A stretch of DNA of 49,412 bases from Candidatus Nealsoniibacteriota bacterium (GTDB lineage Bacteria > Patescibacteriota > Minisyncoccia > Minisyncoccales > GWA2-38-27), in assembly GCA_030616085.1 (NCBI GenBank), contig JAUWYA010000003.1, positions 1 to 49,412 of the forward strand, in the 5' to 3' direction. Made by a program: the position numbers and the translations under genes. Every line of letters starts with the position of its first letter. Position 1 is the stretch's first letter. The notes beneath the pieces were generated by a model. That model was not told the origin of the DNA and did not search any database. It worked only from the letters and a program-made list of their open reading frames with translations. Of this stretch, positions 1 through 49,412 are shown one piece after another.

Positions 1-915
1 CATTGCTGCTAAAAAAGAAAGCTGAAAACCAACATCGTAAAATAAAAGTAAAGGATTTATAACAAGCATTATACCTGCCGCTATTACTATGGCGCGAGAA
101 CTTACAGATTTTCTGCCAATCTTTTGGCCTAAAAGGAAAAGTCCGCCCATTATTCCTGCTCTAACTCCAGATGCCTGGAATCCAGTCATTGCAATAAAGA
201 GAAAAATAATGATTATTGAAATATAGAATGCCTGGCCTTTCCAAAATCCAAGACCAAGCAAAAAAGACATTAAAATAGTAGAAAGTATCAATACGTGCAT
301 TCCAGAAACCGCTGTAACGTGACGCACACCAGCAATATTCAACTTCTCTTTTAATTCCAAAGACATTCTGCTTTTATCACCTAAAAGCATTGCTCCTAAA
401 ATTGAACTTTGAGGAGGAGACAATGATCTATAAATGCTTTGTCTTAATCTGTTCTTGAAAAATAAAATTCCTGCATAGCCTGCAGAAATAAAGTTTTCAT
501 ACTCTCCCCTACTTAACAATTCAACTCTTGGGTAATAAATAACTGAATAAATTCCATCTTTTTTCAAATAATCCTTATAATTAAAATCTTCAAAAATAAT
601 AGGAGTTTGCAACTTACCAATAATCTTCAATTCATCTCCATATTTATATTCTGGATATCTTGAAACAGTAACCAGTATTTTAGATGAAGCTCGGTTTCCA
701 TTAGGAAACCGAGCTTCTATCGTCAGCTTAGTATTTGTTTCTCTAACATCCGGTTCTTTAATAACCCTGCCAATCAAAGTAATTTCTTCTTCCAAATCAT
801 TATACTTACTTAATTCATTATCCCTTATCCTTAATTCCAACACTTGGTATCTCCAAGTAATCAAAACCACTAAAACCAAACAAAACCCAAAATAAATTAT
901 TTTTGATTTATTCAC
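1..915 (-). CDS. comEC: ComEC/Rec2-like competence protein, N-terminal part (runs off left edge)
   Basis: Manual translation of the minus strand from GTG at 913-915: VNKSKIIYFGFCLVLVV...LIGRVIKEPDVRE...GVRHVTAVSGMHVLILS...FIAMTGFQASGVRAGIMGG; typical ComEC N-terminal and competence domains. Confidence 0.9.
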   Translation of the reverse strand, partial: MNKSKIIYFGFCLVLVVLITWRYQVLELRIRDNELSKYNDLEEEITLIGRVIKEPDVRETNTKLTIEARFPNGNRASSKILVTVSRYPEYKYGDELKIIGKLQTPIIFEDFNYKDYLKKDGIYSVIYYPRVELLSRGEYENFISAGYAGILFFKNRLRQSIYRSLSPPQSSILGAMLLGDKSRMSLELKEKLNIAGVRHVTAVSGMHVLILSTILMSFLLGLGFWKGQAFYISIIIIFLFIAMTGFQASGVRAGIMGGLFLLGQKIGRKSVSSRAIVIAAGIMLVINPLLLFYDVGFQLSFLAAM

Positions 916-1019
916 AGTTTACTTTTTTATTTCTATAGTATAAAATAAAAGTAGTTGTTTTTAACCGTTCTTTTTTGCCAACCCTTTTAGGAGGATTGAA
1001 AAATGGTAAGAAGAACAAG

Positions 1020-1097
1020 ATGGCGCGTTACAGTTCTTTTGCTCTGAAGAAAAAAGAAGACGCAACGTTTGGTTTATTTGAGTTATTTGAACTGTAA
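1020..1097 (+). CDS. putative 25-aa small protein MARYSSFALKKKEDATFGLFELFEL
   Basis: Short ORF between AGGAGG (989-994) and a strong terminator (1112-1138); an overlapping 14-aa ORF 1003-1047 is closer to the SD. Confidence 0.35.
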   Translation: MARYSSFALKKKEDATFGLFELFEL

Positions 1098-1111
1098 TGT
1101 GGCCAAAAACA

Positions 1112-1138
1112 GGCCGAGTTTACCTAGTAAACTCGGCC
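1112..1138 (+). terminator. intrinsic terminator
   Basis: ggccgagttta-cctag-taaactcggcc followed by acttttttat. Confidence 0.8.
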
Positions 1139-1144
1139 ACTTTT

Positions 1145-1870
1145 TTATCTTATCTTACAAACTTCGAAAAAAGGAGAAATTGCTTTTTGAATAGCTACAA
1201 GATATTTATCAGGATAGGGCTTTATCTTTTCAAATTTTGGGTCAAGAGTTTTCTCAGGTCTGAAATTCTGAAGATAGTATTTTACCTTTGGACCTCCTAT
1301 CCACTTGGCAATTTTTAAAAAATCTTTTTTATCTAAAATAGTCTGTACTACAGTAGTTCTGAATTCATAGTCTATTTTATTCTTTTTTAATATTTCTACG
1401 CTCTTTTCAATATTATTAACATCAACCTTCAAAATCTTAGAATATTTTTCTTTTGGCAGTTTTAGATCCATCGCAATATAATCAACTAATTCATTTTTAA
1501 TTAATTTCTTCAGTATTTTAGGATTAGAACCGTTAGTATCAAGTTTTACAGCATATCCCAATTCCTTTACTTTTTTAATAAACTTTGGCAAACCCCTATT
1601 AATAGTTGGCTCTCCCCCGCAAATTACTATTCCTTCTAATAATCCTTGCCTTTCTTTTAAAAAAGAAAATAACTCTTTTTCTGGAATTCTTGCCCCGTTA
1701 GAAAAATTTTTTCTAACGGGGTAAAACTGTTCTTTTATTTTCTCAGGCAAAACAAGTTCTGAAGAATAACACCAGGGACAGCGAAAATTACAGCCAGTAA
1801 AAAAAACCGTGGCAGCGAGCTTGCCAGGATAATCTATTAAAGTAAGTTTTTGCAATCCTCCAATAATCAT
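1145..1870 (-). CDS. nrdG: anaerobic ribonucleotide reductase activating protein (radical SAM)
   Basis: FFTGCNFRCPWCYSSE CxxxCxxC motif, ICGGEPT, adjacent to nrdD. Confidence 0.9.
   Translation of the reverse strand: MIIGGLQKLTLIDYPGKLAATVFFTGCNFRCPWCYSSELVLPEKIKEQFYPVRKNFSNGARIPEKELFSFLKERQGLLEGIVICGGEPTINRGLPKFIKKVKELGYAVKLDTNGSNPKILKKLIKNELVDYIAMDLKLPKEKYSKILKVDVNNIEKSVEILKKNKIDYEFRTTVVQTILDKKDFLKIAKWIGGPKVKYYLQNFRPEKTLDPKFEKIKPYPDKYLVAIQKAISPFFEVCKIR
1693..1721. mobile_element. palindromic element, 29 nt, inside nrdG (no TSD recognisable)
   Basis: ccccgttagaaaaattttttctaacgggg; encodes part of YPVRKNFSNGA in frame. Confidence 0.75.
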
Positions 1871-1885
1871 TGTTCTATGCTTTTA

Positions 1886-1943
1886 TTTCAAGATTATATG
1901 TTTTACCTTAGCGAATCAAGGTTCTGACGAAGTCAGGTTCTTA
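1886..1943 (+). repeat. repeat family B copy 1 (AGCGAATCAAGGTTCT-stem-GAA-stem-AGGTTCTTAT)
   Basis: ttaccttagcgaatcaaggttCTGACgaaGTCAGgttcttat; similar copies at 25514 (inverted), 34441, 34483. Confidence 0.75.
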
Positions 1944-4083
1944 TTTTAAATTCTTTTCTTTCTTTAAACTCTTGCCGCTTTCCAACATGCCATTGCTGTA
2001 CAGGCCTAAGATACCCAACTACTCGGGAATAAACCTCGCAAGGCTGCTTAATTGTACATTTAGGACATTGAAAGTGTTCTCCAGTTAAGTAACCATGGGT
2101 AGGACAAATTGAAAAAGTAGGAGTTAAAGTAATATATGGTAAATGGAAGTTTTCAAAAACCTTCTTAACTAAATTTTTAGCTATTTGAGCATCAGAGATT
2201 TTCTCTCCTAAAAAGAGATGCATTACTACGCCGCCAGTATATTTGCTTTGAATATCATCCTGAAGCTTCAAAGCATCAAAAGGATCATCAGTATAATTTA
2301 CTGGCAGCATTGTTGAATTCGTATAATATGGCACTTCTTTTGTCCCAGCAGTAATAATATCTGGGTATTTTTCTCTGTCTGATTTTGCCTGCCTATAACT
2401 TGTGCCTTCGCCAGGAGTAGCTTCAAGATTATACAAATAGCCGGTTTCTTCCTGATATTTTATCAATCTTTCCCGCATAAAATCCAAAATCTCAATAGCA
2501 AATCTCCTCCCCTGCTTAGAACCAACATCCTCTTCAATAAAATTCAAAAGAGCTTCATTCATTCCCATTAAACCAATGGTTGAGAAATGATTTCCAAAAT
2601 AAGAGTTGCGCATTTTTTTAACTGAATCTAAATAAAACTTTGAATAAGGATAAAGGCCTTTTTCTATAAAGTTATCTAAAGCTTTCCTCTTAATTTCCAA
2701 GCTTTCTTTAGCTAAGTCCATTAAATGGCCCAACCTTTCAAAAAACTCTTTTTTAGTCTTAGAAAGATATCCAATTCTCGACATATTAATCGTAACTACC
2801 CCAATACTTCCTGTAAGGGGCTGTGACCCAAATAACCCTCCTCCTCTTTTATAAAGTTCCTTGTTTGAGAGACGAAGTCTGCAACACATTGAACGATAAT
2901 CCTCAGGATTCATATCTGATTTAACAAAATTCTGAAAGTAATTAACTCCGTACTTTGCCGTTGCCTCCCATAAAGGATCTAAAGCTGGATTATCCCAGTC
3001 AAAATCTTTAGTTATAGAAACTGTTGGGATAGGAAAAGTAAAAGGTCTTCCTCGAGCATCACCCTCCATTAATCCCTCGTAAAAAGCCTTGATAAGCATG
3101 TCCATTTCTTTCTGAAATTCTCCATAAGTTTCTTTTTGAGCAACACCACCGATAATTACTGGCTGTTTGGCTAAAAAAGAAGGTGGTTTAATATCAAGGG
3201 TTAGATTTAGAAACGGAGTTTGAAATCCAACCCTAGTTGGTACCATACAGTTATATAAAAATCCTTGCATTGCCTGCTTGACTTGAGCATAATTAAACCC
3301 ATCGTAACGGATAAAAGGAGCAAGAAGTGTATCAAAATTTGAAACAGCATTCGCACCAGCGTTCTCTCCTTGAAGTGTAAAAAAGAAATTGACAAGCTGA
3401 CCCAAAGCAGTCCTGAAATGTTTTGGCGGACGGCACTCTAACTTCCTTGGCACCCCCCTGAAGCCACGCTTTAATAAATCATAAAGATCCCAGCCCATGC
3501 AGTAACATCCAATGGTCTCCAAATCATGTATGTGAAAATCTTCATTTGCCGCTGCCTCTCTGACTTCTTTAGGATAAACCTTATTCAACCAATATTTCTT
3601 AGAAATATCTGCAATTGCATACTGATTTAATCCCTGCAAAGAAAAAGTCATATTAGCGTTTTCATAGACCTGCCAGTCAAGTTCTTTTAGATATTTATCA
3701 ATCCTTTCACTGGATTCATCAATAGTCAGTGCTCCTTCACGAATTCTTCTTCTTTGCTCACGGTATAAGATATAGGCGCGGGCAGTATCTACCAGGCCTT
3801 CTAAAATTAAAACCTCCTCAACAATATCTTGAATTTGTTCAACTTGAGGAATTTCATCTTCTTTAAAGCGGCGATTCAAAATCTTAACTACTCTATCTGA
3901 AAGCTTTTTTGATCTTTTGCCATCACCCTGGCCAGTTGCAGTTATAGCTTTAAAAATAGCATCAGTAATTTTGGACGGCTCAAAATCTACTATTGTCCCG
4001 TCACGTTTTTTTACCTTCGTAATTTTCTTTTTGGAAAATTTTGGAATTGGAAGGTGAACTTTAGTAATTTTATCTTTAATCAT
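1933..4083 (-). CDS. nrdD: anaerobic ribonucleoside-triphosphate reductase
   Basis: 716 aa; ATP-cone N-terminus (KVKKRDGTIVDFEPSKI), C-terminal CPTHG/CPKC zinc site and RVVGYLRPVQQWHVGK glycyl-radical motif. Confidence 0.95.
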   Translation of the reverse strand: MIKDKITKVHLPIPKFSKKKITKVKKRDGTIVDFEPSKITDAIFKAITATGQGDGKRSKKLSDRVVKILNRRFKEDEIPQVEQIQDIVEEVLILEGLVDTARAYILYREQRRRIREGALTIDESSERIDKYLKELDWQVYENANMTFSLQGLNQYAIADISKKYWLNKVYPKEVREAAANEDFHIHDLETIGCYCMGWDLYDLLKRGFRGVPRKLECRPPKHFRTALGQLVNFFFTLQGENAGANAVSNFDTLLAPFIRYDGFNYAQVKQAMQGFLYNCMVPTRVGFQTPFLNLTLDIKPPSFLAKQPVIIGGVAQKETYGEFQKEMDMLIKAFYEGLMEGDARGRPFTFPIPTVSITKDFDWDNPALDPLWEATAKYGVNYFQNFVKSDMNPEDYRSMCCRLRLSNKELYKRGGGLFGSQPLTGSIGVVTINMSRIGYLSKTKKEFFERLGHLMDLAKESLEIKRKALDNFIEKGLYPYSKFYLDSVKKMRNSYFGNHFSTIGLMGMNEALLNFIEEDVGSKQGRRFAIEILDFMRERLIKYQEETGYLYNLEATPGEGTSYRQAKSDREKYPDIITAGTKEVPYYTNSTMLPVNYTDDPFDALKLQDDIQSKYTGGVVMHLFLGEKISDAQIAKNLVKKVFENFHLPYITLTPTFSICPTHGYLTGEHFQCPKCTIKQPCEVYSRVVGYLRPVQQWHVGKRQEFKERKEFKIRT

Positions 4084-4084
4084 A

Positions 4085-4162
4085 CCCTGTAGAAGAATTT
4101 CGAATTAAAAATTTCTTTGAAATTTTCATACTCCCGTAGAGATTCGAAATTTCTCTACGGGG
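4085..4162. mobile_element. palindromic element (CCCCGTAG subtype) at nrdD start, TSD CATA (4081-4084 / 4163-4166)
   Basis: ccctgtagaagaatttcgaat...attcgaaatttctctacgggg flanked by direct repeat cata. Confidence 0.8.
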
Positions 4163-4176
4163 CATAAAAAAATAAA

Positions 4177-4219
4177 CTTGCATGAACCCTTTTGCAGCGG
4201 GCTGTTCGCATGCAATTAT
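4177..4219 (-). terminator. probable terminator downstream of ftsZ
   Basis: minus strand TTGCATGCGAACAGCCCGCTGCAAAAGGGTTCATGCAAGTTTATTTTTTT: inverted repeat followed by T-rich tract. Confidence 0.5.
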
Positions 4220-4251
4220 TTCATTTTACCTAATATAAAAAGCGGGTCAAG

Positions 4252-4317
4252 CCCCGTTAGAAATCAAAAACTGTGGATAAATATTTTTATTGCCAACAAT
4301 CTCAATTTCTAACGGGG
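4252..4317. mobile_element. palindromic element, intergenic nrdD-ftsZ, TSD CAAG
   Basis: caag|ccccgttagaaat...atttctaacgggg|caag. Confidence 0.85.
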
Positions 4318-4359
4318 CAAGCCCGCCGAATTGTGGATAAGTCCCTAACTTTTCTATTT

Positions 4360-5289
4360 TTAGAAGCCAGTGGCTATTACTGTTACTTTTATCTCGCCTT
4401 TCTTTAGTTTTTCATCCTGGATTGCGCCGAAAATTACTTTTGCTTCTGGAGAAACCTCCTGAGTAATAATCTTAGCTGCCTCATCTATTTCAGACAAACT
4501 AATATCCTTGCCTCCAGAGACATTAAACAAGACTCCTTTTGCTCCTTTGCAGGAAATATCCAAAAGAGGAGAATTAAGTGCTTTCTTAGCTGCTTCTTTG
4601 GCCCGCTCCACGCCCCTCGCCTTTCCAATGCCAAAGAGAGCTGAACCAGAATCCTTCATAATTGCTTTGACATCAGCAAAATCAATATTGATTATTCCTG
4701 GCAAAACAATCAAATCAGAAATCCCCTGAACTGCCTGCCTTAGAGTTTCATCACAAAGCCAAAACGCATTTAAAACCGTGGTCTTTGCTTCTAAAATTAA
4801 AAGCAGTTTATCATTGGAAATACTAATTAAAGTGTCAACTTTTCCCTTAAGCGTTTTCAAGCTGTCCTGAGCAATTTCCATCCGTTGAATTCCTTCAAAG
4901 GAAAAAGGTTTGGTAACTATGGCTAAAGTTAAAGCGCCTGATTTCTTGGCAATCTCAGCTACAACTGGGGAAGCGCCTGAACCGCAGCCGCCGCCAAGTC
5001 CGCACGTCACAAAAATCATGTCTGCGCCCTTAACAGCTTCTTGAATTTCATCTCTCTGCTCTTCAGCTGCCTGCCTGCCTATCTCAGGATTCATTCCTGT
5101 TCCTAATCCTTTTGTCAAATTTCTGCCAATTCTAATCTTTGTATGAGCCCTGGTTCTCTGAATATCCTGGGCATCAGCATTTACAGCAATAAGCTCAACT
5201 CCTTTAATTTTGCACTTCATCATCCGAGAAAGTGCATTTGCTCCTGAACCTCCGACTCCAATTACTTTAATTTTAGTATTTGAAGTCAT
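4360..5289 (-). CDS. ftsZ: cell division GTPase FtsZ (short form)
   Basis: [50 protein letters not shown]. Confidence 0.95.
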
Positions 5290-5292
5290 GGT

Positions 5293-6495
5293 TTATGGTA
5301 TGAAAACTTTTAATATTTTTCTTAATATATTCCTGGGCTTTGGACTTTCCTCTAAATCAAGCCCTTCCAGAATCAAACCATACAGAGTAGACAAACTGGG
5401 CTCTGCTTGGAAATTGGCAAACCCTTGAGCAACTCCAATCCGACAAGGTAATTTTAGTTCTTTTTTGGCTATTTCTTTAATCCCGGGCAGCATTGCTCCG
5501 CCTCCAGTTAAGACAATTCCAGCTGGAAGCCTGGCTTGACGAGAAATTTTCTTTAATTCTTTATTAACTAAATCAAAAACTTCTGAAACTCTGGCTTCAA
5601 TAATATCTGTTAATTCTTTTCTTGAAAAAACAATGGATTCTTCTCCGCCAATTTTTATCTTCTTTTCTGCTTTCTTTTCTTTTTTAGAACAAGGAATTTT
5701 ACAAGTCCCAAATTCCAATTTTATCTTCTCAGCAGTATCAATATCTGTTTGAAGGCAAATAGCAATATCACTGGTAATATGACCTGACCCAAAAGGAAAG
5801 ACAGCCGCATGAATTAAATTTCCCTCCTCAAATACAGCCATCCCAATAGTCCCAGCCCCAATATCTAAAACGCAGACTCCCAGTTCTTTTTCTCTAAGGC
5901 TTAAGACAGCTCGAGCACTGGCTAAAGGATCCGGGATTAACTCACTAATCTGAAGACCAGAATCTAAAATTGTCTGGCTGGAGTTTTTCAAATAAGGAGA
6001 GAAGCCGCAAAGAATCAATGTCTCTGCCTCTAATCTCACTCCTTCCAATCCCAGCACCTGTTTAAGCCCCCCTTCTCCATCAACAATAAACTCTTTAGGA
6101 AAAACCTCAATAATTTCTCCATTTTTTGAAGGAAGAGAAATCGCCTGAGCAGCCTGCAAAACTCTTTTAATATCTTCTTCAGAGATTTTCTGATCAGCTC
6201 GGGAAACAGAAACTAAGCCCCGGGAAGAAATACAAGATATATGTCCTCCTCCAATATTGGCATAAACGCTCTCTATTTTTTGGCCGCAATCTTGTTCATT
6301 TTTCTTTACTAAAGAAGCTATAGTTGCTGCTGTTCTTGAAACATCAACCACTACTCCTTTTCTAATTCCTAAGGAAGATTCCTGATTCTGGCTTAAAATC
6401 TCAAAATCTCTTTCCCCGGGTTTTCTAGAAACAGAAAGCAGCTTTATAGAGCCTGAACCAATATCTAAAGCATTAATAATGTATTGCTTTGGCAT
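5293..6495 (-). CDS. ftsA: cell division protein FtsA
   Basis: MPKQYIINALDIGSGSIKLL..., VVVDVSRTAATIASLV, SVYANIGGGHI, CVLDIGAGTIGMAVFEEG, GIVLTGGGAMLPGI; start refined to internal Met. Confidence 0.9.
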   Translation of the reverse strand: MPKQYIINALDIGSGSIKLLSVSRKPGERDFEILSQNQESSLGIRKGVVVDVSRTAATIASLVKKNEQDCGQKIESVYANIGGGHISCISSRGLVSVSRADQKISEEDIKRVLQAAQAISLPSKNGEIIEVFPKEFIVDGEGGLKQVLGLEGVRLEAETLILCGFSPYLKNSSQTILDSGLQISELIPDPLASARAVLSLREKELGVCVLDIGAGTIGMAVFEEGNLIHAAVFPFGSGHITSDIAICLQTDIDTAEKIKLEFGTCKIPCSKKEKKAEKKIKIGGEESIVFSRKELTDIIEARVSEVFDLVNKELKKISRQARLPAGIVLTGGGAMLPGIKEIAKKELKLPCRIGVAQGFANFQAEPSLSTLYGLILEGLDLEESPKPRNILRKILKVFIP

Positions 6496-6913
6496 AATAT
6501 TCTTCTTTGTTCTGCATCTTCTTATGATCATATCCTGAAAGATGCAGAATAGCATGAATTAAAACACGAGCTAATTCTCTTTTAAATGTTGAATTATACC
6601 CCGTTAGAGATTCTTTCTCTTTGTGCTTCTTCTCTGTTCCCGTAATCTCTAACGGGGTATATATTTTAGCATTCTTCTTAATCTCTCTGAGACAGACAAC
6701 AATCTCATTTAATCCCTGGCCAAAAGATAAAACATCTGTTACCTTGTTCTTGCCCCGATATTTCTTATTAAGCTTCCTCATTCTTGCTTCTCCAACAAAA
6801 ACAATGGATAAATCAATCTCTTTTCTATTCTCACCCTTTAAAACTTTTTTTGCAACCCCTTTTACAAATTCCTCATCAACAGAAACTGTAGTTAGGTTGT
6901 TAATCTCGACCAT
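6473..6913 (-). CDS. ybeY: endoribonuclease YbeY
   Basis: IVFVGEARMRKLNKKYRGKNKVTDVLSFG and RVLIHAILHLSGYDH. Confidence 0.93.
   Translation of the reverse strand: MVEINNLTTVSVDEEFVKGVAKKVLKGENRKEIDLSIVFVGEARMRKLNKKYRGKNKVTDVLSFGQGLNEIVVCLREIKKNAKIYTPLEITGTEKKHKEKESLTGYNSTFKRELARVLIHAILHLSGYDHKKMQNKEEYYAKAIHY
6599..6657. mobile_element. palindromic element in frame in ybeY, TSD TATA
   Basis: tata|ccccgttagagatt...aatctctaacgggg|tata; 59+4=63 nt. Confidence 0.88.
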
Positions 6914-7587
6914 TTTAATTGTTTTAAGTTTTCATAAATTAAAAAGCCAAAAATGACAGAAAAGGGAGTTATAAACAAGTAAATGATGGTTTTAATGAAA
7001 GGAATAAAGCTAACAATGTAAGCAATTAAAAAAATAATAATATTTAGCACAAAGAACCTCCAAAAGACTTTCCACCAATATCCTTTTACTAATTCCTTGC
7101 TTCTTAAAAGAGCCTTCATTCCTTTCCTATCTTCTGAAACCAAAACATAAAATGAAAAACTAAACCAGATAGAAAAAATAATGCCTGGAATAATAAGAAG
7201 AAGAAAACCCAGCATTACAATAATTCCGTTTAAAATAGAAATCCACCAGTAAGAAAGTATTTTAGGCCAGGCCATGGCAAATGACTCTTTGATTCCAATT
7301 TCTTGATCTCTTCCTTTGACAGCATAAAGTAAAGAAGCTCCTGCCCAAAGATTAACAATAACCATGATAATTCCAAGAACAACTATTAATAATATCAAAG
7401 GAATTAACAAAAGACCCAGGGATTTATAAAAGGCGATAAACGGTAAACTGAAAAGCAGAGGAATAAGAAAAAAAGGAGCAAAAACTAAATAAGTTAAAAA
7501 GGGAATAACTGATATCACAAGAAGAACTCCAATTCTTTTCTTATAAATCTGAAAAGTTTTACTTAGCAATTCACCTATATTGTGCAT
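6892..7587 (-). CDS. integral membrane protein (glycerophosphodiester phosphodiesterase membrane domain-like)
   Basis: 231 aa, multiple hydrophobic segments; MHNIGELLSKTFQIYKKRIGVLL... Confidence 0.6.
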   Translation of the reverse strand: MHNIGELLSKTFQIYKKRIGVLLVISVIPFLTYLVFAPFFLIPLLFSLPFIAFYKSLGLLLIPLILLIVVLGIIMVIVNLWAGASLLYAVKGRDQEIGIKESFAMAWPKILSYWWISILNGIIVMLGFLLLIIPGIIFSIWFSFSFYVLVSEDRKGMKALLRSKELVKGYWWKVFWRFFVLNIIIFLIAYIVSFIPFIKTIIYLFITPFSVIFGFLIYENLKQLKWSRLTT

Positions 7588-7610
7588 AATTAGGTTTCTT
7601 TTGGGCTTAA

Positions 7611-7642
7611 CCCCAAAGGAAAGCCTTCGGCTTCCTACGGGG
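7611..7642. repeat. diverged palindrome at yqeY 3' end
   Basis: ccccaaaggaaagccttcggcttcctacgggg; supplies yqeY stop codon. Confidence 0.5.
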
Positions 7643-8102
7643 CAAGTAACTCTTTTACAATTTTGCTCACTAATCCTCCATCTGCCCTGCCTTTGAGTTT
7701 TGGCATTAGCTCTGCCATTACTTTTCCCATGTCTTTTATCTCTTCAGCCCCAACTTCTTCAACTGTCTCTTCAACTATTTTTCTAATTTCTTCTTCTGCA
7801 AGCTGTTCTGGCAAATACTTTTGTAAAATCTCAAGCTCTGCTTTCTCTTTTTCAGCCAAACTCTGCCTTTCCCCCTTTTCATACTCTATAATAGATTCTT
7901 TTCTCTTTTTAGCTTCAGAAGAAATAACGTCTATTATTTCTTCATCTGTTAATTCAACCTCTTCTTCAATTTCCTCTTTATATTTCTTTTCTTTTTCTTT
8001 GTTCAAAACAGCAGCTAAGAGCATGCGCAGCGTGGAACGCTTTATCTCATCGCCTTTCTTTAAAGCCTTATTAAGATCGCTTTTAATTTTATCTTTTAGC
8101 AT
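7635..8102 (-). CDS. yqeY: GatB/YqeY domain protein
   Basis: LKDKIKSDLNKALKKGDEIKRSTLRMLLAAVLNKE...YLPEQLAEEEI...KDMGKVMAELMPKLKGRADGGLVSKIVKELL. Confidence 0.93.
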   Translation of the reverse strand: MLKDKIKSDLNKALKKGDEIKRSTLRMLLAAVLNKEKEKKYKEEIEEEVELTDEEIIDVISSEAKKRKESIIEYEKGERQSLAEKEKAELEILQKYLPEQLAEEEIRKIVEETVEEVGAEEIKDMGKVMAELMPKLKGRADGGLVSKIVKELLAP

Positions 8103-8316
8103 TAGTTTTCCCCATTTTCTCCATTTTCTCGTATTCTTTTTTAAGTTCTTCCCGCCTTAAAGCCGACCTCTTCTTCATCTGAGGACTCTTTGCCTTTTTT
8201 CTGAAACGGCTCTTTCTTGCCCGAAGCAAAATCCCGCTTTGCTTCATTCTTTTTGAAAAGCGCCTAACTAAATTCTGCGATGTTTCCCTTCCTTCTTTTT
8301 TAATTTCTAAAGCCAT
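8089..8316 (-). CDS. rpsU: 30S ribosomal protein S21
   Basis: 75 aa basic; LVRRFSKRMKQSGILLRARKSRFRKK. Confidence 0.8.
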   Translation of the reverse strand: MALEIKKEGRETSQNLVRRFSKRMKQSGILLRARKSRFRKKAKSPQMKKRSALRREELKKEYEKMEKMGKTNAKR

Positions 8317-8318
8317 AA

Positions 8319-8633
8319 TTAAAAACCGCTAAATAAATGCATATGGAGATGGTCTATGATTTGACCAGCTCCTCTGCCAGTATTAATTCTTAATCTATAA
8401 TCCTTTAAATTCTTTTCTTTGGCAACTTCCTGAGCGCACAAAATCATTTCTCCCATTAAATCTTTATCTGCTGGCTCAAGATGTTTTACTGAATCAATAT
8501 GTTTTTTTGGAATAACCAAAAAATGAACAGGAGCGCTAGGCTTAATATCTTTAATAACAATAAACTTATCGTCTTCATAAGCAAAATCAGACGGCTCCTC
8601 CTTATTTATAATTTTGCAAAAAATACAATTCAT
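8319..8633 (-). CDS. HIT family protein
   Basis: MNCIFCKIINKEEPSDFAYEDDKFIVIKD...GAGQIIDHLHMHLFSG; HxHxH motif. Confidence 0.93.
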   Translation of the reverse strand: MNCIFCKIINKEEPSDFAYEDDKFIVIKDIKPSAPVHFLVIPKKHIDSVKHLEPADKDLMGEMILCAQEVAKEKNLKDYRLRINTGRGAGQIIDHLHMHLFSGF

Positions 8634-8634
8634 G

Positions 8635-8761
8635 AAAATCCAAATGTCAAAATCCAAAGATTCAAATCAAATCCAAAGCTCAAATGCCAAAAAAGAATAA
8701 TAATGTTTTGGATTTTGGATTTTGAGCTTGATTTGACATTTGTTATTTGGATTTTGGATTT
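8635..8761. repeat. A/T-rich inverted repeat built from AATCCAAA / TTTGGATT units (family D)
   Basis: aaatccaaatgtcaaaatccaaag...ttttggattttggattttgagcttgatttgacatttgttatttggattttggattt. Confidence 0.65.
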
Positions 8762-10028
8762 ATTTCTTTAGTTTCTTCCTCATCTCTCCTATTACTTTAT
8801 CTATTTTAACTATCTCCTGTTTCCCATTGCTCATATCCCTAATTATAACTACATTTTCCAATGCTTCTTTTTGACCAAGAATCAAAGTATATCTTGCTTT
8901 AATTTTATCAGCTCTATTCAGCTGAGCTTTTAAAGAATCCCTGCCAAAGGATTCAGCAACCATTATTTTTGCTTTTCTAAAATCTCCTAAAAGCTTCAAG
9001 CTCTTTCTTTTTGCCAAACTGCCGAGCTGAGCTAAAAATATCTGAGTTTCTTGCTCTTTGGGAAACTTTACTTCTTGGGATTTCATCAAAGATATAATCC
9101 TCTCTATTCCAGCCGCTGCACCGCAAGCCGGTGTCTCTTTGCCGCCTAAAACTTTAACTAATTTATCATATCTGCCTCCGCCTGCCAGAGCGTTATTTCC
9201 TTCAGCAAAAACCTCAAACACGGTCTTAGTGTAATAATCAAGACCTCTAACTAAATAAGGATTAAGACTATATGGTATTTCAATTTCATCTAAAAATTCT
9301 AAAACTTCTTTAAAGTGAGAATGACATTCATCGCAGAGATGGTCAAGTGTCTGTGGAGCTTCAGCTTTTATTGGCTGGCATTTTTCCTCTTTACAATCCA
9401 AGATTCTCAGAACATTTTCTTTTAATCGTTTCTTGCAGCTAACACACAACGAAGATTCTCTGTTTCTAAAATAATTTGTCAAAAGCTTCTTATAATAAGG
9501 GCGGCAATTGTTGTCTCCGATGCTATTTACTTCAATAGTTAAATTCTTTAGCTTTAGGTCTTGCAGAATATTATAAAAAATCTGAATAATCTGAGCGTCT
9601 ATTACTGAATTTTGCTCTCCAAAAACTTCAAAACCAAACTGCCAAAACTGACGGTATCTACCTGATTGAGGCCTTTCATAACGATAACAAGGCCCAAAAT
9701 ACCAAAGTTTTAATGGCTGAGGCAAATTCTGCATTCCATTTTCAATATATGCTCTAACTACAGGCGCAGTCCATTCAGGCCTCAAACCCAAAAGATCGCC
9801 TCCCCTGGTCCTTAAACTGTACATCTGCTTTTTTACAATATCTGTAGCCAATCCAATACCTTTTGAAAAAAGTTCTATTTCTTCAACAACAGGAGTGTCA
9901 ATCTTCCCAAATCCATAAAAATCAGCTATATTTGAAACTACATCATAAATTCTTTGATAATATTTCTGCTCTTCTGGCAAGATATCATGCATTCCTTTTG
10001 CTCTTTGAAATTTTGGTTTCCTAGCCAT
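8760..10028 (-). CDS. hisS: histidyl-tRNA synthetase
   Basis: KGMHDILPEEQKYYQ, LLGLRPEWTAPVVRAY, GGGRYDKLV; start refined to MARKPKF. Confidence 0.93.
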   Translation of the reverse strand: MARKPKFQRAKGMHDILPEEQKYYQRIYDVVSNIADFYGFGKIDTPVVEEIELFSKGIGLATDIVKKQMYSLRTRGGDLLGLRPEWTAPVVRAYIENGMQNLPQPLKLWYFGPCYRYERPQSGRYRQFWQFGFEVFGEQNSVIDAQIIQIFYNILQDLKLKNLTIEVNSIGDNNCRPYYKKLLTNYFRNRESSLCVSCKKRLKENVLRILDCKEEKCQPIKAEAPQTLDHLCDECHSHFKEVLEFLDEIEIPYSLNPYLVRGLDYYTKTVFEVFAEGNNALAGGGRYDKLVKVLGGKETPACGAAAGIERIISLMKSQEVKFPKEQETQIFLAQLGSLAKRKSLKLLGDFRKAKIMVAESFGRDSLKAQLNRADKIKARYTLILGQKEALENVVIIRDMSNGKQEIVKIDKVIGEMRKKLKK

Positions 10029-10032
10029 AGAA

Positions 10033-10578
10033 TTAATATATTGGTGCCTCAAACTTGGTTGCACTAACAAATGGCCAAGCTCTGAAAATTACCCGACCAG
10101 TTATATCCTCTTCTGGCAAAACCCCGAATCTTCTTGAGTCAAAAGAAAACGGCCTATTATCGCCTAAAACAAAATATTCATCTTCAGCCAAAGTAATATG
10201 AATGTTTCCACCAGTTAATAAATCAGAAAGATAATCTGATTCGTCTAAAACTTGCGGCTCGCCTTTAGTATAAATTATTACTTTGCCATCTTTAATTTCT
10301 ATTGTTTCTCCGGGCAAGCCGATAATTCTCTTGATAAAACGCTGTGAAGGATCTTGAGGTGATTTAAAAACTATTACCTCTCCTCTTTGAGGCGCTCTAA
10401 AGCGATAAGTAATCTCATCAATAATCAAATAATCACCGTTTTCAAAATTCGGGTCCATTGACTGGCCTCTAACAAAAAACGGCTGGAATAGAAAGTATCT
10501 AATTGGAATTACTATTACAGCAGCAATGATAATTATCTTTGCCACTTCCCAAACAAATGTGAAAAACTTTTTAGTCAT
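10033..10578 (-). CDS. lepB: signal peptidase I
   Basis: FVRGQSMDPNFENGDYLIID, SQRFIKRIIGLPGETIEIKDG, YFVLGDNRPFSFDSRRFG. Confidence 0.95.
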   Translation of the reverse strand: MTKKFFTFVWEVAKIIIIAAVIVIPIRYFLFQPFFVRGQSMDPNFENGDYLIIDEITYRFRAPQRGEVIVFKSPQDPSQRFIKRIIGLPGETIEIKDGKVIIYTKGEPQVLDESDYLSDLLTGGNIHITLAEDEYFVLGDNRPFSFDSRRFGVLPEEDITGRVIFRAWPFVSATKFEAPIY

Positions 10579-10668
10579 ATTATGATATATTGTACCAAAC
10601 CTTTTATATTTATGCAAACCCATTAGATAAATCTAAAATCAGCTAAGCTGACTCAGCACAAATAAAAA

Positions 10669-10693
10669 GGTCGAGATTTATTGGATCTCGACC
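10669..10693 (-). terminator. intrinsic terminator of small ORF 10704-10784
   Basis: ggtcgagat-ttattgg-atctcgacc, T-rich on minus side (aataaaaa). Confidence 0.75.
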
Positions 10694-10703
10694 TACCGCT
10701 GGC

Positions 10704-10784
10704 TTACACTGCGACGCTACCTGTTGTGTTGCTTTCTTGTTTTCTTCTTTTCTTCTTTGCCAACTCATCCAATACATTCTTCAT
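10704..10784 (-). CDS. putative 26-aa small protein MKNVLDELAKKKRRKQESNTTGSVAV
   Basis: Own terminator, near-consensus promoter, AGAAAGG upstream. Confidence 0.5.
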   Translation of the reverse strand: MKNVLDELAKKKRRKQESNTTGSVAV

Positions 10785-10973
10785 GATTCTGCACATCCTT
10801 TCTTGAATAACAATCTTAAACGAATTAAACCGATTTAGCCCTGACCGCTAAAAAACTAATTGGCATCCTTTCTTATACCATTACGATGTTAATAAAACAT
10901 AAAAACTGCTTTCACACATCACTTTCTTCTAAAAGCCAAATTAAAACAAAGAGCAATAAAGAGCTTTTTTTTA

Positions 10974-11002
10974 AGTATAATGCCGTTAAAAAGCCTTGTC
11001 AA
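10974..11002 (-). promoter_or_regulatory. sigma70-like promoter TTGACA-17-TATACT
   Basis: minus: TTGACAAGGCTTTTTAACGGCATTATACT. Confidence 0.75.
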
Positions 11003-11021
11003 GTGAATTAAAAATGATAAA

Positions 11022-11561
11022 ATGAATACAATTATGATTATCATTGTGGGATTAGGAAATCCAGGAAAAAAATATCTTGATACTCGGCATAATGTTGGCT
11101 TTCAAACAATAGATGAATTTATCTGGGAAAATAATTTCCCTGAACTTAAATTATCTAAAAAGTTCAATGCTCTGGTTTCAGAAAGTATTATTAATGGCAA
11201 AAAAATAATCCTTGCGAAACCGCAAACATTTATGAACAATTCAGGAAAATCTGTTAAGACGTTATTTTCTTTTTACAAGCCAAAAGAGTTGATTATAGTT
11301 CATGACGATATTGATTTGCCTTTAGGAAAAATCAGAATTTCTAAAAACAAAGGTTCAGCAGGACACAAAGGAGTAGAATCAATAATTAAAGAAATTGGCA
11401 CTAAAGATTTCACAAGATTCAGAATTGGGATTTTACCCAAAACAGGAAAACCGAAGAACACAGAAAGATATGTTCTTCAAAAACTTAACAAGGAAGAAGA
11501 AAAACTAATAAAACAAGTTATCCAAGAAATTACAACAGAAATTAAAAAAAAGCTTAGCTGA
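11022..11561 (+). CDS. pth: peptidyl-tRNA hydrolase
   Basis: IIVGLGNPGKKYLDTRHNVGF, KPQTFMNNSGKSV, VHDDIDLPLGKIRI, GSAGHKGVESI. Confidence 0.95.
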   Translation: MNTIMIIIVGLGNPGKKYLDTRHNVGFQTIDEFIWENNFPELKLSKKFNALVSESIINGKKIILAKPQTFMNNSGKSVKTLFSFYKPKELIIVHDDIDLPLGKIRISKNKGSAGHKGVESIIKEIGTKDFTRFRIGILPKTGKPKNTERYVLQKLNKEEEKLIKQVIQEITTEIKKKLS

Positions 11562-12134
11562 TTATTCAACTAAGCCTAATTGTTTTGGACTACCAACAAC
11601 TAGTTTTATATATTCAATAGTTGCTTTTTCTTCTTTTTTTACTGTAAACAAGAATTTTTTTCCTGAAAGAGGAATAAGGATTTTTTCTTCTTCTGGACCG
11701 CCCAATGTCCTATGTCGTCCAACATCCTCTGAATTTATCTTTATTCTCAATAAATCACCAACAAAGATAAATTTTTGAAAATACACTTCTCTAATACTTC
11801 TATAGGCAACGATTTTATCTTTTGCAAAATCAGGATGCTTGGCTCCCCAAATAACTCCTAATAACTGAGCTGCTATTTCTGGAAGATCCACTCCTCTAAA
11901 AACTAAATGCTTGCCTCCTATCATATGCATTCCTCCGCCGCAAGCCTGCTCTGTCACCAAAAATTCACCAAAATATTCGTCTTTACTCGTTTTGAAAACA
12001 TTATCCAAAAAAGTAATGTTTGGTGGATAAGGAATCATTTCTTCAATTTGTCCCCTATCAGCAATTTGTTCTTTTGCTGGTATAAATCCAAGTGTTTTCT
12101 TAACATGTTTTTCTTTGTCTTTCATTTCTTTCAT
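11562..12134 (-). CDS. hypothetical, possible hot-dog-fold protein
   Basis: 190 aa; weak FabZ-like pattern (FRGVDLPEIAAQLLGV). Confidence 0.4.
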   Translation of the reverse strand: MKEMKDKEKHVKKTLGFIPAKEQIADRGQIEEMIPYPPNITFLDNVFKTSKDEYFGEFLVTEQACGGGMHMIGGKHLVFRGVDLPEIAAQLLGVIWGAKHPDFAKDKIVAYRSIREVYFQKFIFVGDLLRIKINSEDVGRHRTLGGPEEEKILIPLSGKKFLFTVKKEEKATIEYIKLVVGSPKQLGLVE

Positions 12135-12206
12135 TTATATTTCCTTTCTTGTTAAAGTTCTATGATTATGTATAATACTAAAAAATAATAATATTGCAAG
12201 TCTTTT

Positions 12207-14252
12207 ATGAAATTAATTATCGTAGAGAGTCCCACAAAATCTAAAACCCTTCAAAAGTTTTTAGGGCCTGATTATACGATTAGGTCTTCTTTTGGTCATA
12301 TCCGGGATCTGCCAATAGATGAACTTGGAGTAGATATTGAGAATAATTTCAAACCAAAATATATTGTGCTTTCAAAATCAAAGAAAGTTATTTCAGATCT
12401 AAAAAAAGAGGCTCAGAAAGCAAAGACAATTATCCTAGCAACTGACGAAGACAGAGAAGGAGAAGCAATTTCCTGGCATCTTTCCCAAGTTCTTGGTTTA
12501 AAAGAACCTCAAAGAATTGTTTTCCATGAAATTACTAAATCAGCTATTGAGCAAGCCCTGAAAAATCCCAGACAAATTGATATGAATTTAGTTGACGCTC
12601 AGCAAGCAAGAAGAATTTTAGACAGAATCGTTGGATACAAACTTTCTCCTTTCTTATGGAAAAAAGTAGCCAGAGGATTGTCTGCTGGAAGGGTTCAATC
12701 AGTAACAGTAAGGTTAGTAGCTATAAGAGAGAAAGAAATTGAAGATTTCAAACCCCAAGAATATTGGACAATTGGAGCATTGCTAAAAAAAGAAGAAGAA
12801 TTTGAGGCCTTGCTTATTGAAAAAGATATTAAAACAAAAAAAGAAGCTGATGAAATTCTTAAAGATTTAAATGGAGCTGAATACAAAATTGAAAAAATTG
12901 ATAAAAAAGAAACGAAAAGAAATCCTTTGCCGCCTTTTACCACCAGCACTCTACAGCAAGAATCCTGGAAAAGATTCAGATTCCCAGCAAAATTCACAAT
13001 GAGCATTGCTCAAAAACTCTATGAAAAAGGGCATATTACTTATCACAGAACTGATTCTGTAAATCTTTCCCAATTATCTTTGTCTTTAGCTAAGAAATTT
13101 ATTGAGAATAAATACGGAGAAAACTATTATAATTTTAGAAAGTATAAATCAAAGGGGAAAGTGCAGGAAGCTCACGAAGCAATCAGGCCTACTTATTTAG
13201 ACAGAATACCTGGTCTTGATCAAAATCAAGAACGGCTTTATGACCTTATTCGGAGAAGATTTATTGCTTCACAAATGGCTTCAGCAATTTTTGATTCTAC
13301 TTCTATAGATATTAAAGCAAAAAAATACACCCCGTTAGAGGTTTCAAGATCAGGGAAAAAATACAAAACAAACAAACCTCTAACGGGGTACACTTTTCGA
13401 GCTTCTGGGCAGATTTTGAAATTTGATGGATTCCTAAAAGTTTATCCAATGAAATTTGAAGAAAATGAGTTACCAGAATTAGAAAAAGACGAGCTTTTAG
13501 AATTGATAAAACTTATCCCTTCTCAACACTTTACTCAACCGCCAGCTAGATACACTGAAGCCAGCTTGATTAAAGCTCTTGAGCAAAATGGAATTGGCCG
13601 CCCTTCAACCTACGCTCCAATTTTATCAACAATTCAAAACAAAAACTATATTGAAAAAAATGAGCAAAAAAGATTCCAGCCAACTGAAATTGGAACAGTT
13701 GTTAATAATCTTTTAGTAAAACATTTCCCTAAAATCGTTGATATTGAATTTACAGCTAAAATGGAAAATAGTTTAGATGAAATTGCTCAAAAAAAAGAAA
13801 AATGGATTAATGTGTGTAAAGATTTTTACGGCCCCTTTGAAGAAAACCTTCAGAAAAAATATAAAAAAGTTGACAAAAAAGAGATTACTGAAAAACCTAC
13901 CAATAAAAAATGTCTTAAATGCAAATCTGATTTGCTAATCCGTTTGGGCAGGTTTGGAAAATTCTATGCTTGTTCCACTTTCCCAAAATGTAAATATACT
14001 GAATCTTTAAAAGAAAATAAATTAAATATAAAGTGTCCTAAATGCGACAAAGGAGAATTAAGCGAAAAAAGAACTAAAAAGAGAAAGATATTTTATGGCT
14101 GCAATCAGTTCCCAAAATGCGACTTTGCTTTATGGGACAAACCTCTAAATGAGAAGTGTCCAGAATGCAACTCGCTCTTAATTGAAACAAAAAGGAAGCA
14201 AATCAAATGCTCCAATGAAAATTGCCAATTTAAGAAAGATGTGGTAAAATAG
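12207..14252 (+). CDS. topA: DNA topoisomerase I
   Basis: KLIIVESPTKSKTLQKFLG, ATDEDREGEAISWHL, YHRTDSVNLS, C-terminal zinc ribbons. Confidence 0.97.
   Translation: MKLIIVESPTKSKTLQKFLGPDYTIRSSFGHIRDLPIDELGVDIENNFKPKYIVLSKSKKVISDLKKEAQKAKTIILATDEDREGEAISWHLSQVLGLKEPQRIVFHEITKSAIEQALKNPRQIDMNLVDAQQARRILDRIVGYKLSPFLWKKVARGLSAGRVQSVTVRLVAIREKEIEDFKPQEYWTIGALLKKEEEFEALLIEKDIKTKKEADEILKDLNGAEYKIEKIDKKETKRNPLPPFTTSTLQQESWKRFRFPAKFTMSIAQKLYEKGHITYHRTDSVNLSQLSLSLAKKFIENKYGENYYNFRKYKSKGKVQEAHEAIRPTYLDRIPGLDQNQERLYDLIRRRFIASQMASAIFDSTSIDIKAKKYTPLEVSRSGKKYKTNKPLTGYTFRASGQILKFDGFLKVYPMKFEENELPELEKDELLELIKLIPSQHFTQPPARYTEASLIKALEQNGIGRPSTYAPILSTIQNKNYIEKNEQKRFQPTEIGTVVNNLLVKHFPKIVDIEFTAKMENSLDEIAQKKEKWINVCKDFYGPFEENLQKKYKKVDKKEITEKPTNKKCLKCKSDLLIRLGRFGKFYACSTFPKCKYTESLKENKLNIKCPKCDKGELSEKRTKKRKIFYGCNQFPKCDFALWDKPLNEKCPECNSLLIETKRKQIKCSNENCQFKKDVVK
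13330..13388. mobile_element. palindromic element in frame in topA, TSD TACA
   Basis: taca|ccccgttagaggttt...aaacctctaacgggg|taca; 59+4=63 nt. Confidence 0.92.
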
Positions 14253-14260
14253 ATCTACCT

Positions 14261-14344
14261 GCCGAGGTGATGAAATTGGCAAACATGCGGCACTCAAAAT
14301 GCCGTGGGCGCAAGCCCTTGAGGGTTCAAGTCCCTCCCTCGGCA
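14261..14344 (+). tRNA. tRNA-Leu (anticodon CAA)
   Basis: GCCGAGG...CCTCGGC acceptor stem, anticodon loop CTCAAAA, variable arm, GGTTCAAGTCC T-loop; CCA not encoded. Confidence 0.93.
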
Positions 14345-14345
14345 C

Positions 14346-14963
14346 ATGCGAGGATATTTTCGTACTACTCGTTTTAATAAAAATAAAATCCTGCAATCCT
14401 ACATTATAGGTGTGGCTATTGGTGATGGGAATCTTTCCAATCCAAATGGTCGAGCAACTCGTTTAAGGATTAGCTGTGATAAAAAATATCCTTTTCTTTT
14501 CCAGAAAATTATTAATTGTTTAAAATTATTATTGCCTGACAACAAAGTAAGTATTGTTGAATGCGAAAAAACTTATGCTGATATAAGTGTTTTTTCAAAT
14601 CATCTGGAAAAACTGCTTGGTTGGAAAGCTAAAAATGGATCAAAGTTTTCTCAAAAAGTAACTGTACCGAATTGGATTACAAAAAGAAGAAAATATAAAA
14701 TCAATTGCCTGAAGGGATTAATAGAAACAGATGGTTGCATATACTCTGATAGAGGTTATAAAATGGTTATGTTTTCCACCATAATTCCGAAATTAGCAAA
14801 TGATGTTTACAAAATGATAAATTCCTTAGGTTTTAATTCGCATATTTATAAGACGAAAGGGGGAACAAATTCATATAACTTTAATCAAAAAACAATATAT
14901 CGTATTCGATTATCTAAAAATGTATCAGAATTCTTAGATTTAGTGCATCCGGAAAAAAATTAA
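14346..14963 (+). CDS. LAGLIDADG homing endonuclease-like protein
   Basis: Two LAGLIDADG-like motifs: SYIIGVAIGDGNLS and CLKGLIETDGCIYSDRGYKMVMFST. Confidence 0.87.
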   Translation: MRGYFRTTRFNKNKILQSYIIGVAIGDGNLSNPNGRATRLRISCDKKYPFLFQKIINCLKLLLPDNKVSIVECEKTYADISVFSNHLEKLLGWKAKNGSKFSQKVTVPNWITKRRKYKINCLKGLIETDGCIYSDRGYKMVMFSTIIPKLANDVYKMINSLGFNSHIYKTKGGTNSYNFNQKTIYRIRLSKNVSEFLDLVHPEKN

Positions 14964-15010
14964 AATTGCGAGTATTTTAGAATTCATACCCTTGACACAA
15001 ACAAAACGTC

Positions 15011-15622
15011 TCATTTGAGGCATTTTTTTATTGTTTTATGGACTAACCAGGCGGATAAGATACCAACTGCGATACCGGCAAGAATATCTGCGGGCCAATG
15101 GATTCCTGTAAAAACCCTGGCTAAACAGATTAGAAAGCTGGATATAAAGAAGAAAACACCAGCTTTTTTATTGTAAAAATAAACAATTGTAGAAACAGCG
15201 AAAAAGAATGCGGCATGACCAGAAGGAAAAGCAGAGGCATTATGAGTCAAAAGCAAATTAACATTGTTTTCTACAAACGGTCTCGGTCTTTGCCAAATCC
15301 AGCGAATCAATTCAACAATAACAAACCTTGCTAAAATAGCAGAAATAATTGCCTCAACAATCATTTTTACCCCGTTAAATAGTTGCGGAGCAAATTTAAC
15401 TGGGTTAAAATATTTTCTAAATCCTACTGCCAAAAAGAGTAATAAAGAAAAAAGCAAAATATATCCAAGATATTCAGCTAAAAATATAGCCAAAACATCC
15501 AGCCAAAACCATGTTAAAGCAAATTGGTTTACCCCGTTAAAGATAAAATTATCAAAAAAATTAACGGAAAAAATCAAGAAATCTTTAACGGGGTTTATTA
15601 AATTAAAGAGAGATGCATCCAT
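15011..15622 (-). CDS. PAP2-family phosphatase (undecaprenyl-diphosphatase-like)
   Basis: RWIWQRPRPF, NASAFPSGHAAFFFAV, ARVFTGIHWPADILAG. Confidence 0.92.
   Translation of the reverse strand: MDASLFNLINPVKDFLIFSVNFFDNFIFNGVNQFALTWFWLDVLAIFLAEYLGYILLFSLLLFLAVGFRKYFNPVKFAPQLFNGVKMIVEAIISAILARFVIVELIRWIWQRPRPFVENNVNLLLTHNASAFPSGHAAFFFAVSTIVYFYNKKAGVFFFISSFLICLARVFTGIHWPADILAGIAVGILSAWLVHKTIKKCLK
15370..15404. mobile_element. palindromic element (GTTAAA subtype) in frame in PAP2 gene, imperfect TSD TTTA/TTAA
   Basis: ccccgttaaat-agttgcggagcaa-atttaactggg; 35+4=39 nt. Confidence 0.75.
15532..15593. mobile_element. palindromic element (GTTAAA subtype) in frame in PAP2 gene, TSD TTTA
   Basis: ttta|ccccgttaaagat...atctttaacgggg|ttta; 62+4=66 nt. 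Confidence 0.88.
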
Positions 15623-15630
15623 TAAATTAA

Positions 15631-16356
15631 CTAAACCTGGTTTAGTTTTACTAAGTTTTTGAGCAAGCAGGCAACAGTCACTGGACCGACTCCGCCAGGA
15701 ACTGGCGCAATATAACTTGCTTTTTTAGAAACGCTTTTGAAATCAACATCTTTCCCGATATCAATTACTACTACTCCTTTTTTAACCATTCCTCCTTTAA
15801 TAAGATTTGATCTACCAACTCCAGAAATTACAATATCAGCATTTTTAATTTCATCAATATCTGAAAACTTTAAATTTCGTTTTTTTAGCCAGCTAGCTAC
15901 AGGCTGACCAACTAACCTTCCTTTTCCAATTAAAACTATATTTTTATTTCTTAAAGATATTTTATACTCCTTTAAAATACGATCCACTGCGCAAACCACT
16001 GGTGAAACAATTTCAGCATCTTTTTCTTCAGGAATAAGATTTAAAATTTCTTCGGTATCTAAACCTTTTGGCAAAGGAAGCTGAACTACAATGCCATTGA
16101 TATCAGATTTTTGAACAATTTTTTTAATCTCTTTTTTCAATTCTGAATTGCTAATTTTTGAAGAAAACTTAAATAGCTCAAAATCAATCCCTACTTTCTC
16201 GCAAGCTTTCTTCTTTTGCCTAACAAATATCTTTGAATTTGAATCCTCCCCAACTAAAATAATCGATAACTTTAATTTCAGTCGTTTTCTCTTTATTTCG
16301 GCTTTAAGTTTTTTCAAAATCTTCTCAGATAATTTTTTTCCATCTAAAATTATCAT
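15631..16356 (-). CDS. folD: methylenetetrahydrofolate dehydrogenase/cyclohydrolase
   Basis: LSIILVGEDSNSKIFVRQKKKACEKVGI, GIVVQLPLPKGLD, PVPGGVGPVTVACLLKN. Confidence 0.93.
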   Translation of the reverse strand: MIILDGKKLSEKILKKLKAEIKRKRLKLKLSIILVGEDSNSKIFVRQKKKACEKVGIDFELFKFSSKISNSELKKEIKKIVQKSDINGIVVQLPLPKGLDTEEILNLIPEEKDAEIVSPVVCAVDRILKEYKISLRNKNIVLIGKGRLVGQPVASWLKKRNLKFSDIDEIKNADIVISGVGRSNLIKGGMVKKGVVVIDIGKDVDFKSVSKKASYIAPVPGGVGPVTVACLLKNLVKLNQV

Positions 16357-17621
16357 GGAAGAAGAAATCTTTTACAAAGTTTTTTAACCTCTTGCCTTAT
16401 TTTTGAACAAGATCTTGGATCTGTAATCACCTCATTAATCCAGGAAGCAATTAATTTCATTTCTTTTTCTTTCATTCCTCTTGTCGTAATAGCTGGGGTT
16501 CCCAATCTAAGACCAGAGGGTTTAAATGGAGGGTTAGGATCAAAAGGAATGCTATTTTTATTTACAGTAATGCCTGCTTTTTCTAATCTGTCTTGAGCCT
16601 CTGGCCCTAAAATTCCTTTATTTCTCAAATCAATTAAAATTAAATGGTTGTCTGACCCCTTAGTAATCAAGTTAAACCCGTGATTTATAAGTTCGGAAGC
16701 TAATACTTTTGTATTCTCAACTATCTGTTTTCCATATCTTTTAAAACCTGGCTCTGACGCCTCTTTTAAGCAAACAGCAATAGCAGCAATATTATTCTCA
16801 TGAGGGCCTCCTTGAAGACCAGGAAAAATTGCCTTATCAACTTTCTTTGCTAAATCAGGATCTTTATCTATTCCCTTCTTAGTAATCATTATCATTCCTC
16901 CTCTTGGACCTCTTAATGTTTTGTGAGTAGTAGTTGTAACAATATGAACGTAAGGAACAGGACTGGGATGCACGCCAGCAACAATCAAGCCAGCAATATG
17001 GGCTATATCTGCAGCAAGATAAGCTCCGACCGAATCAGCAATCTTAGCAAATCTCTCCCAGTCAAAAATACGAGGGTAAGCAGTAGCTCCAACCCAGATA
17101 AGTTTTGGCTTTGTTTCTTTAACCAGCTTAGCTACTTGACTATAATCAATCAAGTTTGTTTTCTGATCAACTCCGTATTGAACTGAATTATAATACTTAG
17201 CAGAGAAATTAACTTTCCAGCCGTGGGTTAAATGTCCTCCATGAGGAAGAGACATTCCCATTGTCGTATCTCCTGGATTTAAAACAGCGAAATATATTGC
17301 AAGGTTTGCTGGAGAACCAGAATAAGGCTGAACATTAACATGAACAACTTTAAATAATTTCTTAGCCCTTTCTCTGCAAATATCTTCAATCTGATCATAA
17401 TATTCCAAACCAGCATAATATCTCTTTCCAGGATATCCTTCAGCATATTTATCAGTTAAAACTGAACCCAAAGCCTGACGCACTGCCGAAGAAGTATGGT
17501 TCTCCGAAGGAATCATTTCTAAAGTCGTATCCTGCCTCTCTTGTTCTTTCTCAATCAGTTTAGCTATTTGTTCATCAACTTTTTTTAATTTCATTATTTT
17601 ATTGTATTCCATTTTCCGCAT
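16353..17621 (-). CDS. glyA: serine hydroxymethyltransferase
   Basis: LEMIPSENHTSSAVRQALGSVLTDKYAEGYPGKRYY, VTTTTHKTLRGPRGGMI. Confidence 0.97.
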   Translation of the reverse strand: MRKMEYNKIMKLKKVDEQIAKLIEKEQERQDTTLEMIPSENHTSSAVRQALGSVLTDKYAEGYPGKRYYAGLEYYDQIEDICRERAKKLFKVVHVNVQPYSGSPANLAIYFAVLNPGDTTMGMSLPHGGHLTHGWKVNFSAKYYNSVQYGVDQKTNLIDYSQVAKLVKETKPKLIWVGATAYPRIFDWERFAKIADSVGAYLAADIAHIAGLIVAGVHPSPVPYVHIVTTTTHKTLRGPRGGMIMITKKGIDKDPDLAKKVDKAIFPGLQGGPHENNIAAIAVCLKEASEPGFKRYGKQIVENTKVLASELINHGFNLITKGSDNHLILIDLRNKGILGPEAQDRLEKAGITVNKNSIPFDPNPPFKPSGLRLGTPAITTRGMKEKEMKLIASWINEVITDPRSCSKIRQEVKKLCKRFLLP

Positions 17622-17689
17622 TTGGTCAAAATAAAAAAGGCCGAGTATTTACCCGGCTCTTTAGTATAATTCAGTATAATAGTATGATA

Positions 17690-17780
17690 ACGTGCTGTTA
17701 CAACCTCCAAATCGAGGTTTATCACAGCAAAAAATGAAACACTACTTGCTGTTACTACCCCACAAATCAGGGTCTATCAA
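17690..17780 (-). repeat. tandem pair of hairpin motifs in 3' UTR of ORF 17781-17966
   Basis: minus: TTGATAGACCCTGATTTGTGGGGTAGTAACAGCAAGT and GTGATAAACCTCGATTTGGAGGTTGTAACAGCACGT. Confidence 0.6.
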
Positions 17781-17966
17781 CTAATCCTTGCTTAATGCTT
17801 CGGCAACTGCTTTCTCGGCAGATTGCCTCTTCACTTCCTTTACCTCAAAGTGGGGAAGTTCCTCTAGCGGCCTTCCTGCCTTCTCCCACTGTGAAAGAAT
17901 CTCCTCTTCTTGTGTTTTTGAAGAAACAGTGAAGTTATAGATAAGTTGTAAATTCCAGTATTCCAT
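17781..17966 (-). CDS. hypothetical 61-aa protein
   Basis: Preceded by promoter at 18069-18097, RBS AAGGG. Confidence 0.6.
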   Translation of the reverse strand: MEYWNLQLIYNFTVSSKTQEEEILSQWEKAGRPLEELPHFEVKEVKRQSAEKAVAEALSKD

Positions 17967-18068
17967 CTTTTTACCCTTTCATTTGGTGATTTAATGTAAT
18001 AGTTGTTTTGTTTTCAAATAGCAAATACTGGATTTCTCCAGGTTATGATCACTCGTCATAACACTTAT

Positions 18069-18097
18069 AATGTATCATACTTTAACAGATTTGTCAA
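18069..18097 (-). promoter_or_regulatory. sigma70-like promoter TTGACA-17-TACATT, followed by GTTATGA-N7-TCATAAC inverted repeat
   Basis: minus: TTGACAAATCTGTTAAAGTATGATACATT. Confidence 0.6.
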
Positions 18098-18111
18098 GGA
18101 GTTGTGAAGAA

Positions 18112-19488
18112 TTATCTTCCTCGGCGGATTATTTTTGGCTTGTCATTGCTGAAATCAACAACAGTTGAAGGAACGTTATAAGAAAGGTTGCCGGCGCTTA
18201 AAATTAAATCTGGTCTGATTTTTTCATCTTCAAAATATTTATAAATCTCCTCAATTTTAACAGTTGAAGGCTTGCCTGATATATTGGCTGAAGTTCCAAC
18301 CAAAGGCTTTTTAAACTTTTTAATTATTTCGTAAATTAGTTTATATTCTGGAATACGTAAACCAATCGTTTTTTTATTCTTAGAAAGTCTTTTTGAAAGC
18401 CCGGACCTCTTCTTTTTATTCAAGGCCACAGTTATTCTGCCTGGCCAAATCTCATCAAGAAAGTTTTTCATATCTTTATCCATTAAAGCGTATTTAGCAG
18501 CCATTTCTATATCTTTGACAAAAATAGGAATGGCTTTTTTCTTATCTCTTTTCTTAATCTCGAAAACCTTTTCTACTGCTTTATCATTTGTTGCATCAGC
18601 CAACAAACCATAAACAGTGTCAGTCGGACAAACCACAACCTGACCTCTTTCTAAAGATTCAACTGCCCTATTAACTGCATCTTTTGAGCCAGCAGCAATA
18701 ATATGAAATCTTCTATTTCTCCAAAAAAGTCTTTTAAATTTCTTAAATGACCTTAAGAAGTAAGAAACCTGAATTATGTCTGCTGGGTTACCAAAGTCCA
18801 GCCAAAAGTCTTGAATCTTCTGGGTTTTCATCTTCTTTTCTTTCGCTAAAAGATTTATTGCATCAGTAATCTCATATTCACCTCTGGAAGATTTAGTAAT
18901 TTTGCCAAGTTTATCAAAAACATCAGGAGTAAATTTATAAAGTCCGGAGTTAACGATGTTTCCGATAAACTCTTTTGGCTTTTCAACAACTTTCTTTAGA
19001 AATCCGTTGTCTTCAACAAGAACGCCATATTTTCCAGGATTTTTGTGATAAATCCCAGCAACATGGCTATATTTTCCTTCAATATTCATTGCTTTCAAAT
19101 CTCTTACTGAATAAAGATTGTCTCCGCAAAGATAAAGAAACTGGCTTTTCTTAACAATATCTTTTACGCACATTAAAGGACAGGCAGTGCCATACATTTT
19201 ATCCTTAGGACCTAAAATTTCATACTGGCTTACCATCCTTATTTTATACTGGCTTGGTCTTAAACTCTTAAGAGGCGGTTTGTATCTTCTTAAAAATCCC
19301 TCTATTAATTCTTCTTTAAATCCAGTTACTAAAATCAAATCCCTATAACCAGCTAAAAAAAGATTATCTAAAAGATAAGCCAAAAAGGGTCTTTTTTTGA
19401 CCCTAATAAGGTGTTTGGACTTTTCCTTAGTAAGATGAAGCATGCGAGTCCCCTGACCCGCAGCAGCAATTACTACTTTTTTAATCAT
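18112..19488 (-). CDS. fusion: N-terminal NDP-sugar-type nucleotidyltransferase + C-terminal Sua5/YrdC (TsaC) domain
   Basis: N: VIAAAGQGTRMLHLTKEKSKHLIRV..., GEYEITDAINLL; C: VVVCPTDTVYGLLADATN...KRDKKKAIPIFV...KPLVGTSANISGKPS. Confidence 0.9.
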   Translation of the reverse strand: MIKKVVIAAAGQGTRMLHLTKEKSKHLIRVKKRPFLAYLLDNLFLAGYRDLILVTGFKEELIEGFLRRYKPPLKSLRPSQYKIRMVSQYEILGPKDKMYGTACPLMCVKDIVKKSQFLYLCGDNLYSVRDLKAMNIEGKYSHVAGIYHKNPGKYGVLVEDNGFLKKVVEKPKEFIGNIVNSGLYKFTPDVFDKLGKITKSSRGEYEITDAINLLAKEKKMKTQKIQDFWLDFGNPADIIQVSYFLRSFKKFKRLFWRNRRFHIIAAGSKDAVNRAVESLERGQVVVCPTDTVYGLLADATNDKAVEKVFEIKKRDKKKAIPIFVKDIEMAAKYALMDKDMKNFLDEIWPGRITVALNKKKRSGLSKRLSKNKKTIGLRIPEYKLIYEIIKKFKKPLVGTSANISGKPSTVKIEEIYKYFEDEKIRPDLILSAGNLSYNVPSTVVDFSNDKPKIIRRGR

Positions 19489-20051
19489 TTTTTAGCTAAT
19501 TTAAAAGCCTTCTTATTCAGTTCAAGATATTTTTCAGGCACAATCTTAATAATAGCTTTTTCAATTGAACTTGGCTTTAAAGGGATCAATTTTTTAAACA
19601 CGGCGTAACCTAAAAGATAAATCCCTGAAACTACTTCTTTACCTAACTCTTTCTTGCAAATCTCAGAAGCAGGAACTATTTTAGGATTTTTTGTTATGGT
19701 TTTCAATTTTCTTAAAATCTCTTTTTCTTTAGGACTGCCAGGGAAGGAAAGCGTAAACTTATTAACTAGAAAGGTGGTCTTTGAATTAGCATAAGAGAGC
19801 GCTCTTAAGCTCTCCAAGCTTTCCAAGCTAAGAATTAAATCAGCTGAACCCAAAGAAACCAAGGGTGAATAGATTTTTTCCCCAAACCTTATGTGCGTTT
19901 CCACTGCTCCTCCACGCTGAGATAAACCATGAAGCTCTGAGGTCTTAATGTCTAAACCTTCAGTTAAAGCTGCCTCAGCTATAATCTGAGTTAAAGTAAT
20001 CAATCCCTGACCTCCTGTTCCTGAAATAATTATATTAAAAGTTTTTAACAT
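19485..20051 (-). CDS. iorB: indolepyruvate:ferredoxin oxidoreductase beta subunit
   Basis: IISGTGGQGLITLTQIIAEAA...SELHGLSQRGGAVETHIRFG. Confidence 0.92.
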   Translation of the reverse strand: MLKTFNIIISGTGGQGLITLTQIIAEAALTEGLDIKTSELHGLSQRGGAVETHIRFGEKIYSPLVSLGSADLILSLESLESLRALSYANSKTTFLVNKFTLSFPGSPKEKEILRKLKTITKNPKIVPASEICKKELGKEVVSGIYLLGYAVFKKLIPLKPSSIEKAIIKIVPEKYLELNKKAFKLAKK

Positions 20052-20052
20052 A

Positions 20053-21723
20053 TTACTTTCTACGCTTTAATCTTTTTGCCCAATAAGAGCACATTCGCCG
20101 AGCAACAATAACTGAAACTTCTTTTTTATTTAAAAATCCCTTAATTGCGCTTTGAAACTCTTTAATGTTTATGGGATCAATAACCTTTATATTCTTAACC
20201 CCGCAGGCCTTGGCAACCTCATCAATCTTTATTTCCTCAGTAATTTCACCCATTCCTGTTTCTCCAACTCCTGGATTAGTTTGATGACCAGTCATTGCTG
20301 TAATTCGGTTATCCATCACAATAATTAAAGGATTTGATTTATTAAAGACAGTATTTATTAAAGCAGGAATTCCAGAATGAAAGAAAGTTGAATCACCAAT
20401 TAAAGTTATGAGTTTTTGGCCAGAACTCTTTTTAATTCCATGAGCTATGCCAATAGAAGAACCCATGCATGAAAGATAATCCTGAATATTATGAGGAGGA
20501 AAACCAGCTAACATATAACAACCGATATCACCTCCAAAAATTGTTCCTTTAGGAGCTACTTTTTTTATAGATGAAAAAATAAACCAATAAGAACAATCCG
20601 GACAAAGCCGAGGAAAACGTTTTGGAACTTCTAAAGAAGAATGTTTTGAAACTCTGTATTTCTTGCCAGATAATTTTGCTATAGCTGCTCCAACTTTTTC
20701 TGTATTTAATTCTCTAACTTCGGGTAAAACATCTTTTCCTAAAACTTGAAGCCCTGGATTAACTTCCTTTGTTAAAGCATTAACTTCTTTTTCTAAAAAT
20801 GGCTCCAGCTCTTCAACAATTAAAACTTTTTTAAGGCCTTTGATAAAGTTTTTAATCCTCTTCTCTGGTAAAGGATAAAAGAAAGCAAGTTTTAAAACCG
20901 GCAAGTCCATTTTCATTTCTTTAAGAACTTCCATCACATATAGATAAGAAATCCCAGAAGTAATAATACCTAACTTTCCTTTGCCTCCTATTCTGCTAGC
21001 CTTATCTTTTTCAGCAAAGTCTCTAATCTTTTCTATCTTCTCTAATAATTCTTCTTTCATTTCCAAGACTCTTGGAGGCATTGTAACAAACCTCTTAACA
21101 TCTTTAACAAACTTTCCTGCAAAGTTAGACTTCTTTGTTTTACCTATTTCCACTGGCATTTTCTGATGAGCAATCCTGGTAGTTGTTCTAACTATCACTG
21201 GAATATTAAATTTCTCTGAAATCTTAAAACCTAGTTTAACAAAGTCCTTTGCCTCCTGAGCATCTGACGGTTCTAATATTGGAATATGAGCTAAGTAAGC
21301 AAAAGCCCTACTGTTTTCTTCTGATTGACCAGAACTCCAACAAGAAGGATCATCAGCCACAATTATTACAGTAGGTCCTTTAGTGCCGGTATAAACAAAA
21401 GGTAGTAAAGCATCTGAGGCAACGTTCAAACCAAAGTTCTTCATTACTACTAAACACTTTAATCCTGAAAAGCTTGCTCCAACAGCAGCTTCTAAAGCTA
21501 CTTTTTCGTTAGTAGAAAACTCAAAGTAAACTCCGTGCTTTTTAGCTATTTTCCCAAAAATAATACCAACTTCTGAACTAGGTGTGCCAGGATAAGCTGA
21601 AACAAAATCCACTCCTGCTTCCAGAGCTCCTTGAACAATTGCTTCATTGCCTAATAATATTTTTTTCACCCCGTTAGAGATTCTTTCTTTTTGTTTCTTT
21701 ATTTTTGTCATAGTTAATAACAA
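20053..21723 (-). CDS. iorA: indolepyruvate:ferredoxin oxidoreductase alpha subunit
   Basis: LGNEAIVQGALEAGVDFVSAYPGTPSSEV, CPDCSYW, FGGDIGCYMLAGFPP, TLIGDSTFFHSGIPAL (TPP motif). Confidence 0.95.
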   Translation of the reverse strand: MLLTMTKIKKQKERISNGVKKILLGNEAIVQGALEAGVDFVSAYPGTPSSEVGIIFGKIAKKHGVYFEFSTNEKVALEAAVGASFSGLKCLVVMKNFGLNVASDALLPFVYTGTKGPTVIIVADDPSCWSSGQSEENSRAFAYLAHIPILEPSDAQEAKDFVKLGFKISEKFNIPVIVRTTTRIAHQKMPVEIGKTKKSNFAGKFVKDVKRFVTMPPRVLEMKEELLEKIEKIRDFAEKDKASRIGGKGKLGIITSGISYLYVMEVLKEMKMDLPVLKLAFFYPLPEKRIKNFIKGLKKVLIVEELEPFLEKEVNALTKEVNPGLQVLGKDVLPEVRELNTEKVGAAIAKLSGKKYRVSKHSSLEVPKRFPRLCPDCSYWFIFSSIKKVAPKGTIFGGDIGCYMLAGFPPHNIQDYLSCMGSSIGIAHGIKKSSGQKLITLIGDSTFFHSGIPALINTVFNKSNPLIIVMDNRITAMTGHQTNPGVGETGMGEITEEIKIDEVAKACGVKNIKVIDPINIKEFQSAIKGFLNKKEVSVIVARRMCSYWAKRLKRRK

Positions 21724-21764
21724 AGCATTATTTTCTTATATTGACCCCGTAATCTCTAACGGGG
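21669..21764. mobile_element. palindromic element at iorA start codon, TSD TTCA
   Basis: ttca|ccccgttagagatt...aatctctaacgggg|ttca. Confidence 0.92.
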
Positions 21765-21810
21765 TTCATATTCTTATTTTTAATAATATCATTTTTTACA
21801 AAAATAGAAA

Positions 21811-21839
21811 AGTCCTCTTGCACATTGTGCAAAAGGACT
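21811..21839 (-). terminator. intrinsic terminator of ORF 21869-22057
   Basis: agtcctcttgcac-att-gtgcaaaaggact, T-rich on minus side. Confidence 0.7.
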
Positions 21840-21868
21840 CTGCTGTCTAAGAACCAACTAAATGAAGA

Positions 21869-22057
21869 CTACCCGGTTGGGAGTAGGCCACATACTTTCC
21901 GAAAATCGTTGAGAGTCATCCTGTTCATCATATCGGGCACATTAGCTTTCAGTAAAATGCTCAATAATCCTGATTCCAAAAGATCCTGTAGGTGTTCAAC
22001 CGGAATATCTTCTGCCAATTCTAATATTTTCTTTGCTTGTTTAAGGGTTGCCTTCAT
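21869..22057 (-). CDS. hypothetical 62-aa protein
   Basis: Consensus promoter at 22154-22182, RBS GAAAGGA, terminator. Confidence 0.65.
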   Translation of the reverse strand: MKATLKQAKKILELAEDIPVEHLQDLLESGLLSILLKANVPDMMNRMTLNDFRKVCGLLPTG

Positions 22058-22153
22058 GACAAGTCCTTTCTCCCCGCTTAGCAGGGTATTTGGGTGTCGC
22101 TATTCCGCCAACGCAGCTGATTTGCGGACCCGATGTCAATGTTCAATGTTTTC

Positions 22154-22182
22154 ATCATAGCATACTATCTAATTCCTGTCAA
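22154..22182 (-). promoter_or_regulatory. sigma70-like promoter TTGACA-17-TATGAT
   Basis: minus: TTGACAGGAATTAGATAGTATGCTATGAT. Confidence 0.8.
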
Positions 22183-22220
22183 GCCTGTGTGGTTGTTGGC
22201 GGTATCGGATACCGCCAACA

Positions 22221-24644
22221 CTATAAAACAAAATTAATTAATTTTCCAGAAATGAATATTGTTTTTTTGATTTTCTTGCCCTCTGTATATTTTAGCACTC
22301 TATCTCGCAATAAAACAGCCTTTTCAGCTTCTTTCTCTGAAATATCAGCATCAACTTCTATTTTGTCACGGACTTTGCCATTAATCTGAACAACTAAAAT
22401 TATCTTTTTTTCTTTAATCAGTTTTGAATCATATCTTGGCCATTTTTGCTCACAGCATAATCCTTTAAAACCTGCCCTTTCCCAAAGTTCTTCTGTTATA
22501 TGTGGAGCAAAAGGGCTTAATAGAATTAAAAATAAAGAATAATGAATTAAGGAAATTTCTTTTTGCTGTTCCATTTTATTAGCCAAAATCATTAATGAAG
22601 ATATTGCCGTATTAAATTTAAGCAATTCAATGTCTTCTGTTACTTTCTTTATTGTCTTGTGAACTAATTGTTTTAATTCTTTGCCATCTCCTAATTTTTC
22701 TTGAAACTTCCAAACCTTTTCTAAAAATCTTCTTACTCCTTTAACTCCCTTGGTATCCCAGAGAATCATCTGCTCAAAAGGACCTATAAACATCTCATAA
22801 ACTCTCATAGTGTCGGCTCCGTGTTCTTTAACAACTTTCTCAGGACTAATCACATTGCCTTTTGACTTAGACATTTTAATACCTCCTTGCCCAAGAATCA
22901 TCCCATGAGAAGTTCTCTTCTTGTACGGCTCTGAACCAATTGATCTTGGCACTGCTTTAATATCCCTTAAAAACTTATAAATAAAGCGGGAATAAAGCAA
23001 ATGCAGAGTAGTATGCTCCATCCCTCCGTTGTACCAATCAACAGGCATCCAATGTTCAAGCTTTTTTGGATCGGCTAATTTCTTATCATTAATAGGATCG
23101 CAATAGCGAAGATAATACCAATTAGAACCAGCCCAGTTTGGCATAACATCTGTTTCTCTTTGACCTGGTCCTTTGCATTTAGGACATTCAGCATTAACCC
23201 ATTTTTCAACCTTTGCCAAAGGCGACTGACCTTTTTCAGTTGGCTTGTAATTCTTAACCTCAGGCAGTTTGATTGGCAGATCTTGTTCCAATACTGGCTG
23301 CCAGCCGCACTTCTCACATTTTATCATTGGTATTGGTTCGCCCCAATATCTCTGTCTGGAAAAAATCCAATCTCTTAACTTATAATGAACTGCTTTTTTA
23401 GCAAAACCCTTTGCATTGAGCCATTCAGTTATTCTTTCTTTGGCTTGCTCTGACTTTATTCCAGTAAATCTGCCAGAGTTAATTAAAATGCCTTCTCCTT
23501 CATAAGCTTGTTTTGAGGGATCATATTTAGAATCTTTTGGTTTGATAACTTCAATAATAGGAAGATTATATCTTTTAGCAAAATCAAAATCACGCTGATC
23601 ATGAGCTGGTACAGCCATTATAGCGCCTGTGCCGTAATGCATTAAGACATAATCAGCCACAAAAATAGGGATTTTTCTGTTATTAACCGGGTTTGTAGCT
23701 TTAATGCCTTTTATCTCTATGCCTGTTTTTTCTTTATCCTCGCTAATCCTTTCTTTTTCTGCTTTCTTCTTTGATTTCTCAACATAATCTTTAACTTGTT
23801 TGTAATTGCTAATCTTACGTTTAAGCTTTTCAATTAAAGCATGCTCTGGAGCCAATACCAAATATGTACACCCAAACAAAGTATCAGCACGAGTAGTAAA
23901 CCCCGTTAGAGATAAATCTCTAAACGGGGTAAACACAGGGACTGGAAACTTTATCTCAGTTCCCTGGCTCCTTCCTATCCACTCTTTTTGGGAAACTTTA
24001 ACTCTTTCCGGATAATCAACTTTATCTAAATCATGAATTAGTCTATCGGCATATTTGGTAATCCTTAAAAGCCACTGTTCTTTTTCTTTTCTTCCAGCTT
24101 TTTTCCCGCAACGCTCACATTTACCATCAACAACTTCTTCATTGGCTAGACCAATCTTGCAAGATGGACACCAATTAATCGACATTTTAGCTTTGTAAGC
24201 TAATCCTTTTTTAAATAATTGAATAAATATCCATTGAGTCCATTTATAATATGACGGATCAGTAGTATTAATCTCTCTATTCCAATCAAAAGAAAGACCT
24301 AAGTCTTTTTGTTGACGTTTAAAATTAGCTGTATTTTTCCTGGTCACAATCGCTGGATGAGTTCTAGTTTTAATAGCATAGTTTTCAGTAGGCAAACCAA
24401 AAGCATCCCAGCCCATAGGAAATAAAACATTAAAACCTTGCATCCTTTTCTTTCTGGCTAAAATATCTAAAGCAACGTAACTTCTGCAATGGCCAACATG
24501 AAGCCCATCTCCAGAAGGATAAGGAAACTCCACCAAAAGGTAATACTTCGGCTTTTTTGACTTATCCAAAGATGCAAAAACGCCTGTTTCCTCCCATTTC
24601 TTCTGCCATTTTTTCTCAATTTTCTTAGGATTGTATTTTTCCAT
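22221..24644 (-). CDS. leuS: leucyl-tRNA synthetase
   Basis: FPYPSGDGLHVGHCRSY, WCPSCKIGLANEEVVDGKCERCG, KMSKSKGNVISPEKVV. Confidence 0.97.
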   Translation of the reverse strand: MEKYNPKKIEKKWQKKWEETGVFASLDKSKKPKYYLLVEFPYPSGDGLHVGHCRSYVALDILARKKRMQGFNVLFPMGWDAFGLPTENYAIKTRTHPAIVTRKNTANFKRQQKDLGLSFDWNREINTTDPSYYKWTQWIFIQLFKKGLAYKAKMSINWCPSCKIGLANEEVVDGKCERCGKKAGRKEKEQWLLRITKYADRLIHDLDKVDYPERVKVSQKEWIGRSQGTEIKFPVPVFTPFRDLSLTGFTTRADTLFGCTYLVLAPEHALIEKLKRKISNYKQVKDYVEKSKKKAEKERISEDKEKTGIEIKGIKATNPVNNRKIPIFVADYVLMHYGTGAIMAVPAHDQRDFDFAKRYNLPIIEVIKPKDSKYDPSKQAYEGEGILINSGRFTGIKSEQAKERITEWLNAKGFAKKAVHYKLRDWIFSRQRYWGEPIPMIKCEKCGWQPVLEQDLPIKLPEVKNYKPTEKGQSPLAKVEKWVNAECPKCKGPGQRETDVMPNWAGSNWYYLRYCDPINDKKLADPKKLEHWMPVDWYNGGMEHTTLHLLYSRFIYKFLRDIKAVPRSIGSEPYKKRTSHGMILGQGGIKMSKSKGNVISPEKVVKEHGADTMRVYEMFIGPFEQMILWDTKGVKGVRRFLEKVWKFQEKLGDGKELKQLVHKTIKKVTEDIELLKFNTAISSLMILANKMEQQKEISLIHYSLFLILLSPFAPHITEELWERAGFKGLCCEQKWPRYDSKLIKEKKIILVVQINGKVRDKIEVDADISEKEAEKAVLLRDRVLKYTEGKKIKKTIFISGKLINFVL
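23901..23929. mobile_element. palindromic element (29 nt) in frame in leuS, TSD TAAA
   Basis: taaa|ccccgttagagataaatctctaaacgggg|taaa; 29+4=33 nt. Confidence 0.95.
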
Positions 24645-24650
24645 ATTTTA

Positions 24651-24708
24651 CCCAGTTGAATAATTTTACTTCAAGTAAAATTAAAATCAAAGATTTTATT
24701 TAACCGGG
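24651..24708. repeat. diverged relative of palindromic element upstream of leuS
   Basis: acccagttgaataa...ttatttaaccgggt; no TSD. Confidence 0.5.
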
Positions 24709-24735
24709 TGAATTCTTAATAATAACATAAATCTC

Positions 24736-25479
24736 TTAAATTCTGAACAAGTTTTTAGCGTTTTGAAAGGTGGTTTCAGCGACTCTTTGGAAATCTATGC
24801 CTTTTATTTTGGCAATGTCTTGGACAATGTATTTTATAAAAACAGGCTCGTTGCGTTCAACTCCTGCTTGTGGAGGCGTAAGATAAGGACAATCTGTTTC
24901 AATAAGAATTTTCTCCAAAGGAGTTTTCTCAATCACTTCTTTCAAATCCCTTTTATAAATTATTCCATTAATTCCTAAATAAAATCCCATATCTAAATAT
25001 TGTTTTGCTTGCTCCCAGTTTCCAGTAAAACAATGAATTACTCCTGGAATCTGATAGTCTTTCAAAATCTCCAATAAATCCTCATGCGCCATGCGGCAAT
25101 GAATTATAACTGGTAAATCTAATTCTTTGGCAAAATCCAATTGTTGTGAAAACATTTGTTTTTGTTTTTCTTTAAATAATCCGTAATCTTTAAAACAATC
25201 AAGCCCAATCTCTCCAATTGCAACTACTTTATCAGACTGGCATAATTTTCTATACTTCAAAGCATCAAAGTTCTCATCTTTTGCATGAATAGGATGCAGT
25301 CCAATTGCAGCAAAAATCCCATTATACTTTTCAGCAATTTCTACTGCCTTCTTACTTGTCTCATATTTTGAACCGACATTTATCATCCAAATATCTTCAT
25401 CCAAAGAACGTTTGATAACTTTATCAAAATCACGGTTAAAAGCCTTAAAATTAAGATGCGCGTGAGTATCTATTAACAT
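24736..25479 (-). CDS. tatD: TatD family hydrolase
   Basis: MLIDTHAHLNFKAF, AIGEIGLDCF, PVIIHCRMAHEDLLEIL, LIETDCPYLTPP. Confidence 0.95.
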   Translation of the reverse strand: MLIDTHAHLNFKAFNRDFDKVIKRSLDEDIWMINVGSKYETSKKAVEIAEKYNGIFAAIGLHPIHAKDENFDALKYRKLCQSDKVVAIGEIGLDCFKDYGLFKEKQKQMFSQQLDFAKELDLPVIIHCRMAHEDLLEILKDYQIPGVIHCFTGNWEQAKQYLDMGFYLGINGIIYKRDLKEVIEKTPLEKILIETDCPYLTPPQAGVERNEPVFIKYIVQDIAKIKGIDFQRVAETTFQNAKNLFRI

Positions 25480-25513
25480 GCCTTCATCTTATCTAAATAT
25501 ATATATAATTTCA

Positions 25514-25558
25514 AATAAGAACCCCGCCTTCGGCAAGAACCTTAATTCGCTAAGGTAT
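25514..25558 (-). repeat. repeat family B copy 4 (minus orientation)
   Basis: minus: ataccttagcgaattaaggttcttgccgaaggcggggttctta. Confidence 0.7.
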
Positions 25559-25583
25559 GAATATATTTTCTTGAATTAAAAAA

Positions 25584-25602
25584 GGGCGACATTAAGTCAC
25601 CC
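25584..25602 (-). terminator. intrinsic terminator overlapping stop codon of ORF 25592-25846
   Basis: gggcgac-attaa-gtcaccc with T-tract on minus side. Confidence 0.65.
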
Positions 25603-25846
25603 CTAACATTTCTTTAGTTTTTTGCAATAAATCCATTCCATGAGATCTGTTAAAGCTCTTGCCTGATTTAACAACTTCCAATGCGGCCATAACTCGTTTA
25701 AACACAATATGCTTATCTATTACTAACAAATGATCAAACGTAATCCATACAGAACTATTATTATAATAGTCAGCAAAAGCATGGTAGCCACAAGCCCAAG
25801 AAAGCTCAACTAAAAAAGAATATAAAGCGCTATAAATTTCTGTCAA
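25592..25846 (-). CDS. hypothetical 84-aa protein
   Basis: ATGA-type overlap with metG stop; own terminator. Confidence 0.65.
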   Translation of the reverse strand: MTEIYSALYSFLVELSWACGYHAFADYYNNSSVWITFDHLLVIDKHIVFKRVMAALEVVKSGKSFNRSHGMDLLQKTKEMLGVT

Positions 25847-27294
25847 ATTTTTGGGAATAACAGTTTACCTCTTTTTTTATTTACAAATTCTCCGGTTTTT
25901 TTATCTCTGGCTATTTCTTTAATAATTCTATCTGATGTTTCTGGCAAAAACGGCTGAAGCAATTCAGCTATATTATCTAAAACAATCAATAAATTGCCTA
26001 AAACTTGGGGAGAATTTTCTTTCTTCTCCCATGGTTTTTCTTTTTCAATATATTTATCACAAAAGCTAATCAAATCCCAAATTGATTTCAATGCTTCATT
26101 GAATTTGAATCCTTCCAATGCTTTTTTATAATTCTTCCGAGTTTCTTTAATTTTTGGTTCTACGGTTTTAAGATTATTTTCTTTAAAACCTATTCCGTCT
26201 GCCATTACTCTTACCCGGGCAAGTAAGTTTCCGATCCCAGAAGCTAAATCAGAATTGTATCTTTGCTCAAACTTTTCATAAGTAAAGTCACCATCTTCAG
26301 CAGAAGGAATTTCTCTTAAAAGAAAATATCTAACAGCGTCTGTTCTGTATTTTTCAACCAGCTCAAAAGGATCAATCACATTGCCTAATGATTTAGACAT
26401 CTTTTGTCCTTCAGAGGTTAAATAGCCGTGAACAAAAATTGTGTTTGGTAAGCTTAATTTAGCAGAAAGAAGCATTGCTATCCAATATATCCCGTGAAAT
26501 CTTAAAATCCCTTTTCCAATGATGTGTAATTTATTATCGTTTTTCCGCCAGAATTCTTGAAACTTTTTGCTATTATCTGCGTATCCCAAAGCATTGATAT
26601 AGTTGCTTAAAGCGTCGTACCACGTCCAAACAATCTGACTAGAATCCCCTGGCACTGATATTCCCCATCCGTGTCCACGTTCTGCAGAACGAGAAATACA
26701 AAAATCTTGCAATCCAGAATTTATAAAACTTAAAACTTCATTCTTGCGAGTTTGAGGAATTATTTTAACTTTATCTTGCTCAATAATCTTTTTTAATTCA
26801 TTTTGATATTTTGAAAGCCGGAAAAAATAGTTTTCTTCCTCTACTAATTCTGGCTTTACTTTATGTTCAGGACAAAGACCGTTTTCAAGTTCGTTTTCTT
26901 TGTAAAATTCCTCACAACCCACACAATAAAGCCCTTCATAATTCTTCTTGTAGATATCTTTTTTGCAGGCCAACCAAAGTTTCTGAGCTCCTTTGATATG
27001 TCGTTTTTCAGTAGTCTTAATAAAATCATCAAAAGATAAATTTAGAACTTTTTTCAGCTCATAAAATTTCTTAGCATTTCTATCAACCAATTTTTTGGTG
27101 CTTATTTCTTCTTTTTCAGCTGCTTGAATATTTTTCAAACTATTTTCGTCTGTCCCAGTCAAAAAGAAAACTTCCTCGCCCAAAAGCCGATGGTATCGCG
27201 CCATAACATCTGCTTGAATAATCTCTAAAGCAAAACCAAGATGGGGAGACGAGTTGACATATGGAACTGCTGTTGAGACATATAGTTTTTTCAT
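25843..27294 (-). CDS. metG: methionyl-tRNA synthetase
   Basis: KKLYVSTAVPYVNSSPHLGFALE, FLTGTDENSLK, CVGCEEFY, QKMSKSLGNVIDP. Confidence 0.97.
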   Translation of the reverse strand: MKKLYVSTAVPYVNSSPHLGFALEIIQADVMARYHRLLGEEVFFLTGTDENSLKNIQAAEKEEISTKKLVDRNAKKFYELKKVLNLSFDDFIKTTEKRHIKGAQKLWLACKKDIYKKNYEGLYCVGCEEFYKENELENGLCPEHKVKPELVEEENYFFRLSKYQNELKKIIEQDKVKIIPQTRKNEVLSFINSGLQDFCISRSAERGHGWGISVPGDSSQIVWTWYDALSNYINALGYADNSKKFQEFWRKNDNKLHIIGKGILRFHGIYWIAMLLSAKLSLPNTIFVHGYLTSEGQKMSKSLGNVIDPFELVEKYRTDAVRYFLLREIPSAEDGDFTYEKFEQRYNSDLASGIGNLLARVRVMADGIGFKENNLKTVEPKIKETRKNYKKALEGFKFNEALKSIWDLISFCDKYIEKEKPWEKKENSPQVLGNLLIVLDNIAELLQPFLPETSDRIIKEIARDKKTGEFVNKKRGKLLFPKI

Positions 27295-27481
27295 AAAATT
27301 AATCCTTTAATCGTAAAATAACATTTTTCTTAGCTTTTAACAAGTCTTTTTTTCTTTTCTCATGTCTCAATAGAGGTTCTAATAAAATAAAAAGCATTAA
27401 TAACGATTTTCGCTCATTTATAGTTATCCCCCAACAATCTTTTCTATGAATAACGCCCCTTTTATCTATTAACTAATAAAA

Positions 27482-27508
27482 AGGCCTGTTCATTTCACGA
27501 ACAGGCCT
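27482..27508. terminator. bidirectional-looking intrinsic terminator
   Basis: aggcctgttc-atttcac-gaacaggcct followed by gtttttttt. Confidence 0.75.
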
Positions 27509-27540
27509 GTTTTTTTTGTTTTTTTTATCAGCTATCTTTA

Positions 27541-28569
27541 TTATACCACTACTGAATCTCCATCTCTTCTTTTTTCCAGAAATTCCTTAAAGAATTCAAA
27601 CAATATACCAAATAAAGGAATAGCTAAAACTGCTCCTAATAATCCCCAGAGATTTGCTCCAACAACCAAAGAAATTAAAACCAAGGCAGGAGGCAAACCA
27701 ACAAATTTCTTCATTAATATTGGAGACAAAATACTTCCTTCAATCTGCTGTATCAAACCAAAAGCAATTAACACGAAAATTGCCTTGAATATTTCTACTG
27801 GAAAAACAGTTAAGAAAAGGACTACAGCTGTTAAAAGTGGACCTACATAAGGAATGAAATTAAATACGCCAGCAAACAATGCCAAAGTAAAAGGATACCT
27901 CACATTAAAAAGAACGAATGTAATGTATGAGGCAAGCCCAACAAATAAACATGCTAACATTCTTGCACCAAACCAGCCTGCCACTTTTCTCTGACATCTT
28001 GCCCAGACATTCAAAACCTGAGCCTCATATTTTTTTGGAAATAAAAGCATTAAAGTTCTTTCAATGCCTTTTTCTTCCAAAGAAAGAAATATAGCAGTAA
28101 CAATAACAAATAAAGCGCTAAACACTCCGCCGAAAACACTAAATAATACGCTGAAAATATTATCTGCCATTCCTTCCAAAGTACCTCCTAATGCTTTTAG
28201 AAAACTCTCAATATTTTCAAAGGCCTGAAAACCAAGGCCCTTTAAAGGAGGAGAAATCTTTTCAAAATATTCAGGAAAAGCTTCTAAAAATGCCTGGATT
28301 TCAGAAATAAAAATAGGGACTATTGAATAAATCAAAATGCTTAATATCCCAAAAACACCTACATACATAAGAACAACCGCAAGACCACGAGGTATTTTTC
28401 TCTTATGTAAAAAACTAATAGCTGGATTAAACAAGACAGAAATCGTCAAAGCAAAAATAAACCAAATTAAAATATCCCTAATTGAATAAAGAATATAAAA
28501 ACAGGCAACTGCAATAGAAATCTTTGCAATTGTTCTCCAAGAAATATCTAATAGTTTTTCTTGATCCAT
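27541..28569 (-). CDS. AI-2E family transporter (PerM-like)
   Basis: 342 aa; IWFIFALTISVLFNPAISFLHKRKIPRGLAVV, FNFIPYVGPLL, QIEGSILSPILMKKFVGLPPALVL. Confidence 0.92.
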   Translation of the reverse strand: MDQEKLLDISWRTIAKISIAVACFYILYSIRDILIWFIFALTISVLFNPAISFLHKRKIPRGLAVVLMYVGVFGILSILIYSIVPIFISEIQAFLEAFPEYFEKISPPLKGLGFQAFENIESFLKALGGTLEGMADNIFSVLFSVFGGVFSALFVIVTAIFLSLEEKGIERTLMLLFPKKYEAQVLNVWARCQRKVAGWFGARMLACLFVGLASYITFVLFNVRYPFTLALFAGVFNFIPYVGPLLTAVVLFLTVFPVEIFKAIFVLIAFGLIQQIEGSILSPILMKKFVGLPPALVLISLVVGANLWGLLGAVLAIPLFGILFEFFKEFLEKRRDGDSVVV

Positions 28570-28573
28570 AGTA

Positions 28574-29845
28574 TTAACTTAGTTTTAGTTTTAAGATTTT
28601 TTGGAATCTTCTCTTATCTTTAAATGGCCCTATCAAAGCCAAGTTTAATTTTTCTGGCTTAAAAACATCTTTACTAACTTCCAGAATGTCATTAACGCTT
28701 ACTTTATTAATTTTAGCATAAATTTGTTCAGGAGTTAAAATCTTTTCTTCTAAAAGATCTTGCGATCCATAAAAAGATGCTTGAGCGTCAGAAGCCTCAA
28801 AGAGCAAAGTCATTTTTCCTTTAAAATGATCTTTTGCCTTTTTAAGCTCTTTTGCTGAAATCTTATTCTTAGCTATTTTTCTATATTCATTCAAAACAGC
28901 AGAGATAGCTTTTTCAACTCTGTTATTATCTACACCTGCCTGAGTAACTAAAAATCCTGTGTCAGGATCAGAAGAAACAGCGGTCTTAACATAATAAGCA
29001 AGGCCTAACTGTTCTCTAATCTTGATAAATAAACGAGAGCTCATCATTCCTCCCAATATTAAGCCCAAAAGTCCTAAAGTAAATCTCTGGCTATGAAAAA
29101 GATTATACCCCCTCACCCCTAAGCAAAAATGAGTTTGATCAGTTTCTTTATTTTTTAACAAACAATTAGGTTTTGTCTGTTTCTCAATAACTAATGGTTT
29201 TTCAATAATCTCCTTATCTTTTATATTTGAGAAATATCTCTTTATCTTATTTATTGCTTTGTCAGAAATATTTCCTGCTACGCAAACAATAGTATTAGAA
29301 GCAGTATATTGAGTTTTCATATAATCAACTAATTGATTTCTAGATATAGCTAAGACGCTTTCTTTGGTTCCAGCAATGTCTCTTCCAGCTGGCTGATCTC
29401 CATACAATACTTTATTCCATAAGCTCTGAACATAAGAAGACGGATGATCATGATACATGTTAATTTCCTCAATAATAACTGCTTTTTCTTTCTTAATCTC
29501 TTTAGGATCTAATTTTGAATTCAAGTAGATATCAGAAATCACATCCAAAGCCAAATCAAAATGCTTGACGTCAACTTTGGCAAAATATCCAGTATAATCT
29601 TCGCCAGTAAAAGCATTGTATATTCCTCCTACTCTGTCTAAGGGCTCAGAAATAAAGATATGACCAGGCCTTTTCTTGGTTCCTTTAAACAATAGATGCT
29701 CTAAAAGGTGAGAAATGCCATTAATCTCTTTTTTCTCATACTTAGATCCGGTTCCAACCAAAACTAAACTGGTTACTGCCTTAGTCCCCTTTTGAGGAAC
29801 AATAATAATCCTTAATCCATTTTTCAAGGTTATTTTCTTAAACAT
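28574..29845 (-). CDS. M16 family zinc peptidase
   Basis: KNGLRIIIVPQ, GISHLLEHLLFKGTKKR (HxxEH), GLAYYVKTAVSSDPDTG. Confidence 0.95.
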   Translation of the reverse strand: MFKKITLKNGLRIIIVPQKGTKAVTSLVLVGTGSKYEKKEINGISHLLEHLLFKGTKKRPGHIFISEPLDRVGGIYNAFTGEDYTGYFAKVDVKHFDLALDVISDIYLNSKLDPKEIKKEKAVIIEEINMYHDHPSSYVQSLWNKVLYGDQPAGRDIAGTKESVLAISRNQLVDYMKTQYTASNTIVCVAGNISDKAINKIKRYFSNIKDKEIIEKPLVIEKQTKPNCLLKNKETDQTHFCLGVRGYNLFHSQRFTLGLLGLILGGMMSSRLFIKIREQLGLAYYVKTAVSSDPDTGFLVTQAGVDNNRVEKAISAVLNEYRKIAKNKISAKELKKAKDHFKGKMTLLFEASDAQASFYGSQDLLEEKILTPEQIYAKINKVSVNDILEVSKDVFKPEKLNLALIGPFKDKRRFQKILKLKLS

Positions 29846-29846
29846 A

Positions 29847-30200
29847 TTATTCTTTTATTCCGAATTCTTTTTTTAGTATCTTTGAAACTTTCTTTTTTAA
29901 TTCTGGTATATCTTTTTTAACAATTTTAAAAGTAAGTTTTAAGTCAACGCCAAAATAATCGTGAATAAGAATATCTCTAGTGCCAGCAATTCTTTTCCAT
30001 TCAATATCAGAATATTTATTCTTAAAACTACTCGGTATATTCTTTACTGCCTCTCCTATGATTCCTATCCTTCTCATAACAGCATCTTGGATTATTTCAG
30101 ATTTTAAAAATTCATCTTTAGAAATTCCTTTTGTAAAATCTTCTATTCTTTCTATACTTTCTAAAATATGAAGAAGAAATATTTTTATATCCTTTTTCAT
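29847..30200 (-). CDS. HepT-like (DUF86) toxin
   Basis: Rx4HxY motif RDILIHDYFGVD, paired with MntA-like nucleotidyltransferase. Confidence 0.85.
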   Translation of the reverse strand: MKKDIKIFLLHILESIERIEDFTKGISKDEFLKSEIIQDAVMRRIGIIGEAVKNIPSSFKNKYSDIEWKRIAGTRDILIHDYFGVDLKLTFKIVKKDIPELKKKVSKILKKEFGIKE

Positions 30201-30487
30201 AAAATTGCTTTTTGTTCTTTTAAAATTATACTCCTTAGAAGAGGGTGAATAGAATCATAGGTTAAAATATCTACTTTTTCACTTAACTTTTTCTCCAGTT
30301 CAAGCTTTAATCCTACCAAATCTAATAAACTTTTATCATCTTTTCTAAATTCTATCAAAATATCGATGTCGCTATTCTTGTTATTTTCTCCTCTAACAAA
30401 AGAACCGAAAACAGCCGCCTTTTTAACATCGTGGCTTTTTAAAATCGGGGTTATCTTCTTCTTTATTTTTGCGATATCCTTGGTCAT
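30197..30487 (-). CDS. MntA-like minimal nucleotidyltransferase antitoxin
   Basis: AVFGSFVRGENNKNSDIDILIEF. Confidence 0.87.
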   Translation of the reverse strand: MTKDIAKIKKKITPILKSHDVKKAAVFGSFVRGENNKNSDIDILIEFRKDDKSLLDLVGLKLELEKKLSEKVDILTYDSIHPLLRSIILKEQKAIL

Positions 30488-30540
30488 TATTTTATTATAT
30501 CAAAACGAACGTCCAAAATCAAGAAAAAATCTATAAGAAA

Positions 30541-30563
30541 ACCCTGCACATTCTATGCAGGGT
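30541..30563 (-). terminator. intrinsic terminator of ORF 30595-31092
   Basis: accctgca-cattcta-tgcagggt. Confidence 0.7.
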
Positions 30564-30594
30564 TTAAAAACTAAAATTCTAAGAGCTCAAGAAC

Positions 30595-31092
30595 TTACTT
30601 GTGAGGACGGCAGAAAATCCATAGAAAATCAGAATGCCAGAAGCTGTGAGGACCAGCATAGATGCCGTCGAGCCAAAGTTCAGAATCGTCGCACTCCAGA
30701 CAGAACACGCTCGGACCGCCAGATGAAACAGTGATTAACTCCATTCCAGCAAGAAACCACTCTTTATTGGGCTGATCATGGTAATCTAATCTGAGCTGAT
30801 GACCAATCCAGGCTGGGCATTTTTGGAAACCTAGCCGATCTGCACCAACAAATACTTCCTCAGTAGTCCCGCCTTCTTTCTTGCCAGTCAATTGAGCCGT
30901 AATTAGCAAAAAAAGATCATACTTCTGCTCTGTATCGCTAAACGAATCTCTGAAATCAGGCTTAGACGTAATATCTTTTGCCCAATTGCTGATTTGGCAG
31001 TTCTTTGCTTTCAACGCAGTAAGAAATGCTTTTGGAGAGTTCAATGCGGCATCACGAATGATGCTTCTCCAAACTGGAATTTTTTCAGACAT
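30595..31092 (-). CDS. hypothetical 165-aa protein
   Basis: Consensus promoter 31168-31196, terminator 30541-30563. Confidence 0.75.
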   Translation of the reverse strand: MSEKIPVWRSIIRDAALNSPKAFLTALKAKNCQISNWAKDITSKPDFRDSFSDTEQKYDLFLLITAQLTGKKEGGTTEEVFVGADRLGFQKCPAWIGHQLRLDYHDQPNKEWFLAGMELITVSSGGPSVFCLECDDSELWLDGIYAGPHSFWHSDFLWIFCRPHK

Positions 31093-31163
31093 GGTATGCC
31101 GTCCTTTCTTAAATATTAAATAAATGTACTGTTATAGATTAAACGCAATGCTTAATCTTTTGT

Positions 31164-32531
31164 CTACATTATAGCATTGTTTATATAACTTGTCAACCCA
31201 TTGATTTTAATCCGCTTCTGTTTCATTGTATCGCGGTTGCGAACTGTGACATCGTCTTTTTTTAAACTGTCAAAATCAATAGTGATGCAAAACAAAGTAC
31301 CAATCTCATCCTGACGGCGGTAGCGACGACCAATAGAACCAGTTTCATCATACTGACAAATAAAATCAGATTTTAATAGCTTATAAACTTGTTTTGCCTT
31401 TTTAACTATTTCTGCTTTATTCTTAACTAAAGGAAGCACAGCCGCTTTTACAGGAGCTAAATCTTTGTGAAGCTTTAAGAGAACTTCAATCTCTTTTACA
31501 GATTTAGTAGTTTTAGTTCTTCCTCCTTTTACTTCTTGATAAGCATCACATAAAAAAGCAAACAATGATCTATCAACGCCAACAGATGTTTCAATGATAT
31601 GCGGAAAATACTCTTGCCCTGAGCCTGCCGAAGGGTCATATTTCAAATCCTCTCCGCTATGCTTTGAATGATTGGATAAATCCCAATCTCCCCGATTATG
31701 GATTCCTTCAATTTCCTGCCAGCCAAAAGGAAACTTATACTCAATATCTATTGCTCTTTTAGCATAATGGGCTAATTCCTTTTTAGGAACTTCATAAGTT
31801 CTTAAATTCTTCTTATTCAGACCTAAGTTATAATACCAATTTAATCTTTGCTTGAGCCAAAAATCAAAGAATTTATCAACTTTCTTCGGTTCACAAAACC
31901 ATTGCATTTCCATTTGTTCAAATTCTCTTGTTCGATAGATAAAATCTTTGGGATTAATTTCATTCCTAAACGCCTTTCCAATCTGAGCAATTCCAAAAGG
32001 AATCTTCAGACGCATTGTTTGCATAACATTCTTAAAATTAGTATAGATTCCCTGGCATGTTTCAGGCCTTAAATAGGTTAGAGAAGCCTCATCTTCTACT
32101 GGCCCAACAAATGTCTTCATCATTAAATTAAACTTCTTTGGCTTTGTTAAATCCCCTCCGCAATCAGGACATTTCGGATTTCGGATTTCGGATTTCGGAT
32201 TTACGATTTCGTCAAGACGAAATCGTTTATGGCATTTTCTGCACTCTACTAATTCATCAGCAAAACCAGCTGTTAAATGACCAGATGCCTTCCAAACCTC
32301 TGGACTCATCAAAATAGAAGCATCTAAACCAACAACATCGTCGTGCTTTTTTGTCATTTCATCCCACCAGGCCTTTTTAATATTATTTTTCATTTCTACG
32401 CCCAAAGGACCGAAATCATAGCAAGAGCTAAATCCTCCATAAATCTCAGACGAAGGAAAAATAAATCCCCTTCTTTTGCTTAAAGATACAATTTTTTCCA
32501 CCCCGTTAGAAATAGTTAATTTATCTCTCAT
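31164..32531 (-). CDS. glyS: glycyl-tRNA synthetase (class II dimeric type)
   Basis: EKIVSLSKRRGFIFPSSEIYGGFSSCYDFGPLGVEMKNNIK, YLRPETCQGIYTNFKNV; ancestral start probably GTG at 32499-32501. Confidence 0.96.
   Translation of the reverse strand: MRDKLTISNGVEKIVSLSKRRGFIFPSSEIYGGFSSCYDFGPLGVEMKNNIKKAWWDEMTKKHDDVVGLDASILMSPEVWKASGHLTAGFADELVECRKCHKRFRLDEIVNPKSEIRNPKCPDCGGDLTKPKKFNLMMKTFVGPVEDEASLTYLRPETCQGIYTNFKNVMQTMRLKIPFGIAQIGKAFRNEINPKDFIYRTREFEQMEMQWFCEPKKVDKFFDFWLKQRLNWYYNLGLNKKNLRTYEVPKKELAHYAKRAIDIEYKFPFGWQEIEGIHNRGDWDLSNHSKHSGEDLKYDPSAGSGQEYFPHIIETSVGVDRSLFAFLCDAYQEVKGGRTKTTKSVKEIEVLLKLHKDLAPVKAAVLPLVKNKAEIVKKAKQVYKLLKSDFICQYDETGSIGRRYRRQDEIGTLFCITIDFDSLKKDDVTVRNRDTMKQKRIKINGLTSYINNAIM
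31168..31196 (-). promoter_or_regulatory. sigma70 consensus promoter TTGACA-17-TATAAT inside glyS 3' end
   Basis: minus: TTGACAAGTTATATAAACAATGCTATAAT. Confidence 0.87.
31617..31635. repeat. short palindromic repeat encoding (D)PSAGSGQ in glyS
   Basis: ccctgagcctgccgaaggg. Confidence 0.6.
32171..32226. repeat. TTCGGATT tandem repeat plus palindrome inside glyS
   Basis: tttcggatttcggatttcggatttcggattt then acgatttcgtc-aa-gacgaaatcgt (32203-32226). Confidence 0.75.
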
Positions 32532-32565
32532 AATTATTCATAAACCCCTAAAATTTCTAACGGGG
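32501..32565. mobile_element. palindromic element at glyS start codon, TSD TCCA
   Basis: tcca|ccccgttagaaat...atttctaacgggg|tcca. Confidence 0.92.
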
Positions 32566-32625
32566 TCCATTAAATCCGCCATTATTATATTCTACCCAAT
32601 TTTTCCAAAAATAAAAAGGGCTGAA

Positions 32626-32820
32626 TTAATTTCCAGCCCTAGAGAACTTTGCTAATGCCTTACCAAGAATCGCTTGGAAATTATTCTCTGGAAGTTTATT
32701 TTCAACCCATATCTTAATTCTCTTGGTAGCAAATCTAAAATGATAAGACAATACTCTTCTTTCCTCGATAGAAAAATCTCTGCGTTTATCAAGCATCTCT
32801 TTCGTGATTTTCATTTTCAA
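32626..32820 (-). CDS. hypothetical 64-aa protein
   Basis: RBS GAAAGGAGGT; stop codon lies in loop of terminator hairpin gggctg-aattaattt-ccagccc. Confidence 0.65.
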   Translation of the reverse strand: MKMKITKEMLDKRRDFSIEERRVLSYHFRFATKRIKIWVENKLPENNFQAILGKALAKFSRAGN

Positions 32821-32847
32821 AACCTCCTTTCAGGTTTTTTAAAGAAC

Positions 32848-34404
32848 TTATTTTGAAATCTTTGAAGCTTCACCCTCAATAAAGGATTCTGTCCATTGGT
32901 CTTCTCCAGTAATTGTTGCTTTATTAATAATTGTCTGGCCAGATGTTAAAGAAACTTGGAAAGAAATATTTGGAGCTTCAATAAAGATTCCTGTTCCCGC
33001 CTGCATATCTCCAACCATCCAGACAATCTCTCTGCTTCCGCTGTCAAAAGCAAACTTTGATGATTCGCTTTCAGGAAGAATACTACCGGATAAGTTTACG
33101 GCTGAAGGCAAAGTTGCTTTTACCTTAACATTTTTAACATCGTTAAGATAATTCTTAGCCTGCCAGGTTATAGTATAAATATCTCCTTGCTGGGAAGCTT
33201 GTTGAAAAATCTCTAATTTTGAATTTACTTTTGTTTCAAACTCTTCCGTTATTTGAGAAACCAGAATTGAATTCTTCAAAACAGCATTTTTCTCTTCAGA
33301 ATTGCTAATTGCCCAATCGTCTTTTAAATTAACCCAGAACTCAACCTTTCCTTCTTTTCCTTTATCTAAAAACTTGAGATCTGGAACATCCCTCCAATCC
33401 CAGATTACAGAACTGTCCCCTTGTTGAAATCGACCTGATTCACTTTTTATTGTATCAAAGTCAAATCCTGCTCCGTCAAGAAAAACTACCAGGAATAAAT
33501 CTTTAAATGGTTCTCCGCTGATGTTTCTAAAGAAAATTTCGTAATGAAGCAAATCGCCGGGACTGGCAGTATAATTGCTTTGTCCATTTATGTGCTGAAA
33601 AATAGAAAGCTGTGGCTTGGTAATTTCTACTCCTTTTGTTATCTCTTTTAAAACAATAAACTCATCGTCCTGCCAAACACCAATAGCAGCTTTAAACATT
33701 TTCTGCTCTCTAAGTTCTCCGGAAAGCTTTCCCTTTATTTCTATTCTTCCTCCCTCAGATTTGTTCAAAAGAGGAATCTCCCATTCTGTTTTATCCAAAC
33801 CTTTGGGATCGCTTTCTAAAAACTCAAAACCATCAGGATATTCAACTCTTATACCTAAATCAGTAAGAGGATAATCCATGCTTGAGAAATAGTTCAAAGA
33901 GAATTCAAGATCCCTGCCAGCTTCTATTTTTGAAGATAGATCAAAGTCAAAAGTCAAAGGAACTGAATCAATAATAGTGCTAAAAGTGGTGGCTGATTCA
34001 TAACGGGCTTGAAGATTTTTCACGCGATAACTCAACCATGCCTTAATTGTTTTCACTTCTCCCTGTTTTCCTAAAAGCCGGCCCTTGAATTGAAAGGTTT
34101 TTTCTTCTCCAGGATAAATATCTCCTAACTCCTCAGGTCCTATTTCTATCCTTTTTGAAACGCCCTCTTCCAGCAAGGTGTATTCTGGAAATTCAAAGAT
34201 AAGACGCGGTTCTTCTAATCTAACATCCCCGTTATTCTTATACTTCACTGTATATTCAACTTCCTGCGCAATTGAAGCATTTCCAGGACCTAAAATCTCC
34301 AATTTAAGAATTTCTTTTGAATAAGGATTCCTCTGCCAGTACCAATAACCAGCAACCGCAAGAATTGCAGCTAAAACTATAATTATGATAATAACTTTTC
34401 TCAT
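32848..34404 (-). CDS. membrane-anchored protein with DUF11/CARDB-like repeat domains
   Basis: N-terminal TM helix; repeated EYTVKYKNNGDVRLEEPRL, LHYEIFFRNISGEPFKDLFLVV, YTITWQAKNYLNDVKNVKVKATLP. Confidence 0.7.
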   Translation of the reverse strand: MRKVIIIIIVLAAILAVAGYWYWQRNPYSKEILKLEILGPGNASIAQEVEYTVKYKNNGDVRLEEPRLIFEFPEYTLLEEGVSKRIEIGPEELGDIYPGEEKTFQFKGRLLGKQGEVKTIKAWLSYRVKNLQARYESATTFSTIIDSVPLTFDFDLSSKIEAGRDLEFSLNYFSSMDYPLTDLGIRVEYPDGFEFLESDPKGLDKTEWEIPLLNKSEGGRIEIKGKLSGELREQKMFKAAIGVWQDDEFIVLKEITKGVEITKPQLSIFQHINGQSNYTASPGDLLHYEIFFRNISGEPFKDLFLVVFLDGAGFDFDTIKSESGRFQQGDSSVIWDWRDVPDLKFLDKGKEGKVEFWVNLKDDWAISNSEEKNAVLKNSILVSQITEEFETKVNSKLEIFQQASQQGDIYTITWQAKNYLNDVKNVKVKATLPSAVNLSGSILPESESSKFAFDSGSREIVWMVGDMQAGTGIFIEAPNISFQVSLTSGQTIINKATITGEDQWTESFIEGEASKISK

Positions 34405-34440
34405 TTCAAGATTATATATTTAATTTAAGATTATATATCT

Positions 34441-34527
34441 ATACAATAGCGAATCAAGATTTTCACCGAAGGTGAAGTTCTTATACCTTAGCGAATCAAG
34501 GTTCTCGCCGAAGGCGAGGTTCTTATA
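34441..34527 (+). repeat. repeat family B copies 2 and 3 in tandem
   Basis: atacaatagcgaatcaagattTTCACCgaaGGTGAAgttctt / ataccttagcgaatcaaggttCTCGCCgaaGGCGAGgttctt. Confidence 0.85.
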
Positions 34528-34529
34528 AT

Positions 34530-35273
34530 TTAATCATATCTAACACTTTTTAAAAAATCAAGAGAAATTGCTTCTAATTCTTTTTTATGAAAATCTTGAA
34601 TTTTTAATCTTAATAAAATATTCCAGTCCTTCTCAAGGAAAAGACGCAGTATCTTAATAACTTCTGGGCATATTTGTTTATCTGCTGCTCCTTCAAAACA
34701 ACTGGAACAAATTATTCCTTCTTCTGAATTAAAGTAAAGTTTTTCAGGAATAAGCTTTTTCTGACAATTACTGCAATGGTATAAGTCCATTTGATATCCT
34801 AAAATTGATAACAAATTCCAAACAAAATAATAGTAAATAATCTTCAATTTTCCTGGATCAAGCAAAGCGGGAAACTCCTCAAAGGGTTGCCTTTCAATTT
34901 TCAGTTTATCAAAGACTTCAGTCAATAAATTCCAGATATCTTCGTCTTTCTCTTCACCCCTAATTAAATCATCAACATTTTCAGCAATTTGACTAACAAT
35001 CTCTAATTTCTCTAAATCCTGTCTTATATTCTTAAACTTTTCAACTGCTATTGCATCAGTCAAAGTCTTATGATTTTTTCCTTGGATAAATTCAATCTCT
35101 GATAAATAAAAAAGTTCTATTCCTGACCTTAATTTTGATTTAATCTTTCTGATTGCTTTTCCTAAAATCTTTAGCTTGCCAAAATCCTTGGTAAAAACAG
35201 TAAAAACCTGATCTGCTTCTTGAAAATCAGTTTTTTCTAATATAAAAGATTGGGTTCTGTAATGAATAGCCAT
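34530..35273 (-). CDS. recO: DNA repair protein RecO
   Basis: RTQSFILEKTDFQEADQVFTVFTKDFGKLKILGKAIRK, CSNCQKKL...CSSC. Confidence 0.92.
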   Translation of the reverse strand: MAIHYRTQSFILEKTDFQEADQVFTVFTKDFGKLKILGKAIRKIKSKLRSGIELFYLSEIEFIQGKNHKTLTDAIAVEKFKNIRQDLEKLEIVSQIAENVDDLIRGEEKDEDIWNLLTEVFDKLKIERQPFEEFPALLDPGKLKIIYYYFVWNLLSILGYQMDLYHCSNCQKKLIPEKLYFNSEEGIICSSCFEGAADKQICPEVIKILRLFLEKDWNILLRLKIQDFHKKELEAISLDFLKSVRYD

Positions 35274-35277
35274 AACT

Positions 35278-35402
35278 AAAATGTCGAAATCCTAATAACT
35301 AATGACAAACAAAATATCAAAACCTAAATATCTAATATCGAATTTTTGACATTTGCCATTTGATATTTGGAATTTTATTAGAAATTAGAAATTTGTCATT
35401 TT
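35278..35402. repeat. AT-rich repeat cluster (family D-like)
   Basis: atgtcgaaatcctaataactaatgacaaac...tttgacatttgccatttgatatttggaattttattagaaattagaaatttgtcat. Confidence 0.5.
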
Positions 35403-35699
35403 TTATATACCTCTTCCTCCCAGATCTTTCAGATACCTGATTTTCTCATCTATTTTTGTCTTTTCCTCGCTGCTTTTTGCAACTTTTTTACCAGATTCCA
35501 AATCCCGGACAGCCCTCTTGTATTCATGCTTATCAATCTGACTTCCGTATTTCTGACTGAAAACTTCTTTAGTTATTTTGTCCCGTTCTCTCTGATAATA
35601 CTTCTTACCACCAGTTTGTGGTATTCTTCCATGGTGCTTGCTAAAAGTTGACTTTAATTCTCTTCTTGATATTGATTTTCTTTTATCAAAAATGCCCAT
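35403..35699 (-). CDS. hypothetical 98-aa basic protein
   Basis: ORF in operon-like position after ileS. Confidence 0.6.
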   Translation of the reverse strand: MGIFDKRKSISRRELKSTFSKHHGRIPQTGGKKYYQRERDKITKEVFSQKYGSQIDKHEYKRAVRDLESGKKVAKSSEEKTKIDEKIRYLKDLGGRGI

Positions 35700-35703
35700 G
35701 ATT

Positions 35704-38460
35704 TTATTTTTTAATTAATATATAATAAGTTTTATTATTTATTTTTATCTCTTTGCCTTCTACTTTTTTCTTAACATTAAACTCTTTAGCTCCAACTTCT
35801 TTTTTAAAGTCCTCTATATTTATTACATCAAAAGTGGAATCAATCACAACAAAATCTTTTGGAGTTAATCCCATTTCTTTTCTTCTTTTATTTACATTAC
35901 GAACCATTTCTCTGTATTCTCCTTCTTTTTTTAATTCTTTGGTAATTTTAGTATCTAGTTTAATTCTTTTGCCAAAACCAACTTTTTTAACATTAACTTC
36001 TTCTTTTATTAATTCTAATAAATCTTTATCTAACTTATTTTTAATAGTCAGGTTAGCCAATGGCTGACGAACTTTAATTCCAGCTTCTGCCCTTTGGGCT
36101 AAAACCAAAGTAACAATATCTCTAACTTGAGTCATTTTTTCCTCAAGCTTATTATCTGTTTTTCCTGCTTTAACCCAATCAGATAAATGCACTGATTCAG
36201 GCATATTGCTTGTTTTTAATGTATTGTACATCTCTTCTGCAAAAAACGGCATTATTGGAGCAATAAGTTTTGATAGATTTAAAAGCACATAATAAAATGT
36301 CTTCACTGCTTCTTTTCTTTGCCCGCCGAAGCCTTGGCGAAGGCGGGTTCTTGATCTTCTTACATACCAAAGAGATAAATCATTAATAAAGAAATCCTCA
36401 ATTGCCAAAACAGCTGTTCCAGGATTATATTGATCTAAATTCTTAGTAGTTTTTTTAATTACATTGTTCAATCTTGAAACAATCCATTGATCTAAAATAT
36501 TGTTAGTTTGTAGTTTGTAGTTGGTAGCTGGTAGTTCTTTCTTTGAAACATAAGTTTCAAAGAAAGTGAAAACATTATACAAAGTCAGGAGTTTTCTTTT
36601 TATTTCTTCAGCGCCTTTATATCCAAACTTCAAATCATTAACAGGATTTTGCCTTGAATACATCCAACGCATTGGATCTGCTCCAATCTTTTCAACTGCG
36701 TCATCAAACCAGATGGCATTTCCTTTTGATTTATGCATTTCTTCTCCCTTTTCATCCTTAACTGAAGCAAAGCCGAAAATTGTCTTTATTGGCTCACTAT
36801 TTTCTAAGACAGTACTCATCACAATCAATGCATAAAACCAATTCTTGAATTGACCTGGAAATGATTCACAAATCAAATCAGCTGGAAACCAATCCCTTTC
36901 CATTGTAGAAAAAGGAACTATTCCAGCGTCAAGCCAAGGATTTCCAACATCAGGAATTCTGGAAATCTCTTCTCCGCATTTAGAGCATTTAATTTTTACA
37001 TCATCAACCCATGGACGATGAGGAGAATGTGGTTCAAATTTATCCCATCCAGAAACAGCTCTTTTTTTCAATTCTTGCTTTGAGCCAATTACTTCAAAAT
37101 TGCCACACTGACATTCAAAAATTGGGAGAGCCAAACCCCAATAACGTTTCTTAGAAATCAACCAATCCTGCATATTCTTCAACCAGTCCAGTTCTCTGTC
37201 CAAACCAAAAGAGGGAATCCAATTTACTTTCTTAGCAACTTCTACCAACTGCTTTCTTAGTTTATCCATTGAAATATACCATTCATCAACTACTCTAAAA
37301 ATTAGTTCTGTTTTGCATCGCCAGCAAGTTGGATAACGGTGCGTATAATCTTCAATTTTAAAAACTTTGTCTCTCTTTTCTAATTCTTTAAAAATCAAGT
37401 CTCTAACTTGCTCAGAACCAACAAATTTGCCTGTTAAGTTTCCAAAGCCCTGCTTGTAATTACTCTCATCATCGCTTAAATCAATTACTGACAAGCCAAA
37501 TTCTTTGCTCAATTGATAATCTTCTGCGCCGCAGCCAGGAGCAATATGAACAATTCCTGTTCCCTCTTCTTCAGTTATATCTTTCCATAAAATAACTTTA
37601 TGTTCGTTATCATCAAACAAACCTTCATATTGCAATCCCTCTAACTTCTTTCCCTTAAATGTTTCAATAACTTGTCCGTTCTCAATTAAATCTGCCTTTT
37701 CTTTGAGCAAGATATATATAGACTCTTTATTCTTAACTTTTGCGTATTCTAAATCAGGATGAACAGCTAAAGCAACATTGCCCGGCAAAGTCCAAGGCGT
37801 AGTTGTCCAAGCTAAAAAATATGTATTCTTTTGATTTTTAATAGGAAGTTTGAAAAAGATTGATTTATGAGTAATCTCTTTATATTCTTCAGTTAAAATC
37901 TCATGCTGAGAAATGGCTGTTCCGCATCTTGGACACCAAGGAACACTATCACGGCCCTTGTATAATAATCCTTTTTTCCAGCAAATCTTAAGAAAGTTCC
38001 AAATAGTATAATTATTCTTGTCAGACATTGTGTAATATGAATTATCCCAATCCATCCACTGACCTAATCTAACTGACTGTTCTGTTTGAATCTTTGAATA
38101 TTTTAAAACTCTTTGCTTGCATGCATTAACAAATTTATCAATGCCAAATTTCTCAATATCCTTTTTATTCTTAAATCCTTTTTCTTTTTCAACTTCAACT
38201 TCAACCCATAATCCTTGGCAGTCAAAACCATTCTGATATCTCTGATTAAATCCCTGCATTGCTTTATACCTTTGAAATAAATCTTTATACGTTCTTCCCC
38301 AAGCATGATGAACGCCCATTGGATTATTAGCAGTAATAGGACCATCTAAAAACGACCAGTGCTTTTTGCCTTGGTTTTTCTTTCTCAGCTTTTCAAAAAT
38401 CCTCTTCTGTTTCCAGAATTTCAATATCTTTTGTTCCAATTTTGGAAAATTAAGAGTCAT
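35704..38460 (-). CDS. ileS: isoleucyl-tRNA synthetase
   Basis: WSFLDGPITANNPMGVHHAWGRTYKD, VPWCPRCGTAIS, TTTPWTLPGNVALAV, MHKSKGNAIWFDDAVEKIGAD. Confidence 0.96.
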   Translation of the reverse strand: MTLNFPKLEQKILKFWKQKRIFEKLRKKNQGKKHWSFLDGPITANNPMGVHHAWGRTYKDLFQRYKAMQGFNQRYQNGFDCQGLWVEVEVEKEKGFKNKKDIEKFGIDKFVNACKQRVLKYSKIQTEQSVRLGQWMDWDNSYYTMSDKNNYTIWNFLKICWKKGLLYKGRDSVPWCPRCGTAISQHEILTEEYKEITHKSIFFKLPIKNQKNTYFLAWTTTPWTLPGNVALAVHPDLEYAKVKNKESIYILLKEKADLIENGQVIETFKGKKLEGLQYEGLFDDNEHKVILWKDITEEEGTGIVHIAPGCGAEDYQLSKEFGLSVIDLSDDESNYKQGFGNLTGKFVGSEQVRDLIFKELEKRDKVFKIEDYTHRYPTCWRCKTELIFRVVDEWYISMDKLRKQLVEVAKKVNWIPSFGLDRELDWLKNMQDWLISKKRYWGLALPIFECQCGNFEVIGSKQELKKRAVSGWDKFEPHSPHRPWVDDVKIKCSKCGEEISRIPDVGNPWLDAGIVPFSTMERDWFPADLICESFPGQFKNWFYALIVMSTVLENSEPIKTIFGFASVKDEKGEEMHKSKGNAIWFDDAVEKIGADPMRWMYSRQNPVNDLKFGYKGAEEIKRKLLTLYNVFTFFETYVSKKELPATNYKLQTNNILDQWIVSRLNNVIKKTTKNLDQYNPGTAVLAIEDFFINDLSLWYVRRSRTRLRQGFGGQRKEAVKTFYYVLLNLSKLIAPIMPFFAEEMYNTLKTSNMPESVHLSDWVKAGKTDNKLEEKMTQVRDIVTLVLAQRAEAGIKVRQPLANLTIKNKLDKDLLELIKEEVNVKKVGFGKRIKLDTKITKELKKEGEYREMVRNVNKRRKEMGLTPKDFVVIDSTFDVINIEDFKKEVGAKEFNVKKKVEGKEIKINNKTYYILIKK
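36322..36347. repeat. short palindrome encoding RLRQGFGGQ in ileS
   Basis: cccgccgaagccttggcgaaggcggg. Confidence 0.7.
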
Positions 38461-39026
38461 GGTTCTATATATTGACCAACATCAGGCCAAAGACCACCCA
38501 TATGTCTTTGCTCTAAAAGCTCATCTTCGCTTAGACCTTTTAAATAACCAGCCAACAACCATACAGGATCAGCATGGCTGACAATTAAAATTGTCTTGCC
38601 GTTATGTTCTTTCTCAATCTCTGTTATAACAGCGGCTGCTCTTTCTCTAACATCTCTCCAGTTTTCTCCTTCAGGAGATCTTTTGAAAAATCTATCTTTT
38701 TTGTCAGAGAAAAATTTACGATATTCTTCTCCTGTTTTTCCATGAAAAACCCCGAAATTGGTATCTATGAGCCGGCTATCAAATTTGATATCTAATTCAA
38801 GTTCATCAGCAACAATTTTTGATGTTTGCTTAGTTCTAAAATAATCTGAAGAATAAATTAAATCAATTCCTTTATTTTTAAGCTCTTTAGCCACAATCTT
38901 AATTTTCTCTTTTCCATTTTCAGTTATAGGAAGATCTGGATTTTCATCTTTAGTATAAAGAACATCCAGCTTTTCTGCTTGATACCTTGTTTCTCCATGT
39001 CTCAATAATATATATTTGTTTTTCAT
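38457..39026 (-). CDS. histidine phosphatase family protein
   Basis: ILLRHGETRYQ, KGIDLIYSSDYFRTKQTSKIV. Confidence 0.92.
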   Translation of the reverse strand: MKNKYILLRHGETRYQAEKLDVLYTKDENPDLPITENGKEKIKIVAKELKNKGIDLIYSSDYFRTKQTSKIVADELELDIKFDSRLIDTNFGVFHGKTGEEYRKFFSDKKDRFFKRSPEGENWRDVRERAAAVITEIEKEHNGKTILIVSHADPVWLLAGYLKGLSEDELLEQRHMGGLWPDVGQYIEP

Positions 39027-39027
39027 A

Positions 39028-40524
39028 TTACATCTTTTCTGGAGCTGAAATACCCATTAAATCTAAAGTGTTTTTAAGAACGATCTGGGTTGCTAAAATC
39101 AAAGATAATCTAGCTTGGCTTAATTTTTTATCGTCTGTAAGAACTCTGCAATTTTTATAAAACTTATGAAAGCTCTCAGCTAAATCAATAGCATACTGTG
39201 GTATTCTTTGAACCTGATAATCTTTGGAAGTATCCTCAATAATCTCCTCAAATCTAATTAATTGTTTGATTAAAGATAGTTCGCCTGGATGAGTCAGTAA
39301 TTTTAAATTTGTTTCGGATTTCGGATTTCGGATTTCGGATTTTCTTAATATGCTGCATATTCTGGCGTGGGCGTATTGGACATAATAAACAGGGTTTTTC
39401 TGTGACTTTTCTTTTGCTAGCTTTAAATCAAAATTCAAATGAGCACCAGAACTTCTAATTAAAAAGAAGAACCGGGCAGCATCCAAGCCAACTTCATCAA
39501 CTAGTTCTTCTAAAGCCACATAAGTGCCGGCTCTCTTGGACATTTTAACTTGTTCCCCTTTTTCAAGAAGCCGTACCATCTGCATAATAATAAAATCTAT
39601 TTGTCCCTTTTTATAACCAAGCGCCTTTGCTGTAGCTTTCATTCTTCCAATGTATCCATGATGATCAGCTCCCCAGAAGTATATTAACTTATCAAATCCT
39701 CTATCAAACTTATTTTTCAAATATGCAATATCAGAAGCAAGATAAGTATAATCCCCGCCTTTTTTAATTAATACCCTGTCTTTATCATCTCCAAACTTTG
39801 TTGATTTAAACCACAAAGCTCCCTCTTTTTTATAGATTAATTTCTTTTTTCTCAAATAATCCAAAACTTTATCAACTTCTTTGTTTTTATACAAATTCTT
39901 TTGTGAAAACCAGTTATCAAATTTAATCTTTAACTTTCTTGTAATAAATTTCTGATTTTCTTTTTGAATTTGCAGAGCTGTTCTCTTCTCGCCCTTGTAA
40001 AGACCTTTTTTCAAATCTTCTACTTGCTTGCCTTGATCGTTAATATAAAACTCACGAGTCACTTCATAACCTGCTTTTTCTAAAACATTTGATAAAGCAT
40101 CTCCACAAAATCCACCGCGTCCATTACCTAAAGTCAAAGGACCGGTAGGATTTGCTGAAATGAATTCAACATTAATCTTTTGTTTTTCTCCAATCTTCAA
40201 ATCTCCAAACTTCTCCTTCTTTTTCAGAATTTCCACTGCTTGTTTTTGCAAATACTCTTTTGAAACAAAAAAATTAATAAATCCTCCCAAAACTTCTATT
40301 TTTTCTATGATAGATTTTTCTTTCTCAATTTCTGGCTTTAAAATTAAAGCCATTTCATTGTAGCTTTGCTTAAAATTTTTACTAATTACAAAAAGAACAT
40401 TGGTAGAATAATCTCCATGTGATTTATTTTCTGGTGTAACAACTATAATTTGAGACATATTATGATAATACCCCAAATTATTCATCGCTCTTTCTATTAT
40501 TTTTTTTATTTCATCTCTAATCAT
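39028..40524 (-). CDS. argS: arginyl-tRNA synthetase
   Basis: FISANPTGPLTLGNGRGGFCGDALSNVLE, YINDQGKQ, ARICSILRK. Confidence 0.96.
   Translation of the reverse strand: MIRDEIKKIIERAMNNLGYYHNMSQIIVVTPENKSHGDYSTNVLFVISKNFKQSYNEMALILKPEIEKEKSIIEKIEVLGGFINFFVSKEYLQKQAVEILKKKEKFGDLKIGEKQKINVEFISANPTGPLTLGNGRGGFCGDALSNVLEKAGYEVTREFYINDQGKQVEDLKKGLYKGEKRTALQIQKENQKFITRKLKIKFDNWFSQKNLYKNKEVDKVLDYLRKKKLIYKKEGALWFKSTKFGDDKDRVLIKKGGDYTYLASDIAYLKNKFDRGFDKLIYFWGADHHGYIGRMKATAKALGYKKGQIDFIIMQMVRLLEKGEQVKMSKRAGTYVALEELVDEVGLDAARFFFLIRSSGAHLNFDLKLAKEKSQKNPVYYVQYAHARICSILRKSEIRNPKSETNLKLLTHPGELSLIKQLIRFEEIIEDTSKDYQVQRIPQYAIDLAESFHKFYKNCRVLTDDKKLSQARLSLILATQIVLKNTLDLMGISAPEKM
39311..39344. repeat. TTCGGATT tandem repeat inside argS
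   Basis: gtttcggatttcggatttcggatttcggatttt; encodes KSEIRNPKSE. Confidence 0.75.
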
Positions 40525-40588
40525 TGTTTCCAGTTTACCTTATTTTCCTTAAAAATTCAAAAAACAGAGGCCCGTCCTCTGCAAAAAC

Positions 40589-40617
40589 TTGACAGATTTA
40601 AGAATGTATAATAAGAT
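40589..40617 (+). promoter_or_regulatory. sigma70-like promoter TTGACA-17-TAAGAT
   Basis: ttgacagatttaagaatgtataataagat. Confidence 0.6.
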
Positions 40618-40670
40618 ATAAACATCGTGAAAAACTAAAATAGCAACTTAAAAATTGAAAAGGGGAAAAG

Positions 40671-40877
40671 ATGAATGGAATAATAAAAGGAGTAGAAACA
40701 AAAATGGGAAAGGTCATATTCTTAATATGCCTGATAATCATTGTGATGGGAACTCTATCCCTCCCTATCCTCCTCTATCTCGAAAAAGAAGCTAATCTTA
40801 TTGAATGCATAGTTGCCTTTGTTGGTGTTCTCCTTATGCTACGACTAGTATTTGCTGTAGCATTTGAGGATCCATAA
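40671..40877 (+). CDS. small (68 aa) two-TM membrane protein
   Basis: IFLICLIIIVMGTLSLPILLYL...CIVAFVGVLLMLRLVFAV; RBS AAAGGGG; terminator downstream. Confidence 0.65.
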   Translation: MNGIIKGVETKMGKVIFLICLIIIVMGTLSLPILLYLEKEANLIECIVAFVGVLLMLRLVFAVAFEDP

Positions 40878-40893
40878 CAAAATAAAAATGAAG

Positions 40894-40914
40894 GTGCCGA
40901 GTTAATCTCGGCAC
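40894..40914 (+). terminator. intrinsic terminator
   Basis: gtgccgag-ttaat-ctcggcac-attttttattt. Confidence 0.8.
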
Positions 40915-40951
40915 ATTTTTTATTTCTTGGAATATGGTAATATAAATTAAT

Positions 40952-41398
40952 ATGAAAATCCTAGCAGAAAATAGAAAAGCAAAGTTTGATTATGAAATCC
41001 TGGAGAAGTTTGAAGCAGGCATGGTTTTGATTGGACAAGAGGTAAAATCAATAAAATCAGGAAGAATGAGCTTAAAAGGCTCTTATGTGACACTAAGAGA
41101 AGAAGAGCCGTATTTAATCGGAGCTAATATCCCGCCTTATCAGCCGAAAAACATTTCTCCAGATTATGAGCCGGAAAAACCAAGGAAGCTTCTTTTGAAT
41201 AAATCAGAAATTAAGCATTTAATCGGTAAAACAAAAGAAAAGGGCTTGACTTTAGTGCCCTTAAGGGTGTATACTAAGAAAGGAAAAATAAAGCTTGAAT
41301 TCGGAACAGCTAAAGGAAGAAAGAAAGCCGACAAAAGAGAATTAATTAAAAAGAGAGAAACAGAAAGAGAGATTAAAAGAGAGCTTAAAGAAAGATAA
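40952..41398 (+). CDS. smpB: SsrA-binding protein
   Basis: ILAENRKAKFDYEILEKFEAGMVLIGQEVKSIKSGRMSLKGSYV; upstream of ssrA. Confidence 0.96.
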   Translation: MKILAENRKAKFDYEILEKFEAGMVLIGQEVKSIKSGRMSLKGSYVTLREEEPYLIGANIPPYQPKNISPDYEPEKPRKLLLNKSEIKHLIGKTKEKGLTLVPLRVYTKKGKIKLEFGTAKGRKKADKRELIKKRETEREIKRELKER

Positions 41399-41417
41399 TT
41401 ATGTATTTTGTCTACCG

Positions 41418-41446
41418 ATCATCAAATCGCAAAGCGATTTGATGAT
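41418..41446. repeat. perfect palindromic hairpin 4 nt upstream of tmRNA
   Basis: atcatcaaatcgc-aaa-gcgatttgatgat. Confidence 0.8.
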
Positions 41447-41450
41447 TTAG

Positions 41451-41773
41451 GGGGATGAATAGTTTCGACAGAAGTTTTTTGTCAAAATAGGGCAGGCAAA
41501 AATATTCTCAAATAAGTGCCAACTTGTTTAAGAAACCCGCGTTAGCTTTTGCTTAACGCCATCCTTTTCGTTGACTCTCGATAGACGAAAAAGGGTGTCA
41601 TTTATCGAGATAGATAGTTCTTTTTTGTCTCAGAAAAACTATCAAAACAAACGAGACTAAGGTGTTGGAATTTTGCTTATTACATATCTAACACACTAAA
41701 ATCAAAAATAAGCTAAGCTTGTAGAACTATTTTGATAAAACTTTTGGATGCGAGTTCGCCCTCGCCATCTCCA
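41451..41773 (+). ncRNA. ssrA: tmRNA (SsrA)
   Basis: 5' GGGGATGAATAGTTTCGACAG, 3' GCGAGTTCGCCCTCGCCATCTCCA; follows smpB. Confidence 0.93.
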
Positions 41774-41775
41774 CA

Positions 41776-42285
41776 GTGCAAAGAAAACCATTAGTCAACA
41801 ATTTAATAAGGGCTAGAGAAGTAAGACTAATTGATGAAACTGGAAAACAATTAGGAGTTTTGGCATTAGAAAAAGCGCTCCAAATGGCTAAAGAGCGCGG
41901 TTTCGATTTAATCCAAGTCACTGAAAAACTTGACCCGCCTGTTTGCAAAATAATGGATTATGGAAAATATCTTTATCATTTGAAAAAGAAAGAAAAATCA
42001 GCTAAACACCACACAGGCGGCGAACTTAAAGGAATAAGGTTGACTTTTGGAATTTCTGAACATGATTTAGAAACAAGAGTAAAACAAGCAGAAAAATTCC
42101 TAAAAAAAGGAGATAGGATTAGAATAGAAATGAAATTAAGGGGCAGACAAAAAGCTCTTCAGGGATTTGCCAGAGAAAAGATAAAAAAATTCCTGGAAAC
42201 TTTAGAAAAATCAATTCCTATAAAAACAGAAAGAGAATTAAAAAAACAACCAAGAGGATTAACAATGATTATTTCAAAAAGATGA
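41776..42285 (+). CDS. infC: translation initiation factor IF-3 (GTG start)
   Basis: NNLIRAREVRLIDETGKQLGVL, PPVCKIMDYGKYLY, FGISEHDLETRVKQAEKFLKKGDRIRIEMKLRGRQ. Confidence 0.95.
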   Translation: MQRKPLVNNLIRAREVRLIDETGKQLGVLALEKALQMAKERGFDLIQVTEKLDPPVCKIMDYGKYLYHLKKKEKSAKHHTGGELKGIRLTFGISEHDLETRVKQAEKFLKKGDRIRIEMKLRGRQKALQGFAREKIKKFLETLEKSIPIKTERELKKQPRGLTMIISKR

Positions 42286-42286
42286 A

Positions 42287-42407
42287 CCCCGTTAGAGATA
42301 ACTAAAGATTAATATTTATGAATAATAAAATAAAAAAGACAAATAAAGGTTATATTATTAATACTAGCAGGATACGGTTGTCTAAAGATAACCTATCTCT
42401 AACGGGG
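42287..42407. mobile_element. palindromic element between infC stop and rpmI start, TSD TGAA
   Basis: tgaa|ccccgttagagata...tatctctaacgggg|tgaa. Confidence 0.92.
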
Positions 42408-42589
42408 TGAAAACACGTAAATCAATCAAAAAACGCTTCAAGATAACTAAAACTGGCAAAGTTCTAAGAAGAGCAACTGGTCAGGACCATTTTCGTGCGA
42501 AAAAATCAGGGGAAAGAATTAGAAAAGGCAGAAAATGGGTTAGAGTTCCTAATCCTTTTGACAAAAAGATTAAAGACCTAATTAAGTAA
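42407..42589 (+). CDS. rpmI: 50S ribosomal protein L35 (GTG start made by element)
   Basis: KTRKSIKKRFKITKTGKVLRRATGQDHFRAKKS. Confidence 0.92.
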   Translation: MKTRKSIKKRFKITKTGKVLRRATGQDHFRAKKSGERIRKGRKWVRVPNPFDKKIKDLIK

Positions 42590-42590
42590 T

Positions 42591-42938
42591 ATGGTTAGAG
42601 TAAAAAGAGGAGCAACTGCACACAAAAGAAGGAAAAAAGTATTAAAACATACTAAAGGTTTTCGTTGGGGAAGAAAATCAAAATATAAATCAGCAAAAGA
42701 GGCCTTGCTTCACGCTTGGACATATTCATATAGAGATAGAAGAACAAAAAAAAGAGAGTTTAGAAAACTCTGGCAAATACAAATTAATGCTGCCTGCCGG
42801 AAACAAGACATCTCTTATAGCCGCTTCATTCACGGATTGAAAGAAAAAAAGATTGAACTTGATAGAAAAATATTATCTGAATTAGTAAAAAACAATGGCA
42901 AGATATTTGAAAAAATCGTAGAGAAAGTAAAAGAATAA
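42591..42938 (+). CDS. rplT: 50S ribosomal protein L20
   Basis: VKRGATAHKRRKKVLKHTKGFRWGRKSKYKSAKEALLHAWTYSYRDRRTKKREFRKLWQIQINAACR. Confidence 0.97.
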   Translation: MVRVKRGATAHKRRKKVLKHTKGFRWGRKSKYKSAKEALLHAWTYSYRDRRTKKREFRKLWQIQINAACRKQDISYSRFIHGLKEKKIELDRKILSELVKNNGKIFEKIVEKVKE

Positions 42939-42966
42939 AAACCCCATCAACATGACGGGGTTTTTG
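42937..42966 (+). terminator. intrinsic terminator after rplT
   Basis: aaaaccccatcaacatgacggggttttt. Confidence 0.7.
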
Positions 42967-42969
42967 ATT

Positions 42970-44736
42970 TTATTTAAAATATTTTAATAACTTAGATAAT
43001 GGTTGGGTGTTAATTATATCTTTCTTCTCGGCCCAGCCGCGGCGGGCCTGGGCAATTCCAAATTCAATTAATGCTAATTGATTTTTATGATGAGCATCAG
43101 TATTAATTATCATTTTCACTCCTATTTTTTTTGCTTTTCTAATATTAATATCTTTTAAATCTAATCTATAAGGAGATGAGTTAATTTCAAGAATTGTATT
43201 AGTTTCTTTTGCTGCTTTTAAAATCTTATCAAAATCAATTTGATATTCATCTCTTTGTTTAAGTATTCTTCCAGTTGGATGAGAGATAATATCAACATTA
43301 GGATTCCTCATTGCTGTAATTATTCTTTGTGTCATTTTGTCTCTATCCATTTTCATACTGGAATGAACCCCAGCAATAACAAAATCTAGCTTAGCTAAAA
43401 CTTCATCTTTAATATCAATTGAACCATCATTCATAATATTACCTTCGCAACCTTGCAAAATTCTAATTTTAGAACTAAGCTTCTTATCCAATTTATCAAT
43501 CTCTTTTCTCTGTTTTGCTAATTGTTTTTCATTTAATCCATGCTCTATTCTTAAAAACTTAGTATGATCCGCAATTCCAATATATTTATAACCGATTTCT
43601 TGAGCAGCTTGCGCTATCTCTTCAATTGAATTTTTCCCGCCATCCCAATTAGAATGACAATGCAAGTCGCCTTTTATATCATTATATCCAATAATTTTAG
43701 GCAATTTCTTTTTTTGAGAAAGCTCTATTTCTCCTTGATTTTCTCTCATCTCCGGAGCAATTAAATCAAGCCCTATTGCTCTATATACTTCTTTTTCATT
43801 CTTGCCAGCAATCATCTTAGAGCCCTTAAAAACTCCATACTCATTTAATTTCAATCCTTTATGTATAGCAAGCCGACGAGTAGCAATGTTATGTTCTTTA
43901 GAGCCAGTAAAATACTGTAAAGCAGATCCATAGCTTTTTGAAGGAACAACTCTCAAATCCATATCAAACTTGCCCTTGGTTCTAACAGAAGAGCGGGTAG
44001 AACCCTTGCTCCAAACTTTGACTATTTCGGGCATAGAAACAAAAAAAGCCATTACTTTTTCTGGCTTTTTTGAAACTGCTAAAATATCAACATCTCCTAT
44101 TGTTTCCTTCATTCTTCTAACAGAACCGGCAATGCTTATCTTTTCAACTTCTTTTAGTTTATTTAATCTTTCTAAAACTTTATCTACAAGAGGTATTATC
44201 TCTCCCAAAAGAAATCTTCCTTTGCTCCTTTTTAAAAAAGCAATTCCTTGCAAAACATTCTTTTCTGTTTTTTCTCCAAATCCTTCCAAAGGAGCTATTT
44301 TATGAGCCTTAGCTGCTTTTTCTAAATCTTTTAGATTTTTAATCTTTAGCTTTTGATAAAGAACTTTTACTTTCTTAACTCCCATCCCTTCAACTGCAAT
44401 CAATTCTCCTAAATTTATCGGTGTTTCCTTTTTTAATCTTTCATAAGTTTTAACCCTGCCTGTTTTTAAATATTCTTCAATCTTTAAAGCAATGTTCTTT
44501 CCTACTCCAGGAACTTCTTCTAATGCTTTTAGCCCTCCTTGTTTATAAACATGTTCAATGTCTTGTTCCAAGCTTTCTAAAACAATCGCAACTCTTTTAT
44601 AAGCATAGGCCCTGAAAGAACCATTATCCATCTCAAGATAATTCGCCATATCATAAAATATCCTGGCTAATTCTTGATTGTTCACCCCGTTAGAAATTTT
44701 ATTATTTTTTTGAACCATAGATTTTATGTTGTCCAA
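42970..44736 (-). CDS. polX: DNA polymerase/3'-5' exonuclease PolX (PolX + PHP)
   Basis: ELARIFYDMANYLEMD, HhH EVPGVGKNIALKIEEYL, SVRRMKETIGDVDIL, PHP GDLHCHSNWDGGKNS, GIADHTKF. Confidence 0.93.
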   Translation of the reverse strand: MDNIKSMVQKNNKISNGVNNQELARIFYDMANYLEMDNGSFRAYAYKRVAIVLESLEQDIEHVYKQGGLKALEEVPGVGKNIALKIEEYLKTGRVKTYERLKKETPINLGELIAVEGMGVKKVKVLYQKLKIKNLKDLEKAAKAHKIAPLEGFGEKTEKNVLQGIAFLKRSKGRFLLGEIIPLVDKVLERLNKLKEVEKISIAGSVRRMKETIGDVDILAVSKKPEKVMAFFVSMPEIVKVWSKGSTRSSVRTKGKFDMDLRVVPSKSYGSALQYFTGSKEHNIATRRLAIHKGLKLNEYGVFKGSKMIAGKNEKEVYRAIGLDLIAPEMRENQGEIELSQKKKLPKIIGYNDIKGDLHCHSNWDGGKNSIEEIAQAAQEIGYKYIGIADHTKFLRIEHGLNEKQLAKQRKEIDKLDKKLSSKIRILQGCEGNIMNDGSIDIKDEVLAKLDFVIAGVHSSMKMDRDKMTQRIITAMRNPNVDIISHPTGRILKQRDEYQIDFDKILKAAKETNTILEINSSPYRLDLKDINIRKAKKIGVKMIINTDAHHKNQLALIEFGIAQARRGWAEKKDIINTQPLSKLLKYFK

Positions 44737-44765
44737 AGCTCCTTATTTTATAATTTCTAACGGGG
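44685..44765. mobile_element. palindromic element at polX start codon, TSD TTCA
   Basis: ttca|ccccgttagaaat...atttctaacgggg|ttca. Confidence 0.92.
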
Positions 44766-44773
44766 TTCATACA

Positions 44774-45415
44774 TTATGTCTTTGGCAAAAGAAATATCTT
44801 CTGCCGCGGTAGTTTTGGAAGAATGTCTTTCATGATAAACAAGAATAAAAGGGCGGCTATTACATTAAAAACGCTTACTCCAATGAAAAGAGGCGTAAAA
44901 CCAAAAGATTGAGCTACTGTTCCTCCAATAATCCCGGTTATTCCTGCTCCAAGCCCAAGAGCAGAACTGTCCAAACTCCAGCAGAATGCTTCTCTTCTTT
45001 TCTCAATATGACGAGTAAATATTGCTGACCAAGAAGGAAGGGCCATTGCCATTCCCAAAGCATGGATTATTTGAGCAATATATATATGCCAAGATATGGT
45101 AGCGAATATAAAGATGATCGGGGTAACAGCAGTTAAAAGAGTACCAATGAATAAAGCGTAATAATCATCTTTTTCTCCATGGTTTAAATCCAGATAATGA
45201 GCTATGGGTACTTGAAGAACAGATTTTACAAGCAAATAAATTCCAACAGCTATTCCAACAACTTTGACATTTCCTCCCTGAACATTATTAACAATAAAAA
45301 TAGCTAAAATCGGACCAATCAAACCCCAGCCAGAATTCAGAAACAAATCAGAGAAAACCATTATCTTTACAACTTTGTTTATCCCTTTTCTCTTTTTCTT
45401 TTTTTTCTTTGCCAT
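44774..45415 (-). CDS. half-length MFS-type membrane protein
   Basis: 213 aa, about 6 predicted TM segments; IMVFSDLFLNSGWGLIGPILAIFI, MALPSWSAIFTRHI. Confidence 0.7.
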   Translation of the reverse strand: MAKKKKKKRKGINKVVKIMVFSDLFLNSGWGLIGPILAIFIVNNVQGGNVKVVGIAVGIYLLVKSVLQVPIAHYLDLNHGEKDDYYALFIGTLLTAVTPIIFIFATISWHIYIAQIIHALGMAMALPSWSAIFTRHIEKRREAFCWSLDSSALGLGAGITGIIGGTVAQSFGFTPLFIGVSVFNVIAALLFLFIMKDILPKLPRQKIFLLPKT

Positions 45416-45416
45416 A

Positions 45417-45492
45417 CCCCGTAGTGAAAATTTAATAATGATTTCTGAAAGAAATCCTATGCCGCGTAGCGGATTAAATTTCTACTACAGGG
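45417..45492. mobile_element. palindromic element (CCCCGTAG subtype) at MFS start, TSD CATA
   Basis: cata|ccccgtagtgaaaattt...aaatttctactacaggg|cata. Confidence 0.85.
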
Positions 45493-45530
45493 CATAATTA
45501 TTCTATTCTACCAAATCATTAAAACAAAAA

Positions 45531-45552
45531 CAACCCCCGCTAAGCGGGGTTG
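45531..45552 (-). terminator. intrinsic terminator
   Basis: caacccccgctaagcggggttg, T-rich on both sides. Confidence 0.75.
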
Positions 45553-45567
45553 TTTTATATCATCAGT

Positions 45568-46206
45568 TTAAATTCTCGGTTTTTTGTGCTTATGGAACTT
45601 ATTATCCATCTCTCTAATGATTTCAAGTAAAATTGGATCATCAAAATGTTCTCTTGCCCACAACCACCACGGTCCCTGAGGAGGCTTTTTATACTTTCGC
45701 CAATATTCCATAGATTGAAGGAAATCCTCTAATCTATCCATCTGTCGGAAAAATCTTCCCTCAACAGTCAATCCTTTTTCATAATCCAGCCAAAGGTTTT
45801 TTATCTCTTTTTTTATATCTATCGGCAGTTTTGAAATAAGCTTTGTCAAAGCTTTCTTTTCTCTATTGTATTTTTCCCGAGCTATTCTCTTTTTTTCAGA
45901 ATTTGAAAACCTAGGCCATGTTTTCATCAACTCTGCCCTCTTCTTTTTAGTCCTTGGAAGAATTGAATCATAAGGAGTTGTATCACCGGCATATATTTCG
46001 CATAAATCATGGATTAAAGCTATTTTAAGAACTTTCTCAATATTAAAGTTCTTTTTCTTCTTGCTCAAAACCCAAGCCATTATTGCTGCTCGAAAAGTAT
46101 GTTCAGCAATGCTTTCAGGCTTTTTAATGTTATTTATAACCCAGCCTCTTCTAGGCTTGCCTTTCAACTTCCCTATTTCGTGAAAAAAATCAACAAAATC
46201 TTTCAT
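45568..46206 (-). CDS. HD-domain hydrolase (YfbR-like)
   Basis: PESIAEHTFRAAIMAWVLS, ALIHDLCEIYAGDTTPYD. Confidence 0.9.
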   Translation of the reverse strand: MKDFVDFFHEIGKLKGKPRRGWVINNIKKPESIAEHTFRAAIMAWVLSKKKKNFNIEKVLKIALIHDLCEIYAGDTTPYDSILPRTKKKRAELMKTWPRFSNSEKKRIAREKYNREKKALTKLISKLPIDIKKEIKNLWLDYEKGLTVEGRFFRQMDRLEDFLQSMEYWRKYKKPPQGPWWLWAREHFDDPILLEIIREMDNKFHKHKKPRI

Positions 46207-46238
46207 AATGAAAATCCCGCCAATGCGGGATTTTTCAA

Positions 46239-46709
46239 TTAATTATATTTTATCTTATTAATTTTATAAATTGTTTTTATGGGCGAAGAAACAACAATTT
46301 CGTCTCCGACTTTATGGCCTAAAAAAGCCATTCCAACTGGCGACTCATTGCTAATCTTGCCTAAAGACGGCTTAGCTTCAAGAGTTCCTACAATTGTAAA
46401 CTCATCTTTCTCTTCACCTACTTTTACTCTAACTGTTGCGCCCAAATTTATAACATTAAGTTCTTTTTTTGAAGGATGTTTAATTAAACAAGCGCTTTTA
46501 AAAATATTTTCAAGCTCAGCTATCCTTGTTTCAAGAAAATTTAGATCCTCTTGAAAAGAAAGGTATTCCGGGTTCAAATCCTCTGATTCCCAAATCTTCG
46601 GAACTTCTCCTTTAGTCTTAGCAATTCTAAGATCCTTCAGAGTTTCATACTCTTTTTTAAATCCATCTAATCCTTTTTTTGTTAAATAGAATTTTTTCCT
46701 CTCTGCCAT
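46239..46709 (-). CDS. greA: transcription elongation factor GreA/GreB family
   Basis: KKFYLTKKGLDGFKKEYETLKDLR, LGATVRVKVGEEKDEFTIVG...SPVGMAFLGHKVGDEIVV. Confidence 0.9.
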   Translation of the reverse strand: MAERKKFYLTKKGLDGFKKEYETLKDLRIAKTKGEVPKIWESEDLNPEYLSFQEDLNFLETRIAELENIFKSACLIKHPSKKELNVINLGATVRVKVGEEKDEFTIVGTLEAKPSLGKISNESPVGMAFLGHKVGDEIVVSSPIKTIYKINKIKYN

Positions 46710-46787
46710 ATTTTTTGAAAACACCCCTTCTCCTGAAGGGGTGTAGTCATTATAATTTACATTTTTCTTGTTATTGTTCTAACCCCT

Positions 46788-46889
46788 TCAGCAAATTGTT
46801 TTATATAACCATGCAACAATGCAAAAAGCATGTGTAAAGTTAATAGATGTTTTGACAATATTAATTCTTTGGTTAGTTTCTTTCAACAT
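46788..46889 (-). CDS. putative 33-aa small ORF MLKETNQRINIVKTSINFTHAFCIVAWLYKTIC
   Basis: Just downstream of promoter-like TTGACA-16-TACAAT (46903-46930). Confidence 0.3.
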   Translation of the reverse strand: MLKETNQRINIVKTSINFTHAFCIVAWLYKTIC

Positions 46890-46902
46890 AGCTCTCTATT
46901 TA

Positions 46903-46930
46903 ATTGTATTCTTTCAAAGAACCTTGTCAA
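46903..46930 (-). promoter_or_regulatory. sigma70-like promoter TTGACA-16-TACAAT
   Basis: minus: TTGACAAGGTTCTTTGAAAGAATACAAT. Confidence 0.6.
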
Positions 46931-46936
46931 GCCCCT

Positions 46937-47203
46937 GCCCGACAGGATTCAAACTACCATCAACTTTAGAAGAGAAAGAATGGGTCAAGTTCGAGGCGCA
47001 ACGAGGAAATTGTGCTGAATAGCACATTGACGAGGAGCAACGAAGAAATTGACCCATTCTTTCCTTCCCTGCGGGCGGGCGAATTTTATCCAGCTTCTTT
47101 GTTGCTCGTCGCTCGTGTGCCTAAAGGTACACTTCACTCCTCGCGCCTTAAATCTGAATAAAATTCGCTCCGCTAAATTGATGTTAGTTCGAATCCTATC
47201 GGG

Positions 47204-47206
<3 letters not shown>
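46937..47206. repeat. composite large inverted repeat (family E) containing two related hairpins
   Basis: Outer arms gcccgacaggattcaaactaccatcaactttag / ctaaattgatgttagttcgaatcctatcgggct; inner hairpins 46974-47063 and 47071-47174. Confidence 0.8.
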
Positions 47207-48832
<1,626 letters not shown>

Positions 48833-48875
48833 TTAGAAATTAGTAATTAGAAATTAGAAATTACAATTATTGAAT

Positions 48876-49166
48876 TTATTCAATAATTGCTAATATGTCT
48901 TCTTGCTTTGCGATTAAATATTCTTTATCTCCAACCTTTATTTCATTTGGACCGTATTTTGTAAATAAAACTTTATCTCCTGGTTTTACTTCCAAGGGAA
49001 TAACTTTTCCTGCAGAAGTTTTGCGGCCTGGTCCAACAGCAATCACCCGGCCTTGTTCAGGTCTTTCTTGTTCAGCTGTATCTGGAAGTAAAATTCCAGC
49101 CTTTGTTTTCTCTTCTCCCTTAATTGGTTCAATTAATATATGATCTGAAAGTGGTTTAATATTCAT
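48876..49166 (-). CDS. groS: co-chaperonin GroES
   Basis: IKPLSDHILIEPIKGEEKTKAGILLPDTAEQERPEQGRVIAVGPG. Confidence 0.97.
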   Translation of the reverse strand: MNIKPLSDHILIEPIKGEEKTKAGILLPDTAEQERPEQGRVIAVGPGRKTSAGKVIPLEVKPGDKVLFTKYGPNEIKVGDKEYLIAKQEDILAIIE

Positions 49167-49206
49167 ATGTTTGTTTGCTTATTTAGTTAATTTTTTAATA
49201 TCTATC

Positions 49207-49234
49207 ATTTTACATATCCCAAAAATCTTGTCAA
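49207..49234 (-). promoter_or_regulatory. sigma70-like promoter TTGACA-16-TAAAAT for groES-groEL
   Basis: minus: TTGACAAGATTTTTGGGATATGTAAAAT. Confidence 0.6.
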
Positions 49235-49283
49235 GTCCTTCAGGTAATATGTATGTACACATTACCATAGTACTGCTTTCTAG

Positions 49284-49412
49284 TCAGTAGCTTGTCACCA
49301 CTTGCATAGGAGTTTTAAGATTAATACCAAGATGTAATCTCTCGGTATTGTAGTAATGAATATATTCAGGAATGACCTTTTTGTATGCTCTCATTGTTTT
49401 AGGAATATCTTT
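49284..49412 (-). CDS. transposase C-terminal fragment (rve/integrase core; IS3/IS481-like), runs off right edge
   Basis: Manual translation: KDIPKTMRAYKKVIPEYIHYYNTERLHLGINLKTPMQVVTSY*. Confidence 0.85.
   Translation of the reverse strand, partial: KDIPKTMRAYKKVIPEYIHYYNTERLHLGINLKTPMQVVTSY

Follow-up and report, generated by a model that had tools for sequence, protein, structure and literature searches.

Short mobile palindromes in essential genes of a Patescibacteria genome and their likely GIY-YIG nuclease-encoding relative

Background

A 49,412-nt stretch of a Patescibacteria genome (hereafter the window) carries short palindromes within and beside its housekeeping genes. Are these palindromes mobile elements, and what could move them? 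The original prediction described them as a MITE-like family of 13 copies with 4-bp target-site duplications (TSDs). Our analysis indicates that in this genome short mobile palindromes enter essential genes without breaking them. Judged from sequence, their likely driver is a 278-base relative with a small GIY-YIG enzyme, present in many other bacterial phyla.

Results

Copies in the window

Each of the 13 copies was recovered at its predicted position and with its predicted termini, and eleven are flanked by perfectly matching tetramers, as had been claimed. Among the intragenic copies, a 29-bp element (1693..1721, minus strand) lies in frame in an NrdG2-like activase gene (1145-1870), encodes YPVRKNFSNG and has non-matching flanks, CTTG/TAAA. 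A 35-bp CCCCGTTAAA-type element (15370..15404, minus strand), whose flanks TTTA/TTAA agree at three of four positions, lies in a PAP2 phosphatase gene (15011-15622), which also carries a 62-bp CCCCGTTAAA-type element (15532..15593, minus strand; TSD TTTA) in frame near its N-terminus. Further in-frame copies are the 59-bp elements of ybeY (gene 6473-6913; element 6599..6657, minus strand; TSD TATA; encoding TPLEITGTEKKHKEKESLTG) and topA (gene 12207-14252; element 13330..13388, plus strand; TSD TACA; encoding TPLEVSRSGKKYKTNKPLTG), and a 29-bp element of leuS (gene 22221-24644; element 23901..23929, minus strand; TSD TAAA; encoding TPFRDLSLTG).

The other copies had been classed together as non-coding or start-codon insertions. 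In fact every non-coding copy in the window sits at a start codon, except for a 66-bp element (4252..4317, no strand assigned; TSD CAAG) in the intergenic region upstream of nrdD. At the start codon of an iorA-like gene (20053-21723), insertion of a 96-bp element (21669..21764, minus strand; TSD TTCA, TGAA on the gene strand) turned ATG into GTG, and an ATG inside the element is in frame with the gene. GTG was also left at the glyS start codon by a 65-bp element (32501..32565, minus strand; TSD TCCA, TGGA on the gene strand) and at that of polX by an 81-bp element (44685..44765, minus strand; TSD TTCA, or TGAA), again with an in-frame ATG inside. A 121-bp element (42287..42407, plus strand; TSD TGAA) left a GTG, overlapping a TGA stop, as the start of a gene that we take from its reading MKTRKSIKKR to be rpmI (L35); rpl20 follows. 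A second terminus type (type II), CCCCGTAG with CATA repeats, is represented by a copy immediately ahead of an MFS gene's start codon (gene 44774-45415; element 45417..45492, minus strand; TSD CATA) and by one directly before the nrdD start codon (4085..4162, minus strand). The latter, predicted as a single element, is really a composite with an inner terminus: CATA occurs at 4081-4084, at 4163-4166 and a third time inside. At its outer ends it agrees with the CCCCGTAG subtype, and these ends resemble those of a type II GIY-YIG element (L053).

Abundance in the host genome

The genome-wide scan that the original prediction proposed bears it out. The host genome (740 kb in 35 contigs, from a genus that also includes a Nealsonbacteria MAG) contains 161 CCCCGTTARA termini, against none for the reversed control pattern, and 30 matches to the full palindrome, again against none, which excludes a chance origin. 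Flanking tetramers are identical in 38 of the 43 elements first parsed and perfect in 61 of 75 found with a looser pattern, far above chance. The short family ranges from 29 to 140 bp, the commonest element being 59 bp (63 with its TSD). In keeping with MITE structure, there is a 13-bp terminal inverted repeat (TIR), [C/T/G]CCCGTTAGAGAT and its complement (57 perfect-TSD elements analysed), and a TSD fixed at 4 bp, most frequently TNNA.

Survival in genes and at start codons

It had been claimed that element plus 4 bp is a multiple of three in coding copies. This holds genome-wide for 20 of 20 genuine intragenic copies; the regularity follows in part from the length of the commonest element, 59 bp, or 63 bp with its repeat. 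All 20 are in frame and open, and none has the codon phase in which the terminus would be read as CCC CGT TAG. Both length and codon phase thus support transposition with selection for in-frame survivors. The analogy drawn with Rickettsia palindromic elements is apt for this in-frame retention in ORFs and goes no further. Within genes, persistence is presumably limited to copies that keep the frame and stay out of the TAG phase; these would add a short hydrophilic peptide, PVRD..ISNG or PLE..SLTG.

The non-coding copies are mostly start-codon insertions that keep GTG, ATG or TATG. Fifteen start-codon copies were parsed in the host genome, 16 with the rpmI copy, and a usable start is left. The last base of the element together with a TG of the target rebuilds the GTG or ATG.

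Empty sites in a relative

The empty sites expected in a close relative were found in a genome of the same genus. Clean sites with a single tetramer correspond to the copies at 4252 (CAAG), 15532 (TTTA) and 23901 (TAAA); therefore these copies are insertions that duplicated 4 bp. Element-sized gaps occur at 13330 (63 bp, in the topA ortholog) and 4085, the 15370 element is absent, and the iorA-like gene has an intact ATG where the host genome has the 21669 insertion, although at 6599 and 21669 the alignment is too poor to count these as clean empty sites. The entire CCCCGTTAGA-ended short family is missing from the relative.

These data bear on the idea that selection maintains the hairpins as structural or regulatory RNA elements that do not move. 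A conserved, covarying stem (see below) and the location at start codons would suit such a role. Against it stand the empty sites and TSDs, the occurrence of both orientations within genes, the complete absence of the CCCCGTTAGA-ended short family from the relative and the lack of any Rfam match in the window. We consider this explanation hardly credible, and as the main one it is refuted by the empty sites and the Rfam result. Co-option of single hairpin copies is possible.

A GIY-YIG gene between the same termini

Given that the palindromes are insertions, which enzyme mobilised them? The candidate autonomous element is 278 bp long, has the same termini and contains one 86-codon gene for a single-domain GIY-YIG nuclease. 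This ORF is the only one between the TIRs and fills nearly the whole element, its final codons being the TIR itself. The PF01541 domain, with its catalytic residues, scores 60.1 bits (cut-off 22.6), an unambiguous match. Of five PF01541 hits in the host genome, three, on contigs C1 (TGAA), C26 (TTCA) and C33 (CATA, type II ends), are intact single-domain genes bounded exactly by TIRs and with perfect TSDs; a fourth runs off a contig end at its TIR, and the fifth is a weak hit that falls short of the family cut-off and is unflanked. More GIY-YIG fragments lie at the ends of contigs C29 and C30. Each terminus type therefore has a GIY-YIG gene of its own, and the same-genus relative carries an ortholog of the C26 copy with identical anatomy. 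A pair of termini 1.9 kb apart on contig C13 was considered as a large autonomous copy and rejected, as it encloses ordinary genes.

The search proposed for a matching transposase thus found a gene between matching TIRs, which encodes a GIY-YIG nuclease instead of a recognised transposase. A TSD next to a 13-bp TIR ordinarily points to a DDE transposase, and GIY-YIG enzymes are not known to carry out strand joining; both points count against a GIY-YIG mobiliser. The palindromes could accordingly be MITEs of a conventional DDE transposon unassembled or lost here, with the nuclease as passenger or hitch-hiker between the TIRs, and the genome does contain three rve-type transposase ORFs. None of these has the TIRs in question, a domain search of the host genome detected no DDE_Tnp_1 (PF01609) gene, and no DDE transposase gene lies between TIRs, as it would in an IS element. 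The sole ORF, nearly filling the element and ending as TIR, is moreover under purifying selection, its arrangement recurs across phyla (below), and each terminus type has its own version. A DDE origin is therefore improbable in our view. PADLOC returned no match, and viral, phage and plasmid collections yielded no confirmed relatives.

Relatives across phyla

A protein search found close relatives at 79 loci in Patescibacteria, Omnitrophota, Planctomycetota and others, with a ranking that favoured proteins with the TIR-encoded SLTG tail. A TIR of at least 8 with a perfect 4-bp TSD was found at 37 of the 79 loci, compared with 2 of 276 shifted controls. A set of 20 relatives at greater distance gave three TSD calls, only one of which looks real (controls 2/40). 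Median dN/dS is 0.13 (158 pairs), and Y5, Y16, R26, H30 and E62 are nearly invariant. The stop codon of the nuclease is usually supplied by the target, beginning at the first base outside the element. Of 36 copies that end in A, 34 rebuild ATG, 30 of them ahead of an ORF of at least 60 codons. One distant locus, L267, at which an empty site was sought, is nested in another copy.

In each copy the two arms vary together, over a stretch of exactly 13 bp. Both ends were located at 69 of the 79 loci; the outermost bases (position 1) are complementary in 67 of these (best shuffle 41) and position 13 in all 69 (best shuffle 42), while within the host genome position 11 is complementary in 51 of 57 elements (best shuffle 43). 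This complementarity of the arms within each copy makes it probable that the intermediate is a folded-back hairpin or cruciform, in which one arm could template the other.

Of the 286 genomes of the class that were sampled, 156 contain a relative of the nuclease. Short palindromes were found in 52 of these 156 genomes and in 17 of the 130 without it (p = 9e-5), a moderate association; the 17 genomes with palindromes and no detected nuclease count against a GIY-YIG mobiliser. So do the missing matching tetramers in about half of the distant GIY-YIG loci, and the flank pairing TTTA...TGAA (TTCA...TAAA in the other orientation) that recurs among them. TSDs also occur in other genera, at 10 of 20 sampled short copies with the same ends.

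Might free-standing GIY-YIG endonucleases instead have been copied into cognate sites by homologous repair, leaving the palindromes as decayed remnants? GIY-YIG is a known homing-endonuclease fold, there are weak matches to phrog_5123 and a group I intron endonuclease model, and some insertion sites are shared (pheT-like at L175, L183 and L204; pilin GFTLIE at L131, L161 and L165). However, homing requires flanking homology and leaves the target unduplicated. In the present case a single genome shows duplications of many unrelated tetramers, the 4-bp gain is visible against empty sites, and the 59-bp and 29-bp copies hold no gene at all. Rfam gave no group I or II intron match in the window or at 16 GIY-YIG loci. 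We regard homing as very improbable.

Discussion

The short copies are quite probably the non-autonomous MITEs that belong to a minimal DNA transposon with a single gene, that of the 86-codon, one-domain GIY-YIG nuclease; this element shares their ends, as the autonomous relative of a MITE should. That the nuclease drives their movement is suggested by a strong association, which is not a demonstration. The nuclease may recognise the 13-bp ends, in folded or paired form, of long and short copies alike and cut the target with a 4-nt stagger; insertion and gap filling would then produce the 4-bp duplication. As the target supplies the nuclease stop (TGA or TAA), this stop can share bases with the start codon of the host gene (ATGA or GTGA), and an autonomous element would sit as a translationally coupled leader cistron. 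On balance we favour a new prokaryotic DNA transposon superfamily, in which an 86-aa GIY-YIG nuclease would act as transposase via a fold-back palindrome, autonomous copies would insert at start codons as coupled leader cistrons that rebuild the host start, and 29-140 bp derivatives would be tolerated inside essential proteins. We found no published description of a driver element carrying GIY-YIG.

If the nuclease is the mobiliser, a homing and repair fold would have given rise to a full transposon with TIRs and TSDs. An autonomous element of 278 bp would be possible, among the smallest autonomous transposable elements known, and some of the numerous small GIY-YIG genes found in Patescibacteria would be accounted for. 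Ultra-small genomes would also have a route to peptide inserts in TopA, LeuS, LigA and YbeY. Insertion at a start codon with the start rebuilt is an unusually harmless strategy.

Comparison with known systems

By sequence, the closest solved relatives of the nuclease are UPF0213/SLX1-like single-domain GIY-YIG proteins (1zg2, 1ywl, 7wme), which are cellular and, unlike the nuclease here, not part of TIR-flanked elements. SLX1 is a structure-specific nuclease, and such an activity would suit a cruciform substrate. GIY-YIG homing endonucleases (I-TevI and I-BmoI types, and free-standing T4-like phage genes) likewise have the catalytic domain in a mobile gene. In contrast to them, the element described here is intron-less, encodes a single 86-aa domain with no separate DNA-binding domain, and has TIRs, TSDs at many unrelated sites and gene-less derivatives. 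TIRs and TSDs are shared with DDE IS elements, and hairpin ends with IS200/IS605 (among the IS200/IS605 and REP systems), but neither a DDE nor a Y1 enzyme lies between the ends here. The usual length of an IS exceeds 278 bp several-fold, and hairpin-type families are not known to give a TSD.

In CPR rRNA genes, a survey reports GIY-YIG ORFs within insertions that resemble neither group I nor group II introns, along with many short ORF-less insertions below 200 bp (PMC11270868). The known likeness lies in these GIY-YIG ORFs and short insertions; the parts of that source that we read report no TIR, TSD or MITE link. If our reading is true, it offers a candidate explanation for them. Rickettsia palindromic elements, of about 150 bp (PMC10969869), are also in-frame palindromes in housekeeping ORFs that are kept in the protein. 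By their description they differ from the present elements, which are 29-140 bp long, have clear 4-bp TSDs and empty sites, and include a start-codon class and a candidate autonomous partner. Prokaryotic MITEs are in turn short, non-coding and numerous, with TIRs, TSDs and some in-frame fusions, and the known ones are attributed to transposase-bearing IS elements (PMC10969869). Unlike in those, the only same-ended candidate partner here encodes a GIY-YIG nuclease, and the arms covary in each copy.

Mobile palindromes

The main result is a candidate autonomous element that encodes a GIY-YIG nuclease; it outweighs in importance the confirmation that the palindromes are MITEs, as originally proposed. 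All 13 copies noted in the window were found by reading the sequence, and the tally of flanking tetramers was identical on recheck (11 perfect, one matching at 3/4 and one without a match). Across the 35 contigs of the 740-kb genome (G000), CCCCGTTARA is present 161 times and its reversed control 0 times. In the G000 stretches around these matches, a strict pattern gives 43 elements, 38 of them with identical flanking tetramers, and a looser pattern gives 75 candidates, 61 of them with perfect tetramers. The predominance of TNNA targets holds genome-wide (50 of 58 perfect tetramers, overlapping calls removed). The commonest element length in G000 is 59 bp, and one copy lies outside the window in LigA (TPLEVNELEGKHWKNIPLTG).

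The window was aligned to G001, the sole other species of the genus compared, in which a pattern scan found no palindrome matching the element pattern. The empty sites sought in a close relative are present there, with one tetramer each: at the copies starting at 4252 (GCGGGT-CAAG-CCCGCC), 15532 (TTTA) and 23901 (TAAA). Gaps of element size correspond to 13330 (topA) and 4085, and the copy at 15370 is absent. These sites are direct evidence of insertion with a 4-bp duplication. That the palindromes exist and are mobile is practically certain.

The candidate GIY-YIG partner

The search for a transposase with matching ends did reveal a partner gene between the same terminal inverted repeats (TIRs), but it encodes a GIY-YIG nuclease; none of the three rve-domain transposase ORFs in G000 (C29:450-791, C4:13664-13936 and C31:218-559) has CCCCGTTAGA ends. 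PF01541 (GIY-YIG) has five matches in G000, three of which are complete single-domain genes exactly between TIRs with perfect target-site duplications (TSDs): two 278-bp elements on contigs C1 (TGAA) and C26 (TTCA), and a 317-bp element on C33 with type II ends CCCCGTAGAAGAATTTCGAA (CATA). This type II element explains the CCCCGTAG subtype noted earlier at 4085 and 45417. The gene on C3 is truncated at the TIR by the contig edge, and the fifth match is under the family cut-off and has no flanking TIRs. Two further GIY-YIG fragments occupy the ends of C29 and C30. Contigs ending inside such elements are expected if near-identical copies break assembly, and with C3, C29 and C30 ending this way the true copy number is probably underestimated. 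G001 has one GIY-YIG gene of the same anatomy, an ortholog of that on C26 (syntenic block 92% identical).

Among 286 genomes of the class, 69 carry short palindromes and 156 a nuclease relative. Of the 156 genomes with a nuclease relative, 52 contain palindromes, versus 17 of the 130 that lack one (p = 9e-5); when only close relatives count, the figures are 21 of 41 versus 48 of 245 (p = 4e-5). Perfect TSDs flank 10 of 20 palindromes sampled from other genera. Judging from sequence, the nuclease is quite likely the mobiliser of the palindromes.

The TIR is 13 bp long. Positions 1 and 7-13 differ among copies, and the two arms are complementary copy by copy, with complementarity ending abruptly at position 14. 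In ordinary TIR transposons, the arms of an individual copy would not stay matched to each other inside one genome. Such matching would follow from a fold-back intermediate with one arm serving as template for the other, an explanation with perhaps an even chance of being right; alternatively, selection for symmetric ends may keep the arms complementary. In L014 (G000) both the arms (AGATT/AACCTC) and the tetramers (TTTA/TACA) are mismatched, as expected of a recombinant.

Insertion sites

In-frame hosts in the window are TopA, LeuS, YbeY, an NrdG2-like activase and a PAP2 phosphatase (2 copies); copies at gene starts belong to IorA-like, GlyS, PolX, NrdD, an MFS gene and, by sequence reading, L35. 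A tmRNA gene lies at 41451-41776, upstream of the rpmI/rpl20 region. Genome-wide, 22 initial intragenic calls minus two false ones (42287, the rpmI start; L040, within a nested copy) leave 20. All 20 are a multiple of three with an open frame. Their codon phase is either 1 or 2; none is in phase 0, where the reading would be CCC CGT TAG. The mod-3 contrast noted earlier between intragenic and other copies was borne out (p = 8e-4, the two false calls still counted), but it follows in part from element length, since a 59-bp copy with its repeat comes to 63. Another 15 copies lie at start codons, converting A|TGNN to G|TGNN or duplicating TATG.

Relatives and other element types

A protein search gave 79 loci from many Patescibacteria lineages, Omnitrophota, Planctomycetota, Thermodesulfobacteriota, Nitrospirota and others; 37 have TIRs with a perfect 4-bp TSD, versus 2 of 276 shifted placements. 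The right end is recognisable in 72 loci and the left end also in 69 of these, with complementary terminal bases in 67 of the 69 (T/A 33, C/G 30, G/C 4). In most loci with ends found, the ORF stop begins at the first base beyond the element. Of 36 A-ended copies, 34 rebuild ATG, and in 30 an ORF of no fewer than 60 codons follows; as a control, ATGs in general in the relatives' loci open such an ORF in 30% of cases. By eye, the TTTA-target elements L131, L161 and L165 are inserted into pilin-like genes at the conserved GFTLIE motif, which is rebuilt downstream of the insertion. L175, L183 and L204, from different genomes, share insertion site TGAATATGAAAATCTC upstream of a pheT-like gene and have G..C or T..A ends; L202 is at this site too but differs in its right flank. 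Phyla are intermingled in the protein tree (34 label changes versus a minimum of 26), but the tree is poorly resolved and subject to possible MAG binning errors. The nuclease has a low dN/dS (median 0.13), with hardly any variation at the GIY-YIG catalytic positions.

Matching tetramers are absent in about half of distant autonomous loci. One mismatched flank pair recurs, as TTTA...TGAA or as its equivalent in the opposite orientation, TTCA...TAAA, both at one site TTTATGAA (L143, L147, L149, L152, L187, L193, L199; L133, L141, L155, L170, L267-L279). These flanks could mark a second kind of junction into TTTATGAA that involves no duplication, or could come from nesting of the sort found at L267. 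In the more distant GIY-YIG genes the ends (CCCTGTTAAATAA) are related yet distinct, mostly without TSD; the other inverted repeats at L263-L273 and L281 (CCCTGTTAAATAA...; TTGTCCTCCTAACTTTTTGCG...) suggest several element families. In genomes of the same family, AT-rich palindromes (GCGTAATAAATTTT..., CGCGTAAAATG...) adjoin GIY-YIG genes at L071, L074 and L082. The GIY-YIG genes at L081, L084 and L086 (genome G013) are within or next to tRNA genes, and part of the tRNA sequence recurs on the opposite side; L071, near a tRNA, is grouped with them. This arrangement suggests a different, tRNA-targeting mobility.

Comparison with known systems

We found no description of a GIY-YIG element with TIR and TSD in the open-access literature searched, although subscription papers or preprints may contain one. 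Among solved structures, UPF0213 proteins come closest to the nuclease, with SLX1 as a weak match. GIY-YIG genes transferred from Patescibacteria have been reported (PMC12455944), and another paper describes CPR rRNA insertions that contain GIY-YIG ORFs, matching no intron (PMC11270868).
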